From Naematelia aurantialba (lineage: Eukaryota; Basidiomycota; Tremellomycetes; Tremellales; Naemateliaceae): a stretch of 64,000 nucleotides of DNA. The notes below the pieces were generated by a model that worked only from the letters and a program-made list of their open reading frames with translations, was not told the origin of the DNA and made no database searches. The translations under genes were made by a program, and so were the position numbers. The stretch lies in assembly GCA_021527695.1 (NCBI GenBank), contig JAKFAO010000008.1, forward strand, positions 992,001 through 1,056,000. Direction: 5' to 3'. Positions 1 to 64,000 of this stretch are shown here, piece by piece (within the stretch, counting starts at the first letter, position 1; every line of letters begins with the position of its first letter).

Positions 1-278
1 CGGGCATGGCTACACGATGCGCTGCGAGCAGCACTTTGATACGAGCAGATGAGAGCGTCCGCGCCGCCTCCACCGGCGATTCGGGAGATTCGGCCACACG
101 CGCGTCGCTGCTGCTATCTGATTCATCACGATCCTCGCCTTGTTCTCTCCCTTCTGGAGAGGGGTCTGCTGGTGTCGAGCTGGCATTGCGTGCCGCCAAC
201 TGGATTGCAGAGCAAGGAGTCAGGGACAAGAACCAATAAGCAAGAATCAAGGACAAGAACCAAGACGCAAGGAGCAGG

Positions 279-3200
279 ATGCGCTTCCCTGCTCCGTTCG
301 GGCACAGCGAGGCCCGCTCTTCCGATGCCTCGCTGTCTGTTGATCCAGCTCTTGCCACCTCGGCCCCCGCAACTTGTCCCATGTCGGCGTCGGCATCGGC
401 TGGTGCTGGGTCGGGACCGACGTGCTGTGCTTCTCCAATCCGTGCAGCCTCCGAGAGCGAACCGTTTGTCTTTATCACGCACGGGCGGCACGATTCGCAC
501 GGCAACGAGGGAGAGGTGGATGGTGGAAGAAGGCCTTCCGCCGAGGGGAGGTGGGTCAGAGTCAAGGCGTCTCCATCCGCTGCAGGGATGGGTAGTGGGA
601 GTCGGTGGAGTTATGTCTGGGATGCGCCAACTGCAGCGGCGGATGGAACGGCGGCCGGAGGTGTGGCCACCGCTGCGGCTGGGACGGCGGGAGTAGGGGG
701 GATGGGAAATGAGCGTGTAAAGAGAGGTACGTTGTGAATACTCGGGTGGAGTGGTGGAGCGGTCGAGTGGTGTTCCGTGCTTCGGCTGATATCTCAGCAC
801 ACCGACATGCCTCGACAGAGCGAGACCGTACGCCGGCGGCCGCAACGGCGGCTTATCGGAAAGGATACCTAGACGCCACGGCCTACCACCTTGGTTACTT
901 TGACGCAGCAACGTCGTCCCTCGTCAATCCTGCCTTGCGCTCCAGTGCTTTCCACGGCCACGGCCACACGCACGCCAACCCCCACATGCACGGCAATTCC
1001 GGACTTCGACTCGGCTCGGACACTACGTCCGCCGGATCCACTGCCGCCGGGTCCATTGGATCCATTGGACCCACTGGCACTACTGCCGCCGGCGGAACAG
1101 GACTGGCATTCCTGCCCACCTCGCTGCGCGAAGCCGCCCTATCGTACCCGTACAGCACGGTCGCCGCCATCGGCGCACTCTCGACCCTCACTCTGCTCGC
1201 ATCATCGTACCTCACCTACCGGGCCACACGGCGGGCGGTCCCGTTTTTCCGCCAGATCCATATGCAGAACACGGCGGATTCGCCGGTCGTGGCGAGGCTG
1301 AACGAGCTCGAGGCGACCCTGCTCGATCACCTGAGGGCCGCTAATAAGGATAGGAGGGTCGAGCTGCAGGGGTTCAGGAGGGAGATACTGGGCGAGTTGC
1401 AGCTCTTGCAAGGCAGCAGGGAGGTCGGACGAGTCATCACTTCAACGTCGTCTGCTGGAACCACGCCTCCTGCTGGATCCGCCCCTCCTGCTGGATCTAC
1501 TCCTCCTGCTGGATCTACTGCTCCTTCTGGATCTACGGCTCCTGCTAGTCTCGACGCCACTCATGGGCCAAGGAGCGGCGCTGCAGGCGCAGGCGCGGGC
1601 ACCGGTAGGACAGGGCCTTCTACCCAGCCAGCCTCAGCTTTGGAAGGCAAACCCCTATCAGCGATCAGGAAGAACTCGGCGGCCCGTTCGCTTTCCGCAA
1701 CAGCACCGATTGCGCCGAGCATGGACGAAGCGCGTCTTGCCCAAGTCCTCCGCGGCGCGATGGAGGATGTCCTGGACTCGCGTCGCTTCTCTAACCCCGC
1801 CCCTGCTCGACTAGACAAGGAGGCCATCGCCGCTGCCGTCCGATCTGCCCTCGCCTCTCCGCCCAAGGGCTCGGTTCTCCATAAAGACAATCTACGGACC
1901 GCCTTGGCGGATGTCGTCGCCATCGAGATTGGTAGAGGCACACTCAAGGAGGACGTGTCGTCGTGGGTACATGCCGCGAGCTCGGAGGTGTATGGCAAGC
2001 TGGACACTATTTTGCGCGATGCTTTGGTGTCTGCCTTCCAGGAGCCGAAGTTTACGTCGGCCTTGAGAGAGATCTTGTCTCAGGTGAGTGTCGACGTTCC
2101 GTGAGAACCGTTAAACAAAACGGAAGGGGTATTGTGCTAGTGTGCTGACCTGGTGTTGCTGCAGAGCGAAACATCCGACGTCAAGACCGCCACGCCTGCC
2201 TCGCATGGGGGACATGCGAGTTCGGATCATATCATGACAATGTCGGATATCGCGGAACACGTCAAGCTCATTCAAGAGGGCCACAAGGCCCGAGAAGACG
2301 TACCGCCGGATCATGCCCAGCCAGTGCAGCCCGACACCGAGGCAGCACCGAGCTCCACCAGCTCGGGCACGAAGGATGTGTCGGTCGGCTCAGCAGGTGC
2401 GGGTGTCGTGGCGAGTCAGCTCGACGAAGCCGCCGAGACGGCCAAGCGGAACGCACTCGGCAGCGTCCGGTACGAGTCCGAGCTGTCTTCTCCTGCGACT
2501 GCGGCTTCTCCTGAGACTCCTGCTGTCCCAGCTACTCCGGTCGCTCCAAAGACTCCGGTAGCTCCTGCACCTCCGGCTGCTTCAGAGACACTGGCCGCTC
2601 CGGCGGTCCCGGCTGCTCCAGAGACCCCGGCTGCTCCAGAAACCCAGGTAGATCCTGCGCCTCCCGCGACTGGAGTTGAGCAGCCTCTCCATCCCGGCAC
2701 CCCCGGCAAGGCGAGCAAGACGCGCGTTCCGCTTGTAAATTCGGCGATCCCAGCTAAGCCGTACAGCGGACCGGTGTACGGCGTCGACGATTCCGGCGAC
2801 TGGTCGATCGTGATTGATTGGTACGATCCCGAAACGACCATCAAGCCCCGTGAGGTCGCCAAGATGTTCGCGGGCTGGAGGGACGCCGTGGTGCAGCTCC
2901 AGCATACTACTGTGGCTTCGCGAACTAGCAGGGCTTGGTCGTATTGGTCTCAATCGTGAGCTTCCGCCTTTACCTGCATAACTCTTCAACCCTATCCTCT
3001 CGCCCACGGATCTCTTCTTCCTGTCTGTACTCTCTGCCGCCCTATCATCTCTGCTCTTCCACCCTATCTTCTCTTCCATACTATCATCTCTTCCACCCTA
3101 TCTTCCCTACCTCCCGCGTGCTCTTCTGCCGAGGGCCCCAAACATACACTGACACGATACAGATCAACAGCACAGGACATGACCTGGCGCTCGTCGGTCG

Positions 3201-3331
3201 CGATCTTCTTCTACCCTGACGCAGACCTCGTCCGCATCGACGGAGGCGTGTGGAGGCTCGAACGTCGTGGGGACCGATACAAAATCCGCCAGCGTGTGGG
3301 CGACGCACACGATCCCGAGTGGATGGAGTAA
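279..3331 (+). CDS. Unrecognised single-pass membrane protein, four exons
   Basis: I do not recognise this family. The proposed exons are 279-726, 798-2083, 2165-2955 and 3163-3331, giving 897 residues with consistent reading phase at each junction. Seen in the sequence: an Ala/Gly/Ser-rich N-terminus, a His/Gly stretch near 950-990, one strongly hydrophobic segment encoded around 1140-1215 and followed by basic residues (a likely membrane anchor), then a charged helical region with a leucine-rich heptad look (about 1290-1420). Long Pro/Ala/Thr/Ser linkers with short repeats follow (1450-1560 and 2490-2660). A compact C-terminal part is rich in Trp, Asp and Arg, starting near 2790 and continuing through exon 4. 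The anchor plus coiled-coil layout recalls peroxisomal or ER tail proteins, but no motif settles it. Exons 2-4 are well supported by GTGAGT or GTGAGC donors. Exon 1 is weaker: its donor GTACGT and acceptor CTCAG fit, but translation could start at ATG 381 or at in-frame ATG 986. Confidence 0.6.
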
Positions 3332-4141
3332 GATGTTCGCCTTTGTTTAGCGTGAAGAAACGGGTTGTACGTGTGGAGAAGGAAGGGCGGGCATGGTTTG
3401 CATTGGAGGGAAAGCAGGGAACTTGTACATGCCGGGGGGCATCAGTTTGGGCTTGCAAGGTTAAGTTTCAAGGGATCGGTCAAAGTAGAGTGTCGGATGA
3501 ACGTCAAAGGGTCTGATGGAGAGGCCGGGGTCGGGGAGTTGCAATTTGCTCGTATTGCTCTATCTTGTGTGTGCTAAATCCAACCGAGTTGTAGATCTAC
3601 TCATATCAAAAAATGATGTTAAATGTAACAGAATGATAGTGAAATGTAATAACAGAATGAGGCTTGACGCACTCTGAAGCTTCCAGTTCTCGGCTTCCTA
3701 TCCTGCCCAGGTGTACAGCAGGGTATGGGTCCTGTGGCAGGGAGTTGAGATCCACCATCACCAGAGTACATGATTCGTGAATGTCGCGGCTACCAATCAA
3801 GCCGTTCGCCCGATCTGGAGGAAGAGCTTGGCCCACCAGACAAAACTCGGGGTCCCGGTTGGAAGCGGTGGCGAAACTAAGCTTGCAGCCTCGTTGCTAA
3901 AAAGTCGACATCGTGTGGCAGCCAGTGACTATGACTGTTCCAGTACAGGGTCCACTGAGTGCTGCTGATGGGCGTCTTCTCCCTGTGTGGGGATGGACGG
4001 AGATGACTGGAACATCTCAAGTCACGATGCCAAGGTGATTTGCCGTATCTCACATCAAACGCGTATAATAGTAGGTCGCGCGGACCTCCACCCCTCGATT
4101 TCGAAGTCGCCGTCTGGATTTAACGAGTCACGACGCACTGT
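3332..4141. other. Gene-free interval
   Basis: Nothing coding is supported here. It should hold the 3' end of the upstream gene and the promoter of the nuclease gene. An AT-rich patch lies at about 3600-3660. Confidence 0.5.
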
Positions 4142-6273
4142 ATGCCTGGGCCCGTTTCTCCCCTCTCCTCTCTCACCCTCAGGCTCACTCTACCGCTCAC
4201 CACTCTGCATTTCCCAGGCATCTCCTCGGCCCACGGTATCCGCAATCTCACCACTTCCGCATTCTGTAGCCAGACTCGCTCAGCCTTGCGCCTCCGCCCA
4301 GCACTTCCCATGGCAGCACCTACTGCGCGGGTCCTGACGGAAGAGCAGCTCCGTAAACAGGTGGAGCGCAAGGCTGCCAAGCTCGCAAAGCAGCAGGCGG
4401 CAGCTAAAGCGGCTTCAGTTAGTGGTGCTGGCAGTGTAGGTGCCGGTGCCGGTGCCGGTGCGACCGCCCAGGTGGCTTTGGAGGAGGACCGGCGCAGATT
4501 CCTCAGGCGGGAGTGGATTGATCTCGTGGGAAAAGGTGCCGACGACGCGGATGCGGACAGAGGGGAAGAGAAGGGGAAGGGACGCGTGAGGATCGTTACT
4601 TGGAATGTCGGTTGCTGTCTCGCTCTCCCATTGACTCACTCGCCGACTGCCGGCGATTGCGATCGTAGTCATGGTCGCAATTTACGAACCAGGAGCCAGG
4701 CTGACGGGTCTGGTAGATGCTCGCACAGACACTTGTTCGTGAGTGATATCTCGAATAGATTCAACTGGGTGCTGATCAGAGGCAGGCAGAGAGCTGTTTC
4801 CAGGTTCCGACTGTCTGCGATGGACGGACCGACGGCCGATGTTGTTAGCTGAGCTTGAGACGTTTGTAGATTGCGATGTGGTCTGTCTGCAGGTCAGTAT
4901 GTTTCTCCACCCTAGAAGGTTTTTTCATTACCTTTATCTCTTACGTCTCTCGCATCTCTCGACGTCTCTCAGCATCTTCGTACTGATAGTCACCCTAGGA
5001 ATGTGATCGACTTTCTCATCTGACCCCATCTCTCCCCCACCACTCTTACGTCAACGCCTCTGGACCCGGAAAGCTGCATGGCCTGGTGATCTTCTACCGA
5101 AACGATCGGTGGAGCGTCAAGGCTTCGCGCACTGTGTACCTCGACGACGAGGAGCTCCAGCCGGATCTAAGTCGGAGTGCGAGAGAAAGGCGAGGAGGCA
5201 GCAGGCAGACCAAGAATGTCGGGCTTATCGTCGCTCTGGAGGACACGACAGATGCGAACAGAGGTATCGTCGTTGCTACGACTCACCTGTGAGTTGAGAA
5301 ATGCTCGAATAGCAGCGGGAACTGACACTCCCCGACAGGTTCTGGCACCCAAAGTGGGCATAGTCATCAAAGATGTCAAATGTTACAAGCTGAATTATGC
5401 AGATTCGCATATGAGCGGTCTCGACAGTCTCTACTGCTCATCCAGAATATTCGAACGTTCCAGGCGGAACTTCGTATAGGAAATTGGCCTGCTGTCCTTG
5501 CCGGAGGTGAGCCCATCATTCAGTGCGAGGAAACCACTGATCAGCTAGACCTGAATACCCAACCGAACGAGGCTACATACCAGCTCTTAACTAACCCGCT
5601 CGAGCCCCTTCCGCTCTCACTCGCTGCCGAGATTGAAACATCACGTTTCGTGCATACCTCCGTAGACAAGATCGGTGAACCCCAGGATCTGATGCCAGAC
5701 TCGAACACAGCCAGTGGTGTCGCCACACCCGCGTCGGCGGACAAGGACGATGGGGAGGATGACCTGCCAGATACCGACGAGCGCAGCGTTGCCAACACGC
5801 GCTCGCCGACCGAGGGCGATGGGATTATTCCTACGACTGCGCTGATCAAGCTTGCCCGACAGCTTATGCCGGATGGAGGGTGCAGGTCAGCTTTCACCTC
5901 TGCAGCATGGACCTCGGAGCGCAGCGAGACATTTGCAGGAAGGGGCGAGCACGAGGCTCGATTGATTGATGGAGGTCTCGGTGGTGGAGAGCCGCGGTAT
6001 ACGTGCTTCAGCCCGCTGTTCCGGCTCACATTGGGTGAGCTGGCCACGTCCTTTCACGATATATATTCTAGCAGCTGATGTGGAGCAGATTATCTCTTCC
6101 TCCTTCCTTCGCAGGCACCAGCGCAGGTGACTGCTGTTCTGCGGCCGGCGACAGCACAGGAGCTGGAACCAGGGCTGCCGAGAAAAGGCGTTTGCGCGGC
6201 GGATCATCTGGCAATGGGCGCCGAGATTGCATTTTGTGCATCTTTAGGCATCGTCGATCGTAACACAGCATAG
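4142..6273 (+). CDS. NGL2-like: NGL2/CCR4-like RNA exonuclease (EEP family), eight exons
   Basis: This is an endonuclease/exonuclease/phosphatase-fold 3'-5' RNA exonuclease of the Ngl2/Angel group. In yeast, Ngl2 trims the 3' end of 5.8S rRNA. Exons are 4142-4606, 4717-4738, 4786-4892, 4999-5288, 5339-5353, 5403-5506, 5549-6034 and 6089-6273, giving 557 residues. Exon 5 has only 15 nt and exon 2 only 22 nt. Family motifs appear in order across the joins: RIVTWNM, LVRRELFPGSDCLRW, CLQECDRLSHL (metal-binding Glu), THLFWHPKFAYERSRQ, AGDLNTQP (the Asp and Asn active-site pair), LDYLF, and ADHLAMGAEI with the catalytic Asp-His. A variable insert of about 130 residues rich in Asp/Ser/Thr precedes the LDYLF block. 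The N-terminus from ATG 4142 has Arg, Ser, Thr and Leu and no acidic residues for about 55 residues, so it resembles a mitochondrial presequence. A second in-frame ATG at 4310 would give a form without it. Assignment is firm; the start is less so. Confidence 0.9.
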
Positions 6274-6510
6274 ATCTAGTCTTATGTCTTGCATCTAACG
6301 CATACATGTCGTAGCTATGTTAGCCTGAGCGGATGGTTGCAGCAGCCCACTGAAGCTGAAGCAGGAAACGAGGTTCCCTGTCTCGATCGGCAGTGGATTC
6401 ATCGCGAATGCTTCGATGAGACCGCAAACAGCACGCGCGAACAACATGTAGCATCTAGTCTAGCCGAGTACAGATACAACGCGCACTCATCTTCCAAACA
6501 GGCTCCGCCC

Positions 6511-7302
6511 TTATTCTTGCGCCTGCTTGACCGCTTCCTCCTCTTCTGCCAGACTGCGCCTGACCGCCTCACTTTCTTCTTTCTCTTTCCTTCCTCCTCC
6601 CCCTTCCTCCCTCTGCTTCCCTCTCTCCTTGATGAACCTCGCCATCTCGTCTCCCTCCTTCGTCCCAAGACTCTGGAAGCCCTCCACGACCCCCCGCCAG
6701 TCCCCATCTCCCATCTCCTGGGACATCTTGAACCTGCCTTCGATGCGGGACACACGAATCTCGAGCCCGACGATGCCCTTCTTCAGCAGCTGCACGTATT
6801 TGTCCGGCGCGTCCCGGACCTTCCATGGCTTTCCGTGTCCGGCCGCTGCCTCTTGCTGGTCCGTCAGCGCCTCAACCTGGCGCTGCAGGAAGTCGGCGGC
6901 CTCTGGGCCGGCATGGTGTACTCGGAGGCGTCCGTATACCTGAACTGCAGCGTAGTTCCACGTGGGCACGACGCGACCGTCGAGCGGCTTGGTCGTGGTG
7001 TAGAACTTGGGGGTGACGTATGAGTGCACCGGCGCCTGGAAGATGACGAGCACCTCGTCTGGCAGTTGCGACTCGGACGCGGCCAGCAGTGCCTTGCATT
7101 GCGGGTTCGCGCGCGCCATGTGCCCGCGCAAGGTCGCTGTACCGTCCTCTGTACTGTCCAACACAAAGGGGATATGCGTGGACTGGAGTGCAGGGATAGT
7201 GGCATGCGGAATCGAGGTAGTGAAGAGCCCCAGAGGGTAGGTCCGCACAAACGCATGAAGGATGGCCGGGTCGAGCTCGGCGTGCACAGGCCGTATGTAC
7301 AT
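6511..7302 (-). CDS. PAI2-type FMN-binding negative transcriptional regulator-like protein
   Basis: This intronless gene of 263 residues begins with MYIRPVHAELD, the usual start of the FMN_bind_2/PAI 2 family, and keeps the family order: HAFVRTYPLGLFTT, the LRGHMARANPQ segment, VIFQAPVHSYVTPKFY, PTWNYAAVQVYG and the late GIVGLEIRVSRIEGRFKMSQ block. In bacteria PAI2 proteins are linked to protease and sporulation control. Fungal members are thought to be flavin-binding split-barrel proteins of uncertain substrate, so enzymatic versus regulatory role is open. The C-terminal 50 or so residues are a Glu/Lys/Arg-rich tail (KERGKQREEGGGGRKEKEE) beyond the usual domain. Full family length and clean start and stop support an intact gene. 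It faces away from the large gene at 7765, sharing a 460 bp intergenic region with it. Confidence 0.88.
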   Translation of the reverse strand: MYIRPVHAELDPAILHAFVRTYPLGLFTTSIPHATIPALQSTHIPFVLDSTEDGTATLRGHMARANPQCKALLAASESQLPDEVLVIFQAPVHSYVTPKFYTTTKPLDGRVVPTWNYAAVQVYGRLRVHHAGPEAADFLQRQVEALTDQQEAAAGHGKPWKVRDAPDKYVQLLKKGIVGLEIRVSRIEGRFKMSQEMGDGDWRGVVEGFQSLGTKEGDEMARFIKERGKQREEGGGGRKEKEESEAVRRSLAEEEEAVKQAQE

Positions 7303-7764
7303 CCTTTCCGGGCGCTGGATGCTGCTGAACGATGCTCACAAAGGGGCGGCCACAAGGACTGTAGCCTGGTATTATCAATACATGGTGAGCACTGCGGCGT
7401 GAAGACTGGTCGATGATATCGACTCGACAAAGCTTTATCCTCTCGCTTAGCTGTGCGCCAATCACGGAGAGTAGATTTGGCAAGTCCCGCTTCCGATAGT
7501 CCGTGCGGGCGTCGTGACGGAGTGACGACTAATCTCTGACTGCTTTCATGCCCTTCCCGCATTTCCCACTTGTGACGTATGGCTTAGGCTTTCTGAGTCA
7601 CCGTACACCAGACAAAGGAGAAATCCGAAGGCCTTCCACAGAGGCAGCGTCGAGCACCGTCTGATATGTGTACGTCCTCTTTCCCTTAACTTTTGCCACT
7701 ACCTCTGCTTCCCCTTCTGTTTCCCATTTGCCCAACAGTCCTCCTATAGACGGCCTGGGCCATC
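7303..7764. other. Divergent intergenic region
   Basis: This region lies between the start of the PAI2-like gene (minus) and the start of the 1088-residue gene (plus), so it should hold both promoters. No clear operator or TATA box is evident. Confidence 0.45.
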
Positions 7765-10700
7765 ATGGAATACGCACACGACAGACGGGCCTCGCGGCAG
7801 TTCCATTCGCCGTTTGGGGACAACGTATGGCGTCCCGAAGAGGGAGAACTTCCAGCATTTCTGGGCTACCCATCTTGGCGCTCTCCTCTGCCAAATGCTT
7901 CCCGGACTTGGAACGACTCCAGACAAACAGTCTCAGGGTATCTCCACCCAGATTATCAGACCTCTGGCTCACGGGCGTTCACCGCAAGTGACGGAGGATG
8001 GACGACAGCCTTTTCCCAGCCGTCTTCTTGGGCTCCACCTCATCAAAGGTCGTTCTCTGCGTCACCTTCACGAGGCCCTCGCTTTTCATCGATATCGCCT
8101 GCACCGGCTGGCGATCGCTTTCTAGGAGGTCAAGAACCCCACCCTCCGAGCACTTCTCTTCAGCTTCCTGAACCGTCCGGCAGCTGGAATCGCCCTCCTC
8201 GGGTCTCTTCTATTGCCCCGCTCGGTGAGGCCAACATGCCCTACCCAACTTCTTCCCTGCCTCAAGGGAGGAACCTCGCAGGTATAAATAGGTTGCCTGT
8301 GCTTGGAAGTGTGGCAATACCCAGGGACAACACTGTGTGGCAGAGGAACCATCCCATTTTCGATCCTTTTGGTCACGACGACGACGACGTGAATACACAG
8401 CAAACAGATAATGATTTCAACAAAGGTGACCCAGCATGGGATGAAAAGTTGTACAACGTTCCGAGAGACCTTGCTCTCGACGATCTTCACCTGGAGCCGG
8501 AACAAGTTCAGGAGATCAATGAAGCCACTGAGCTTCGCCAACGCCTACTTGAGGAGGATGAGCTGAGTGCAGAGGTCCAATCTGTCGCCGTCGGGGAACA
8601 CGGTGTGCAAGATACCGTGACTGCCATCGAATTCAAGGTTGTCTCTCCACCGGAAGAGTCGCCGTCTGTCCGGGGCAGCCTCGCATCATCCTTGCCAGAC
8701 ACATCAAAAAGCGGCGCAAGCTCCGCGGATCCAGCGGAACCTGTTGCTAGAGTGTTTACTGACTCAGGCGCTTCGTTACTATGGGGGGAAGGACTGCCCA
8801 CTCTGAGCGAGTCATCTCTGCCAACCGCAGCGGCAGGCCCTGCATGCATTCCAGAGTCTACGGAGTCGCTTGAAAACCCATCGACTGGAGGCGAAGCTTC
8901 GGAATCGACAGCGCCCCACCAACCACGGACCAAAGCAGAACGCAGGAGACGGAAGGGGCAGAACAGACAATCACGCCCGGTTCCATCCACTTCGGGTGCT
9001 GCTACCGCTCACAGCGATGATGCTCAAGCTTACCCGCAAGGGTCCAGCGATCTGCTCAGCTCCAATGCCGCTGGAGATCGGGAAGCTCTAAGAAACAGGC
9101 CCTTCAAAGACCACACACGTACGCCGGCGACTCTCCTTTTTACAAACACGAACCCTTACGATGTGCTGGTTGGGATGGAGACGCTCGAGACGGCATCAGA
9201 GGGTGGGTCACCGGGTTTGTCAATGACGGACCAGTCGCTGATGCAGGTGAAAGGCATTACAACTGAGGCACAGGACGAGCAGCCTCAAGCCATCGAAGAT
9301 CAGTCGCAGGAGCAAATCCCCACTTCCAAGAAGAAGAAAAGGAAGCATGGAAAGAAGAAAGCAGCCAGTCAGCAACCAGACGATACGTCCCGCGACGTAG
9401 ACATCCTGGATGCAGCCATACGTGAAAATCAACTGTATTGGCAGGCTAATCCTCAGCCAGAAACTGGTCCGCAACAAGACGAGCGTCCTGGGGAAAGCGA
9501 GCGCGACACAGCTAAAGCCTTGAGGTCGAAAGCCCGGGAACGGACAAGCTGGACCATTCGAACGGGCTCGTCCGGTCCAATCGCCGTCTATCGTTCCAGG
9601 CCAAGAACTGATCCGGCCCCAGACGGGCACCCTGAGGGACGCGACCTGGACACAGCTATTATGTCAAGCTGGGAAAGTGTGCTGCAAGGGCAGAACTGGA
9701 CCATTGAGAAGCAATCGTCCGGAGAATTCCTCGTCTATTGTGACGATTCTAACAGGTCAAGAGCCCCAAGGGACACGCTATGGCAAGAGACAGAGACGCT
9801 CAGAGCTCCGACGGCCCAAAATGCCCCGATGCTAAAGCTGGGTTCAAAAAGATACGCGGAGGAGTTGAAAGCGGCGACCCTCTTCACGATCGCCAATCAC
9901 CCTAATTTCACCGCGGGCTTAGTGACGGTTGAGTCACGAAAGCAAAGGCTGAAATACGAGCACCTGCTTGGCGCTGACGTATTTCGGACAATGAAATTGC
10001 CGACGTCTAACCCCCTTGAACAGTGGCACCATACGGGCGAGCGTCTGCGTGTCTCTGCTATAGACGGACTCGAACTATCGGAACAGGACCAAGAGACTTT
10101 CATACAGTCAGTAGCCAGACTCCTTGACCAAGGGGCGGAAAGCGTACGAAATTACCTGTGGCCTAGGCTCAGTCGCACTGGGCGACTGTTGGTGGCGGCG
10201 CACACTGCCGAGCTGACGAGCAACACTCAAGTCGAGTTGAGCGAGCGGACGTTGAGACATTCCATAGGGGAAATTGCCCCCGAACTGAACGAGGAGCTGG
10301 CAAACATGTCCTACCAAGACATACTCACCCGCTTCACGGGAGTGACTTCAGACTCGATGTCAAGACAACTGACGGTCCGTTTTTCCTTGTCTGCATTAAG
10401 AAAGGGAGGACCTCCGAGAGACACGTTCCTGAGTGGTCTGGATGACCTGTGGGACATGACGCTTTGCGTTTCCAGACTGGTTCCCTCCAACTCCGAACCA
10501 AGGGTATTAGCGGAAAGCCAAGCTGAAATCACCGACGTGGAACGGTCTGCCCGCATATTCTTTATGGAACAGTCCATCAAAACGACGAATGACCTGGTGA
10601 CCAGGGATTACAGGAGACTGGACGAATTCGTGGGCCGGCTCGGCGCTCGTAAGGTCAAGTTAATTTGTCAAGACACGTATCAGGCGTGGAACATCTTGCC

Positions 10701-11031
10701 AGGGGAGCTCTACAAGCGCTTTGAGGAGAGCATTCCCGACGTCGAGGTCGGAGGCCAGACGATCCCGGCGGCGGACGCGCGAGAGCTCGCGAGAACGGTG
10801 GTGACGCAGACCGTGAACGCTGCCTCCCCAAGAAGGCCGAACGAGGAGTATATCATGGAGGCCGTGGACAGGTCCAGCATGAGCCCCATATCCAAGAAGC
10901 TCGCGGGAGACCACTTGATCGAGACATGGTACCCCATTGCTCACCATATCTTCGTGTCTCACAAGGATAGAATGGTTCAGGAGATCGTCTCGGAATGGGA
11001 CGTACCACCGATGGCGAGGACCCTTGATTAG
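7765..11031 (+). CDS. Large intronless protein of unknown function
   Basis: A single uninterrupted reading frame of 1088 residues starts at an ATG. I do not recognise it. Seen: the first 500 residues are low-complexity and probably disordered (Ser, Pro, Glu, Asp). A very basic block KKKKRKHGKKK lies near residue 523 and could be a nuclear-localisation or nucleolar signal. Two similar short segments follow, SWTIRTGSSGPIAVYRS near residue 594 and NWTIEKQSSGEFLVYCD near residue 643, suggesting a small internal duplication of about 50 residues. The last 400 residues look globular and mainly helical, with few gaps. Having no intron over 3.2 kb is unusual here, because clearly conserved genes in this window average one intron every 150 to 300 bp. 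The other intronless genes in the window are the array from 39.4 kb onward. No sequence motif links this gene to them. Real coding status is strongly supported by length and codon regularity. Confidence 0.85.
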   Translation: MEYAHDRRASRQFHSPFGDNVWRPEEGELPAFLGYPSWRSPLPNASRTWNDSRQTVSGYLHPDYQTSGSRAFTASDGGWTTAFSQPSSWAPPHQRSFSASPSRGPRFSSISPAPAGDRFLGGQEPHPPSTSLQLPEPSGSWNRPPRVSSIAPLGEANMPYPTSSLPQGRNLAGINRLPVLGSVAIPRDNTVWQRNHPIFDPFGHDDDDVNTQQTDNDFNKGDPAWDEKLYNVPRDLALDDLHLEPEQVQEINEATELRQRLLEEDELSAEVQSVAVGEHGVQDTVTAIEFKVVSPPEESPSVRGSLASSLPDTSKSGASSADPAEPVARVFTDSGASLLWGEGLPTLSESSLPTAAAGPACIPESTESLENPSTGGEASESTAPHQPRTKAERRRRKGQNRQSRPVPSTSGAATAHSDDAQAYPQGSSDLLSSNAAGDREALRNRPFKDHTRTPATLLFTNTNPYDVLVGMETLETASEGGSPGLSMTDQSLMQVKGITTEAQDEQPQAIEDQSQEQIPTSKKKKRKHGKKKAASQQPDDTSRDVDILDAAIRENQLYWQANPQPETGPQQDERPGESERDTAKALRSKARERTSWTIRTGSSGPIAVYRSRPRTDPAPDGHPEGRDLDTAIMSSWESVLQGQNWTIEKQSSGEFLVYCDDSNRSRAPRDTLWQETETLRAPTAQNAPMLKLGSKRYAEELKAATLFTIANHPNFTAGLVTVESRKQRLKYEHLLGADVFRTMKLPTSNPLEQWHHTGERLRVSAIDGLELSEQDQETFIQSVARLLDQGAESVRNYLWPRLSRTGRLLVAAHTAELTSNTQVELSERTLRHSIGEIAPELNEELANMSYQDILTRFTGVTSDSMSRQLTVRFSLSALRKGGPPRDTFLSGLDDLWDMTLCVSRLVPSNSEPRVLAESQAEITDVERSARIFFMEQSIKTTNDLVTRDYRRLDEFVGRLGARKVKLICQDTYQAWNILPGELYKRFEESIPDVEVGGQTIPAADARELARTVVTQTVNAASPRRPNEEYIMEAVDRSSMSPISKKLAGDHLIETWYPIAHHIFVSHKDRMVQEIVSEWDVPPMARTLD

Positions 11032-11518
11032 CGCTCGAGAGTTTTCGTCTTTGTGTATGCATTGTGCTTGACATGCACCCACTGCACGCTACGAGATATA
11101 ACGTGGGTTGTCTCCGCCCGCCAGTCAATGCAAGGAGTCAGCAGCTTTTCGCAAAATATGTCGACCGCATCAGCGCCCGTACGTCAGCAGACCTCAGCAA
11201 CGAGCGTTTCGTACTGTGAAGTCAAGACAGCTTCGGAGGTCAAGACAGCTTCGGAGGTCAAGACAGCTTCGGAGGTCAAGACAGCTTAGGAGACCAAGAC
11301 AGCTTTGAGAGGTCAAACGGCAATGTCAAGGTACGCCGCCGCGACACGATGTCTGGAGAACCACGCGGCGTCAGCAACACAATGGTGGAAAACCACCTCG
11401 AGTCCGGCGTTTTATTTATGTGTTTAGTCTAGTCAGTACAGCCTCAGACGGCCGACGCGCATCAGTGTCTCGCCTTGCTGCCGACCGCCAACGCATGCGT
11501 GCAAATCATACATGGTCT
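11032..11518. other. Convergent intergenic region with an 18-bp tandem repeat
   Basis: No gene is supported. The region separates the 3' ends of the large plus-strand gene and eL32 (minus). The only structure seen is the repeat block listed separately at 11221-11310. Confidence 0.5.
11221..11310. repeat. 18-bp tandem repeat, four copies plus a decayed fifth
   Basis: The unit GTCAAGACAGCTTCGGAG is repeated head to tail at 11221, 11239, 11257 and 11275. The last copy carries one change (CTTAGG), and a diverged fifth unit follows. It is intergenic and has no evident function. Confidence 0.9.
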
Positions 11519-12436
11519 CTACGCCTCCTCGGACCTCAGCTTGGCAGCAGCGTTGGTCACCCTGAGCCGAGGTCAGCTCTGGCCCCAGTTCCGATTTGCG
11601 CTCCCGCAAAGGCGACGAGTCAACGAGAAAGGAGACAAGGTACGAGAAACAAGGGACAAGGAAGTACTCTCTGCGACGAGTCGGAGATGAAGCAGTCGAG
11701 AGAAGAGAGGGGCTGAGGGAAGCCTGAAGAAAGGGCCGGACGCAAGACTCACTTGACGCCCAACACCTTTGCCCGCGCGACAATGTCGACCCGCTTCTTG
11801 CTGCTCACGCCGTGTGCGATGACGGCCGCGTACTGCTGGCTGTGCATGAGCAGCAGGTCGAGGTCGGCGAGGTTGTTGACGAGCAGCTCCTTGTGGCCAG
11901 AGGGGATGAGGTGCCGCGTCTTCTTGTTGGAGCCGTACCCGATCTTGGGCATGGGCAGCTGGCCCTTGAAGCGACGACGCACCTGGGCGCGTCAGTGCCT
12001 ATACACAGACGACCGGGGCACAACTACTCCTGCACCAGCAGGCGACAAGTAGCACAAGGACCAAGGGACCGAAAGGACAAGCAGGAGGGGGGGGGGATGG
12101 TTGTCCGAGCAGATCTCCCAAGTATGTCTTGTTTATCCATGATTCACGCCGTCTTTCCAGTTCCGCCCTTCCATTTCCGCCTGCCTGGCACCGGCAACAC
12201 GCATCGCCTGTGCACATATGCCGTCACGCTTCCGCTGTTCCCATCCAGCCCTTCCACTTCGTCCAGACCTGCCCGGCTGCTCTCCACATTCCAATCGACG
12301 CAGATGCCCCACTCACTCGGTTGTCGATACCCTTCGGCTTCCTCCAGCTCTCCTTGACCGAGTGGTATCGGTCCGACTGGTGGCGCTTGAAGTGCTTTGT
12401 GCGCTTCTTCACGATGGGGATGTGAGCGGGCGACAT
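11519..12436 (-). CDS. RPL32: Large-subunit ribosomal protein eL32, three exons
   Basis: This is a structural protein of the cytosolic 60S subunit. Coding exons, read on the minus strand, are 12436-12317, 11982-11753 and 11561-11519, giving 130 residues, the normal family length. The first exon carries [17 protein letters not shown] and [10 protein letters not shown]. The second begins [20 protein letters not shown] and runs to KVLGVK. The third is only 43 nt and supplies the conserved tail [13 protein letters not shown]. The frame after KVLGVK meets an immediate TGA that overlaps the splice donor (AA/GTGAGT), so a naive reading would end the protein 13 residues early. The splice to 11561 restores the expected C-terminus. 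The first intron (12316-11983) is 334 nt and the second 191 nt, longer than most introns here, as is common for ribosomal-protein genes. I looked for box C/D motifs in both introns and saw none convincing. Confidence 0.95.
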
Positions 12437-12895
12437 GGTGGCTGTTGGATTTTCGATCGATGTAAACCGTTAGAGTCGCGAGAGGCAGGATCGAAACGAC
12501 ACAATTCGGAAAGCGGGATGCGACGCACAGAGGCGAGAGAGAAAGAAACAATATCGTCAGCAGGGTTATGGATGGGGCGTGCAGTGGATCTGGAACAAAC
12601 CTGATGTCGTTGCTTGAAGGATACTCTCTACCTCGAATTCAGCTCACAACTTTGCTGCACTCGCCAGGACGCAGAGCGCCGCCGGAAATATGTCAAATTG
12701 CCGAGGACTGTCCAAGTGGCAGGCAGACATGTATAGCCCCCGTTTGAGTCCAAAACATATCTCCGAAATTCTTATGTCCGACATTCTCGCGCTACTCCTA
12801 CTTTACAACGTTGTAGCAATGCATGCATGCGGTCCCTGCCTCTGTCGTGCGCTGCTACTCGCAACTCCTATGACCGTCATATATGTACTCGCGGG

Positions 12896-14282
12896 TCATC
12901 TGAGCGCCCATCTGCACATTGTCAACCAGAGACGTGGCCAGATAAGCACAGAGAAATACGCACGTCTTAACCACAAACAACTCCTCTGGCAACCCCTCCT
13001 GGACTTCTTCGCGAACCACTTCCAGGCCCGCTTCCTCAAAGATGTCCAGCCATTTCTGATGTGACCTTGAAGCGCAGCATTAGCTCGTCTGTCTAGGTGA
13101 TCCAAACAGCCTGAACGAGACAGGCATCGTGAAGAACGCAATGGCACGACGACTCACCGTGTAAGACTAGAGTCCTCTTCGTCTAGGAACTCTTGGCCCT
13201 TGCCCCCTGCCGCATCGTCGCAGCAATTTTCTTTCACAAACACAAAGCTCTCCGAGTCATCTCGTAAAACGGACCGAGCCCGCTTGAAGAAAGCGATGAG
13301 GTCGGGTGTGGACATATGGCCTGTCCACCGCTCAATCAGCCGCCTGCCTCGCGTACGCTCTGGTGGGCAACTTACCTAGACACCATTGACACCATATTCT
13401 GGAGGCATCGTCAACACCGTGCACGATTGAGTTAGATGGTTGCCGGACTTACGCATCGTACGCTATTGCTGCAGCCTCATCTCCAAACCCAGCTCTATCC
13501 CCTTGCCTCGCTTCGCCGAGAAGCCCAACGACATTCCCGCCTCTCACGGGCTTCCCCGGCTCCAGCCCCTGCAGTCCACCTTGGATGAACCATACTCTCT
13601 TGCCTCTTCCGCCGACTTTGCCCGTGTCATTCTTAGCATCCTGAGCGTTCTTCAGGTCGGCCCATTCGCCATCACGTGCTTGCATGTACGCCTCGTTGAT
13701 GAACTTGGCTACAGGCTCAACCGTCACCACGTCCTCGAACAACGGGAGGAGGACATGGCGCGTCACCCGGCCAATCCCGGCTCCGACATCGAGCGCTGTC
13801 AGCCGATGCGCAGGCCTATCCGGGGGGCACGGTGTGAGTGGGTTTGGGAAGGTGCCGAGTGCAGGGATGAGGGAAAGCAGCAAGAGACGTGAGGACAGCT
13901 GATCGATGTGCGGAACGGGCTGCAGGGGTCAGCGACTGCAGGAATCCACATAGCAAGCCAATATGGTGGCCATACTGGCCAATCAGAGGAACTGGGAGAA
14001 CGATGAGACACACTCCATTGCCGAAACCCCCAAGAACACCGTCAACGGACGCCTCGATGCCGTCCCAGTACGCCAGGCCCCTGTCGTAATTCGGTGCAGG
14101 TGGCTCAGACTTCTTGAGTGCCGAGCCGACGTTTGGGCGCTGCCGTTTGTTCGACTGCTGGTCCTATTGCTTCATCAGAACGTCACGTATACCATAGCAC
14201 TGAAGGGCAAACACTAGCGTGGGAAGGAGGCTGCCAGGTCCTCAGCCTGGAAGGTAAATTGACAAGAACGACGTCTCACCAT
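12896..14282 (-). CDS. NTM1: N-terminal Xaa-Pro-Lys protein methyltransferase NTM1, seven exons
   Basis: This is an S-adenosylmethionine-dependent methyltransferase that modifies the exposed alpha-amino group of X-Pro-Lys proteins, including ribosomal proteins (Tae1 in yeast). Minus-strand exons are 14282-14280, 14163-14014, 13919-13453, 13398-13376, 13320-13158, 13065-12964 and 12911-12896, total 307 residues. Family motifs: YDRGLAYWDGIEASVDGVLGG, PVPHIDQLSSRLLL, the SAM-binding LDVGAGIGRVTRHVLLPLF, VWFIQGGLQ, IWCQWCLGHMSTPDLIAFF spread over a 23-nt micro-exon, SFVFVKENCCDDA, DSSLTRSHQKW, and the final VVKTWALR. The N-terminus is the weak point. The first exon as drawn is just an ATG followed by GTGAGA, joined to a codon GAC at 14163. 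An in-frame stop just upstream of 14163 shows that some splice is needed. The segment around 13500-13640 is longer than usual and rich in Gly and Lys. Confidence 0.88.
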
Positions 14283-14905
14283 ATTATGGAACAAGCCTGC
14301 GTTAAGCCGGTATCTTGTCAGCCACAAGCTAACAGTATGGCGCGGCAAGCGCGTCAGCTGATTTGTGCGCTGGATGAGGCTTATGTTTGGGCAATGTGCC
14401 GTTTAGAAAGTGCAGACAGTCAAACGCATACTATGTGAAGACGCAAAAAGCTGGGTGGACACCCTCCACTTCTGGCGTCCTAGGAGCCTTACCAGCAGGG
14501 AGCATTTGGCGCAGAACACGAAAAATACCCGCTGTCCAAGTCATGCAGCTTCCGCCTCACGATAACCGCATCGTACACCAGCCCAGAAAAAGGGGGCTTG
14601 CAGCTGCAGCTGAGCGCAAGGTCGTTTGCAGCTGATATGCGCACAGGAGGCCGTACAAGCAACACAGAGCGACGTTTCACTTGAATTCATGCAACCTTGA
14701 TAGACGGCCTCCTCTCCTACCAGACTTCACCACCCTTCCTCGATCTTCCAAGACTTCTCCTCCATGCGGCGGGATCAAGCTTTTCATTTCGATTCGGAAC
14801 GGCTGATCAAGCAGTCGACGTTGATATGGGCCGATCACCTAGAGGGAGAACATCAACTTGTGCTCGGTAGATGAAGAGTAAGGGGAAATCGAGTTGGATG
14901 TCGAC
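14283..14905. other. Gene-free interval
   Basis: This lies between the NTM1 start and the eL41 stop. It presumably carries the NTM1 promoter and the eL41 3' untranslated region. I see no credible coding exon. Confidence 0.45.
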
Positions 14906-14983
14906 TCACTTGGAACGAGCCCTCATCTTCCTCCTCTTCCTTCTCAGCTTCCTCATTCGCTTCTTGCGCCACTTCTCACGCAT
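14906..14983 (-). CDS. RPL41: Ribosomal protein eL41, 25 residues
   Basis: This 78-nt frame encodes a 25-residue, extremely basic peptide beginning MREKWRKKRMRKL and ending RARSK, which matches the almost invariant eukaryotic eL41. It lies at the intersubunit face of the 60S particle and is the smallest ribosomal protein. The start is fixed by the conserved length. Upstream on the minus strand the sequence reads CCCCAG just before the ATG, which looks like an acceptor of an intron in the 5' untranslated region. The stop TGA overlaps a GTGAGT string, but extending the protein would break the universal 25-residue length, so I keep the stop. Genes this small are routinely missed by gene finders. 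Confidence 0.93.
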   Translation of the reverse strand: MREKWRKKRMRKLRRKRRKMRARSK

Positions 14984-16058
14984 GCTGGGGCCGCAGCGAG
15001 GACGAGGAGAGTCGACAGAGGAGAGCACATTGGACGGAGGAGGAAGTAGAGGTGTCACAAACAGGTCGATGGAGACGACGACAGGCGCAGGGACGCAAGT
15101 ACACGCGACGTCAGATGCGTTGGTGGGCAAGGCGAGGCGAGGAACAAAGTGGCGAGAAGGAAAGAAGATGCAGCGTCAGCATTCCGCGCAAGCTCGGACG
15201 ACCGAGACCCAGGCCCAAGCGCGATCTCCCCTCCGCCAAAGCGAGTGTCCCTTGTTTCCGCAGAACACTTCGCACAGCCAGAGAGGAGGACGTCGCGGAA
15301 CCAGGGCACTAGAGCAAGCACTCACATGAATTGATATTTCTGTGCGTTGACAAGAGGTGCAGGTAGAATCGAAGACTCGTGAGCGTGACTCCACAACGTC
15401 GGAGTTTGGCGGGGATAGCGGGTATGCGGGGTGGGCGTTCGTGGCGCAACCTGTGTGGCACTTTGGCCGGTTGGCCTCCCGGATGTCACTGATGTGTTTT
15501 GACTACGTGCACGACGCTCGAGCTAACACCGGCGACACCAGGAGGCCTGGCAGATAACATACGATCGTATGTTTCGTATACCGGTCCTCAGGATGCCGAA
15601 TCAGTGAGATATTTATGTGAATGACTGAGCGCTACTGGCGGTGATGGACGCTGAAGAACATACGCGAGCCGGCGTACTTCCCCAGCGGAAGTGCACACAA
15701 GCGGTCAACTCTAGCTGTTCACGCATTGTCTAGGATCCCGTATCCTCCGACTTGCCTAACATGTCGCTGGGGGAATCGAGCATCAAGGGCGTGACGATCA
15801 TAGTCGAATGGCGCCATAGGGACGAGCATCAGATTAGTGCCCGGATGCCCAGCTTGACGACTGAGTACTTGGCCGGCCGTCCTAACGGGCCACGGGCGGG
15901 TCTACTTGACGACCTGGTGGACATGCCGTTGGGTGTATAAGGGCCCGTGTTCTGCTACCGTCTTCAAGAGTCGTCGCCCCAGTCTTCTGTGGTAGCATCC
16001 ACGTACAGACATATATTCCATACTCCAGACGCAGCCACACAATCATACAAACACAAGG
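14984..16058. other. Gene-free interval
   Basis: This 1.1 kb region upstream of eL41 (minus) and of the SANT-like gene (plus) probably contains the eL41 leader with a 5' intron and both promoters. I see no conserved coding segment. Confidence 0.45.
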
Positions 16059-17010
16059 ATGCCGGCTCTCGACTCTTCGAAACATGACGATTCTCTGTAT
16101 CCCGAGCACGCGTCATCCATAGCCTCCTCGCTCGACTCTGACGTCGACGTCGACGTCGGCACAGACACTGACACCGACGACGACCTGAGCGTCGACGCAC
16201 CGTCCACTCCCAAGAAAGCCAGAACTGCACCAAGGACGATCATCTCACCCCACACGGCCGCAAGGATCAGCACACAGGCGACCGAGTCGCCTTCGCCCAG
16301 GACGGAGCCCAAAGCGAGCCAGTCTTCCTCGCGCGCAGCCCGGGCAAAGGCGGACCCGAGCGCATCGCCCAAGCGATCTCCCAAGCCATGGACGTCGGAA
16401 GAGATGGTCAAGCTCTTCGACGCAGCTGTCAAATCGGGCGCGAGTGACAAGGCCTTCGAAGGCGTTATTGACGGTAGGACGGGGAAGCAATGCTATGGTA
16501 ATTGGCGGTGAGTCGCTTGGTCTCCGTCTCAGCCCTCCGTTCCTCAGTGTCAGTGGCAGTCCTGAGTGGATGTGGGTCTGCCAACTCGCACACCAAGTCG
16601 GTCAATGCCCACCCGCGCACTTGGTCGTTGCACCGTACCCGGGCCGGCCCGCGACATGCGCGGGGGCGGCTCACAAGTGCGCATGTCGCGGGCCGCGGGG
16701 GCGGCTCACAAGTGGGCATGTCGCGGGCCGGCCCACAAGTGGGTCGGGTGACTCCGCCCCGCCGATATTATTATGTGAGACAGAGTCGTCATGTGAGGCA
16801 TTGTCATGTGAGGATGTGAGGCACAAGCAGCCCGAGAGCAAAGTACATTATGAAGACATGGGGCAGTGCGAGTGCAGGACACCGCGGGGGATCGAACTGG
16901 ACGATGGATAGCGACGCCAGACTGACGTGGGCAGGATGGTCATTGCGCCGGCGATCAGGAAGATGCTCGAAGAGCGCGGCAAGCGCGGCAAGACCCCAAA
17001 GCTAACCTAG
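16059..17010 (+). CDS. Small SANT/Myb-like domain protein, copy 1
   Basis: Two exons, 16059-16507 and 16935-17010, encode 174 residues. The N-terminal 110 residues are acidic, Ser-rich and disordered, with repeated Asp-Val and Thr-Asp pairs, then a Ser/Lys/Pro linker. The C-terminal module begins KPWTSEEMVKLFDAAVKSG and contains GVIDGRTGKQCYGNW, a Myb/SANT-like fold with Trp in the first and third helices. The second exon adds the tail MVIAPAIRKMLEERGKRGKT. Two related genes lie at 50864-51268 and 51646-52060. All three are split by one phase-2 intron right after the NW or AW of the third helix, which confirms the gene model. Such proteins usually bind DNA or histone tails; the target is unknown. 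The intron (16508-16934, 427 nt) is several times longer than in the sister genes and holds a repeat and hairpin block. Confidence 0.78.
16641..16734. repeat. Direct plus inverted repeat block inside the SANT-like intron
   Basis: Two 34-bp direct copies (16662-16695 and 16697-16730) differ at one base. Each ends in CATGTCGCGGGCCG. The reverse complement of that arm lies just upstream at 16641-16661. The arms 16645-16661 and 16679-16695 pair perfectly over 17 bp with a loop of about 17 nt; 16641-16658 pairs with 16717-16734 over 18 bp. The transcript could fold into either of two alternative GC-rich hairpins. Confidence 0.85.
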
Positions 17011-20000
17011 CTCGGGAGGCTTCGATCAAGTTGACGGGGACGAGACGTGGCGGGATACACGAGGATGTGCACACATGAGACGTGGCGGGATATACTATGT
17101 GCACATATGTGGACGTGGACGTGGACGGACCTGAACGTCGAGGCCGTGCCAGTGCAATTGGAGAGAGCGGATTCATGTAGTGGAGATGTCCTTGATGGCC
17201 CTTCGTACCATTTCATCGCAACGGCGTGGCATGACAAACTTTTGTCTCTAGGTCTCTCCGAGTGAGGTCTAGGTCTCTCCGAGTGAGGTACTAGGTCTCT
17301 CCGAGTGAGGTGGACCTAGAGTGCTTATACGAAAAATACGAAAAGCAGTGACCTAAGCCGAAACGTTAACTGTATACGTCACGACCAACGAGGTGTGTCA
17401 GCACGGTAAGACACCTTCTCCTAGTCGGTCCTGAACGCATAGGAGTAGTTTGCTCCCAGGGTTGTCGACGACAACGGCATCGCCACGTCGCTGCACCATG
17501 CACAAGAGGCACGACATATCGCGGAAAGCGATTGCCCCGGGTACTGCCCCTGTCGTAGATCGACCGTGGCGTCGATAGGCTGACCTGGCGCCGGCGCCAC
17601 GAAGGGCCGGAGACAGAGGCGCGAGGGGGCTGGTGAGGCGAGGGGCGGTGGAGCCGATCTACTCGTATACTCGTACAGCCAGCGAGAAGCGACGCCCTCG
17701 AATGCGGCGGAAGGAGGCAAACCAAAAACCAAACCCGAGCGGCAGCGGCAGCTGAGCGCGGCTGTGCTGTCTTCGCGGTCTAGACGTTGTATCGATCCGT
17801 CTCGTCTCGTCCCGCCTCTTCCCGCAGACTTGCCCGCAGCGCACTGCCCGTCCCATCGATCCCACCTCGACAACTGACGCTTCATCCCATGTACACGCAT
17901 GCACACGCACACGCACACACACCCTGTCCCGTCTCATCTGTTCCGGGTGTGGACAAGAATCTACCAAGAAACGCCAGGCGTCGGTCCCTCGGGCCGTCCG
18001 CGCGAGTGCATGAATTGGCTGGGCAAGGGGGCGGCGCCACCGCCGCGATCAAAGAGGGGAAACAAGCATGTTCTTGGCTGGACTAGGGTTTCGCGGGCAC
18101 ATGATAGACTTTTTTGAGACTTTTGTGTCTGGTGGAGACGACGCAGCAGGCACCGAGACCCTTGGGCAAATGTCCTGCAGACAGACTGGCTGGCTGGCCC
18201 CCCGCTTGCCAGGTAGAATTCGTGCCGGATTGCTTAGCCGAGCAGCGGGAAGGCCACCGATTGTGGTGCCGCCGAGGGAAAGATAAAGTTGCCCTTTTGT
18301 ACCATTCACCTGAAACTCGAAAACTCGAGGGAGTCTACGCATTACGCAGCCGATCTCCTCGCGTGGTAGTATCTATCTCTCGGCAGCGAGCAACTTAGGG
18401 TGGCTGGGCTCGTGCCAAAGTGGCGGGTCCGCGGTCGACAGTGCGGGCCTAAGGAGAGTCAGGCGGAGAGGTGTGCTGCGGCGTGGTGATTTAACAGACC
18501 CCTAGGCCGGCTCGTCCATGACTACTGGCCCTGTTGGATACCCGTGCGCTTCTTCCGGACACCACGGGACAATCGTATGCACATTGCCTTAGGCGGCTCT
18601 AGCGGGGGCAAGAGGAAAGGAATCGATGAGATACCCAGCGTGCGTGTGACCAAGTCGGACCAGCTCGAGTGCGACAGCGACCCTCAATCAGGGCTGGTCA
18701 TACGTCAAGCTGTGCACTTTGTTACCCCTTGGAACCGCCTTGCACGGGGAAGGGTAATGCCAAAATAGTGCCCAAGTATCGTTGCCAGGTCAGCAAGGGG
18801 AGTCACTAAACAAGGGACGGAGCGGAGAGCTAAAAGTGGCGGCAGAGGCGTCGGGGAGCAGGAGGAGGCCATGTCCCGCACGACGAGGCATGTAGCACAG
18901 CGCCAGGCTTTGCAGGCTCGGGCGGTACCTAAACCTTGGGCCGCGATCTATTTGTCATCAGGGCCCCTTGGTGATTTAGGTCGGATCCAGGGCGGAGTAG
19001 GAGAAAATGAATAACCTTTGCCCGAAGTGGTCGATCTTGATGAGTGAGGCGGGAGTTTGGGGGTTTGGCACGAACCCGCGATTTCTCCATGACATCGAAG
19101 ACATGATACCCGACAAGCCGAACGGACGGGACGCGACGTACCGGAAGTTAACAAGCACAGGACGGGGCGCACCGTGCGCCTTGGCACAACCTTGGCCGTT
19201 GGGGCCCGTTGTTTAAGGGAGGGGGTGATGTGGGATGTAACAGGCCCTAAGCACTCGCATCTGCTGCTGCTTTGGGAGTGAATCCCGCTCGATTCACAAT
19301 TCCCCACTCCTTGTGACAGTGCCGAGGCCCTCCTTCCTTGAGCGGCCACCCCCTCTTTGCTGCCGCTTGCTGCTCCCCGTTGTCCGTCCCCCCTTGAAAG
19401 TGGGGATTGCGTGCGTCCCCTTTTGTCCTGAAGCTTCCGGAGCCACCTATCGAGACCGAGCATAGAGACCCTGCTTTGCCACCCAACTCGTCAGCACCCC
19501 ACCTACCAGCAGCAGCGCAGTCCCGATCTCTACAAGAAAGGAAAGGCGAGGGGTAAATGCAATGACAACAAGCGGCCGGCCGAGGATTAGTCTGTCCTCA
19601 CGCTCACGCTTGGTCCTCCTCTTCTCCTACCGCAGCCCTCGGGCTCGCCTCCACCTCGTCGGCGCTCGTCTCCTCCTTTGTTCGCTACACGCACCGAGCC
19701 GTGTGACTCGGGTCTCACTCTAGAGCCCAGAGGCACCACTCGGGCTTCAGGATCAGGTCATCCGCGATCAGTCATCCAAGACGGCGTCTGCTCATCCCCT
19801 CGCCATCACCTTCGACCACCACCCGCTCCCACAGCTGCAACTTCCCTTTCAACTGTTTCGTATCACCTCGTCCTCTACACCCTCCTTTGGCGAGGTATCT
19901 TTGCTCGCGCAACCACCTTTTCCTGCTACTAGTCGCAATCCAGCCAAGCCTTCTTTTGTCATCTGCCCCCTTGATCTTGAGCGCCTCCCTCTGGCCGCGT

Positions 20001-21367
20001 GATTCTGAAGCTCGGGATACGTCAACGAAGTCCTCGCGGGAAGCTCACCATAGCGGTGTCGACGTGCGAAGATCCAACCCACTTCCTGCGGTGGCCGGGG
20101 CTCGGTCGGCTGGTCTGGTCCTCCCCCTCTTCTACCGACTCCACCGACTCCACAATCAGAACCACACAACCACCATCAGCGCTGCGAGCTTGACTCTGGC
20201 AAGCGATCAAGGCGGAATTGCGATCGATTAGGCGAGGCACAGCGATTTAGCCGCAGTGGCCGTGACCGACGCCCTTTCTGGCCTGAACACTGATCCGCGA
20301 CTGGCCCTCGGACGACACCCACGCCTTGATCGTAGTCCGGGCAGGGAAGATCCGCGCCGTAGAGCCGTTGAGACTTGCCCCTTCGTCGTCGGTCTCCCGT
20401 CCTGGAACAAACTCCGGACAGAGGTCGCAGAGAGATACGGGGTGGCCAGGCAAAGGAGAGGGAAAGGAGGTTAGTTGAAAGGCAAGCCAGGCCAGCCGGT
20501 CAAAACCCGACGCAGCGACTATCTGTCCGTGTATCGTCGCTGTTGTGCCCCCGCGGTCTCTCGGTCGGTCACCGTAGAGGGGTCGTCGCAGTCGCACATC
20601 ACAGCACGTCACATTGTCAAACGTCTGGGGCAACTCAGCGTGGCCGAACTGCATAGGCAGACTCGCACCCCGGCCGCCCTTCCGCCCCACTAGGGCTCAG
20701 TCCAGCGTCTCAGTCACCGTATACGCCGTACCCGTTCGCCCGTGCCCACGGGCCTCTCACCTCTTTCCCTAGCCTTTGGGCAGTTGTCCTCAACCCAAAC
20801 CGGGACGACCGTCGCGTTCGAAACCAGTGCGACTGTGCGACTGTTTAAAACAGCGACTTGTTCAAACAGAACCACAAGTCTACCTTTCAATCACCAACCC
20901 GTCCTACCCACATCGCCACTCTGCTCTCTACTACCTCGACTACCCCTCGTCTCGGCTGGTCTCTGCTTACTGGACTGTTCCTCGACCGGCGATTGACCAC
21001 TGGCGACCAACTGCGGGGACAATTGCTGGTCTTGACGAAGAAGCTTGTGTGCTAGGGTTCGGCACGGAGACACGGGGGCGAGACACACTCTCGCTCACTG
21101 GGCCGACGAGGAAGACCTGGACTGTAGCCTGGATAGGTTACGAACCGGACCGGACACGTCACTCCACCGGGGAGTTTGTGAGTTTGTCGTTGGCTTCTGT
21201 CGCTTCGCTTGGCCTTCCTCCAACCCTTCATCGAAGACCTCATACTCCACTAGGCAAACACCGATCGAGAAGAGCTTCCCGCGCTCGTGTTACACCCTCC
21301 CCTGATCAAGCTCATCGTTATTAACCTCGCCCCGCTTCATATACTCACACGCTTCCATTTGTCCATC
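17011..21367. other. 4.3-kb interval without a recognisable gene
   Basis: No frame in this stretch shows a family I know or a consistent splice structure. The right half (about 19600-21360) is rich in C and T on the plus strand and leads straight into the cyclin gene, so it may be a long promoter or a spliced 5' leader. The left part contains the repeat at 17248-17311. A poorly conserved gene or a non-coding RNA cannot be excluded. Confidence 0.4.
17248..17311. repeat. 21-bp tandem repeat, three copies
   Basis: The unit CTAGGTCTCTCCGAGTGAGGT occurs at 17248, 17269 and 17291, the third after one extra base. It lies about 240 bp past the SANT-like stop codon. Confidence 0.9.
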
Positions 21368-24027
21368 ATGTCAACTGATTCCTTCTCGTTCGATAGAACC
21401 GAGCGATATACCTGCGTGCAAGAGGTTGTTCCCACGAATCCCTCCCCAGCCTCCTCTTTCTGGCGACCAGATCAGTCAGCGTCCATCGGGAGAATTGGAA
21501 CCGTCTCGGTGAGTTCCTGAGGCTTCAATTCTTGGAAGCATAGTGACCGATTATCAGAAGCAGTGTCGTGAGAGTTGTTCCGGCTTGTTCTGGCACATAC
21601 TCGTCTAGAGCTCAGCAGAGCCTTTCGACTTTGGCCGCAATGGCGATGTGCTCGACGACCCTACCGTCCCCCTCGCGCTACATGAAGTACGAGACGGACT
21701 CATTGGACCCGCTCCCGCTCACGCCATCCACCTTCATGCCGCTGCCTCAGCCACATCCGTCTCCACCTTTCGCGCCCTCGTGTTACCCGGAAGCATACAT
21801 TGACCTCGCCATCGACAGCGAGCACGACCAGCAATCCGGCCACGGCTACGGCTACGGCTACGAGAGCGACTGCGAACACGACAGCAGCAGTCACAGCGGT
21901 AGTTTTGGTGCTGGGGGTGGCGACTCTCGTCCTCTTCCTTCCTCGTACATCTTTCCTTCCTCCGCCTCTGTTCCCTACGCCACCTCACTTGTACATCCAA
22001 CATTGCATGTCCCGTCTCTTGTTCCATCGACTCACTCGCCACTCGCACATCCACATCCCCTCACCCCGCCTCTGCTCGACGACGACCGGCCACTCCTGCT
22101 CCCTCCACCAGGAGCCGTGCTGCAAGCTCAGAAGAGGATGAACCCAATAGACATGAACATGGCCGTCGCGGGCACATTGGCTGCGTCACCAGGAATCAAC
22201 ACCCCTCTAGCTCAATATGCTGGTATGTCTTGCCTTTCCACTTGATCCTTACTCGTCCCCATTTCCTCTAGCTAGCGTCCCGTGCACCTCGACCGGAACT
22301 GACATGGACTAGCATCGATGGTCGTGTGGCTGTGGTATGGCAACCACTCGGATCCGCACCCGCAAGGAATGTCGTTCGACTCTCCGCGCATGGCCTCAAC
22401 ACCCGACCCCTTCCTTGCAGCTCCTATCAATCCCGACCAGATCGTCCCAACACCTTACTTTCTCGAATTTGTTTCGCGCATGCTGCGGCTCACCCAAGTC
22501 TCCCATTCCGTCACTCTGATCGCGCTCTTGTACATATACCGCCTCAAGGCGCGGAATCCCATGGTTCCAGACACAGGAAGCGAGATGCGGCCATTTGTTG
22601 CGAGTTTGCTCCTGGGCAACAAGTACTTGGACGAGTACGTGTCTACCATCTCTTTCTATCAACATCAAGCTGACCGTACAGTAACACATATACGAATCGG
22701 ACGTGGGCAGACCTCGCGGGTATGCCACAGCGGGAGGTCAATGTGAGTTGCCTCACTGCCTATAGAGACAAGGTGTCACTGGTACTGATACTCGCAGAAA
22801 ATGGAATTCGAATTCCTCGAAGGTATGAACTACGACCTGTCGGTCAGCGTTCACGAGTACCGGGTGTGGTTGGGCATGCTCGACGGATTCATTGCTGCCC
22901 GCCAACGGGACACCAGCCGGCAATGGTATAACTCGCATCCACCGTTCGTCTTCCCGACGCCCCTCATGGACTCGATTGGGATGGCGGACCGCGCACGCTC
23001 GGCGTCTCCGTCCACTGCGCCACACTCTGTCCAGCCGTACATCTTCCCGCCCTCGCCGCCGCACGCGAAGAAACGGACTGCTGTCGACGCATTCGCGGGC
23101 GACGTGCCTGCCATCACCCCGAGCGGCGTGTACGAACAGCTCCGCTTTCCGGCACGCAAAGCGCACTTCCAGCAGCAGATCTACGCGCCTCTTCCCACTG
23201 CCGCGGCAGCCCCAGCAGTCCCAGAGCTGCACCGCCAATCGTCGCAATCGTCTCTTGGGAGGTCGAGCTCGCTCAACCGACAGATCGCACGGTTACCGGG
23301 CGACCACACCACCCGCAGAGGCTCCGTTGGGAACGCGTTTGTTTACGCCGAGCGTCACGGTTCTGGTTTGGGCGCGGAATCGCCAATGGGTTCGTCGGAG
23401 TATTATCAGCACCAGCAGATTGCACCGATCGAGTGGACTGGGCCGAGCGAGCTAATTCGGCCATACGAGCGGCCGCCCCAAGGTCTTCCCGTTCAGCACG
23501 GCGACATGTCGTTTTACGCTGCTGCTGCGGACCCGCATCCTGGTCCGGACGGCGCACCGCGCAAGGGCATATTGCGGCAACAGCCAGCGTTCCCGATCTA
23601 CTCTACGCACCTGCATCCGACGTACGGGTACGACGCCATGTCCACCGACCAGCCATTCGGCGATCACTTCTCAGGAATGTTATCTGGCGGGGACTACTTG
23701 TCTGGGTCTCTTGCCGATGCGAACGTCGACCCGTCAAACGGAGGGGAATACGACGCCGATCCCAACCGTGCTCGCATGGCGTACCAGCCTGTGTCTTTTC
23801 ACGCCAATCCCGAGCCGGGGCAGTTTGCCAATGCTGGACCCCCTGGATGGATCTACCATGTCCAGCAGCCGCCTGTCCCTGTCTCGAACCCGGCCACACA
23901 GCGATGGAGTATGGGATCTGACGAGGGGCTGCAGGCCCTACATGCGGCTCAGCTGGCTATGATGGGCGATGTGTGGAGGACCAGGAGCGAGTGGAACAGC
24001 CCTATGACGGGGGTATGGCACAGCTAG
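21368..24027 (+). CDS. PHO85-type (PCL/CLG1-like) cyclin, five exons
   Basis: Predicted regulatory subunit of a Pho85-type cyclin-dependent kinase. Exons are 21368-21508, 21616-22222, 22313-22634, 22682-22742 and 22798-24027, 786 residues. The cyclin box lies in exons 3-5: VPTPYFLEFVSRMLRLTQ, VTLIALLYIYRLKARNP, then SLLLGNKYLDDNTYTNRTWADLAGM across the third splice and EVNKMEFEFLEGMNYDLSVS across the fourth. These blocks are characteristic of PCL and CLG1 cyclins, which control phosphate, glycogen and polarity responses in yeast. Regions before and after the box are long, Pro/Ser/Tyr-rich and probably disordered, including a His-Gly-Tyr-Gly repeat near 21840-21865. The first intron has two equally good acceptors (21615 or 21618). 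If exon 1 is not used, ATG 21640 would begin the protein. The 61-nt fourth exon is certain from family conservation. Confidence 0.85.
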
Positions 24028-25567
24028 CTGCCGATTCACCTCGGCCAACTAGGTGCCGACTTGTGCCTCGGCCTGATCTGCCAACCTGCGCCTCCTATCC
24101 ACCGACGCCTGATCGGCCTCCCTCTACCTCATCACGTATTCTACCAGCCCGTCACACCCATGCAACGCGACTCGCCGCCACCCCATCGCCCCTGCGGAAC
24201 CTGCTTCCGGCAGCCACACGCCGGCCCACCCGGGACACGACCTTATGTGCATAACGTTACATTAGACGATCGCCACGACCGTCGGCTCTGACCAGAGACA
24301 GCCATGGCACAGCCCGACACTACGATGACCGATGACGATGATCGATGACAGACAGACGACCGATGACCGATGACAGAACACAGATGACAGATGACAGATC
24401 AACATGTTGTAATACCCTACTCGAATTGGGCCTGGACTGGGACTCTTTTTTCATTCACGCAGCGGCTGTGTATTCGAGCGATTCTGATTCACACACGAGT
24501 CCACGTAGTAGTAACACGCATCACACGCATTCACCCCTTGTTTTCGTACACGCGCTCGGGTGCCTCTGTATGATTTGTAGCTTATTATGGTACAGTAGAC
24601 AGGCATTCATGCGATTTTGAGTCACTCGGGGCGTGTTCAGGTTCTCCAGGCTTCTGACATTCGAGGCTATTGTAACGTGCAAGGACATTCTGACGTTAGG
24701 TTATTCTGACGTTGGGATATTGAACTGATCTTGGCCATGGTATGCTTGACCACTGAAGCTGGATTGCCACCTCTGCTCACCCTTTCCATCATTGCTCGGG
24801 AAAGGGTGGCGGGAGGAGCCGGCGCAGAGTATGCGGTACTAGTAAGCGAGGGAGGGTACACGAGCCAGCGCCCCGTTGCTCTCCGAGTCCTGATGATCAT
24901 GACACCTCCAAGGGAGGGTGTCTGTTGCCGTGATTGGACGCCTCTTGAGCCGACTCGGTCCGCTGACCATCCGGAGAGAGAGAGAGGGAGAGAGAGGAAG
25001 GACGGGCTTTGTCAGTTGTCCCTCGCAGTTGTCGCCTTGACCGTGTCGACGTGGTCGTCGTCCCGGGTGGGTGAGTCGCAGTGTAAGCGTACTACCACCC
25101 GGAACGCATCAGTGCATCATTCCCTTTCCCTTCCCCTGCGCTGCCCCTACCCTCCCTCCCCCTCCCCTTCCCGCCACGCCCCCTTGCAAAAGCTTCAGCC
25201 CCGGCCCACGGTCCTTTGTCCTCGTCACTCCATTCTACAGCACCAATAATCTCCGGGGCCTTCCGTGTGCTGTATCCAGCCAGTGAGCTGGGCACCACCC
25301 GAAGACCGTTGCTCGTCCTTCTTTCTCTCCTGCCATCTCAGAGTGATTTGCCACCGACTCGACTGACGTTTGTCAGCTACAGCGATCACCCGACAAACTA
25401 CAAGCTACAACACGATCAACACCTCGGCAGTCTGCCTCCACACCCTACTTGAGCTGCCCTCTTCCAACACCGTTCTCGAGAGAGCACTTCGAAGGCCATA
25501 GTCCTGTTGGACAACCGGCTATTTGCGACGGCGCAGGGGCTCGTATCTCCGAACAGAGAGAGGCGTC
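24028..25567. other. 1.5-kb gene-free interval with simple-sequence patches
   Basis: Nothing coding is supported. Present are degenerate GATGACAGA/GACCGATGA repeats (about 24325-24395), a GA-rich run near 24977-25000, and a pyrimidine-rich stretch (about 25110-25190) before the Gly/Met gene that may be its promoter. Confidence 0.45.
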
Positions 25568-26745
25568 ATGGATCCGATGAGCATGATGATGATGGTGAGT
25601 GCTTCCCATCTCTGTGATCCTCTAGCATGACTCTTGACACCTACTGGCCGGCATGAGTGGCATGATAACACTCATACTCGTGTGCGGCTGACCCGAGCAG
25701 GGAGGAGGCATGGGTGGCATGGGAGGAATGATGAACCCCATGATGATGGTAAGCCGCTCTCGCACCTTCCGGCTCGAGGCGTCTCGTGGATCAGCAGCGT
25801 CTGCGGTGGTGGCATTCGGAGTATCATGGGCGGCCACAGGCTCACAGAGCACAGGGTGGTATGGGCGGCATGGGGGGCTTAGGTATGGGCGGGCTGGGGA
25901 TGGGCGGACTGGGCATGATGAATCCTATGATGGTGAATGCCTCGCCTGCCGCGCTCCCCCACGTCCTCTGTCACTGCGTTGGAGGCCAAGTGCGCAGGCT
26001 GACACGTGTAGGGCGGACTGGGCGGCATGGGCATGATGAATCCCATGATGATGGTGAGTGGGTCGCGCGTGTGGAAACGGCGCTTAGGAGCAGCAGGGCA
26101 TGATGAACCCCATGATGATGGGCGGGATGGGCGGGATGGGCGGCATGGGATACGTGAGTCGCTCTGTCCTCCCTCTCGTCGTCTCGCTCTGTCCTCCCTC
26201 TCGTCGTCTCGCTCTGTCCTCCCTCTCGTCGTCTCGCTCTGTCCTCCCTCTCGTCGTCGCAAAACGAAGTCTGCCTAGCGAGCGACCGCCCGACCGACGC
26301 TGACATGGCAGGGCATGCTGGGCGGGGGCTTAGGTTCCGGCGCATACGGCGTTAGTCCCCTTGCACCGTGGGCGCATCAGCTGATGGGGAAAACGTTTTG
26401 GTACACGTAGATGCCACGGTATCCACCAGGCGGGTGAGTCGAGATGTCCCTCTCATATTCCCTCTTCCCTTCCCTCTTCCCTTCCTCTTCCCTCTTCCTC
26501 GTTCCTCTTTGCCACCTGTCCACTGGCTGTCTACACCCTATACCCACACTCTCCTACCTCCACTCAGCTCCTTCAACACCGCTTGCGCGAAGAGACGCCA
26601 GATCAGACGGCTGACTAGCCTTAGGCTATACGGCGACTACGGCATGGGCATGGGAGCGCTGCCAGGCGGGATGATGGGGGGCATGGGCACCGGCATGGGA
26701 GGGTACGGGATGGGGATGGGCGGAATGATGCCCTATGGCTACTGA
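25568..26745 (+). CDS. Gly/Met-rich repeat protein built from duplicated mini-exons
   Basis: Eight exons: 25568-25594, 25701-25748, 25855-25932, 26012-26053, 26097-26153, 26312-26350, 26411-26433 and 26625-26745. They sum to 435 nt, 144 residues. The first six introns are all phase 0, with GT-AG ends. By my count the protein has 59 Gly and 47 Met and almost nothing else. Exons 2, 3, 4 and 5 each carry the motif MMNPMM; in exons 2-4 it sits at the 3' edge, next to GGMGG or GGLG tracts, so the exons look like tandem duplicates. Exon 7 encodes PRYPPG, and exon 8 a GMGMGG/GTGMGGYG tail ending MMPYGY. There is no signal peptide and no recognisable domain. Met-rich repeats can bind copper(I) or form condensates, but no such role is shown. 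No homologue comes to mind. Confidence rests on eight consistent splice junctions with one amino-acid style running through all of them. Confidence 0.8.
26160..26259. repeat. 25-bp tandem repeat, four copies, inside an intron
   Basis: Four exact or nearly exact copies of CGCTCTGTCCTCCCTCTCGT plus CGTCT follow the donor of intron 5 of the Gly/Met-rich gene. The block is pyrimidine-rich on the coding strand, and length changes here would be spliced out. Confidence 0.9.
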
Positions 26746-27404
26746 GCACGAACGAGTGTATCTGACTTCAATGTGAAATGTATCAGTAGTACAGATCCGC
26801 GCTGCGTATCTCTTCAAGAACGAGCCTGTCAGCATAGGAAGCTTTCGTACAAGTTGACCGGTACAGAAGCGTTTTGAGTCTGTAGACTGCAGGAAGACAA
26901 CAAATGACGTGGCGTGTTGTTCGCTTATCAAGCGTTACCGCTACTCTGTTGAAGCGTGACGCTTTCTTGGTTGATGAGCACACACATAAACTCGACATTC
27001 CAACCGCATTCTCCACTAGACAAGCACGACTGGTAGCCGGGCAGCTCCAACACGAAGCACTGACCGACGGTGTACAGCGCAGCAAGCGTTGTGGACCTGG
27101 TACGCTTTGTACGCTGGCTTGTCGGTCTGGCGGGACGGCTGTGCACCGCGCCAGCTGGCGGGCTCGTCTGTGCCTTTTCTGGAGTCTCACTGAATGAGAC
27201 GCGAAGGGTTCGAGGGACTGGCGTGGATGTTGTAAGGCTTGACCCTTCTTGTGAGTTTGTGACTGGAAATCACCTCGATCGAACCGGTGCATTCTCCCCT
27301 ACCGGGGAGAGGTGGCGCACGAGGGAGAGGTGGCGGTGGCGTCTTCTTCGCCTGCTGATGATCCTGCTGACTTGGGAACAGAGTGGTAGACGAGCATCTA
27401 CGCG
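26746..27404. other. Gene-free interval upstream of ATG4
   Basis: It holds the 3' end of the Gly/Met gene and the probable ATG4 promoter. No coding segment could be supported. Confidence 0.45.
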
Positions 27405-30400
27405 ATGCCTCCTCCTACTGCGGCAGGCAGCGCCGACACCTCGCCTCCGACGCCGAGTCTTTCGCTATCGTCTGTCCCGTCACGCGACTCTGCTTCATCG
27501 CTCCCAAGCGGCTCTTCTACGCGCCCTAACAATCTTCCACCGCCGCCTTTGGCCAACCGGCTTCCGCCACCAAAATCCCGCCCGTCCCAGCACCCGAATC
27601 ACAAGTTCAAGCTTGGGAGGAAGAGCAGGGCCAAGGCACTTGGGAAAGGAGATGAGGCTGTCGACGAGGACGACGAGGGCTGGACACTAGAGGGCGGACG
27701 GCCGACGAATGGGCCCGGCGTGGCCTCCCTGTCTCCGAGGGAAGACGATGTGGAGGAGATGACTACGCCGCCAGACGCGGACGTGCCGCTCTCCGACTCT
27801 CAACTCACCGAGGTGCCGATGCCCAAGGCGCAGAAGAAGAAATCCAAGAGCCGGGGTCTGGTCAAGAAGACGTCGAGGATGTTCAGCAGAGGCGACAAGG
27901 ACAAGGACAAGGGCGAAGCGGGCTCGTCATCAGGAGCAGTCACGCCAGATAGCACCGCGTCGTTGAATGCATCGTGGGCGAGCCGGCAGACCTCATACTC
28001 GTCCTACTCGTCCATCACCTCGAGCGACTCGCGAAGCACCACGACCTCGGCGCGGCGCGGCTCGTTCCATGCGCTCTCGAGACCTATGCCTCCCCCACAG
28101 CCACCCATGTCCCGCGGCCATACCAGGCGACAGTCGCAAGACTCGCAGTCGTCCGTCCGGAGTCACGGCCAGCCGCGCTCCATACGCTCAGGATCCTCGT
28201 CGACACACGACTCGTACACCGACCCATCCCAACCCCAACACCCGAGCTCTCAGCGCCGGGGAGCTCATCTCAGTGCATCAGTTCCGGGCCTATCGCGCAA
28301 CGGCCTCCCTCAGCCCGCCTCACACAGTGCCTCAGTCGCAGGTGGCTCGAGAACAGACACGTTCCCCTCCCGCATGTCCACTTGGTTCTCCCACCTCCTC
28401 CCCTCCACTTCCACCAACGCCGTCACCGACAGCTCCAACTCCATACCACTGTCTTCCGATTCTCCAAGTAACCTTCCTCCGTCACCGATCCGCAAACCTC
28501 CTTCCGCCGCTGCGTCGTTCCTCAATGCCGCTCGCCAAAAGGCCGTGGATGGCGTTCGGCATTTGTTGGACACGGAAGCCCAGCCTGACAAGTGCCCAGA
28601 CCCGATTTGGGTCATGGGCGTCGCTCATCCTGGCTGGCGACCATCGACTCCCACACCGGCTTCTCCTGATTTGCCAGAGCTCGGGGAAACCAGCCGCGAG
28701 TCGGGATCGTCTGGCAAGCCCTCCCCACCTACGAAAGGCGACGGAGGGGCTTTACGTCCGTCTGCGTGGAACAAGCGCAAAGAGTCGACCGCAACGTCAC
28801 CGCCTGCTAAGGGATTCGGCAACATCTTCTCAAATTCGACCTTGGCTCTGGCACTGCCGACTAGTGGATCGCCCAGCAAGGAGGCGGCGCCGCAGAACCC
28901 AGTGGACAGTCCGAGTAAAGGAAAGAAGAAGGTGGACAAGGAGGTGGTCAAGTGGCCAGAGGCCTGTGAGTCGATATGAACGTATCTGCAGTATAGCTAA
29001 GGTTTGTAGTCTATGACGACTTTCGCTCTCGCGTGTGGTGCACCTATCGCTCTCAATACGCCCCCATATTGTCACTTCCGCATTCGCTCCTCATCCCCTC
29101 TCCCGAAACGTATTGTTCAGCTTTTGGCCCGCCAGCCGATGTGACCTCGAACCTACCCCTGCCGGCATCGGGCGGTTCGCTGCCGAGTCGGCCCTCTACT
29201 TCTCCCTGGAGCTGGTCTCGCTCGGAGGAGAGGGGGTTGACGAGCGACGCTGGCTGGGGATGCATGTTGCGCACCGGGCAGAGCATGCTGGCGAATGCGC
29301 TGATCCACCTGCATCTCGGTCGAGGTGAGTCACTGTACTAAACCGGTAGTTGTGTGTTGGTGCTGATCCTGCAGATTGGCGATCACCTGCCGGGCGGCCG
29401 CACGTGCCCCCTCGGACCATCGAGGAGCGCGCAGAGCTGGACGACTATGCGACCTATGTGCGCCTGATGGCGTGGTTCCTGGACGACCCGTCTCCTTTGG
29501 TTCCGTTCAGTGTGCATCGCATGGCACTGGTCGGCAAGGAGCTGGGCAAGGAGGTGGGCGAGTGGTTCGGGCCCAGCACAGCAGCAGGTGCTCTCAAGTG
29601 AGCAGTGTCAATTTGGATGGATGCGTGCGGAGCACGCATGCTGATGTTTAGGACACTGGCGAATGCGTTCCCGCCCTGCGGACTCGCGGTAGTGACGGCG
29701 ACCGACAGCATCGTGTACAAGTCGGACGTGTATGCTGCGTCGAGCCTCCCCTCGGACGGGTGGGCCGAGTCGGCGCCAGGCATGACCCGCCGGTCCAGCT
29801 CGACCCGGCGAGCGGGCAAGTGGGGGAACAAGGCGGTGCTGGTCCTCGTCGGTATTCGGCTGGGCTTGGACGGGGTCAATCCGATGTATTACGAAACAGT
29901 CAAGGTGGGTTGGCAGTCTAGTTCTGTTCTCTCACACTACCTTGGATATTTGTCAGGTCATCTATCAGAGTCTCAAAGAGACCTGATATCTTGCCCATAT
30001 GAGAGCTGACATGACACAGGCCCTGTTCACCTTTCCCCAATCCGTTGGCATTGCCGGCGGGCGGCCGTCTTCGTCGTACTATTTTGTCGCGTCCCAGGCA
30101 AATTCGCTCTTCTACCTGGATCCTCATTTCACCCGGCCCGCAATTCCGCTGGAAATCCCGCCGGCGCCCATATCAAGAGATGCAGCTGTGATTCCAATCA
30201 ATGGCCAAGCCGATGACCCTGACGAAGCCGTTGTCGTTGACAACTCGGCCTCGCTCGCGGACCGCGACTCACCCGTCTACGTGCCTTACACGCTGGATGT
30301 GGTGAATGTGGATGATATTTCCGATACGAGCGCGAGCGATTCTTCTTTATCTCCATCACAGAGCCTGCGAATACGGCGCGCCAAAGCAGCCAAACGCCTC

Positions 30401-31816
30401 AGCGCACCCGTCCCCCGATCCAAGACGCCTCCGCGCAGGCCTATCCCGGACGCCGAGTCCCCTTCGACGCCGCGCCGGCCTTCGGCTGCGTCTGCGCAAG
30501 TGGACATGTCGCCTTCAGACCCGACGCCGACCGCTGCGCCGCGATCGTCGTCCGTCGACTCGTCTGCGCCGCCGATCCCTGTCGACCCAACTACTCTGTG
30601 GTATGCGAAAGCGTACTCCGAGGCGCAGCTGCGGACATTTCATTGTGAAAAGGTTAAGAAGATGCCGCTCTCCGGGCTGGATCCGAGCATGCTGCTGGGG
30701 TTTTTGTGTAGAACAGAAGCGGAGTTTGACGATCTGTGCGACCGCGTTGGAAAGGTGAGTACAGCGTCCACGGCCACACAGCGTAAAGCATAGCCACAGC
30801 GTCGTAAAGCAAAGCCACAGCATCCGCCTCAGCATCCGCTACAGCATCCGAGACTGCAGCATGGAGGACAGACTTGTGTGTTCAATCGTGCATGTGCTGA
30901 CCATGTGTGTGCGTAGCTGCCGCAAAAGGTATTTACGATCCAAGAAGAGCCGCCGACATGGGACGACGACGACGACACCGGCTTGGAATCGGTGTCTGAG
31001 CCAGAACTGGATCTGGACGGACCGCTGGCCGGCTCGCCCGGCTCTTTGCAGGACGATAACGGGGTGGAGGGGGATACGGACGAAGAGCTCGTTTTGGCAC
31101 ACACGACGGTGGAAGCTATGGATATCCCAGCTACACCCACTCACCGCTCGCTCGCACCGCCTCCGCCCTTGTCGCATGCAGTGTACGCGGGACAGGCGGC
31201 GTCGCGGGTGGGGGCACCAGCGCTAGAGGCGGATGACGAGTGGGAGACGGGGCTGGAGAGGGGGTCGACGCCGTCTAGTCCTAGTCAGGCGGTGCTTGTG
31301 GAGCGGCCGTCGGGGCTGGAGAGAGGTTCGACACCGTCTAGTCAGCCGGTGCTTGTTGAGCGGCCGTCGATGGGGCTCGAGAGTGGGTCGACAACGACAC
31401 CGTCTAGTCAGGCGGTGCTTGTGGAACGGCCATCGGGACTGGAGAGAGGGTCAACACCGTCTAGTCAGCCGGTGCTTGTGGAACGGCCGTCGGGGTTGGA
31501 GAGAGGGTCAACAACGTCTAGTCAGCCGGTGCTTGTGGAACGGCCGTCGAACGAGCTGGTCGGCAGAGTTCAAGATGGGGAAGAGGGAGGTGCAGCGTGC
31601 TTGGTGGACGCGGCGTCCGGCGATACATCTCGGGACTCCGTTGTGGATTCGAGGGACGAAGACCTGCGGAACGATGGACCCGGGGACGACGCGTTAGTGG
31701 ATGGGCCGAGGGATGATGTACCTACTGGACAGACGGGGACGGGCAGGGCGAGGACGGAGAGCTGGTCCAGGCTGGAGACGGAGGGCGAGGCGCCTAACGG
31801 CGGCAGCGTTGTGTGA
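27405..31816 (+). CDS. ATG4: Autophagy cysteine protease ATG4, six exons, very long
   Basis: ATG4 processes the C-terminus of ATG8 and later removes it from phosphatidylethanolamine. Exons are 27405-28965, 29010-29324, 29375-29597, 29652-29904, 30020-30754 and 30917-31816, giving 1328 residues. The peptidase C54 core lies in exons 2-5: [20 protein letters not shown], the active-site block [18 protein letters not shown] with its catalytic Cys, [42 protein letters not shown], and [12 protein letters not shown] with the catalytic Asp and His; [16 protein letters not shown] follows. About 500 disordered N-terminal residues precede the core (Ser/Pro-rich, with a basic [12 protein letters not shown] stretch), and the core is split by a Ser/Pro-rich insert of about 130 residues in exon 5. 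The C-terminal exon is acidic and carries about five tandem copies of [19 protein letters not shown]. Long ATG4 proteins are known from Cryptococcus-like fungi. The tail repeats are outside the catalytic part. Confidence 0.95.
31252..31550 (+). repeat. Minisatellite encoding about five 19-residue repeats in ATG4
   Basis: Five in-frame units of about 57 to 66 bp, each encoding a variant of [19 protein letters not shown]. Two units carry QAV instead of QPV, and one has an expanded STTTPSS. Confidence 0.9.
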
Positions 31817-31930
31817 GCGCCTGGAGCGAGCGTTGTTTGAGCGCCTGGAGCGAGCGTTATTTGAGCGCCTGATGGCGTCGTCGTTTGAGCGCCTGATGGC
31901 GTCGTCGTTTGAATGCCTGATGGCCATGTC
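31800..31930. repeat. Imperfect 24-bp repeats across the ATG4 stop
   Basis: Units reading GAGCGCCTGGAGCGAGCGTT and then GAGCGCCTGATGGCGTCGTC, joined by GTTTGA or ATTTGA, run from the last codons of ATG4 into its 3' untranslated region. Confidence 0.8.
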
Positions 31931-32387
31931 GTCGTTGGAGCGTCCTCCTTTCTAGTGCAGGAGAAATGTCGCGCGACACGGACGACGGTAGTGAAGTCTG
32001 ATCACCTGTGAGAAGCGGCAGTGACGGTTGTAGTACACGGTTATAACGACATGTCATGCATTTGTGCCAGATGTGTCGGCTGGATGGCTGGACTCTGACA
32101 GGTAGTCTCCGTAAGACTGTGTGGCCATCGCGGACGTTTGCCTTGACGGCTGTACTAGTATATACGAGTAGGTGCATGTAAAGGCGAGCTAGAGGGATGG
32201 TCCCTTTCGGGGAGACGGCTAGGCGCGCCGTCCGTTGTCAAGTACAAGTGCAACGAGTGATATCCCCTGTTCACATCACATCCACATCCACATCACATCA
32301 CATCCACGTTGAACGACCCACCACCTGGCGTATACGGTAGTGTACCCGATCCGCTTGTACCGCGGAACAACGTCAACGTCAGCCACA
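31817..32387. other. Gene-free interval
   Basis: Apart from the repeats at its left edge, no gene is seen between ATG4 and the small-protein gene. Confidence 0.45.
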
Positions 32388-32911
32388 ATGCCCGCCACGG
32401 ACGGTTTAGGTGAGTACGCCGTCGCGGTCGCGGTCGCCTTGCCTCGCCCTCGCTTGCTCTTGCCTTGCTCTTGCCTCGACCTCGCTTGCTCTTGCCTTGC
32501 TCTTGCCTTGCCCTTGCCATCCTTGCACCACCATTGCACTTCATAGTCCCGGACCGGAACCCGCCTGATTCCACACCCTGGCTTGAGCCACGAACGCACC
32601 GCACAGTCAATCCAATCCTGCGTCCTGACCGACCAGCCCATTCATTCCATGCATCCCACCTATGTATCCCACCCGTTCATCCCAGCCCATCCCCCCCCCC
32701 AAACTCAACCCTGATCCAGCTCTCGTCCACCGCAGCCTGACCCGCGGCAGCCCCACACCTCTCGCCCGCTGAGCGCGCAATCGTAAAGTCCTACGGTGGA
32801 TGGACGGCGTTCATGCAAGTGTACGGCTTGAAGCCGTTGAGCCCGGACGACGCGGCGCAGGCCAAGGCGATCGTGCAGCGCATGGCTGAGGAGGATGCCA
32901 AGGCGAGGTGA
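32388..32911 (+). CDS. Conserved-looking small protein of 60 residues, two exons
   Basis: Exons 32388-32409 and 32751-32911 join in phase 1 and encode 60 residues with the core IVKSYGGWTAFMQVYGLKP followed by SPDDAAQAKAIVQRMAEED. The core resembles short hypothetical proteins of fungi that share a YGGWTxFMxxYGLKP signature. I know of no assigned function, and this recollection should be treated as inference. The pattern of a short start exon, a phase-1 intron and a compact amphipathic second exon is typical of a real small gene. The intron (341 nt) is long for this window and is filled with imperfect CTTGCTCTTGCCTTGC and CTCGC repeats (about 32440-32520). The protein has no signal peptide or membrane segment. 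Its two predicted helices carry many Ala, Lys and Asp residues. Confidence 0.7.
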
Positions 32912-33754
32912 TCTTGCTCGTGGGGTGGGTGATGGGTGCTACATGGTGGGTGGTGCTATGGGTGATAATGGTGGGTGCCGGCGCTGGGTGCTACGTGGTG
33001 GGTGCTAGGCGCTGGTGCTGTGTGCATGGACATGGAGAAGAGACGAGTGCTGGTCGTAAAGGTCATTTCAGCCCAGGCATGCGAATCCCTGTCGGCTGCA
33101 GCTTTCGGACAAGGCATGAGAGCAGCGACGTTCACGCGAGAACAAGAGATTTGCCTAATGTCTATGTATCAAGTCCACAGCCCACACTACAGCTGCGTCT
33201 TCTGCGATACCCACGTTTCATACCACCAAAACTCCATATAAAGAGCTATCTCCTTAGAGCTACGCTATCAAGGTGCACGCTAACAGAGCTGCAATCGACT
33301 ACGTCCGCCTGACTGCGGTTCTGCCTAGTCTACTCCCACCCCAAAAGGCTGATCAACAGTCGCAGCGCTGCCTGTTCCATGCCCCAACAGCACTGTGATC
33401 AATGACAAACCAACGTCCGATACCTTGAATTGCCGACTGTGCATTAGATGACGGCCAAACCGGTCCGAGGTCATGGGACTCACAACTCGGGCGGCAACTG
33501 GCGGTGAATCAACTCGCAGTAACCGTCTCCAACCCAACGGCAACCCGGGGCCACGCCAAGACCCACGGGGAAGTACGACGTCCCCGCATGTGAGCTCCGC
33601 TGACTGCCGGACCAGGGAAATCGATGACTGCATCACTCTGGGTATATCAGTTTTGCTCGTCTGCCTTCCCACCACCCCCCCTGGATCGTCTTCTCTTCTT
33701 TCTTCTCTTGTTATCAGCTACGACGCACACAGAGCACCGCCGACTAGGCAAAAC
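32912..33754. other. Gene-free interval
   Basis: A GGTGGGTGCTA-type imperfect repeat lies at about 32920-33015. Otherwise nothing is recognised before the transporter start. Confidence 0.45.
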
Positions 33755-35917
33755 ATGTCCGAGTTTGACGGCAAGCAGGAGGTTGTCCACGCCGAGTACG
33801 GCCACGAGCATGGCTTGACCCATTCCGCCGCCGAGATCAAGCACGGTGATCATGGTCTCCGAATCCTCGGCGACGAGCACGTCGAGGTCACAGAGGAAGA
33901 TGTGAGCAGGGCTGTAGCAACGTACCGAGTGTTACTGATAGGGCGTCTGTAGAACGTCCGGATCCGCCGCAAGACTGATAAGCGCATCCTCAGCATCCTC
34001 ATCTGGGTGTACTTTTTGCAAATCCTCGACAAGTCGGTCGTGAGTGGCTGTCTATACTGATCTCGCTGGTACCGCTTCTATAACAAACTTGCTATGCTGA
34101 CAGTCCACAGCTCGGATACGGAAACGTGTTTGGACTATCCACCGACACCGGCCTCGTCAAGAGCCAGTACTCGCTCGTCAGCACGATGAATGCGATTGCC
34201 CAGCTCGCCTGGCAGCCGTTCTCGTCGTATCTCATCGTCAAGGTCCCAGCGCGCACCCTCATGCCGATCCTCGTCTTTGGCTGGGGAGTAGCGCAGTCGT
34301 GCATGGCGGCTTCCACCTCGTGCGTCTTGCGTGCTTCGATCGCCCGTGGACGCTCGTGCTGATACTCATCGGGCAGGTTCGGATCACTCGTCGCTACTCG
34401 TTTCCTCCTGGGGCTGTTCGAGGCGGGCTGTCTCCCGCTGTTCTCTATCCTCACGGCGCAGTGGTACCGACGCGCCGAGCAGCCTCTCCGCGTCGCCGCG
34501 TGGTACTCGACCAACGGTATCGCGACCATGGTCGCCGCCCTCCTCTCCTTTGGCCTGTACGTGTCGTTTCCTCCTCCACCTCCTCCTCCTCCTCCTCCTC
34601 CTCCACCACCACCACCACCACCACCAGGCACTACAGAACTCTGGAGCAGCGCTGACTCGCGCAGGGGCCACGTCAACTCTCCGCACATTGAGGAATGGCA
34701 GCTCATCTTCATGGTCGTGGGCATCATCACGTGCATCTCGGCGCCGTTTGTGTGGTTCTTCCTCGACTCGGACGTCGCGTCGGCACGCTTCCTCGACGGC
34801 CACGAAAAGGCCATGGCGATAGAGCGGCTGCGGGCGAACCAGACGGGAACCGGTTCCAACGAGTTCAAGTGGCCCCAGGTGTTGGAAATGTTCTTGGACG
34901 TCAAGTCGTATCTCTGGCTCGCGATGGCGCTGCTGCTCAACATTGGCGCGGCCGTCACCAACGCCTTTGGCCCGACACTTATTGCCAACTTTGGCTTTGA
35001 CAAGTTTGTGAGTGAACATTGCCCTGGGTCCCGTCTGGGCTACCCCCCCCGCCCCCTGGTCCTCCCTGGTCCAATTCCCCACCGCCATCCCTGACGACTT
35101 CTTCGCTCTAGCACCATCCATGCGCGGCGCTGATGATGCAGGTGACGGCACTGCTCAACATGCCGTTCGGCTTCCTGCAGTTTGTGTGCATCATCGTCGC
35201 GTCGTACGCCGTCCAGAAGTGGCGGTACAAGTCGATCGTGCTGGCGGCCTTTGTGGTCCCTGTCATCGTTGGTCTCGGCCTGCTCTACGGCGAGGGCGTT
35301 TCGTCCCACTTCAACCAGGGCGCTGCGCTGTCGGGATACTACCTCTTGGCCTTTTTGTTCGGCGGCAACCCGCTCATCGTGTCGTGGATGGTGGCCAACA
35401 CGGCTGGGCAGACCAAGAAGTCCACCATCATGTCGCTGTACAACGCCGGCTCGTCGGCGGGCAACATCATCGGCCCGCTGCTGTTCAACTCGAAAGACGC
35501 GCCGCACTACATCCCCGGCGTCCGCGCGGTCCTCGGCCTGTTTTGCGCGCTCTTGGGGGTCATCGGAATGCAGGTGGTCGTCCTGTTCTTCTTGAATCGC
35601 CAGAGGGAGAACCAGCGCGAGAAGAACGGCAAGCCACGGAAGCTCGAGGATACGTCGATGAGCAACAGATATATCGCGTATGCTTCGGGTGGCGTCCTCG
35701 GCCAGAATGGTAAGTCGTCACCTCTGTCACTGGCCTCCTCTGTGCTGTTTCTTTCGGCATCAATCCCTGGCCTTTAGGGATGGTCCTTGGTGTGCTTGCC
35801 GCCAAACTCGTCCTTGGCGTGCTTGCCACCAACTTGCCCGGGATCTGGGCTGACGACATTGCAGCATTGCTCGACAAGACCGACCACTGCAACGACGAAT
35901 TTGTGTACTTGTACTAA
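33755..35917 (+). CDS. MFS transporter of the Dal5/allantoate permease (anion:cation symporter) family
   Basis: Predicted plasma-membrane proton symporter for an organic anion such as allantoate, ureidosuccinate or a vitamin. Exons are 33755-33901, 33953-34039, 34111-34319, 34377-34556, 34665-35007, 35142-35709 and 35865-35917, giving 528 residues. Family signatures: RIRRKTDKRILSILIWVYFLQILDKS at the first helix, LGYGNVFGLSTDTGLVKSQYS, RFLLGLFEAGCLPLFSI, QWYRRAEQPLRVAAWYSTNG, VWFFLDSDVASARFLDGHEK, LLNMPFGFLQ, and NTAGQTKKSTIMSLYNAGSSAGNIIGP. About 12 membrane segments are visible. Intron 4 (34557-34664) is 108 nt, lacks in-frame stops and contains a (CCT)n(CCA)n run, so retention would insert a polyproline stretch in frame. 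For the last junction an alternative acceptor at 35777 would add 29 in-frame residues; I prefer 35864 because the family ends with a short LDKTD-type tail. Substrate is not predictable from sequence. Confidence 0.9.
34570..34626 (+). repeat. (CCT)n-(CCA)n triplet microsatellite in transporter intron 4
   Basis: About 18 consecutive CCT or CCA triplets lie within the spliced segment between exons 4 and 5. Translated through in frame they would give polyproline. Confidence 0.9.
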
Positions 35918-36420
35918 GGGTGTACTTGACTGTAGTAAGAGTGTGCTGTAGTATGGAGCCGTAATACTTGGCCAGGGATATAAACTTGGCCAGGGGATGT
36001 AATTCGCCTGGGATGTAAACCTGGCCGCGAACATATACTTGGCAGGGTTGTCAAAGCCGAAACGTTACATGCATACCATATCATCTTGGGAACAATGCCT
36101 GGGACTTGGAAACTGCCTGAGCGAACGCGAACAGCGCGCTCACACTCCGTTCTCTCGCCTTCAGGGCATTCAGTTGACCCGTCGGTTCCGCTGTTCCGCG
36201 ATCGCCGCTTGCCCTACGTCGTAGTGTTGGTGGGTACCTGACCGCCAGCCATGTACTGCTTGCCTCTAATGGGCTTCAGCACTTACACTCACACACTAAA
36301 CACTCGACACTAAACACTCGACTCTCGGCAGCCGGCACCCTGCACCGGCCATCGGCCGTCGGGCTTCGGCACTGGCACTGGCACTGGCACCCGGTACCGG
36401 ACCGCCGAACAAGGCTGAGT
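35918..36420. other. Convergent intergenic region
   Basis: It separates the 3' ends of the transporter (plus) and GH128 copy 1 (minus). Short repeats such as CACTGGCACTGG and ACTAAACACTCGAC are seen; no gene. Confidence 0.5.
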
Positions 36421-38149
36421 CTAGACGTACAGGGCTGTGAGCTGGCCGCTCGAGTCCATGAGCCGGTTCGACTCGGGCACGCCGTAGAGATACGTTGCGT
36501 TTCGAACGGCGCCGAACCAGGCGTAGAACCTGGAGGTCGGAGGTCAGCGACGGCCTCACCGGTATGAATGAGGTTCTGCTCTCTCCGCAATTTATGTTCT
36601 CATCGCGGATGTAGCGTTCTTCTCTCTCCGCAGAATATGTTCTCGTCGCGAACGAAGCTCTCGAACCTGGGCAGGTACAGGAAGAGAGCCTTACGAGACA
36701 AAATCCTGCGCGTCGAGCCACTTGGTGGTGTCGGCCATGAACTGGCTGACGTCGGCTGTACTTGGGTTGGGCGCGGGGTTTGCATTGAAGTCCTGAGGGT
36801 GTGAGACTCGTGCATGCCCAAGTCATTGGACCCGAGGTAGCACCGTCGGGAAGCGGAACAGGGAAGTACGAGGGAAGAGAAGAAGGACGAGAAGAGAGAC
36901 GAGAAGAGAAGAGGGAAAAACACGGAAGAGGGAAGAGGGCAGAGGGAAGAGGGAAGAGGGAAGAGGGAAGAGGGAAGAGGGAAGAGGGAAGAGAAGAGGG
37001 AGGATAGAACAGAGGCCAGAAGGAAGAGAACACGGAGAGAAACGAGAGAGAAGAGAGAAGAGAACGAAACACACATTGCACGCAAACTCCGAAAGCACGA
37101 GCGGCTTGCCAAATTCCGTCCAGTAAGCTTGCACCTTGCTCGTCAGGTCGGTCGCGTTGAGCGAGTAGAGATGCACCGAGACATAGTCTGGCGCATAGGC
37201 GCATCCTGACCAGGCGTTCTGCGGGCTGGCAGAGGGCGTCGAGGCGCAGACCTGTTTGAACCATATCTGGTTGTATCAGCTGTGAGGCTCGATCTGCTTT
37301 CGGAACACAGCGTTAGGCAAGTTTGCAGCCCGTAGCTAGAGGAGAGGAGGACGGGAGTTCACAATATGTGGGTACCGCAAAGTAGGCACGGGGAGCCGAT
37401 CAGCCGACTCACGTCTAGCCATGTGGTGTTATACGCCATGGCGGGGGAGACGAACTTGGCCGCTGGGTTGACAGCTTTGACACTCTCCACCAGCGTCTTC
37501 CACCTGATCCATCAGCGCCCAGTCAGTACCGCGCGCCGCCCAAGTGACCCACTGCGCCGCAGCTGTGATGGGATCGGCAGCAGTCGCCACTCCCGCACCG
37601 GCCAAGTCTGACCGGTCAGCACAGAGTGCATTCGGTGCACCGGGCGTCTGGGCAACGCTCACCTGGCTCATTGTACCCCATCACCGTCGTAAATCCAGAC
37701 TGGAGCGGGACGGTGCTATTGATAAACGACGCATCGTAACTGCACCCCAAGTCAGTTCCCTCCGTAACAACCTACGGAGACTCACAACATGGGAAAGAAC
37801 TGGGCGCTAATATTGATAGCTGTCGAGTCGGCGGTGAACACTGTAGGACCGGAGTTCTTGTTCCAGTCATAATACCATGCAAGCTTCTACCGTCTCTTCA
37901 GCGCCTCACTCACTCTTTGGACAGCCAACTTCCCGTGCTCACCGAGCCGTTTCCGAAGAACTGAGCGACCGGCGCAACCGTACCTTCTTGCACAGGCCAG
38001 CTGACCCCGCTCTAGGCAACGTCGTCAGCTCTGCTCGATTTTGGATCACAGCACCTGACCTTGCTGGTGCTCCCAGAGGCAGCAGTACACGACGTCGCTG
38101 TGACACCGTGGATCGCCAGCAACACGGCCACGAGGGTAGTCACAAGCAT
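36421..38149 (-). CDS. Secreted GH128 (Asl1-like) beta-glucanase, nine exons
   Basis: Predicted endo-beta-1,3-glucanase acting on cell-wall glucan. Minus-strand exons are 38149-38060, 38011-37943, 37886-37786, 37739-37663, 37607-37553, 37503-37413, 37266-37075, 36792-36695 and 36529-36421, giving 293 residues. The first exon is a secretion signal (MLVTTLVAVLLAIHGVTATS). Family blocks: GVSWPVQE, KLAWYYDWNKN, FFPMFYDASF, GFTTVMGYNEPDLAG with the first catalytic Glu, AAAQWKTLVESV, AKFVSPAMAYN, YVSVHLYSLNATDL, GKPLVLSEFACND with the second catalytic Glu, STADVSQFMADTTKWLD, and FYAWFGAVRNATYLYGVPESNRLMDSSGQLT. All splice phases agree with a paralogue at 47485-48836. Intron 7 (37074-36793) is expanded by a purine/pyrimidine repeat. 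The assignment is firm; the exact linkage preference is inferred from family knowledge. Confidence 0.92.
36850..37060. repeat. Long homopurine tract (GAGGGAA-type repeats) in GH128 intron 7
   Basis: About 200 bp consist almost only of A and G on the plus strand, with a 7-bp unit GAGGGAA repeated from about 36925 to 37005. On the coding (minus) strand it is a polypyrimidine tract of TTCCCTC units. Confidence 0.9.
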
Positions 38150-39463
38150 TCGAGGCAATCTTGACGCTTCACTATGAGATCAGTAGGCACGGACACCAAC
38201 CCGTGGCGCGATGTGCTGCGTTTCGACAAGTGAGAGAGCGTAGGACTACAATGAGAGAGTGCACGGCTACAAACGCGAGAGCGTAGGACTATAACGAGTG
38301 TGTTGATACCGTCATCCATAAGTGGAACCATTTGACACGTTATGGAACATTGTGGGAGGGCCTGCTACGCGTCAGATCCCGCGTCCTTTGAGGAGTAATT
38401 AATGAAGGACGTCGATGTGAAAGGAGGAGGCGGCTCTGAGCTCGCCGGACCTCCTTAGCACATTATTAGGTTGCGTTCAAAGCTGTAAAAAGGGGCTGCT
38501 GAATTCTTTGAGAGAGTGCCGTCCATCTATGTAGCCGTTGATACTGTCTGCAGGTAGTGTACGTTATCATGTGCGTCCTGGCCCCCCGCTATCAACGACT
38601 GCAAATCGAAATTGACGAGTGGCGAAACTGGCGAAACTGGACAAACAGTGAAACGGTTGGTTTACGGCGAATGAGACAGCGGTCAGAGCAAGTTTCAGGG
38701 TCTTCAAGCAGGCCGTGTGCGGTCATCGGGAGAAGTAAAGCTGTAGTAAAGTCTAATCACAGTCGGGAATGGGAAGGCCCAAATTGCAGTGAGAAATTCC
38801 TTCAGGGGTGTCCCGTAGGCACTCTGGCGCACGGACTGCCGCCTTGTGGTTTCGACTTGCGGGTTGTGCCGGCAACACGGCAGAGTGGCTTCCCTGGGAT
38901 GTCCAGCTCCACCCAGACGGGCCCTTGCATTGCGTCATGTAACAGGACCCTGACGTCCAAGCAAAGGCCGAGCACGGCCTTATCCCGATCCCGACTACCA
39001 TTGGGAGCATCACGCTCCCTACTAATCCCAGCTCATGTCAGATCCCCCCAGTGGTTGCGAGTTCACGATGGTTCCAAGACAACAGAGGTATACCTGTGTC
39101 TAGCGAAGTAATACCTCTCACCCCGCAAGCCTACGATCTACGTCCTCACGGTCGACTACCTTGCTCTCACTGGTTTTGCGGTGTGTGACGATGCGCGATA
39201 ACATTGCGCAGCCGATCAGCGCCAGCACGGACTGTCATCGAAGCCGCACGAAGAAGCAAGACCCATCCCGACGGCCTGAGCGGGCAGAACATGATTCCCC
39301 CATTTGCGGGCCATAAGCCGAGACGCCGGAGATTCTCCTCACGCCAAACTGTACACTTTAAAGGCAAGTCGGGAAATGATAGCCCCAATGATTTCTCATC
39401 CTCTTCTCATCCTGCTTACCCTCTATACACATAATCAGCGCCAAATCACCCATCCTTGACAAC
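38150..39463. other. 1.3-kb divergent intergenic region
   Basis: This region sits between the GH128 start (minus) and the first array gene (plus). Imperfect GAGAGCGTAGGACTA repeats occur at 38225-38290. No coding region is supported. A TTTAAA box lies at about 39357, roughly 107 bp before the next ATG. Confidence 0.45.
39353..39363 (+). promoter_or_regulatory. ACACTTTAAAG box upstream of array gene 1
   Basis: An 11-bp string identical to one at 45126-45136 upstream of array gene 4. It contains a TTTAAA that could act as a TATA-like element. Confidence 0.3.
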
Positions 39464-40993
39464 ATGACCTCTAACGATTGGTTCAATTCTCTTCCCCTCG
39501 AGGCGATAGAAGAATCACTGGCGCAGTTGCCGCACACGCAACGCCATCGAAATCGAGTGTTCTTACATGCCGAATTTGGGGGTGCTCCATCCGACAGCAT
39601 GCCAAACTCGTTTACTGTATCGGCTGGGTGGCCGCAGAGCCACGATTCCATCGTTCGCACAAACCCTCGCCATGACGGTGGGGGCATGAGCTTGGATGCC
39701 TGGCCAAATGCGCGTCGTGAGGAAGCATCGGTGGCACTGCCACGAGACTCCCAACTGGCTCCTGAATCGAATCCATATACTGAGATTGGGAGCGTATACT
39801 CTGACTCATGGTTTCAGGCCACCCCAGCTTCAGAGACTCAGACACCGTCGGTTGACGTGCCACTTAATGTGCTACCGCCTTACAGCCTGCCCCAAGAGAC
39901 GACCCTTTATGAGGAGCCTACGAGTGGAGGTTCTGACGGTTGGCTGGTTTCGGCTCAGCCACAAGGACGATGGCCGTCGCCCCACATGGGAGCCCAATGG
40001 AGCAATGAACGGTGCAGTTTCGAAGCTCCTTATCTGCCTCTGCCCATCATCAACTCACAACCAGATTGGGGAAGAATGCCGCCAGCGCAAGGCGGACAGA
40101 CGACGAACTCGTACGCGTACAATATGGTCCAGCATAGAGAGCGCCCTCACCACAGTGTCTGTTCGCGTGGTAACGACCACCTCATGTTCCCTCCGGCTCC
40201 GCACGTCCAGACATCTGCCTGGGAATATGCCAATAGTTGGAGTGGTCTCTTGGCACCAAACACCTCATCCCACTCGGTGTTGGGGTCAAGTGCTGGCGTA
40301 CCTCCCCCACAGGATGCCCCCACAAACCCCCTCAATCTCGAGCCCAAGTTGAGCATATTTCAACGACGCGTCGAGACCAATCGGTTGTCCACGGTCAATC
40401 CAATCACTGTTCAGCAAGCCCCGACTGTTCCTATAGCCCACGTCCCAGCCTCCAGTAATGCTGGTGAGCTGGTGCAGCACTCGAGTTCCGTTAGCAGCTC
40501 CTTTCAGATACAGACGCAGAGGTCGTCCTATGGGAGTGCCTTTCGCGGTGGGAGATCGACCAATCCTCCTCTCCCGCCATTGCCCCGGGGCATACGCCAG
40601 ACGAACACTAGCCTGACGGTGGTCCGCTGCTCGGTGCAAAACTGCTCCGTTCAGAGAACGGTCCGCAGCCTGCGGGTACACGGATTCCCGGTTGGGTTCT
40701 CCTCTCAGCTCCGGTATGCCTGCAGTCTCAGCCACTTCAGATCACTTGTGGCTGCAGAGTTTCAGCTAGAATTGACAAAAGACCAGACTATAAGACGATC
40801 CAAGGAGATCCATGACCTGGCTAAAACGTACCGTGTTGTGCCTCTATGTGCGCAATGTCCTCTCGAACGTCAAGTTCCTTCGGCGGACTTTCCTGGAATC
40901 ATAAAGCTCTACCGTGGCATGCGGATCTGCCAAGATGGTAGTCTTGCTTGCCGCTCTCACACGACCAGCTCTTTGCAGCGAAGGGTGACGTGA
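39464..40993 (+). CDS. Array gene 1: Cys/His-module protein, complete module
   Basis: I do not recognise a named family. The gene is intronless and encodes 509 residues. Residues 1 to about 380 are low-complexity (Ser, Pro, Gln, Asn) with scattered Trp-Pro motifs and probably disordered. The C-terminal module has all eight ligands of the shared pattern: C389-x4-C394, C420-x3-H424, C462-x2-C465 and C496-x2-H499, with two further conserved blocks, FSSQLRYACSLSHF and LAKTYRVVPLCAQC. The spacing suggests two zinc sites, but that is inference. The same pattern appears with variations in six or seven following plus-strand genes. A disordered N-terminus with a compact Cys/His end would suit a nucleic-acid-binding or scaffold protein. 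There is no signal peptide or membrane segment. The start ATG is preceded by a TTTAAA box at about -107. Confidence 0.8.
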   Translation: MTSNDWFNSLPLEAIEESLAQLPHTQRHRNRVFLHAEFGGAPSDSMPNSFTVSAGWPQSHDSIVRTNPRHDGGGMSLDAWPNARREEASVALPRDSQLAPESNPYTEIGSVYSDSWFQATPASETQTPSVDVPLNVLPPYSLPQETTLYEEPTSGGSDGWLVSAQPQGRWPSPHMGAQWSNERCSFEAPYLPLPIINSQPDWGRMPPAQGGQTTNSYAYNMVQHRERPHHSVCSRGNDHLMFPPAPHVQTSAWEYANSWSGLLAPNTSSHSVLGSSAGVPPPQDAPTNPLNLEPKLSIFQRRVETNRLSTVNPITVQQAPTVPIAHVPASSNAGELVQHSSSVSSSFQIQTQRSSYGSAFRGGRSTNPPLPPLPRGIRQTNTSLTVVRCSVQNCSVQRTVRSLRVHGFPVGFSSQLRYACSLSHFRSLVAAEFQLELTKDQTIRRSKEIHDLAKTYRVVPLCAQCPLERQVPSADFPGIIKLYRGMRICQDGSLACRSHTTSSLQRRVT

Positions 40994-41623
40994 GACTTTG
41001 AGGAGTCTGCAAGCAAGGCGAAAGTACGATTGACCAACATCGGAGGTGAATCGCATAGCGTATGGAATACTTGAAGGAGCAGTAGCATGGTACGGAGGAT
41101 ACAATTTCCCTTTGTGGGTGCAGCGCCCGGTCCGTGCGTACAGTAGCAGGTACTAGGAGATACAGTATCAGCTAGAGCCCTTAGGTACATGGGTCTACTA
41201 CGAGCCGTACACGTTTTCCTATAGCACATTCCATGTGGGCATATAAAATTGGTCGGGACATGCAGTCCCTCGTCTGTAAGCAGTATGCACTGGACAAGCC
41301 TACAGTCTTCATCGAACGTATCATTCATACGTCTCATCTGCCCTAGAGCTATTGTATAAGGACGCCCCTGCGCGGAGAGAGTGAACGAGAATGCACCTTT
41401 AGAAGCCTCAACCTCCAGAGAGCTCCCAATCCAAGTCCACACCAAGAGCACCAAACGCCTTCTAGGGACTTCGAAGGAGTCGAGCCTGGAGGTATGAAGC
41501 TTGGGTAAAGGCAGCCGCCCAGAAGGCCAGTCCAAGCGCTCACTCTGCTATATCCACTCAGGCGACTATCTCAGCTCACTGTAAATCGCTTCTCAATTTG
41601 AATTAATTCTCCTCCCATTCAGA
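40994..41623. other. Gene-free interval between array genes 1 and 2
   Basis: It is expected to hold a terminator and a promoter. No coding segment could be supported; a TATATCC string lies about 76 bp before the next ATG. Confidence 0.45.
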
Positions 41624-42586
41624 ATGAGCGAGTCATGCTCCTTGGACCAATCCGAGTGGCGAGCTTTGGACGCTAAGACGGTCGGAGTGCCCCGCAGCTG
41701 GAGCCTGGCCGGCTCGAAAACTGTCTTACCTGCCTATCCTGAGCCGCACTCAGCACGCCCCAGTGTCACTGTGGACACGTATGATGCCGCTCAAGGCCGT
41801 CTCCGCAGAGCTCACACTGATTCCCCCTTCTCCAATTGTCCAAGGTCTCGAAGCATCAATTCGCCTGTTAGTGTCTCAGCACAGCTGTCAACCGTTGAGG
41901 AGGGCACCATCCCAGAAGCAGACTACGGTGCAGAGAAGGACACAAGTCAGCAGCAAGATGTCTCTCGGCAATATTGGGACGGTATTTCAGCCCTTCGGGA
42001 ACGAGATTCGCAGCCATCGTCCCCTCCGGCCACAATCTCTGCTTACATCGATGACTCCAGTGGCAGCTGGAAGCCCACACAATGCAAGGATAATTCGGAT
42101 GCGCAGCTGAATTCGGATGCGCAGCTGGTGGCTAAGACTGGCGGGAAGTCCCCTGCCCAACCAACAACCGAGAGGGAGGTCTGGAAAATGAACGGCAAAG
42201 GCAAAGGCAAAGGCCGTGGCCGGATCCATTCAGTGCGAGTCAACTGCTCGGTTCCAGGGGGCACCTTTAGCAAACTGGTCAAGTCGACCCAGATGTACGG
42301 ATATCGGGTAGGGTATGATGCCACGCTCCGTTATGCCTGTGGTGCTCGGCACGTCCAGACTCTAATCAGCGAAGAGTTTGTCATGGCATTCAGTGGGACC
42401 GATAGGGCGATTGACAACGCCAGGGCAGTGCGGGCTTTGGCGAGGAAGCACAAAGTCGCGGTGTTATGTTCGCGTGGTCCCTATACCAGCGGCATACCCA
42501 CAGACGACCACTCGACAATCATCAAGATCGAACGTGGAATGCGATGCGGGCCTGACGGCCGTCTTCACTGCTCGTGGCACAAATAA
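41624..42586 (+). CDS. Array gene 2: Cys/His-module protein, partly degenerate
   Basis: An intronless gene of 320 residues with a disordered, Ser-rich N-terminus and a basic GKGKGKGRGRIHSVR segment just before the module. The module is clearly related to array gene 1: GYDATLRYACGARHVQTL aligns with FSSQLRYACSLSHFRSL, ALARKHKVAVLC with LAKTYRVVPLC, and IIKIERGMRCGPDGRLHCSWH with IIKLYRGMRICQDGSLACRSH. Two ligands are missing: the second Cys of the C-x4-C pair (CSVPGG) and the second Cys of the C-x2-C pair (CSRG). If the module binds metal, one site should be weakened here. A short direct repeat, AATTCGGATGCGCAGCTG, is present at about 42093-42128. This is the closest sister of array gene 1, which it follows by 630 bp. 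Confidence 0.78.
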   Translation: MSESCSLDQSEWRALDAKTVGVPRSWSLAGSKTVLPAYPEPHSARPSVTVDTYDAAQGRLRRAHTDSPFSNCPRSRSINSPVSVSAQLSTVEEGTIPEADYGAEKDTSQQQDVSRQYWDGISALRERDSQPSSPPATISAYIDDSSGSWKPTQCKDNSDAQLNSDAQLVAKTGGKSPAQPTTEREVWKMNGKGKGKGRGRIHSVRVNCSVPGGTFSKLVKSTQMYGYRVGYDATLRYACGARHVQTLISEEFVMAFSGTDRAIDNARAVRALARKHKVAVLCSRGPYTSGIPTDDHSTIIKIERGMRCGPDGRLHCSWHK

Positions 42587-43478
42587 GGTAGGCACGTACG
42601 AGAATGGGGGCTGGCGGCTTGGGTGAGAAGAGCGTGCTTGAGGCGTGCCCGTCCCTGGATCTGTAGACGAGATGCTTGCAGGGATTCCTCCCCGTATTAT
42701 ATGCAGATATTTCATGCATGTGAATACATACGGGTATAGATACAGCAAGCGATGCGTGTAGGCTGTTCGTGGGGTCTTTAAGAGAGGTCAAGCACTCCTA
42801 CTGCATTTGACCGTTCGAGGATCTTCGACACGGACCTGCAAACAGCTGAGAAGATGGAACGTAACACCCCGGTGATACACGCAGAGCTTGAGAGTTACTT
42901 TCGACTACGTGTCGAGTGAGAGTTACTTTTGACAACATACAGTGCTGGGAACTTGGTTAGTGGCAAATTCGTGGGCTTGTTTGCTTTGCATCCTGCTGAC
43001 TAGACTGTGAGGCTACGTGTTGGGGACCCGCTTCCCCACCTCTGCTTGCCGCACCCGACACCAAGTAGAGCACTTAGGAAGGCGCCTTTCATTGCGCGTC
43101 ATCCGGCTTTCATACGAAAGCTCCTTCCTCGACCCAGGCTTGAGGCGAAACATCTTGTCCGACTGCAAGCTGGACGATGTCTTCCAAAGCTCACTTTGTC
43201 CTCAGTGACAGAGTCTACGAATCTGACATCATACAAGGACACGAGAGAGCATTGGCGAGAAGCCGCGAGTAGTCGCCTCTGGAGTCCCGCCACACAGTGG
43301 TTCGAGTTATACGGGGCTACCAGTCAAAGGAAGAGATTTGTGCATTCAAATCTCTTCCACTGGCCTTCGAAATCATTTGGCAAGCAACGTAGTGGAGGGT
43401 TAACGAACGAGCTTTCACCTTCAAGCTCGCACGCATCCTGCATAATATTCGCTCGAATCTGTCTTGAGACCTCCAAAG
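42587..43478. other. Gene-free interval between array genes 2 and 3
   Basis: No gene is supported. The repeated string GAGAGTTACTTTCGAC/GAGAGTTACTTTTGAC occurs at about 42890-42930. Confidence 0.4.
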
Positions 43479-44714
43479 ATGAATTCCAAAGGACGGCAGA
43501 TCGTTCAAGCGACTTCTCCGAGTTGGCAGGAATCGTTGGACTACGTGACATTAGACCAGGAGAGGCAGGAAGCAAAACGTGCTAGGAATCCTCGGTTCTT
43601 TGACGAGCTTTTCGAGAAGACTCTCGAGGAGGCAAAACGTTGCCAGTTTGCGGGGACCATGGGAGTGGCTGGTCAGTATGTCCTTCCTGACTGGACAACG
43701 ACAACTCCAGCGTCGGAAACGCAGATAGGCGAATCCTTTCGGCAACGAGACGCAATGACTGTAAAGCCTCAGATCTCACCATTCCAGACTTCGGTCGCAG
43801 ATGACCACCAGAGCTCGAGGCAGGTTCAAAGAAGCGAGCTCGACATCAAGCCTCAAATGCAGCAGTCCGGCTACGTTAGTGGAGAACAGGATCCACCGTT
43901 CACAAAGATGGAGGCCTCACAATCAAATGGTTCTACTTCAGCGTTCAACACCCCTTCAAACGAGCGCAACCGACGAACATCCACGGCAACTCACTCGCAG
44001 CACCGATTTCACCCGTATCCCACGTCCTTAGGGACGTCAGCGTCAAAGGGACTCGGCACCCAACAGCCCCACCAAGCTAGCTTAGAGAGTTCACGATCCA
44101 GTCACAGCCGTGTCAAAGTCGAAGATGATGGCGGCAACATGCATACGCAATGGTCCCTGTCTCAAGGACACGCAAATGGCATGAGGACGGGAACTTCAGC
44201 TCAACACAGCACCGATCAGCAGATAGCTCAGCAAGCCAACTTGCTTCGTGCTCGAAGCAACAGCGGCGGCCTCAAAATGGAAACTGTAAGCGATGCCATG
44301 AGTCTTCAGAAACACCCTTCGTCCCGACTCCGGAACAGGACCGGGGATCACTTGGGGGAGGGACAGGCAAAGCGGCTGCATGGACCCATGAATAATCTCG
44401 TCCGTCCGCCTGAGGGATCTACAGCAGCATTTGGTGTGACTCGTGCTTCTGATGTCTCTGGGACCTCAGCTGTGTCAGTAACAATGCTGCCAGCTGCATC
44501 CTTATTGGGATTTCGGCGCGTGAGTTCGAACCAGGACGGAACCAAATCGATTGCGAGTTGTTGTGATTGTGAGCCAGATTCCAGTACGAGGCTTATCAGT
44601 TGGAACGATGTCAGTGCAGGGGCAAAGAAGTTGACTGAAAACTCCTGGGTATGCGCTCGGCATGCCGCGTTTCGCGGCACCGAGGACGTGCAGGCGAAGC
44701 GGGAGCCTGAGTAG
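43479..44714 (+). CDS. Array gene 3: low-complexity protein with a partial Cys/His end
   Basis: An intronless gene of 411 residues starting at ATG 43479; the reading frame is open slightly upstream but has no earlier ATG. The first 60 residues are charged and helical (LDYVTLDQERQEAKRARNPR, FDELFEKTLEEAKRC). The middle 300 are Ser/Gln/Thr-rich and disordered. Only the second half of the array module can be matched: SIASCCDCEPDSS resembles the C-x2-C segment, and NSWVCARHAAF resembles the final C-x2-H. The first C-x4-C and C-x3-H pairs are absent. Membership in the array family is therefore tentative, based on that match, the position, the shared strand, the lack of introns and the similar overall layout. 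Confidence 0.65.
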   Translation: MNSKGRQIVQATSPSWQESLDYVTLDQERQEAKRARNPRFFDELFEKTLEEAKRCQFAGTMGVAGQYVLPDWTTTTPASETQIGESFRQRDAMTVKPQISPFQTSVADDHQSSRQVQRSELDIKPQMQQSGYVSGEQDPPFTKMEASQSNGSTSAFNTPSNERNRRTSTATHSQHRFHPYPTSLGTSASKGLGTQQPHQASLESSRSSHSRVKVEDDGGNMHTQWSLSQGHANGMRTGTSAQHSTDQQIAQQANLLRARSNSGGLKMETVSDAMSLQKHPSSRLRNRTGDHLGEGQAKRLHGPMNNLVRPPEGSTAAFGVTRASDVSGTSAVSVTMLPAASLLGFRRVSSNQDGTKSIASCCDCEPDSSTRLISWNDVSAGAKKLTENSWVCARHAAFRGTEDVQAKREPE

Positions 44715-45198
44715 CTCGGCTATACTTCCGTGGCGATATGAGCAACGGGAAGCTGGAGGCCACGTCGTAACGCTTGCACGTCTGTATCTTCCTGAACGAC
44801 TTCGAAGTCAGTACTTTGTTCCTTCCTAATGTTAACACGGAACAAATGCAAAAGAGAGTGTCGGTGGCCATAGTTTTCCTCGTTTTCAACGACCTTAGGT
44901 CCGGCCATCCACCCAGAGCGGTGGTCCGTGCGACAGTACCACTTGGTTATAACTCTCGGAACTTCCGGGCTCCAGATGACTTTCAGTTGCGACTATCGGC
45001 ACCCCTTCGACCACTGCACAAAGGTGACGGTAAGGCTTCTTACACTGGAAGTTTTTTGCAGGTAGCTGTCGTGAGAGTCAAGCCCCATGATACCTGTACT
45101 GTGAGACTACACTTTCGGACAAAGGACACTTTAAAGTCAGACGGGTGAAACGGCGGTGTCGACCACCATTGCCTTCCCATCATCTCCCCGCCGGTAGG
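44715..45198. other. Gene-free interval between array genes 3 and 4
   Basis: No coding region. It includes the ACACTTTAAAG box listed separately. Confidence 0.45.
45126..45136 (+). promoter_or_regulatory. ACACTTTAAAG box upstream of array gene 4
   Basis: Identical over 11 bp to the string at 39353-39363. It lies 73 bp before ATG 45199 and 160 bp before the alternative ATG 45286. Confidence 0.3.
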
Positions 45199-47238
45199 AT
45201 GAACGAAGTCATGCTCCTCTCATACCTAGTCAAGCTTCTGTCTTTTGCACAGTCTCACCCCAGTTATTTGACACCTACAAGCACCATGAACTACAGCCAG
45301 TCGGCTAACAACATCAACTGGGACCCATTCCCTTGGGCAAAGGCTGATATCGAGGCCCTCCGTCTTGCCGCAAGTCAAGACGCAAGCACTGCGGAAGATT
45401 ATCAGGTTGAATCCACCTCACACAGCGGCAACGCTGCCAGTTATTTTGAGCCTCCTGCCATTACTACAAGACCCAACACTGTTCTAGACGACGGCTCACT
45501 CGCTACTGGAGGGAGCGCTCTAAATTCGGCATTGCTGAATTTCAAAGAAGTGGCGAATTATGCGCATTCGCGCCAGCGCAGGTTACAGCAGGACGATCAA
45601 ACAGGCGAACCGCATTCTTCTCCCATGCATTCTGAACATCTGCAAGCTCTATTATTCGGAGGGCAGAATGAGGCAGCCCAATTTGCGGATGACAGTGCAC
45701 CAGATCCTCTTGGCTACGTCAACATCCAGCCATCTGGCTCGCAATATTCTCCTCAGCAGCTCCTGCCTGAGCGTCAGGGTCAGAACAGCCTATACCACCC
45801 ATATTCTTGGTGGCTCAACCATCCGTTGGTTGCGGGAGACAATTATTCCCATTTGCAAGTCGGTCTTCCTAGACCGGAACCTCAAATGCCTAACGATCTA
45901 CATGGAACGGCCGGAGCGTCGCTCTCCTCCGAGGAGAGGGAATATACTGACTGGCAGTGGGATCCCAACTTTTCCGAGCTACAACGCGACCTACAACTGT
46001 ATCCTACCCCATCCAGCTCAATGGGGAGTATGAACCAACAGAGCGTCGCAGACTTGTCATCTCCGCTGCGTTGGACGCCAGCGTCAGAACGGCCTTTGAG
46101 AGACGAGGAAGGTGAACCTCGCAACATGGCTTCTCCCACCTCAAACTATCCGGGCAGCTCAAACGATTTGCCGAGGGACGACCCAGTGACGCTTCACAAT
46201 GTCGATGAAGGGCCACCCCCAGACACTTCTCCAAATCAGACAACAAATAATCGGGTGCTCCTGCTTGAGGGTCCCTCATGGCGTCCACGTGGTTTAGTTG
46301 ACGTTCTCGCCAGCTGCTCTGCCACAGGCTGTCCTTCCAAGAGATTCGTCTCGTTGACGAACATCAACTCCTGGGCGAGCTTCAGCCCCAAACACATACA
46401 GGAGCTTGTCGAAAAGATTCGTCCAGTATGCAGCTTGAAGTGCTTCAACGAGCTCATAACCGGCGCTGCACCTCTCAGGGTGGGCAAAGGTGGGCGCCTA
46501 ACTGGGAAGAGTAAAGCAGAGGAACTGGCAAAGTCGCACAACATCGTTTGCATGTGCATGTTGTGCGGTACGACGTCAGCAACCGTTTCAAAGTTCATCC
46601 CGCTTCGGCGGCAAGCGCCAGTTCTGACAGTGAACGGAATATTTAAATGCTACGACCACAAGTCGGAGGCAACACGCGATCTTTCCGAAGAAATTCCTTC
46701 GACTCCAGGCTCCTTGCCTGCTGCCGTTCTGGAAACTCTTAGGGCGCAGTACACGTCTAAATCACATTACAACGGTCGTTTTAGAGCGCGCCTTTCTGCT
46801 GCGCCTCGTTTTAGGGAGCCCCTTTCCGCTGGGCTTAGCGACTCCGAAGACGTCCGGTTGGTTTGCTCAGTGGATCGCTGCAGCCGGGGGATCTTGATTC
46901 GCCAGACTGACCTGCCAAATCCGTCGCGACCGCTAGACATCAAGGGCGTCTGCAGCATACAACACTTCAACGAGCAAGCGCAACTGTCTGTCGCTCGTCG
47001 GTCCTCTGGAAACTCGCATTTCAGCATGGCAGAAATTGAGCAGATGCGTGAGATGGCAGGTACGCACCGCTTGCATCCCATGTGCATGCTGTGCAGCACC
47101 TATGGTCCACATGCAAAGTCACGGCTATGTCCCATAGACGACAAGTTGCTATGCACCCAAGACGGCTATTTTGGATGCTCGCTTCATAGCCTTACACTAG
47201 TAGGCGCAATAACCAACCTAGACGATTTCGTGGGTTAA
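45199..47238 (+). CDS. Array gene 4: protein with two Cys/His modules
   Basis: An intronless gene of 679 residues from ATG 45199; a second in-frame ATG at 45286 (MNYSQSANNINWDPFPW) may be the true start, since the first 29 residues look like leader. After about 350 disordered residues come two copies of the array module. The first (about 46306-46670) has C-x4-C (CSATGC), C-x3-C in place of C-x3-H (CSLKC), C-x2-C (CMLC) and C-x2-H (CYDH). The second (about 46855-47190) has CSVDRC, CSIQH, CMLC and CSLH, all eight positions intact. The paired sequences NIVCMCMLCGTTSATVS and RLHPMCMLCSTYGPHAK make the internal duplication plain. This gene is the best template for defining the module, since it offers an internal comparison. 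Function is unknown. Confidence 0.8.
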   Translation: MNEVMLLSYLVKLLSFAQSHPSYLTPTSTMNYSQSANNINWDPFPWAKADIEALRLAASQDASTAEDYQVESTSHSGNAASYFEPPAITTRPNTVLDDGSLATGGSALNSALLNFKEVANYAHSRQRRLQQDDQTGEPHSSPMHSEHLQALLFGGQNEAAQFADDSAPDPLGYVNIQPSGSQYSPQQLLPERQGQNSLYHPYSWWLNHPLVAGDNYSHLQVGLPRPEPQMPNDLHGTAGASLSSEEREYTDWQWDPNFSELQRDLQLYPTPSSSMGSMNQQSVADLSSPLRWTPASERPLRDEEGEPRNMASPTSNYPGSSNDLPRDDPVTLHNVDEGPPPDTSPNQTTNNRVLLLEGPSWRPRGLVDVLASCSATGCPSKRFVSLTNINSWASFSPKHIQELVEKIRPVCSLKCFNELITGAAPLRVGKGGRLTGKSKAEELAKSHNIVCMCMLCGTTSATVSKFIPLRRQAPVLTVNGIFKCYDHKSEATRDLSEEIPSTPGSLPAAVLETLRAQYTSKSHYNGRFRARLSAAPRFREPLSAGLSDSEDVRLVCSVDRCSRGILIRQTDLPNPSRPLDIKGVCSIQHFNEQAQLSVARRSSGNSHFSMAEIEQMREMAGTHRLHPMCMLCSTYGPHAKSRLCPIDDKLLCTQDGYFGCSLHSLTLVGAITNLDDFVG

Positions 47239-47484
47239 GATACACACAAGACGGGCAAGCCAGTGATCACGAGGCGGAGGCTACACTTCTGCCAAGCGAC
47301 AGTACGCTCAACTGAATGAACAAGCTCATCGAAAAGCTCGATCTGACTAGAGAAAGTTTGTTTATCTACTCCCAGTCGACTGGTAACGGATCTTTACCCC
47401 CAGTTTGGCTGTCGAATATTCACCCCTTCATCAAGTATCATATTGTATAGCCGCCGCATGCACGATTGTGAGCTGAGCAACCGC

Positions 47485-48836
47485 CTAGAAAGGCCCGCGG
47501 TAAGACTTCAGTCGTCTCGATCTGGAGCGTTGTATTCTGCTTAGTCTGCGGCGCTTCAATCGTGTCCGCCTTGGAGATACTGTCGTCCCCTGTAAAACGT
47601 CATCATGTACCCTTTCATGGTAATGGTGAAAGAGAACGGACAGTGGCGTCACCTGGCCCTGCTCATCCATGAGTCGATTAAACGGATGAACACCATGTAG
47701 ATGATATGGGTTTCGTAATGCGCCGAACCAGGCGTATCGTCTATTCCGAGAGTGTGAGCGGTGAAGTCATTTCCAGCTGCAACGCACACAATGTAATCTG
47801 TCTCATCGAGCCACTTTGTCGTTCGACCTACTTGTCATCAGTGATAGTCTCGCCACGAGACGACGTGTTTGGCCGCACCCATAAAGTCGTGGACCTGCTG
47901 CTGATTGACCGGAGGAGGGACATTTGGGTCAAAGCTCTGCAATGTCAGCGCTTGAGGAGGGGTCAATGTACGGTCATTGCAAATTCCGTCAGAACGATCG
48001 GTAACCGAAAGAGGTTCCAGTAACGCTCGACCGTCTCCCGGAAGTGCTCAAATGTAGTCGTATAGACGTGCACAGCAATGTAGTCCGGCATTGCATCACC
48101 ACGTAAAGATGACAGAAAATCCTGCCGTGGTCAGCTGAAAGCAACGGCCAGCGGCGGCTGACCTGCAGCCAGTCGAGGCTCGACGCAACGGCGGGAGACA
48201 CAAGCTTGATCCTCGTGGAATCGCGAAGTTTGGCCACGCCAAGCCACCTGAGAAAGTTTCAGCTCAGGGTCAGTCATCCAAGATGCCGGGGTGAATGCTA
48301 ACGCTCGTGCCGCCTCTTCTGCGCTCTTCCGAACAGCAACCGCTGCGTTGTCATGATCTGCCTCCGATTAGTTGATCGTGTTATCATGAGGACCGACCAG
48401 GCTCGTTGTATCCCAATACCATACTGTATCCAGATTGCAGCTCATACTCGTTGTGAAGGTACTCTGGCGCAAATCTCAGACCGGATAAGTGCCGACGCAA
48501 CAAGCTGGTAGTGAAGCTCTAATAGAGGACACCCACATCATCGGGACAAACTCCGCATCGATTTTCAGTGTAGGCGAAGTTTGAGGCAGGAGGACATCCC
48601 AGTTCTTGTTCCAATTGTAGTGCCAAGTCAGCTTCTGCCGTACGTGAGCCGCAACCTCCGCAGTGTAGGTTGATCAGCCCACAGACTCAGACCCAAAGAA
48701 CTTTGAGAGGGGGTCAGAGGTGAGTTCCTGCACCGGCCAGCTGATTCCGGCCTGAGTAATATCAGATCAGTGGATATTCCAGAACAGGATTGATGGCACA
48801 TGCCTTGCCGATACGTGACCCGGATGATTCGCTCAT
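47485..48836 (-). CDS. Second GH128 (Asl1-like) glucanase, ten exons, no visible signal peptide
   Basis: This is a paralogue of the gene at 36421-38149. Minus-strand exons are 48836-48804, 48751-48683, 48634-48537, 48474-48398, 48357-48303, 48247-48163, 48121-47972, 47936-47879, 47827-47788 and 47740-47485, 306 residues. Blocks retained: AGISWPVQE, KLTWHYNWNKN, GYSMVLGYNEP (first catalytic Glu), KLVSPAVA, DYIAVHVYTT, LPIVLTEFA (second catalytic Glu), TTKWLDETDYI, YAWFGALRNPYHLHGV and LMDEQGQVTPL. Exons 2, 4 and 5 have exactly the same lengths as in the paralogue. One extra intron splits the FMG/RTTKW region. Differences: the first exon (MSESSGSRIGK) is not a secretion signal and needs a GC-AG intron, and the C-terminus runs about 45 residues past the usual end with a very basic tail. 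Either an upstream signal exon is missed or the gene has lost secretion and is decaying. Confidence 0.72.
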
Positions 48837-49098
48837 CGCAAAAGCCTAGTCGATCAACAGAACAGCAACGCGACTTCGCGATGGCGCAGGATCAGCGATA
48901 TCAAAGACAGTCGGGATTGAAATGCCACGTCATGATCCTTGTAGTGGCCGTCCCCGGCTTTCCCCAGCTCTCCGGCTCGTTTTCTGTTATTTGTACCGTT
49001 CATTCGATACACAACACCTCGGCGACGTTGGTGCACTGTTCTTACCCGTAGAGCCAGAGGTACAGCTCGATCTGTGAGATCCAAAAGACTTGTGCAGC

Positions 49099-50703
49099 AT
49101 GCCGCCAAAAGCTTCAGTTGCCCACCAACCTTCCGCCTCTCCTCCGCCTCCGGGCTCGTCCGACGCGCAGGACCTGTTGATCATCCAGGACTTCATGGAC
49201 ACGCTCGACCAGATACCCCCCGAGCTCACACGCGTGCACAGTGATCTGAATGAGCTTGGTGCTGTGTTGTACTGTGAGTTATCTCTTCCTCTCTTAGCTT
49301 GATTTCTCCCTCCCTTCTCACTGCGGAGACATCTTACTGACCGACACCCACAGCAACGTTGCAGAACCTCGAGGTCAAGCTCAATACACTCATTAACTGG
49401 GTACAGGATCCATCCATCGGCGTCGAACGAAGATTCCAGCTGCTGCAGGAGATCGCGGAGGAGGCGGCGCGATACAAGCTCGGTGGTGATGACAAGATCC
49501 GTGTAGCCGGCGGCGCTTGCGACGGGGTGAGTCATCCCTGCAATCCAAATGCTTGCCAGCTAATCTTGCAGATCATGGCGCACCAACGGCATATTTCTAA
49601 TCTTCTGACTGCATCGACCCTACTTCAGGCGGGCCCGCTGTCGCCGTACACCCAGTCTCTTACTCTCGCCAACATACCGCCTACATCCAATACCCGACGT
49701 GGAGCGATGCGAGCGAATAATTCTCCTTTCACTGGCAAGGGGTACTCGGGAACCGCTGGAGGTGGCGCATTAGGGCTGGAAGGCAGGGAACATCCCACTC
49801 CCACCAAAAAGAAAAAGTCTCGGGTGCAGCAGTTGGGTGCAGGGCGAGACGATGACGACGTGTCCAGCGTCGGTGGAGATCGGAAGAAGGCACCGGTGAA
49901 AAAGAAGCGGTGAGCTCCCATTCTTCTCGCTCATGCCGATGTTAGAGCTGATAAAGTAGAAGTACTAACAATCGCGCACCTTCCCCCACGGAATCAACGG
50001 GTTCAGGATATGGACAAGCACCCAAATCTAATCTGCCAATGACGGATAGGCAGCGAGCGGCAGCGGTGGCCAAACAACAGGCCAAGGATAAGAAGCCAGA
50101 TGATGACAGTGAGGAAGAAGATGAGGACCGCCGCAACGGTCAGGCGATGCGTGTCTCTCCGTCCGCCGAGTCAAATGCACGCGAGGGCAATGGAGAAGTT
50201 CGCCAGGGTATGCCGTTTGTCTCACGACATCTGTTCCTGACGCTAACGATTGCAGGTCGAGTGAGTCGCGTGCGTGCGGGTACCAAGCGCAGCCGCGCAG
50301 AAGACGACGAGGACGACGAGGACGAAGATGAGCCAGAAGATGACGTCAAACCTCCCACCAAACGCACGAACAGTAACAAGAAGACAGCCGCTCAGCCGGA
50401 CGAGGTGCCGCTCGATCACGAGGATCCATCGGGGGGTGATGGCGAAAGGCTGTACTGCACTTGTCAGGCGGTCAGCTACGGCGAGATGATAGGTTGTGAT
50501 AACGAAGACTGCGAGATCGAATGGGTCCGTGATCATCTTCAACTCATCCAAGATGGATTAAGAGCTGATGGATGTAGTTTCACTTGGCATGCCTTGGGCT
50601 CGACAAGACCCCCGAGGGAACGTGGTACTGCCCCTACTGCATTGACAAGTTCAGCAAGGTTCCAAAGAAGAAGGCACCGCCAAAGTCGAAAGCCAGGAAG
50701 TGA
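49099..50703 (+). CDS. ING-family PHD-finger protein (Yng2-like), six exons
   Basis: Predicted chromatin reader and subunit of a histone acetyltransferase complex such as NuA4. Exons are 49099-49273, 49354-49526, 49572-49909, 49960-50207, 50256-50524 and 50578-50703, 442 residues. The N-terminal ING helical domain is seen in [21 protein letters not shown] and the following coiled part ([28 protein letters not shown]). A long Lys/Arg/Asp/Glu-rich middle has several probable nuclear-localisation clusters ([15 protein letters not shown]). The C-terminal PHD finger has the complete Cys4-His-Cys3 set across the last splice: [18 protein letters not shown] and WYCPYC, with [17 protein letters not shown] giving the H3K4me3-pocket residues expected of ING proteins. 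The basic tail [15 protein letters not shown] is polybasic as in ING family members. It is divergent from the GH128 gene upstream and convergent with the SANT-like gene at 50864. Confidence 0.93.
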
Positions 50704-50863
50704 CGCAGCCAGGAGCGGAAGCAGTGATGTTGGGATTCAAGGGAGCACGGCGCTACTTTTGCGGACTGTTCTGGCAGCAGTCCTGGGACTTGACTTCGCT
50801 GCGCTTATGTACTTCACCCAACGATGACTAAGCAGCCCATTTTCAAGGACCATAGACCCTACT

Positions 50864-51268
50864 TCAGACCCTAGTAGCTTTTTCCTCGAGCGCCTTCTCG
50901 ATGAGATTCACGAGTCTGTGCCTTGGTTTGATCAGCCCAGTCTCTCTAACTCATGCTCATGGGCTGGAAGCTCACCTCCAAGCATTCCGACACTGCGAAC
51001 CACTACGCCCCTCGACAACCCCTTCCCAAGCCTTATCGCTGCCGGGCGCACCGTGCTTCACAGCGAACCTGAACAATGCCTTGAGCTCCTCCGCGTTCCA
51101 GGGTCGGCTCTTTCCCGGACTGTTGGTCGGCGTGGTAGAGATATGGCCTTGAAGAGGAGACGAAATGAGCAGGGGCTTGGTGTCCGACGGTGAATTTAGG
51201 GTGGAAGTCGGTCGAGAGTAGGGCTTTTTGGAGCGCGGGGTGGTCGGGCCTTTGAGGGTTGGTTCCAT
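50864..51268 (-). CDS. Small SANT/Myb-like domain protein, copy 2
   Basis: Two minus-strand exons, 51268-50976 and 50921-50864, encode 116 residues. A Ser/Thr/Pro-rich N-terminus of about 50 residues precedes the module RPWNAEELKALFRFAVKHG, then GVVEGRSGSQCRNAW, with the intron after AW and a second exon HRLVNLIEKALEEKATRV. It shares the layout and intron position of copies 1 (16059) and 3 (51646). The third-helix Trp is kept (NAW), while the RGxRGK tail of the other copies is missing. It is arranged head to head with copy 3, their starts 378 bp apart, so they may share a promoter. Confidence 0.75.
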
Positions 51269-51645
51269 GATTGATGAGGCGTGGAGAAGATGTCTGGGTA
51301 TCCAGTGGCGCTCTCAATGCGCGCCGTCCAAGATGGAATATGAAGCTTCTGCGCTGGTGAAAAGATTGGCAGGATGCAGGTTGAAAAGGTTACTAGGGAA
51401 AGGGTGAAAGAAGGCTTAGCATCAAACTTTCATCTTTGGGGCGGTCCAAGCTTCAATCCGCATGCCGAAGAGGGACGAGCTCCAAATCAGGGGTGCTTGA
51501 CGACGACGACGGCGCCCGTGGTCCTTCCTGGGTAGGTTGACGACCGAGGGCCTGGTGTCTTCGGGTTTCACCTTGATGATACCTTGCATCCACTCTCATA
51601 TTTTCAGAGTGTGCTGCTAGTCATCAGCGGGACTGGTGAAGGAAG
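51269..51645. other. Shared divergent promoter region of SANT-like copies 2 and 3
   Basis: 377 bp between two head-to-head related genes. No internal coding region and no obvious motif symmetry. Confidence 0.45.
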
Positions 51646-52060
51646 ATGCCGCCTGCTCCGAAGCTTGTCACCTCCTCTCCCAGTAAAGCCCCTTACAAGA
51701 CGAAAGGCAGCTCCGGCCTAGACGACGCACTAACATCCTCGTCATCGCTGGGCACCGCGTCACCTGGCAAGAAGCGAAATTCTAATCCTGGGAAACCATG
51801 GACGTCGGAAGAGCTCGTCCTCATCTTCAAGGTCGCCACGAAGCGGGGTGCTTCAAGTGCAAGCTTCGAGGGTGTCATAGAGGGCCGAACCGGTAAGCAG
51901 TGTTATGATAATTGGAAGTCAGTCTCGCATCGTTAAGCCGTACCTCACGAAACTGGAAGCGTTCTGGTGGCCAGCTGCTGACGCGAGCAGTAATACCATC
52001 GCGCCTTATATCCAAAAGATGCTCGTCGAGCGAGGCAACAGAGGAAAGCGCGGCGAGTGA
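51646..52060 (+). CDS. Small SANT/Myb-like domain protein, copy 3
   Basis: Exons 51646-51917 and 51991-52060 encode 113 residues. After a Ser/Lys/Pro-rich start of about 45 residues comes KPWTSEELVLIFKVATKRG, then FEGVIEGRTGKQCYDNW. The second exon encodes NTIAPYIQKMLVERGNRGKRGE, which matches IAPAIRKMLEERGKRGK of copy 1, so copies 1 and 3 are closest to each other although they are 35 kb apart. The phase-2 intron after NW is conserved in all three. The intron here is 73 nt, against 427 nt in copy 1. Likely nuclear; partners unknown. Confidence 0.77.
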
Positions 52061-52788
52061 GGGCGAGAACTGGAAGAGCCTCCATTTTCGTCAGAGGAGA
52101 TGTGTTCGGGAAGATGTGCCCATGCATTGCGCGAAGGTGAGGTCGAAGAGATAGGCCAACAGTGTAAACACAGCATCAGTGAGGTATGCGAGGCTTTCCT
52201 ATGGCGCCAGCCCTTTGGGGTCCGTGCGCGTCTCTGGTCGACCTCTCATACATTGCGTGGACGTGTCTCATCGCAGCGGGTTTCCGTCATTGGCTCACCA
52301 GCGTTGTAGGCATGCTGCTAGTAGGACGATCAAGGTAAATGCAAGGAACATATCACAAGTTTGAGTTGGACATACAGATTCCAAGCATATTCTCTTTCCC
52401 TTCCGTCCAGGTGCATTTGATTCCCATTTTCTTCCTTCCGTTTCTTCCTTCTTTCCGTTTCTTCCTTCCTCTCATCACATCCGTCCCATCTTGTCCAGTA
52501 CCTCTTTCTTGTAGCCGTCTCATCTTACAGTTCAAACTTGTGCTGTAAAACAAGAAGCCCCAGTCTTGCTCGCTCTAGCTTTATCCAGCACCTCGCCGCC
52601 AACCCAAATCCGTAGAACGGCGACCTCTCTCCCCTCGAGTAACCTCCTGTTACCGTTTTGTCCCTCCCTCTATCCACGTATCCTCCCCCGTACGCTTACA
52701 CCCCAGGGTGTTGTCTCTTACCCAAGGGGACCGGCACTCCATCCGCCAAACTCACACGGGTATTCCTCCCTTTGCAGCCCTACTTGTG
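52061..52788. other. Gene-free interval
   Basis: A pyrimidine-rich stretch (about 52390-52500, TTTCTTCCTTC runs) precedes the BTB-like gene. No coding segment is supported. Confidence 0.45.
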
Positions 52789-53475
52789 ATGGTTCTGCAT
52801 CAGAACGGCTCGATAGATACGCGATTCCCAAATTTACCGTTGGCAGTCCCGCCTCCAGCGGAAACTACTCCGATGATAATATGCTCTAACGATTACGTCC
52901 TCTTTGGAGCGCCTAGTAAGGCCCTGTGCAAGGCAAGGTTTGTGGATCCTCCCGTAGACTCGGTAGCTGAATCCATACCCAGTCCAATCTTTCTCATCGA
53001 GTTCTCGTTAGGGAGAGGGTCGGTGTCCTATCCGATGTTTCTGGAAGCTTCGTCTTCTGTTGTCAACATCTTCCTCAGCCTGATCAACGACTCGCTACCG
53101 CAGAAACTGTCTTTATCCCTGCAACAAACATTTCAGCTTTACGAGCTCTCAAGACGATTCGATTGCCTTCATGACACCATAATGTTTCTCCTCCACCAGC
53201 TGGCAGCCTGGCATCCCCTCGAGGTCCTCGAATACGCAACTCAGCGTGGAGACGCAAGTATGGCTCGGATTGTTATACGCCGAATTGGCACCAAGTGCCT
53301 CGGTTGGCAACTTTGGGGTGTGGCAGAAGCTCTCTTCCCCCGTGACTGGAAACTCGCATTGAGAAGAGCAACATTCTTTGCCCTAGGGAAGCCCTACGGC
53401 AAAGTCTTCTGGACGCGTGCTCTTCTCCACACCGCACTCCCGTGGGATATCGTGGCCGACCGGTTCAGACCATAA
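52789..53475 (+). CDS. BTB/POZ-like domain protein
   Basis: An intronless gene of 228 residues from ATG 52789. The pattern SNDYVLFGAPSKALCKARF, then FLIEFSLGRGSVSYPMFLEASSSVVNIFLSLIND, then QLYELSRRFDCLHDTIMFLLHQ and HPLEVLEYATQRGDASMARIVIRR, follows the order of fungal BTB/POZ proteins: a surface strand, a loop where a target residue set gives specificity, the helices that pack on the dimer face, and a C-terminal helical extension. BTB proteins dimerise and often serve as adaptors for Cul3 ubiquitin ligases. The first BTB strand is weakly conserved and the identification is by pattern only. The C-terminal 60 residues (WQLWGVAEALFPRDWKLALRR) are unlike the usual tail. It lies inside the array without the array module. 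Confidence 0.55.
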   Translation: MVLHQNGSIDTRFPNLPLAVPPPAETTPMIICSNDYVLFGAPSKALCKARFVDPPVDSVAESIPSPIFLIEFSLGRGSVSYPMFLEASSSVVNIFLSLINDSLPQKLSLSLQQTFQLYELSRRFDCLHDTIMFLLHQLAAWHPLEVLEYATQRGDASMARIVIRRIGTKCLGWQLWGVAEALFPRDWKLALRRATFFALGKPYGKVFWTRALLHTALPWDIVADRFRP

Positions 53476-54170
53476 AGCCTGAAGTCTCTATCCAGAGACA
53501 GCTGCCCGCTGGATGAATGACTACCCCAGTTGTCTCAAGCACGCAGTGTAGCGTGTGTCGAAGGACTAGTACCTGTCAAATTCTTTAGTACCTGTCAAGC
53601 TCCTTGGTTCATGCGCTAAGGAGGGATGCATCTGAGCTACTGTAGGTTGTGATCAGCCGACCACAATCTGTGTTCCTCGATGCCTTTCCCATCTCATCAC
53701 AGTCCGCTCACGCTCTTGTCGCCGGCAGTACCGCAGATTCCTCTTTGAAGAATGAGAGGAATAAGGACGACCATGCATGCAAGACAAGGACGGGCAAACG
53801 GGAATTAGTCAACACCGCTGTGAGTGAGTGAGTAGTGAAGAAAGGACGTTGCCTAAGTACATCCTAGTGCTCTATGGAGAGACGGAGGAAGAAAGCAGGC
53901 CAGAAATCACGGCGAAGGCAGCGCTCGGTGTTGCCGAAAACAGCCCAACTGGCTTTTGCTCCACATTATGCATGACACATTACGAAGCCCGATGTAAGGA
54001 ACAGACGGTCGATTGAATTGACAAGCACCAAAATCGAATAGGGAGGGGGACACCCGGGCTTCAAGCTCCCGAATGCGTACTCTCAGCCGAAGACTATAAT
54101 AAACTTCGGACAGCAAGGGCAGCCCCAAGACTGTTGTCCAAACGGATCCCCAGGCGAAAGTATCCGCATC
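53476..54170. other. Gene-free interval
   Basis: No gene is recognised. A TATAAT string (about 54095) stands 76 bp before the ATG of array gene 5. The repeat AGTACCTGTCAA occurs twice near 53570-53600. Confidence 0.45.
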
Positions 54171-55451
54171 ATGTACCAGGAATACACTTCGGGAGCAGAG
54201 GAATGGAACATGGAGTACATCTTGCAAGGCCAGGAGCTACGAGCACCCTGGGACCGCAACTTTCACTCCGCCGATGAGGTTTCCTACGCCTCAAGTCCTC
54301 ATCGAGAAGACACGTTTGCCACCGAGAACCCGTTCCAGCGAGGTACGGCTTCGTCCGCCGCAATGCCACTTGAGCGGCTCAATGATGTCCCCCTGGGTGG
54401 GCCTTATCAAGAAGTGATGCAACAGCCAATGGGAGGGTCTCTGTATGAACATGGACCTCGTGCCTTCATCAGCGAAGCTGTGGACCATCCACCGTGGCCG
54501 TACACCTGGACTGAAGGAACGTTGTTGGGGGGCGAAAATCCTCCCGGCCGAGACGCCCTGCCAGCCGGCCCAGAAAGGCAACAGAGAGCCGGTGTGCAAA
54601 CGCCCCCTTCCCTGAAGACAGTCTCTCACCAGCCTGCAAGTTCTGGGGAGCTGAGTTTCTTGTACACGGGAATTGAGCAACAAAACCATCATGGTCGTCG
54701 GGGAGCTCCCAGTCCTTCGATGTCGTCTACGAGCCAGCTTGGAGTCCGTTCTCTGACTGGAACCGGGTCTATCTTACAAGGCAATGAGCGAGACTCTCTG
54801 GGTGATATGGGACTCCCCTTGGCTGGGGGAAACATGGGGGATTCCAACAATGCGGTCGGTGCTTGGACCGGGTGGGAAAACAATGAAGCCGCCCACATGA
54901 TTCCACACTATGAAGAACACTCTTTACCCTCGACGTCTTCGGGCACTCCTGTGAGTCAGATTGCACAAAGTGAGATTGACGCAGAGGGTTCCACAATTGA
55001 ACCTAGCCTCTCGGATGACCAGGCTTCCAGGAGACTAGCCGCCGCCATGAATTACATCCACAGTATCCCCATCAAGTGCAGCTGGAAAAGTTGCGAGCGG
55101 AAATTCCTGGTCAAGAGTCAAAATGTACGATGCCACACCTCGTTTCCCTTGAGGGTGTGTTCATGGGAGCATTTCGCCATGCAGATGGAGGAGGACATCA
55201 AGATCACAAGAACCGGACGTCTATCTGATACGTCCTTACCTACAGTGATACGTGTATCTCGTGAACGAAACATCGTGGGAATATGTTCTGGGTGCAAACA
55301 CGGGATTGACTGGCACGGCCATGCCGTGGGCCATCTGTTCGCTTTCACAGTAAACTCTTATGAGGTGAGACTGCCCGGCTGGGACCTTGGGAGGCTCGTC
55401 TGCTCTACGACGCACACGGCCCGAGGCGCTCCACTGACATTCGCCGACTAA
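54171..55451 (+). CDS. Array gene 5: Cys/His-module protein, complete module
   Basis: An intronless gene of 426 residues. About 290 disordered residues (Ser/Gly/Pro/Glu) lead to the C-terminal module at about 55069-55425: CSWKSC (C-x4-C), CSWEH (C-x3-H), CSGC (C-x2-C) and CSTTH (C-x3-H, one residue longer than in the others). Helper positions also match, including VSRERNIVGICSGC against LAKTYRVVPLCAQC of gene 1. An insert rich in His and Gly (HGIDWHGHAVGHLFAF) lies between the third and fourth ligand pairs; the same HLFAxxxxxYEV string appears in array gene 6, so genes 5 and 6 are sisters. The gene ends 1.06 kb before gene 6. Confidence 0.8.
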   Translation: MYQEYTSGAEEWNMEYILQGQELRAPWDRNFHSADEVSYASSPHREDTFATENPFQRGTASSAAMPLERLNDVPLGGPYQEVMQQPMGGSLYEHGPRAFISEAVDHPPWPYTWTEGTLLGGENPPGRDALPAGPERQQRAGVQTPPSLKTVSHQPASSGELSFLYTGIEQQNHHGRRGAPSPSMSSTSQLGVRSLTGTGSILQGNERDSLGDMGLPLAGGNMGDSNNAVGAWTGWENNEAAHMIPHYEEHSLPSTSSGTPVSQIAQSEIDAEGSTIEPSLSDDQASRRLAAAMNYIHSIPIKCSWKSCERKFLVKSQNVRCHTSFPLRVCSWEHFAMQMEEDIKITRTGRLSDTSLPTVIRVSRERNIVGICSGCKHGIDWHGHAVGHLFAFTVNSYEVRLPGWDLGRLVCSTTHTARGAPLTFAD

Positions 55452-56510
55452 TCGAGCAGCCCTCCTGACCTCACACTTGTGCGCCTGTGCATCATGACCA
55501 GACAAAAATGAATTGGAGCACCATGAGATCATGCTGTCTGTGTAATGGAACGTTAAACGTCTATGACATGATATTATCGCGATATGCAATGCTGTTTGGA
55601 GTCCGCTTGCCACTTTCAACCAAATAGGCTAGATTCAAGATAAGGAGGACCCTCAACCTGCAACTGTACTCTACAAAAACGGTTCTCAGATCCATACAGG
55701 TTTCTCACACCTACCCTAAGGCTGATCCAGGAATTCCCCGGAATGGAGTCAAAGTGAGCAAAGAATTCGTGATACCCTCTGCCCCACATGTTGCCAGGTG
55801 GTCCGTGCGCTGACTCACTGGGGCTCGCCACGTCCACTCTCGGGCACAAGGTCGGGCGTGATACGACAGTACACAGAGCAAAGCATCCCATCTCCCTGAC
55901 ATTGCATCAACCTTTGAGCCGAGGTTCAAAATGTCTAGGAAGGCCACTTGCTTCGTGGAATCTTCAGGTGGCGACATATACGCCTCAACCCAAACAACCC
56001 GCCGTTCAACATCGTTCCGTGAATTCGACTTTCTTCAGCTTCAGCGGCACCCATGTCATATTCAGAAGACAGCCTTCAGAATCTATCCTCGAACGAGCCA
56101 TGAGGTTTCTCAGATTGACCGAGTCTAGCGCATGAGTGCCATTCTCTAGTCCGTGCGCTTCCTATTACTCCATGGGGCAACGTCCGCGTCGTGTGGCTGG
56201 GAAGTACAGAGGGTGAATAAGAGCTGGGAAGAATGCACCTTTCACAGAGGTTTTCCTGGGGTCTTCCTACTATGACGTAGGGATACATCCTCGTAGTTCA
56301 GCATCGCGAGGCCAATTGCACGAAGCCTCTACGAAGGCCTACACCTCCACTCGCTCTCGTTGCACCTCAGGCGTCTACCTTTTTATGCACGGTCTCCATA
56401 CAACTATTTAAGGGCACCCAACTTCTAACAAACGACTCGAAAACACCCAGACCCTCCGTATTGTGCTCTCGTTATTGCTCGAGGCAACATCCCGAGCTCT
56501 TCACAGTTGC
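55452..56510. other. 1.06-kb interval between array genes 5 and 6
   Basis: No coding segment convinced me on either strand. A TATTTAAG box lies about 106 bp before the start of gene 6. Confidence 0.4.
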
Positions 56511-57535
56511 ATGATGAGCAGTACCTCCATGTTCCCCGGACAGTACAGCCCTATGTGCTCCTTAGGAGCGGGCGATTGCTCCCACTCATACATCGATTGG
56601 TGAGGTCGCTACATATGAAAGGGGTTAAGTGAACGCTGAAGCGCAATTATAGGCTGAACAATGTTCTGGACGCAGAGGTGGAGACAGGTGACGTCCAACA
56701 TATTTCGACTACCACCGAGCAACAACCTGTGTATCAGGATAGCAAAGCTTCGAATGACATCTCACCCGCTGCGACGCAAGATAGAGGGCTCAGTGTGAAC
56801 GCTTACTACTCGACAGAGATCCAACCCGGAGTCCGTAGCCTATCCCCAGCTCCTGTCTTTCAGGATATTCACCGAAGTTCAGGGACCGCGATTCAATCTG
56901 GTGCCGATGGCGTCGAGACAGGTGGATCCCAGATGAGCATCTTTTCCGACAGTCTACCCAGGGAGCATCCAACGTCATACACAGCAACCTCATTATCCAC
57001 ACCCTCAACCCCGCCTCCCTCATCAACGATGGCGACAAAGCCTACTTCTCCACGGCCCTTCCGCCTGGAGGACGTCCAACTCTCCATCAGGCGAAAGGGT
57101 GGGCCGTTGGTTCGCGTCAGGTCCAGTACAGGCCTTTGCCAGCGCACATTTCGGGTCCCAATACACAAGGTCAGAGGATATCCACTAACTGGTTCCTCAC
57201 TTGCCACTTGTTGGGACGACGTGCAACGGCTTACCAAGGTGGATGTTGGGAGTATGAGACGGTTACATGTCGAGACCCCATGGAGGTTGGGGACCTCGCG
57301 GATGACGGTTGTCAAGGCTGTGCAGAAACACAAAGTCGTCGGAGTGTGTACACAATGCAAGAAGACCAGATCAGGTGAAGATATCAATGGACATCTGTTC
57401 GCCATCAATGCAACCACCTACGAAGTCGAGGACGAATTCGGCAAGACTTTCGGATGCTATCGAGAAGCAAAACGACTCGCTTCCAGAGGAGCGGCCGTCG
57501 GAACTCGAGCCGGATCCACCTCAGAACCGGTATAG
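56511..57535 (+). CDS. Array gene 6: Cys/His-module protein with one intron, eroded ligands
   Basis: Exons 56511-56599 and 56653-57535 encode 323 residues. The downstream frame has no early ATG, and the upstream exon (MMSSTSMFPGQYSP ... SYIDW) joins it in the right phase through a GTGAGG/TATAG intron of 53 nt, so this is the only clear array member with an intron. The module keeps a Cys near the start (STGLCQRTF), CWDDV instead of C-x3-H, a good C-x2-C (CTQC), and CYRE instead of C-x2-H. Four of eight ligand positions are lost. The string HLFAINATTYEV matches HLFAFTVNSYEV of gene 5, showing close kinship. Metal binding is doubtful here. The disordered N-terminus resembles the others. Confidence 0.72.
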
Positions 57536-58196
57536 CTTAGGTCCTGGGTTGGTGGTCAGTCTCCAGGAAGGGATGGTGGTTGTGCTTTTGATCGCATGCA
57601 GAAAATACATGAGTTCTCTTCCCAGTGAGCCGCAACGCTGAAGCCTTATGCTTAAGATCTTAGCAATCCGGCCAGGAACGCACAGCTCATATTCAGAACG
57701 GTTAGTTGGACTGATTCATGCAACTGAAAGGCTGTGGCACTCAGTATGATCTGAGTGATTGATGAGATCGTAGAATGATGGAGTTGCGCGCTCATGTTCT
57801 CGATTTGCCACTACCGAGAGCACTCGGAAGTGCTCGGCAAATGCGGCGATTTGGGATTTGGTGGACTGCCACGCTGCTTCGAATGACACCAACTCACCAA
57901 CGACAGCGGACGCACAAACAGAGAGACAGCTCAAGCTGGTCGTAGTACGAGAATGGAAGCATGGGTCAAAGCGAACTCAGGATAGGCGAAGCCTCAGTGT
58001 CCGCCTTCCAAGGCGCTCCACAGCAGCAAGTCTAGGATCACCTCTTATCAGCGTTTCGAAGGCCTGAAGGATCCTCCGGCCTCCCACCAGACCTCAACCA
58101 GACAGGTTGAAAAGAGGATCCCTCCTAGGCTGCTTGTGTTGCAACCCTTTGCATTACTAACACAACCATCACTGTCCCCCGCACCGACACCTACAG
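57536..58196. other. Gene-free interval between array genes 6 and 7
   Basis: No gene is supported; presumed 3' end of gene 6 and promoter of gene 7. Confidence 0.45.
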
Positions 58197-59618
58197 ATGC
58201 CTGATTTCTGGATACCAACTCGAGCTCCGTCTCCCCATAACTCGGGGCAGAGGACAGAGAGCCCAGAACTGATATACAATTCAGAGACGGAAAATACATC
58301 CGAGAGAACCTTCAGCAATGTGAATACCATGTACCAGGAACTATTCGGAGGCTGTGGGAGCGCACCAATGGGCACTAATCTTCCCAAGATCTGCGATACC
58401 ACCGCGGAGTACCGTGCCGGCGTCGAGCCTAGTTTTTCTGGGGTTGGTTATTGCGCGTCTGCAAAGAGCGTTGCTATGCCGACGTCAAATGTTGACAATC
58501 AAGCTGGCTCCTGGCCTAGTGGGCCTGGCCATACCCAGAGCACAACCACCCAGAATGGTGCTGCTCCGAAAACAGCCACTTACTTGATCGGCAACCTTGG
58601 CTCGTCGGGAGTCCACTGGAACCAGCCAACATGGATTGCACCGGCTGAAAATACCAAATATGCCTCCTGGAGAGAGCCTTGGAGTCAGCCAGCCGTGCCG
58701 GGAGACATCTCGTTCTCCCATACCGCCATGATTGATGAAACCGTTCCGGATCCTTCCTCCCCTTTAGATCGCTCCCCTGCACTGATAGGAAGCAATTACA
58801 CCCAGCACGCTCCTTCCGATATGGACAACCCCGCCGGTACCAAGTCCAAGCCTTCTGAACTTGGCCAATCCTCCGAGGCTGACAATGGAGATACACGCCA
58901 CCGGTCGTCCAGTCCCGAGGTGGTTTACTTGGGGCGAAAGTCACCGCCGCCTCCTGATACACAATCTAATTCCATCACATTGAAATCCCGTCGCCAAAGC
59001 GGTGATTCACAAAATACCAGCAAGACTTCCAGAAAGAGAAAATTATCAACAGTCAACTCAGAGTCCTCTTCCGCAGCAGAGAAGCAGGACTCTACTCCCT
59101 CGGTTTCAGAGCGCGTTGGCCCTCTCCAGGTGAAGCACGCTCGCGCCGTGACATGCGCAGCTGCCGACTGTAATGAGAGCATGTGGCTCGAGTGCTTCAC
59201 GAGGCATGATAAGACCAAGGGTACCGTGGTCTGTTCCTTGAAGAGCCTCCAGAGCTACATGCTGGAGAAGACTGGGACGACCATTACGCCAGATAGTCGT
59301 GGGAGATTCACAATTCAGTCCCGGGCGGCGGTGAGGAACCAGCAAGTCCTGCTGTTTTGTCCGTACATTGGAGACGTGAGAACGGAAGGTGGCCTGCGTA
59401 GGGGGAATGCCTACACGATGTCGGAATTGCTGACAGCCACTGCATACGGCGAGTTCGAAATGAAGAAAGCCTTGCAGAGGAATACCATCGTACACCAGGA
59501 GAAACTCAATGCGGGGCAGTACTTTCATCGCGCACAAACACAACCGGTACCGGGATCATCTTCTCGCAACGGCAGTGCAGCTACTGCACGGATCCCAGGC
59601 CCACAGGACCTATTGTAA
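58197..59618 (+). CDS. Array gene 7: Cys/His-module protein, second half eroded
   Basis: An intronless gene of 473 residues with a long disordered N-terminus (Ser/Asn/Thr/Pro) and a basic KSRRQSGDSQNTSKTSRKRK segment, a probable nuclear-localisation signal, about 20 residues before the module. The module keeps CAAADC (C-x4-C) and VVCSLKS, where Ser replaces His, then QVLLFCPYIGD with only the first Cys of C-x2-C, and lacks the final C-x2-H. The surrounding hydrophobic pattern is maintained, which argues for a fold that persists after losing its metal ligands, or for relaxed selection. It extends about 50 residues beyond the module. Confidence 0.72.
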   Translation: MPDFWIPTRAPSPHNSGQRTESPELIYNSETENTSERTFSNVNTMYQELFGGCGSAPMGTNLPKICDTTAEYRAGVEPSFSGVGYCASAKSVAMPTSNVDNQAGSWPSGPGHTQSTTTQNGAAPKTATYLIGNLGSSGVHWNQPTWIAPAENTKYASWREPWSQPAVPGDISFSHTAMIDETVPDPSSPLDRSPALIGSNYTQHAPSDMDNPAGTKSKPSELGQSSEADNGDTRHRSSSPEVVYLGRKSPPPPDTQSNSITLKSRRQSGDSQNTSKTSRKRKLSTVNSESSSAAEKQDSTPSVSERVGPLQVKHARAVTCAAADCNESMWLECFTRHDKTKGTVVCSLKSLQSYMLEKTGTTITPDSRGRFTIQSRAAVRNQQVLLFCPYIGDVRTEGGLRRGNAYTMSELLTATAYGEFEMKKALQRNTIVHQEKLNAGQYFHRAQTQPVPGSSSRNGSAATARIPGPQDLL

Positions 59619-60029
59619 GTATGTAACCTGGTCTTTGGAAGTATTGTGGAATGCAGCCCCACTTCCATGCTAAGTTTTGTCGAGCTGTCACGGCTGATTT
59701 TGACTGCGTGACGACCGTCGTCAAGCTGCCTGTTCCATGAGTCCCACAGGCGGTACTTTGGCTGGCCATGGCTTTGACGCGATTTTTCTTGCACCTTGAA
59801 ATGTAGCTCCTGATTCTGGTTGCTGGTCGGTTTCCCCGACGATGCAAAGCTGTTGCGACTACGTCGAACTACATGAATGGTGCTGAGACGCCCAGGTCAC
59901 ACACGCCACACGCCACACGCGCAATTCCCGCGGCAATTGACGCCTTCGCCACCAATTCCTGGCAAAGCGATTCTTGACTTTTTTTGGTCTTTATAGCAAG
60001 GTCTCATTCCAGCTGTGCCCAAGCATACA
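59619..60029. other. Intergenic region upstream of eIF3g
   Basis: About 410 bp that should hold the eIF3g promoter. A CACACGCCACACGC repeat lies at about 59900-59920. No gene. Confidence 0.5.
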
Positions 60030-61285
60030 ATGTCCACAACGAAGACGTGAGCATAAAGATGAGGGATCAAGCGCACACGTATTGACGCAGTGATATAACA
60101 GAATAAAGGAAGACTGGGCTGCCGACGAGGAGCTTGGTGAATCACTCTAGACTGTGGTTAGCTTGTCCTCTTGCTGATGTATTCAGGAGACGAGCTTCCT
60201 CCGACAACCGAGACGACCGTCGATGGCATCACAACCATTGTGAGCTGGAAATTGAATGAGCATGACCAGAAAGTCAAGGTGAGATCTTGCGAGCTGGAGA
60301 TATAGAATCCCGCTGAGTCTATCAGGTCACTCGGCGCGTTCGTCGGAGATTACAGAGTCAGCTCGTCTCCCATACCGTCGCGGAGCGAAAACACCTCCCC
60401 AAGTGAGCCACCACACACTCCTATGATGAAGCATCTGCTGAAGTATTCAAGGTTCGGCTTGGACAAGGGCAAGCCTTCAGGACCTGACCGCACGACCACT
60501 ATCGTTGGCGAAAACTTGTATTTCAAAATCTCTGCCATTGCGAACAAGGTCAGACATGCCACCTGCAAGGCGGGATCATACTGATTGTTACAGGCTGTGG
60601 AGGTAGAGCAGAAAGAGGATGCTACGGCGAAGGCAACTGGAGGAAAAGCGCTGCTCTGTCGGAAATGCAAGGGGAATCACTATACCGCGAAATGCCCTTT
60701 CAAAGATCAGCTAGCGGCGATTGACAGCGTGGATGCCGAGGGAATGGATGAGGAGCAGGGCTTGGACAAGGCGGGTGGTCTGCAAGCGAAGGGGATGGGT
60801 GGAGCAGGGGGCAAATACGTGCCACCGTACGTTCACGTCTTTCCCCATGTCTGAAACAGTCTAATTTCTGCAGGGGCCCACGAGGCGGCGGCGCGGGCGA
60901 GAGCATGTATCGGCCCCGAGACGAATACCCCACGCTCAGGATTACTTCGCTGTCGTATGACGCGGAAGACGAAGACCTCGAGGCGTTGTTCAGTCCTTTT
61001 GGCCGGGTCATGCGCGCAAATGTGGTCAGAGATCGCGAGACGCGGGAAAGCAGAGGATTGGGCTTTGTGTCATTCGAGCGGAAACAGGATGCGGAAAAGG
61101 CGATGCAGAAGATGAATGGATTCGGTGCGTTTTCAAACTTGGGTCCCCGACTAGGGAGAATTAGACTGATTCAGGCAGGCTACGACTCGCTCATCCTCAG
61201 CGTCAGCTGGTCAAGTGAGTGTCTGTCTGCAATGATTTCGACCGTGTTGCTGATAGTCCCAGTGCCCCGAGAACCACGGCCGTGA
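60030..61285 (+). CDS. TIF35: Translation initiation factor eIF3 subunit G, nine exons
   Basis: RNA-binding subunit of eIF3, acting in scanning and reinitiation. Exons are 60030-60046, 60102-60136, 60187-60278, 60326-60402, 60452-60548, 60594-60826, 60874-61124, 61179-61214 and 61263-61285, giving 286 residues, the usual length. The N-terminus reads MSTTKTIKEDWAADEELGDELPPTTETT, fixing the two short first exons. A family block, TTIVGENLYFKISAIANK, is followed by the zinc-knuckle-like CRKCKGNHYTAKCPF. A Gly-rich linker leads to the RRM, with RNP2-like LRITSLSYD and RNP1 RGLGFVSF, ending LILSVSWSMPREPRP. The acceptor of exon 3 could also be 60189, changing one residue. It is flanked by array genes 7 and 8 on the same strand but is unrelated to them. 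Confidence 0.95.
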
Positions 61286-62095
61286 TTGCCTTGGACGCCA
61301 TTGTTCACCGTTAGGACATGCAGCCTGTATTATCTTATTATCGTCCACACGTTTGCTGCCGCTGTCATGAGTCCCTCGATTGTACTGACAGCGGAGATCC
61401 GGATGGAAGCTGGGAGTCTCTGGCTCCAGGCGCTCTCTGGTCATGTCTCGGAACCATACGGGAGAGTACATTGTTTCTTACCATTGCAAGAGGAAGGAGA
61501 GAGAGATCAATTCGCCATCAGATGCCCGTGTTCACGTCCCGCCTGGCGGAAGTTGACAGCAAGGCCATGAAATTCACAAACACCCGCCGCACTGCTCCAG
61601 CCAGGTTGGCGCTGGTGAAATGCGAAGCCTCGGAGAGCATGGCGTGCTCAATATGCTTACGGGATCGCCAAGACCCACCAGCTCAGGTCATTAACGCTTC
61701 TCATGATGCAAGTGCAATAAAGGGTACAATTTGCCCCGATGAGTGAGCAATGACGTGCAGAAGGCATTTGAATCTCTTGTTCGCCAAGCTACTTACTAGT
61801 GACCTTGGTTCTTAGAAGGCGGAGGTTTGACAGGCCGCAGTCGCATTCGTATCACAACGGATGGAAGCACTGGCGCCCTAAATAGGGCCCAGAAGGACCT
61901 GGAAACGGCACCGCCTTGAGGAATTAGAGGCCATCCCAGGTTCCTGGTTTGGATGGGTCGTAGACAAATGCTGACTGTCCCGGCAACAGCTCTTGTAAGA
62001 GACTTCTCACCGAGGCGTCAGTCACCGAACAATGCTTTACATAAAACCCCTCCCCTCTATGCCCTTCATCACCTAAAGCAGAGACAGCTCACAAG
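61286..62095. other. Gene-free interval
   Basis: No convincing frame with a recognisable product. A TTTACATAAAA string lies 50 to 60 bp before the start of array gene 8. Confidence 0.4.
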
Positions 62096-63829
62096 ATGTC
62101 CGACTTTCCTGAGTCCGCAATTTCCAGAAGCGACGCCCCACCCGGGACGGAGTGGACAGAATTTCCGCTCGACTTCCTTGGGATGTCGAATGTGTACGGT
62201 GAAGTTTACCCCAACTTTGGAGAGCCAGAATCCTCTGCAGTCCAGAGGCTACCCACGCAGTCACGGAACCACTTGATAGGGCCCGCTCCATATACCCCCC
62301 TTCATGGGCCCCTGGATTGGCCGGAGAGGGTGGACTTTCCACAATCAGCCAACAAATTACATGACATTCCTGGTGGCGAATTCTTGCCAGGTGTCGATTT
62401 CAATGTACTTTCCGGCGAGTTTCAAAGACTCTCCCAACATGTCGACTCTATGCCTGGTTACAGGCAACCGGATATTGAAGAGAAGTCAGCGGCCCTATGG
62501 GGACATGAGATTTTCCGACACCTGGATGGAGCGGAGGGTCGACTAGACTCACACTCCGAAGAGCAAATCACTCAAGAGCTCTTATCATTCCCCCTGACAC
62601 CTCAAAACAACAATCTAGTGTCTTACAATGAGGTCGATTTGGTGAATGATTTGTTGAGAATGGCTCGCGACGGCTCCGACACGCTCAGTGGGCTCTTGTC
62701 AATCCAATGTGGCAGTGAACCCCTGCCACAATCGGACTATTTCGACGGACCGTTCATGAGGGATTGCTCAGGCAGTAGCCGTTTGTCAGATGGTAACCGT
62801 ACCGGGCCAAATACGACTTCTGATAGCTTGGTGAACGGCTCTGAGACCCCGGGTGAGTTGGGAGAGCTTGCCTGGTTCAATAATAGGCAGCAGATGGTAG
62901 ACCTGGGAACAGACAGAACGATAGAATCTGCTGGGGTCATTACCAAGGAGGGTTCTGGATCCGTGGGCCCATCGTTGGGGGTTTCCACTTCTGGCCAATC
63001 CCCTCAGGGCGAGGGCAAGAAGACTGCTAAGGTGTCTGTCTCAAATCAGCGAAAGCGCAGTCGAGTTGACGAAGCACCGACGGACCGCATGGGTTCAGAC
63101 TCATTGTCGCTCCAGGCAGAGTCTACATCCCTTACAGATGAGTCCCCAAGCCACACGCCACGCGTCAGAAAGGTCTTCAGACGTGATCGGGAGGCGGCAT
63201 TGCCGTGCGCCACAGATGTTAGTATCACCACCATGGGCAGCTCCCGCTTAATAGCGGCTCTCGCCCGAATCCAAGGACCCGATGTCTCCCTTGGACTAAT
63301 AGAGACGAAGAAGTTCGTCAGGGTGCTGCGCCAGTGTGAGCGGCCTTCTGACGGATGTCGCTTGTCCAAGCCTACATTGGTTCAGGCATCAAGCATCATC
63401 CTCAGGAGACTGAACGACAAGCAAGTAACCATATGTCAGTACTGCCTGCCACAGACTGCCGAGCCGAGCAATCCCACTACAACATTGAACGGCAAGCCCT
63501 ACAAGGCGGGAAAGACGGCACCATGGATATGGAAAACCCCTGACGAGCCACAGGCCGAAGTGGTGATGATATGTCTGTTCGAGTACGAGAAACAGATATC
63601 AGAGGATCCCGATACGGATGAAGTACCGCACCTTGCGCTGCAGACCCTCAATTCCAAGTATGGGGTCAGATGCTCTAGCGCTTGGGCCCATTGTTCAGAC
63701 TCGACCCCTAGGGTGTACTTTAGCCAAAATGGCTTGGCAAACGCTCTGCAGACAAGAGCAGCTCGATCCAAGTCGCATGCTGCTGTGCTGACAAGCGACG
63801 GAGGGCCCAGCAATGACAGATCAAATTGA
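62096..63829 (+). CDS. Array gene 8: most divergent Cys/His-module protein
   Basis: An intronless gene of 577 residues. The first 350 residues are disordered, acidic and Ser-rich, ending in basic patches (QRKRSRVDE and KVFRRDREAALPC). The Cys-bearing end (about 63205-63700) shows QVTICQYC, which matches the C-x2-C segment of the family (RVVPLCAQC), and the pairs CERPSDGC and RCSSAWAHC with different spacing. The alignment to the other array genes is otherwise weak, so it may be a diverged family member or another Cys-rich protein of similar build. Support for membership is the position at the end of the array, the same strand, no introns, the disordered N-terminus and the C-x2-C block. Confidence 0.65.
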   Translation: MSDFPESAISRSDAPPGTEWTEFPLDFLGMSNVYGEVYPNFGEPESSAVQRLPTQSRNHLIGPAPYTPLHGPLDWPERVDFPQSANKLHDIPGGEFLPGVDFNVLSGEFQRLSQHVDSMPGYRQPDIEEKSAALWGHEIFRHLDGAEGRLDSHSEEQITQELLSFPLTPQNNNLVSYNEVDLVNDLLRMARDGSDTLSGLLSIQCGSEPLPQSDYFDGPFMRDCSGSSRLSDGNRTGPNTTSDSLVNGSETPGELGELAWFNNRQQMVDLGTDRTIESAGVITKEGSGSVGPSLGVSTSGQSPQGEGKKTAKVSVSNQRKRSRVDEAPTDRMGSDSLSLQAESTSLTDESPSHTPRVRKVFRRDREAALPCATDVSITTMGSSRLIAALARIQGPDVSLGLIETKKFVRVLRQCERPSDGCRLSKPTLVQASSIILRRLNDKQVTICQYCLPQTAEPSNPTTTLNGKPYKAGKTAPWIWKTPDEPQAEVVMICLFEYEKQISEDPDTDEVPHLALQTLNSKYGVRCSSAWAHCSDSTPRVYFSQNGLANALQTRAARSKSHAAVLTSDGGPSNDRSN

Positions 63830-64000
63830 CGAGCAGTAGTTGGAATCTTCAAGGCCGCGGCCATGTACATACTGTATGAATGATTTCCATTGTGTCAGTC
63901 CTTCGCCGGTTGTCGCTACATCGCTGCCGAGAATTCCTTCGGAGAATCGGTCCCTGAAGGTCAGTCAGCCTTGGCTGATTGGAGTCCATTGGAGAGCGGG

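Follow-up and report, generated by a model that had tools for sequence, protein, structure and literature searches.

A same-strand gene cluster in Naematelia aurantialba containing two families of proteins with Cys-rich C-terminal domains

Organization of the gene cluster

The window analyzed here, the whole 64,000-nucleotide stretch C14:992001-1056000, belongs to a genome of 20,997,016 bp in 15 contigs, which was likewise searched. ORF calling and translation of the window placed eight open reading frames on the plus strand (Table 1), in agreement with the initial annotation, which had described eight plus-strand genes, seven of them without an intron. The frame is indeed unbroken in seven of the eight, g6 being the exception: its open frame extends upstream of the first ATG, its start had formerly been set at 56933, and the gene probably possesses a short first exon from 56511 that is joined in frame across a predicted 53-nt intron. 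For g4 the ATG at 45286 is preferred, which yields a protein of 650 aa. Comparable same-strand ORFs run on past the window end to approximately 69.8 kb. The cluster contains two protein families, A and B, which lie on one strand and combine a low-complexity N-terminus with a Cys-rich C-terminal domain.

Exons of eIF3g were also found inside the cluster, and a control protein was assembled from them by eye. The GC content between 38 and 70 kb is 0.530-0.546 per 4-kb bin; since the bins at 146-162 kb are also at 0.519-0.556, nothing is inferred from the low GC of the cluster.

Table 1. Genes, modules and predicted intron of the cluster (window positions unless a contig or locus is named; held-out E, value obtained with a profile built without the gene)
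Feature	Position	Strand	Length (aa)	Family	C-terminal module or domain	Held-out E	Remarks
g1	39464..40993	+	509	A	~40610-40990	4.5e-17	8/8 ligands
g2	41624..42586	+	320	A	~42218-42583	9.2e-14	
g3	43479..44714	+	411	candidate member	near 44559-44663		C-x2-C ... C-x2-H half-module only
g4	45199..47238	+	679 from first ATG	A		2.7e-12	
g4 modules	~46288-46674 and ~46834-47208	+		A			two modules in one protein
g5	54171..55451	+	426	A	~55059-55433	8e-9	
g6	56511..57535	+		A	~57104-57487	0.0096	predicted exons 56511-56599 and 56653-57535
g6 predicted intron	56600..56652	+					53 nt, GT-AG, in-frame junction
g7	58197..59618	+	473	candidate member	near 59154-59234		first-half-like C-x4-C and C-x3-H
g8	62096..63829	+	577	B	~63296-63715	2.3e-7	
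g9	C14:1112673-1113983			A		7.2e-9	~57 kb beyond window end; 8/8 ligands
g10	L010:2777-4093			B		3.3e-4	just beyond window end; g8 relative
g11	L010:4285-5760			B		1.5e-5	just beyond window end; g8 relative

Membership of families A and B

Family A, defined by the pattern C-x4-C / C-x3-H / C-x2-C / C-x2-H, comprises six genes with seven modules (one each in g1, g2, g5, g6 and g9, two in g4). A gene was assigned to it when it was recovered by a profile omitting that gene or when it was strongly linked to one member. Six modules (g1, g2, both of g4, g5 and g6) were combined into a profile, which was run against 2616 ORFs (six frames, 50 residues or more) from 214 kb of C14, the stretch covered by the profile searching; g9, which had no part in the training, was the sole extra ORF above the inclusion threshold (E 2.4e-8), followed below it by g7 (E 0.33). 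When the profile was rebuilt without each gene in turn and run over the same 2616 real ORFs, every held-out family A gene ranked directly behind the training ORFs (Table 1). The value for g6 does not rise above noise, since an unrelated ORF reached 0.0077 in the g1 fold, and g6 was placed in family A because of its link to g5 (blastp approximately 1e-7, shuffle z 15.4), its profile value being insufficient by itself.

The initial annotation had seen one shared module in all eight genes, which holds for g1, g2, g4, g5 and g6. With the seven-module profile and the same ORFs, g8 reached only E 380 and belongs to family B, and g7 (E 1.3) and g3 (E 23) carry half-modules and are of uncertain membership; the value of g7 ranges from 0.3 to 30 with the choice of training set. 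Scaled to the three disputed genes (x 3/2616), the seven-module values become approximately 0.0015 for g7, which rises to 0.034 in the worst fold, 0.026 for g3 and 0.44 for g8.

Furthermore, 12 C-terminal ends were compared in 66 pairs with 300 shuffles each. Thirteen pairs exceeded 300 of 300 shuffles, both when the sequences were fully shuffled and when Cys and His were held fixed. A z above 3 was obtained for 20 of the 66 pairs, namely 15 of the 21 within family A, all three within family B and two stray pairs, g4a-g10 and g3-g9 (z 5.6 for the latter, 3.5 with Cys and His fixed); at this level g6 was tied to g5 only and g7 to none. That the genes are unrelated ORFs which happen to carry Cys and His could hold for g3 and g7, where similarity is marginal; for g1, g2, g4, g5, g6 and g9 as well as for g8, g10 and g11 it is refuted by the untrained g9, the hold-outs and the shuffles with fixed Cys and His, and as an explanation of the cluster chance is extremely improbable.

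Family B was noticed by reading long ORFs past the window end and consists of g8, g10 and g11, which share 18 invariant columns. All three were recovered by profiles built without them, and unrelated ORFs scored 0.022 or weaker. A common origin of families A and B is unsupported: hhalign returned a probability of 0.2% (E 0.31), and the one cross pair, g4a-g10, is weak (z 3.5).

Composition of the proteins and predicted fold of the family A module

A long disordered N-terminus before a Cys-bearing end had been described for each gene. The contrast in Cys was confirmed in 11 proteins, g9 to g11 included, with 0-1.5 Cys per 100 residues in the N-terminus as compared to 3.8-6.0 in the C-terminus. 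The N-terminal bodies consist of P, S, T, Q, G, N, E, D, K and R to 64-72%, and the charge-hydropathy index puts the N-terminus on the disordered side in nine of the 11, g1 and g6 falling slightly on the ordered side. Moreover, 10 of the 11 proteins (4.9 expected, p 0.001) have a Trp among their first 32 residues; the test was made after the pattern had been noticed, with the second of the candidate start codons used for g4 and the predicted first exon included in g6. The net charge is +6 to +12 in five of the six A modules measured and 0 in g4 module 2, and the B domains have +1 to +4. Five of the 11 proteins contain simple nuclear-import patterns, whereas g1, g2, g4, g5, g9 and g11 have none.

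The ligands of g1 (389/394, 420/424, 462/465 and 496/499) follow the family pattern exactly and form the sites C-x4-C-x25-C-x3-H and C-x2-C-x30-C-x2-H. Module 2 of g4 likewise has the exact pattern and g5 a full set in which the last pair is C-x3-H, in accordance with the initial annotation, which had listed these three as complete; to them module 1 of g4 can be added, with a full set in which one His is swapped for Cys. It had described g6 and g7 as half-lost; the sole intact pair of g6 is C-x2-C, and g7 has only C-x4-C and C-x3-H. In g2 the second Cys is absent from both knuckles, and g3 has only C-x2-C ... C-x2-H. The ligand-losing copies g2 and g6 may be unable to bind two metals.

Two AlphaFold2 models, built on seven and six sequences (pLDDT 72 and 80), have the same element order of two strand-knuckle-helix units. 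In the first predicted unit a strand, the C-x4-C knuckle and further strands would be followed by C-x3-H at the start of a helix; in the second a helix, a strand, the C-x2-C knuckle and another strand would precede C-x2-H, again at a helix start. From the models we infer two putative zinc sites in series within two treble-clef-like units, the predicted zinc binding being based on the ligands and the models. Comparison of the models with solved structures gave no match, the very weak listings including a LIM complex (E 1.3) and the GATA3 DNA-binding domain (E 7.8). These two, neither of them significant, would speak for a cluster that belongs to a known class of zinc transcription factors but has diverged too far to be recognized, which we regard as highly doubtful.

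Searches for relatives and comparison with known systems

No Pfam-A family was matched over the curated cut-off by the eight full proteins, for which two sub-threshold matches were seen, both on g6, by g10, g11 and the three B domains, or by the seven A modules, that of g9 among them, for which the best E was 0.014 and each match concerned a single member. NCBIfam at E 1 matched none of nine proteins (all but g2 and g6). Among PDB sequences the best match of the A profile was an antibody chain (E 0.28), and the B profile had none at E 10. The initial annotation had recognized no named family, and these profile searches agree with it. In the literature, at the level of titles and abstract openings, no such family was found, and Naematelia and zinc finger were mentioned together once, for STEA.

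Neither the whole g1 protein nor its module matched anything at E 10 in a protein database searched with an exact-word filter (7486 and 30 candidates). The same database contains Tremellales, including at least one protein of Naematelia encephala, the nearest sequenced species, as seen with the eIF3g control, which was 88% identical to the N. encephala protein and 68% or lower to the others among the best 120 of 322 matches. For the N. encephala assembly a BUSCO completeness of 85.5% is given (PMC8777972). The result for g1 supports lineage restriction of this one gene, within the limits of the exact-word filter.

Nine single-protein queries over the genome gave two weak matches off C14, on C2 (E 0.085), where the frame resembles Zn2Cys6 by eye, and on C12 (E 0.043), in a stretch containing a stop; when three loci were searched with the family profiles, these two scored just E 0.35 and 1.3. 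The first-look filter was insensitive: full-length g8 missed g10 and g11, and the g8 domain found g11 and missed g10.

The earlier proposal of a lineage-specific, fast-evolving Cys/His family is supported in part, by the missing Pfam match over the cut-off, the missing database homologue of g1 and the 27-36% identity of A modules among the pairs listed, with the amendment that there are two families. Family A shares four Cys/His ligand pairs with RING and LIM domains. In these, the second and third ligand pairs are about 2-3 residues apart and thus adjacent, whereas those of g1 are separated by 37 residues (His424 to Cys462), so that g1 departs from the RING or LIM spacing; no Pfam match was obtained either. 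A GATA-type finger has the form C-x2-C-x17-18-C-x2-C, a spacing to which neither g1 site conforms. The zinc transcription factors of fungi (GATA, Zn2Cys6, C2H2) likewise carry a Cys/His module at one end of a long disordered remainder, and most A members share their basic domain. However, the ligand spacing of family A is different, no Pfam class is reached over the cut-off, and its models have two serial units with a helix-bearing linker.

Origin and possible function of the cluster

Within 38-70.5 kb no DNA similarity among the cluster copies was detected at E 1e-3. The strongest protein matches are mostly those of neighbors, namely g1-g2, g5-g6, the two g4 modules, and g8 with g10 and g11; g1-g4a and g1-g9 match strongly too. 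Among the seven modules, similarity decreases as distance grows (r -0.42, permutation p 0.034). Since neighbors are closest, similarity falls with distance and similarity at the DNA level is gone, an old local tandem duplication is indicated. With codons paired by protein alignment, similarity is lowest at the third position in 10 of the 11 listed pairs, the exception being g10-g11 (40 codons), a pattern that lends weak support to constraint at the protein level.

We propose that the cluster is a lineage-restricted, anciently tandem-duplicated set of probable nuclear regulators in this jelly fungus, a reading that we consider on balance probable. Following this, the Trp-bearing N-terminal segment would, judged by its composition alone, be an activation-type region that recruits the transcription machinery, the N-terminal body would be a flexible linker before the two-zinc domain, and this mostly basic predicted domain might contact DNA or chromatin, which is again suggested by composition. 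The genes would have multiplied by local duplication and then diverged, with ligands lost in some copies. In a similar way, lineage-restricted, regulator-like genes have been duplicated locally in the clustered zinc-finger families of animals, to which the present cluster is an analogy; it differs from them in its domain, in its few copies and in lacking finger arrays, apart from the module doubling in g4.

The neutral charge of g4 module 2, the low charge of the B domains and the restriction of import patterns to five of the 11 proteins count against a regulator. They would suit zinc-dependent adaptors for protein interaction with disordered linkers, for example in a ubiquitin ligase or as a scaffold, which do not bind DNA; interaction domains also often have four ligand pairs. 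The width of the gap in g1, unlike RING or LIM, the basic charge of five of the six measured A modules and the fact that no interaction domain of Pfam was found over the cut-off argue against such adaptors, which we judge unlikely.

Beyond the proposal of nuclear regulators, family A might represent a new two-zinc DNA-binding fold that was born within the Naematelia lineage and is diversifying by tandem duplication, the doubling in g4 and the ligand-losing copies being stages of this process. Family B would then be a second domain, either independently recruited or diverged beyond recognition, on the same type of Trp-bearing N-terminus. We regard this extended reading as rather unlikely. New regulator-type domains are rarely caught while still confined to one lineage. 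If the modules bind DNA, a cultivable, edible mycoparasite would have intact, doubled and degenerating copies next to each other, in which one could test how a DNA-binding domain arises and decays; if they do not, the cluster still provides two unclassified protein families that neither Pfam nor the PDB covers.

Tandem copies on the same strand, their strong divergence and the missing database homologue of g1 would also fit a fast-evolving system of genetic conflict or recognition (driver and suppressor, self-recognition or genome defence), in which diversification itself is selected. Toxin-like or membrane features were not seen, however, and the cluster lies away from the STE3 and homeodomain loci, which makes this explanation distinctly improbable. 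A mating-type reading had been prompted by two observations: the MatB region of N. sinensis has SHPRH among its listed genes (PMC13085929), and a RING/helicase-like frame, judged by eye, adjoins g9. This reading was rejected: STE3 was located on C3 and C1, and the best Homeobox_KN match on C11. One weak homeobox match lies on C14, approximately 0.44 Mb before the window.

Extent of the cluster and neighboring genes

Family B consists of g8, g10 and g11, of which the single-frame genes g10 and g11 lie past the window end and together span C14:1058777-1061760 on the contig that carries the window. Between g8 and g10, a low-complexity ORF was found that contains neither the family-A nor the family-B module and may be either a gene or a remnant. 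Farther along the contig, g9 was identified as a complete member of family A, the other group of Cys/His-bearing genes; the minus-strand frame adjoining it resembles, by eye, a RING/SNF2 helicase. The conserved multi-exon gene for eIF3g lies inside the cluster, and a further multi-exon gene has a PHD-like C-terminus reminiscent, by eye, of ING proteins, its largest frame giving no Pfam match. Elsewhere in the window, an uninterrupted reading frame 1093 residues long likewise had no Pfam match at E 0.1.

Positions of genes and open frames
Feature	Position	Strand
1093-residue frame	window 7750-11028	
PHD-like gene	window about 49200-50750	
eIF3g	window about 60200-61200	as cluster
321-codon ORF	L010:718-1680 (window 64718-65680, extrapolated)	+
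g10	L010:2777-4093	as cluster
g11	L010:4285-5760	as cluster
g9	L028:517-1800 = C14:1112700-1113983	as cluster
STE3-like, copy 1	C3:579987-580935	
STE3-like, copy 2	C1:363126-363964	

Base composition and STE3-like receptor genes

GC content at positions 38001-70000, in window numbering extended past the window end, was 0.530-0.546 (4-kb bins), the surroundings being mostly higher, and comparably low bins recurred at 146-162 kb. The genome possesses two separate STE3-like receptor genes, on contigs C3 and C1; the stop codon within one matched stretch of the C1 copy may be due to an intron.
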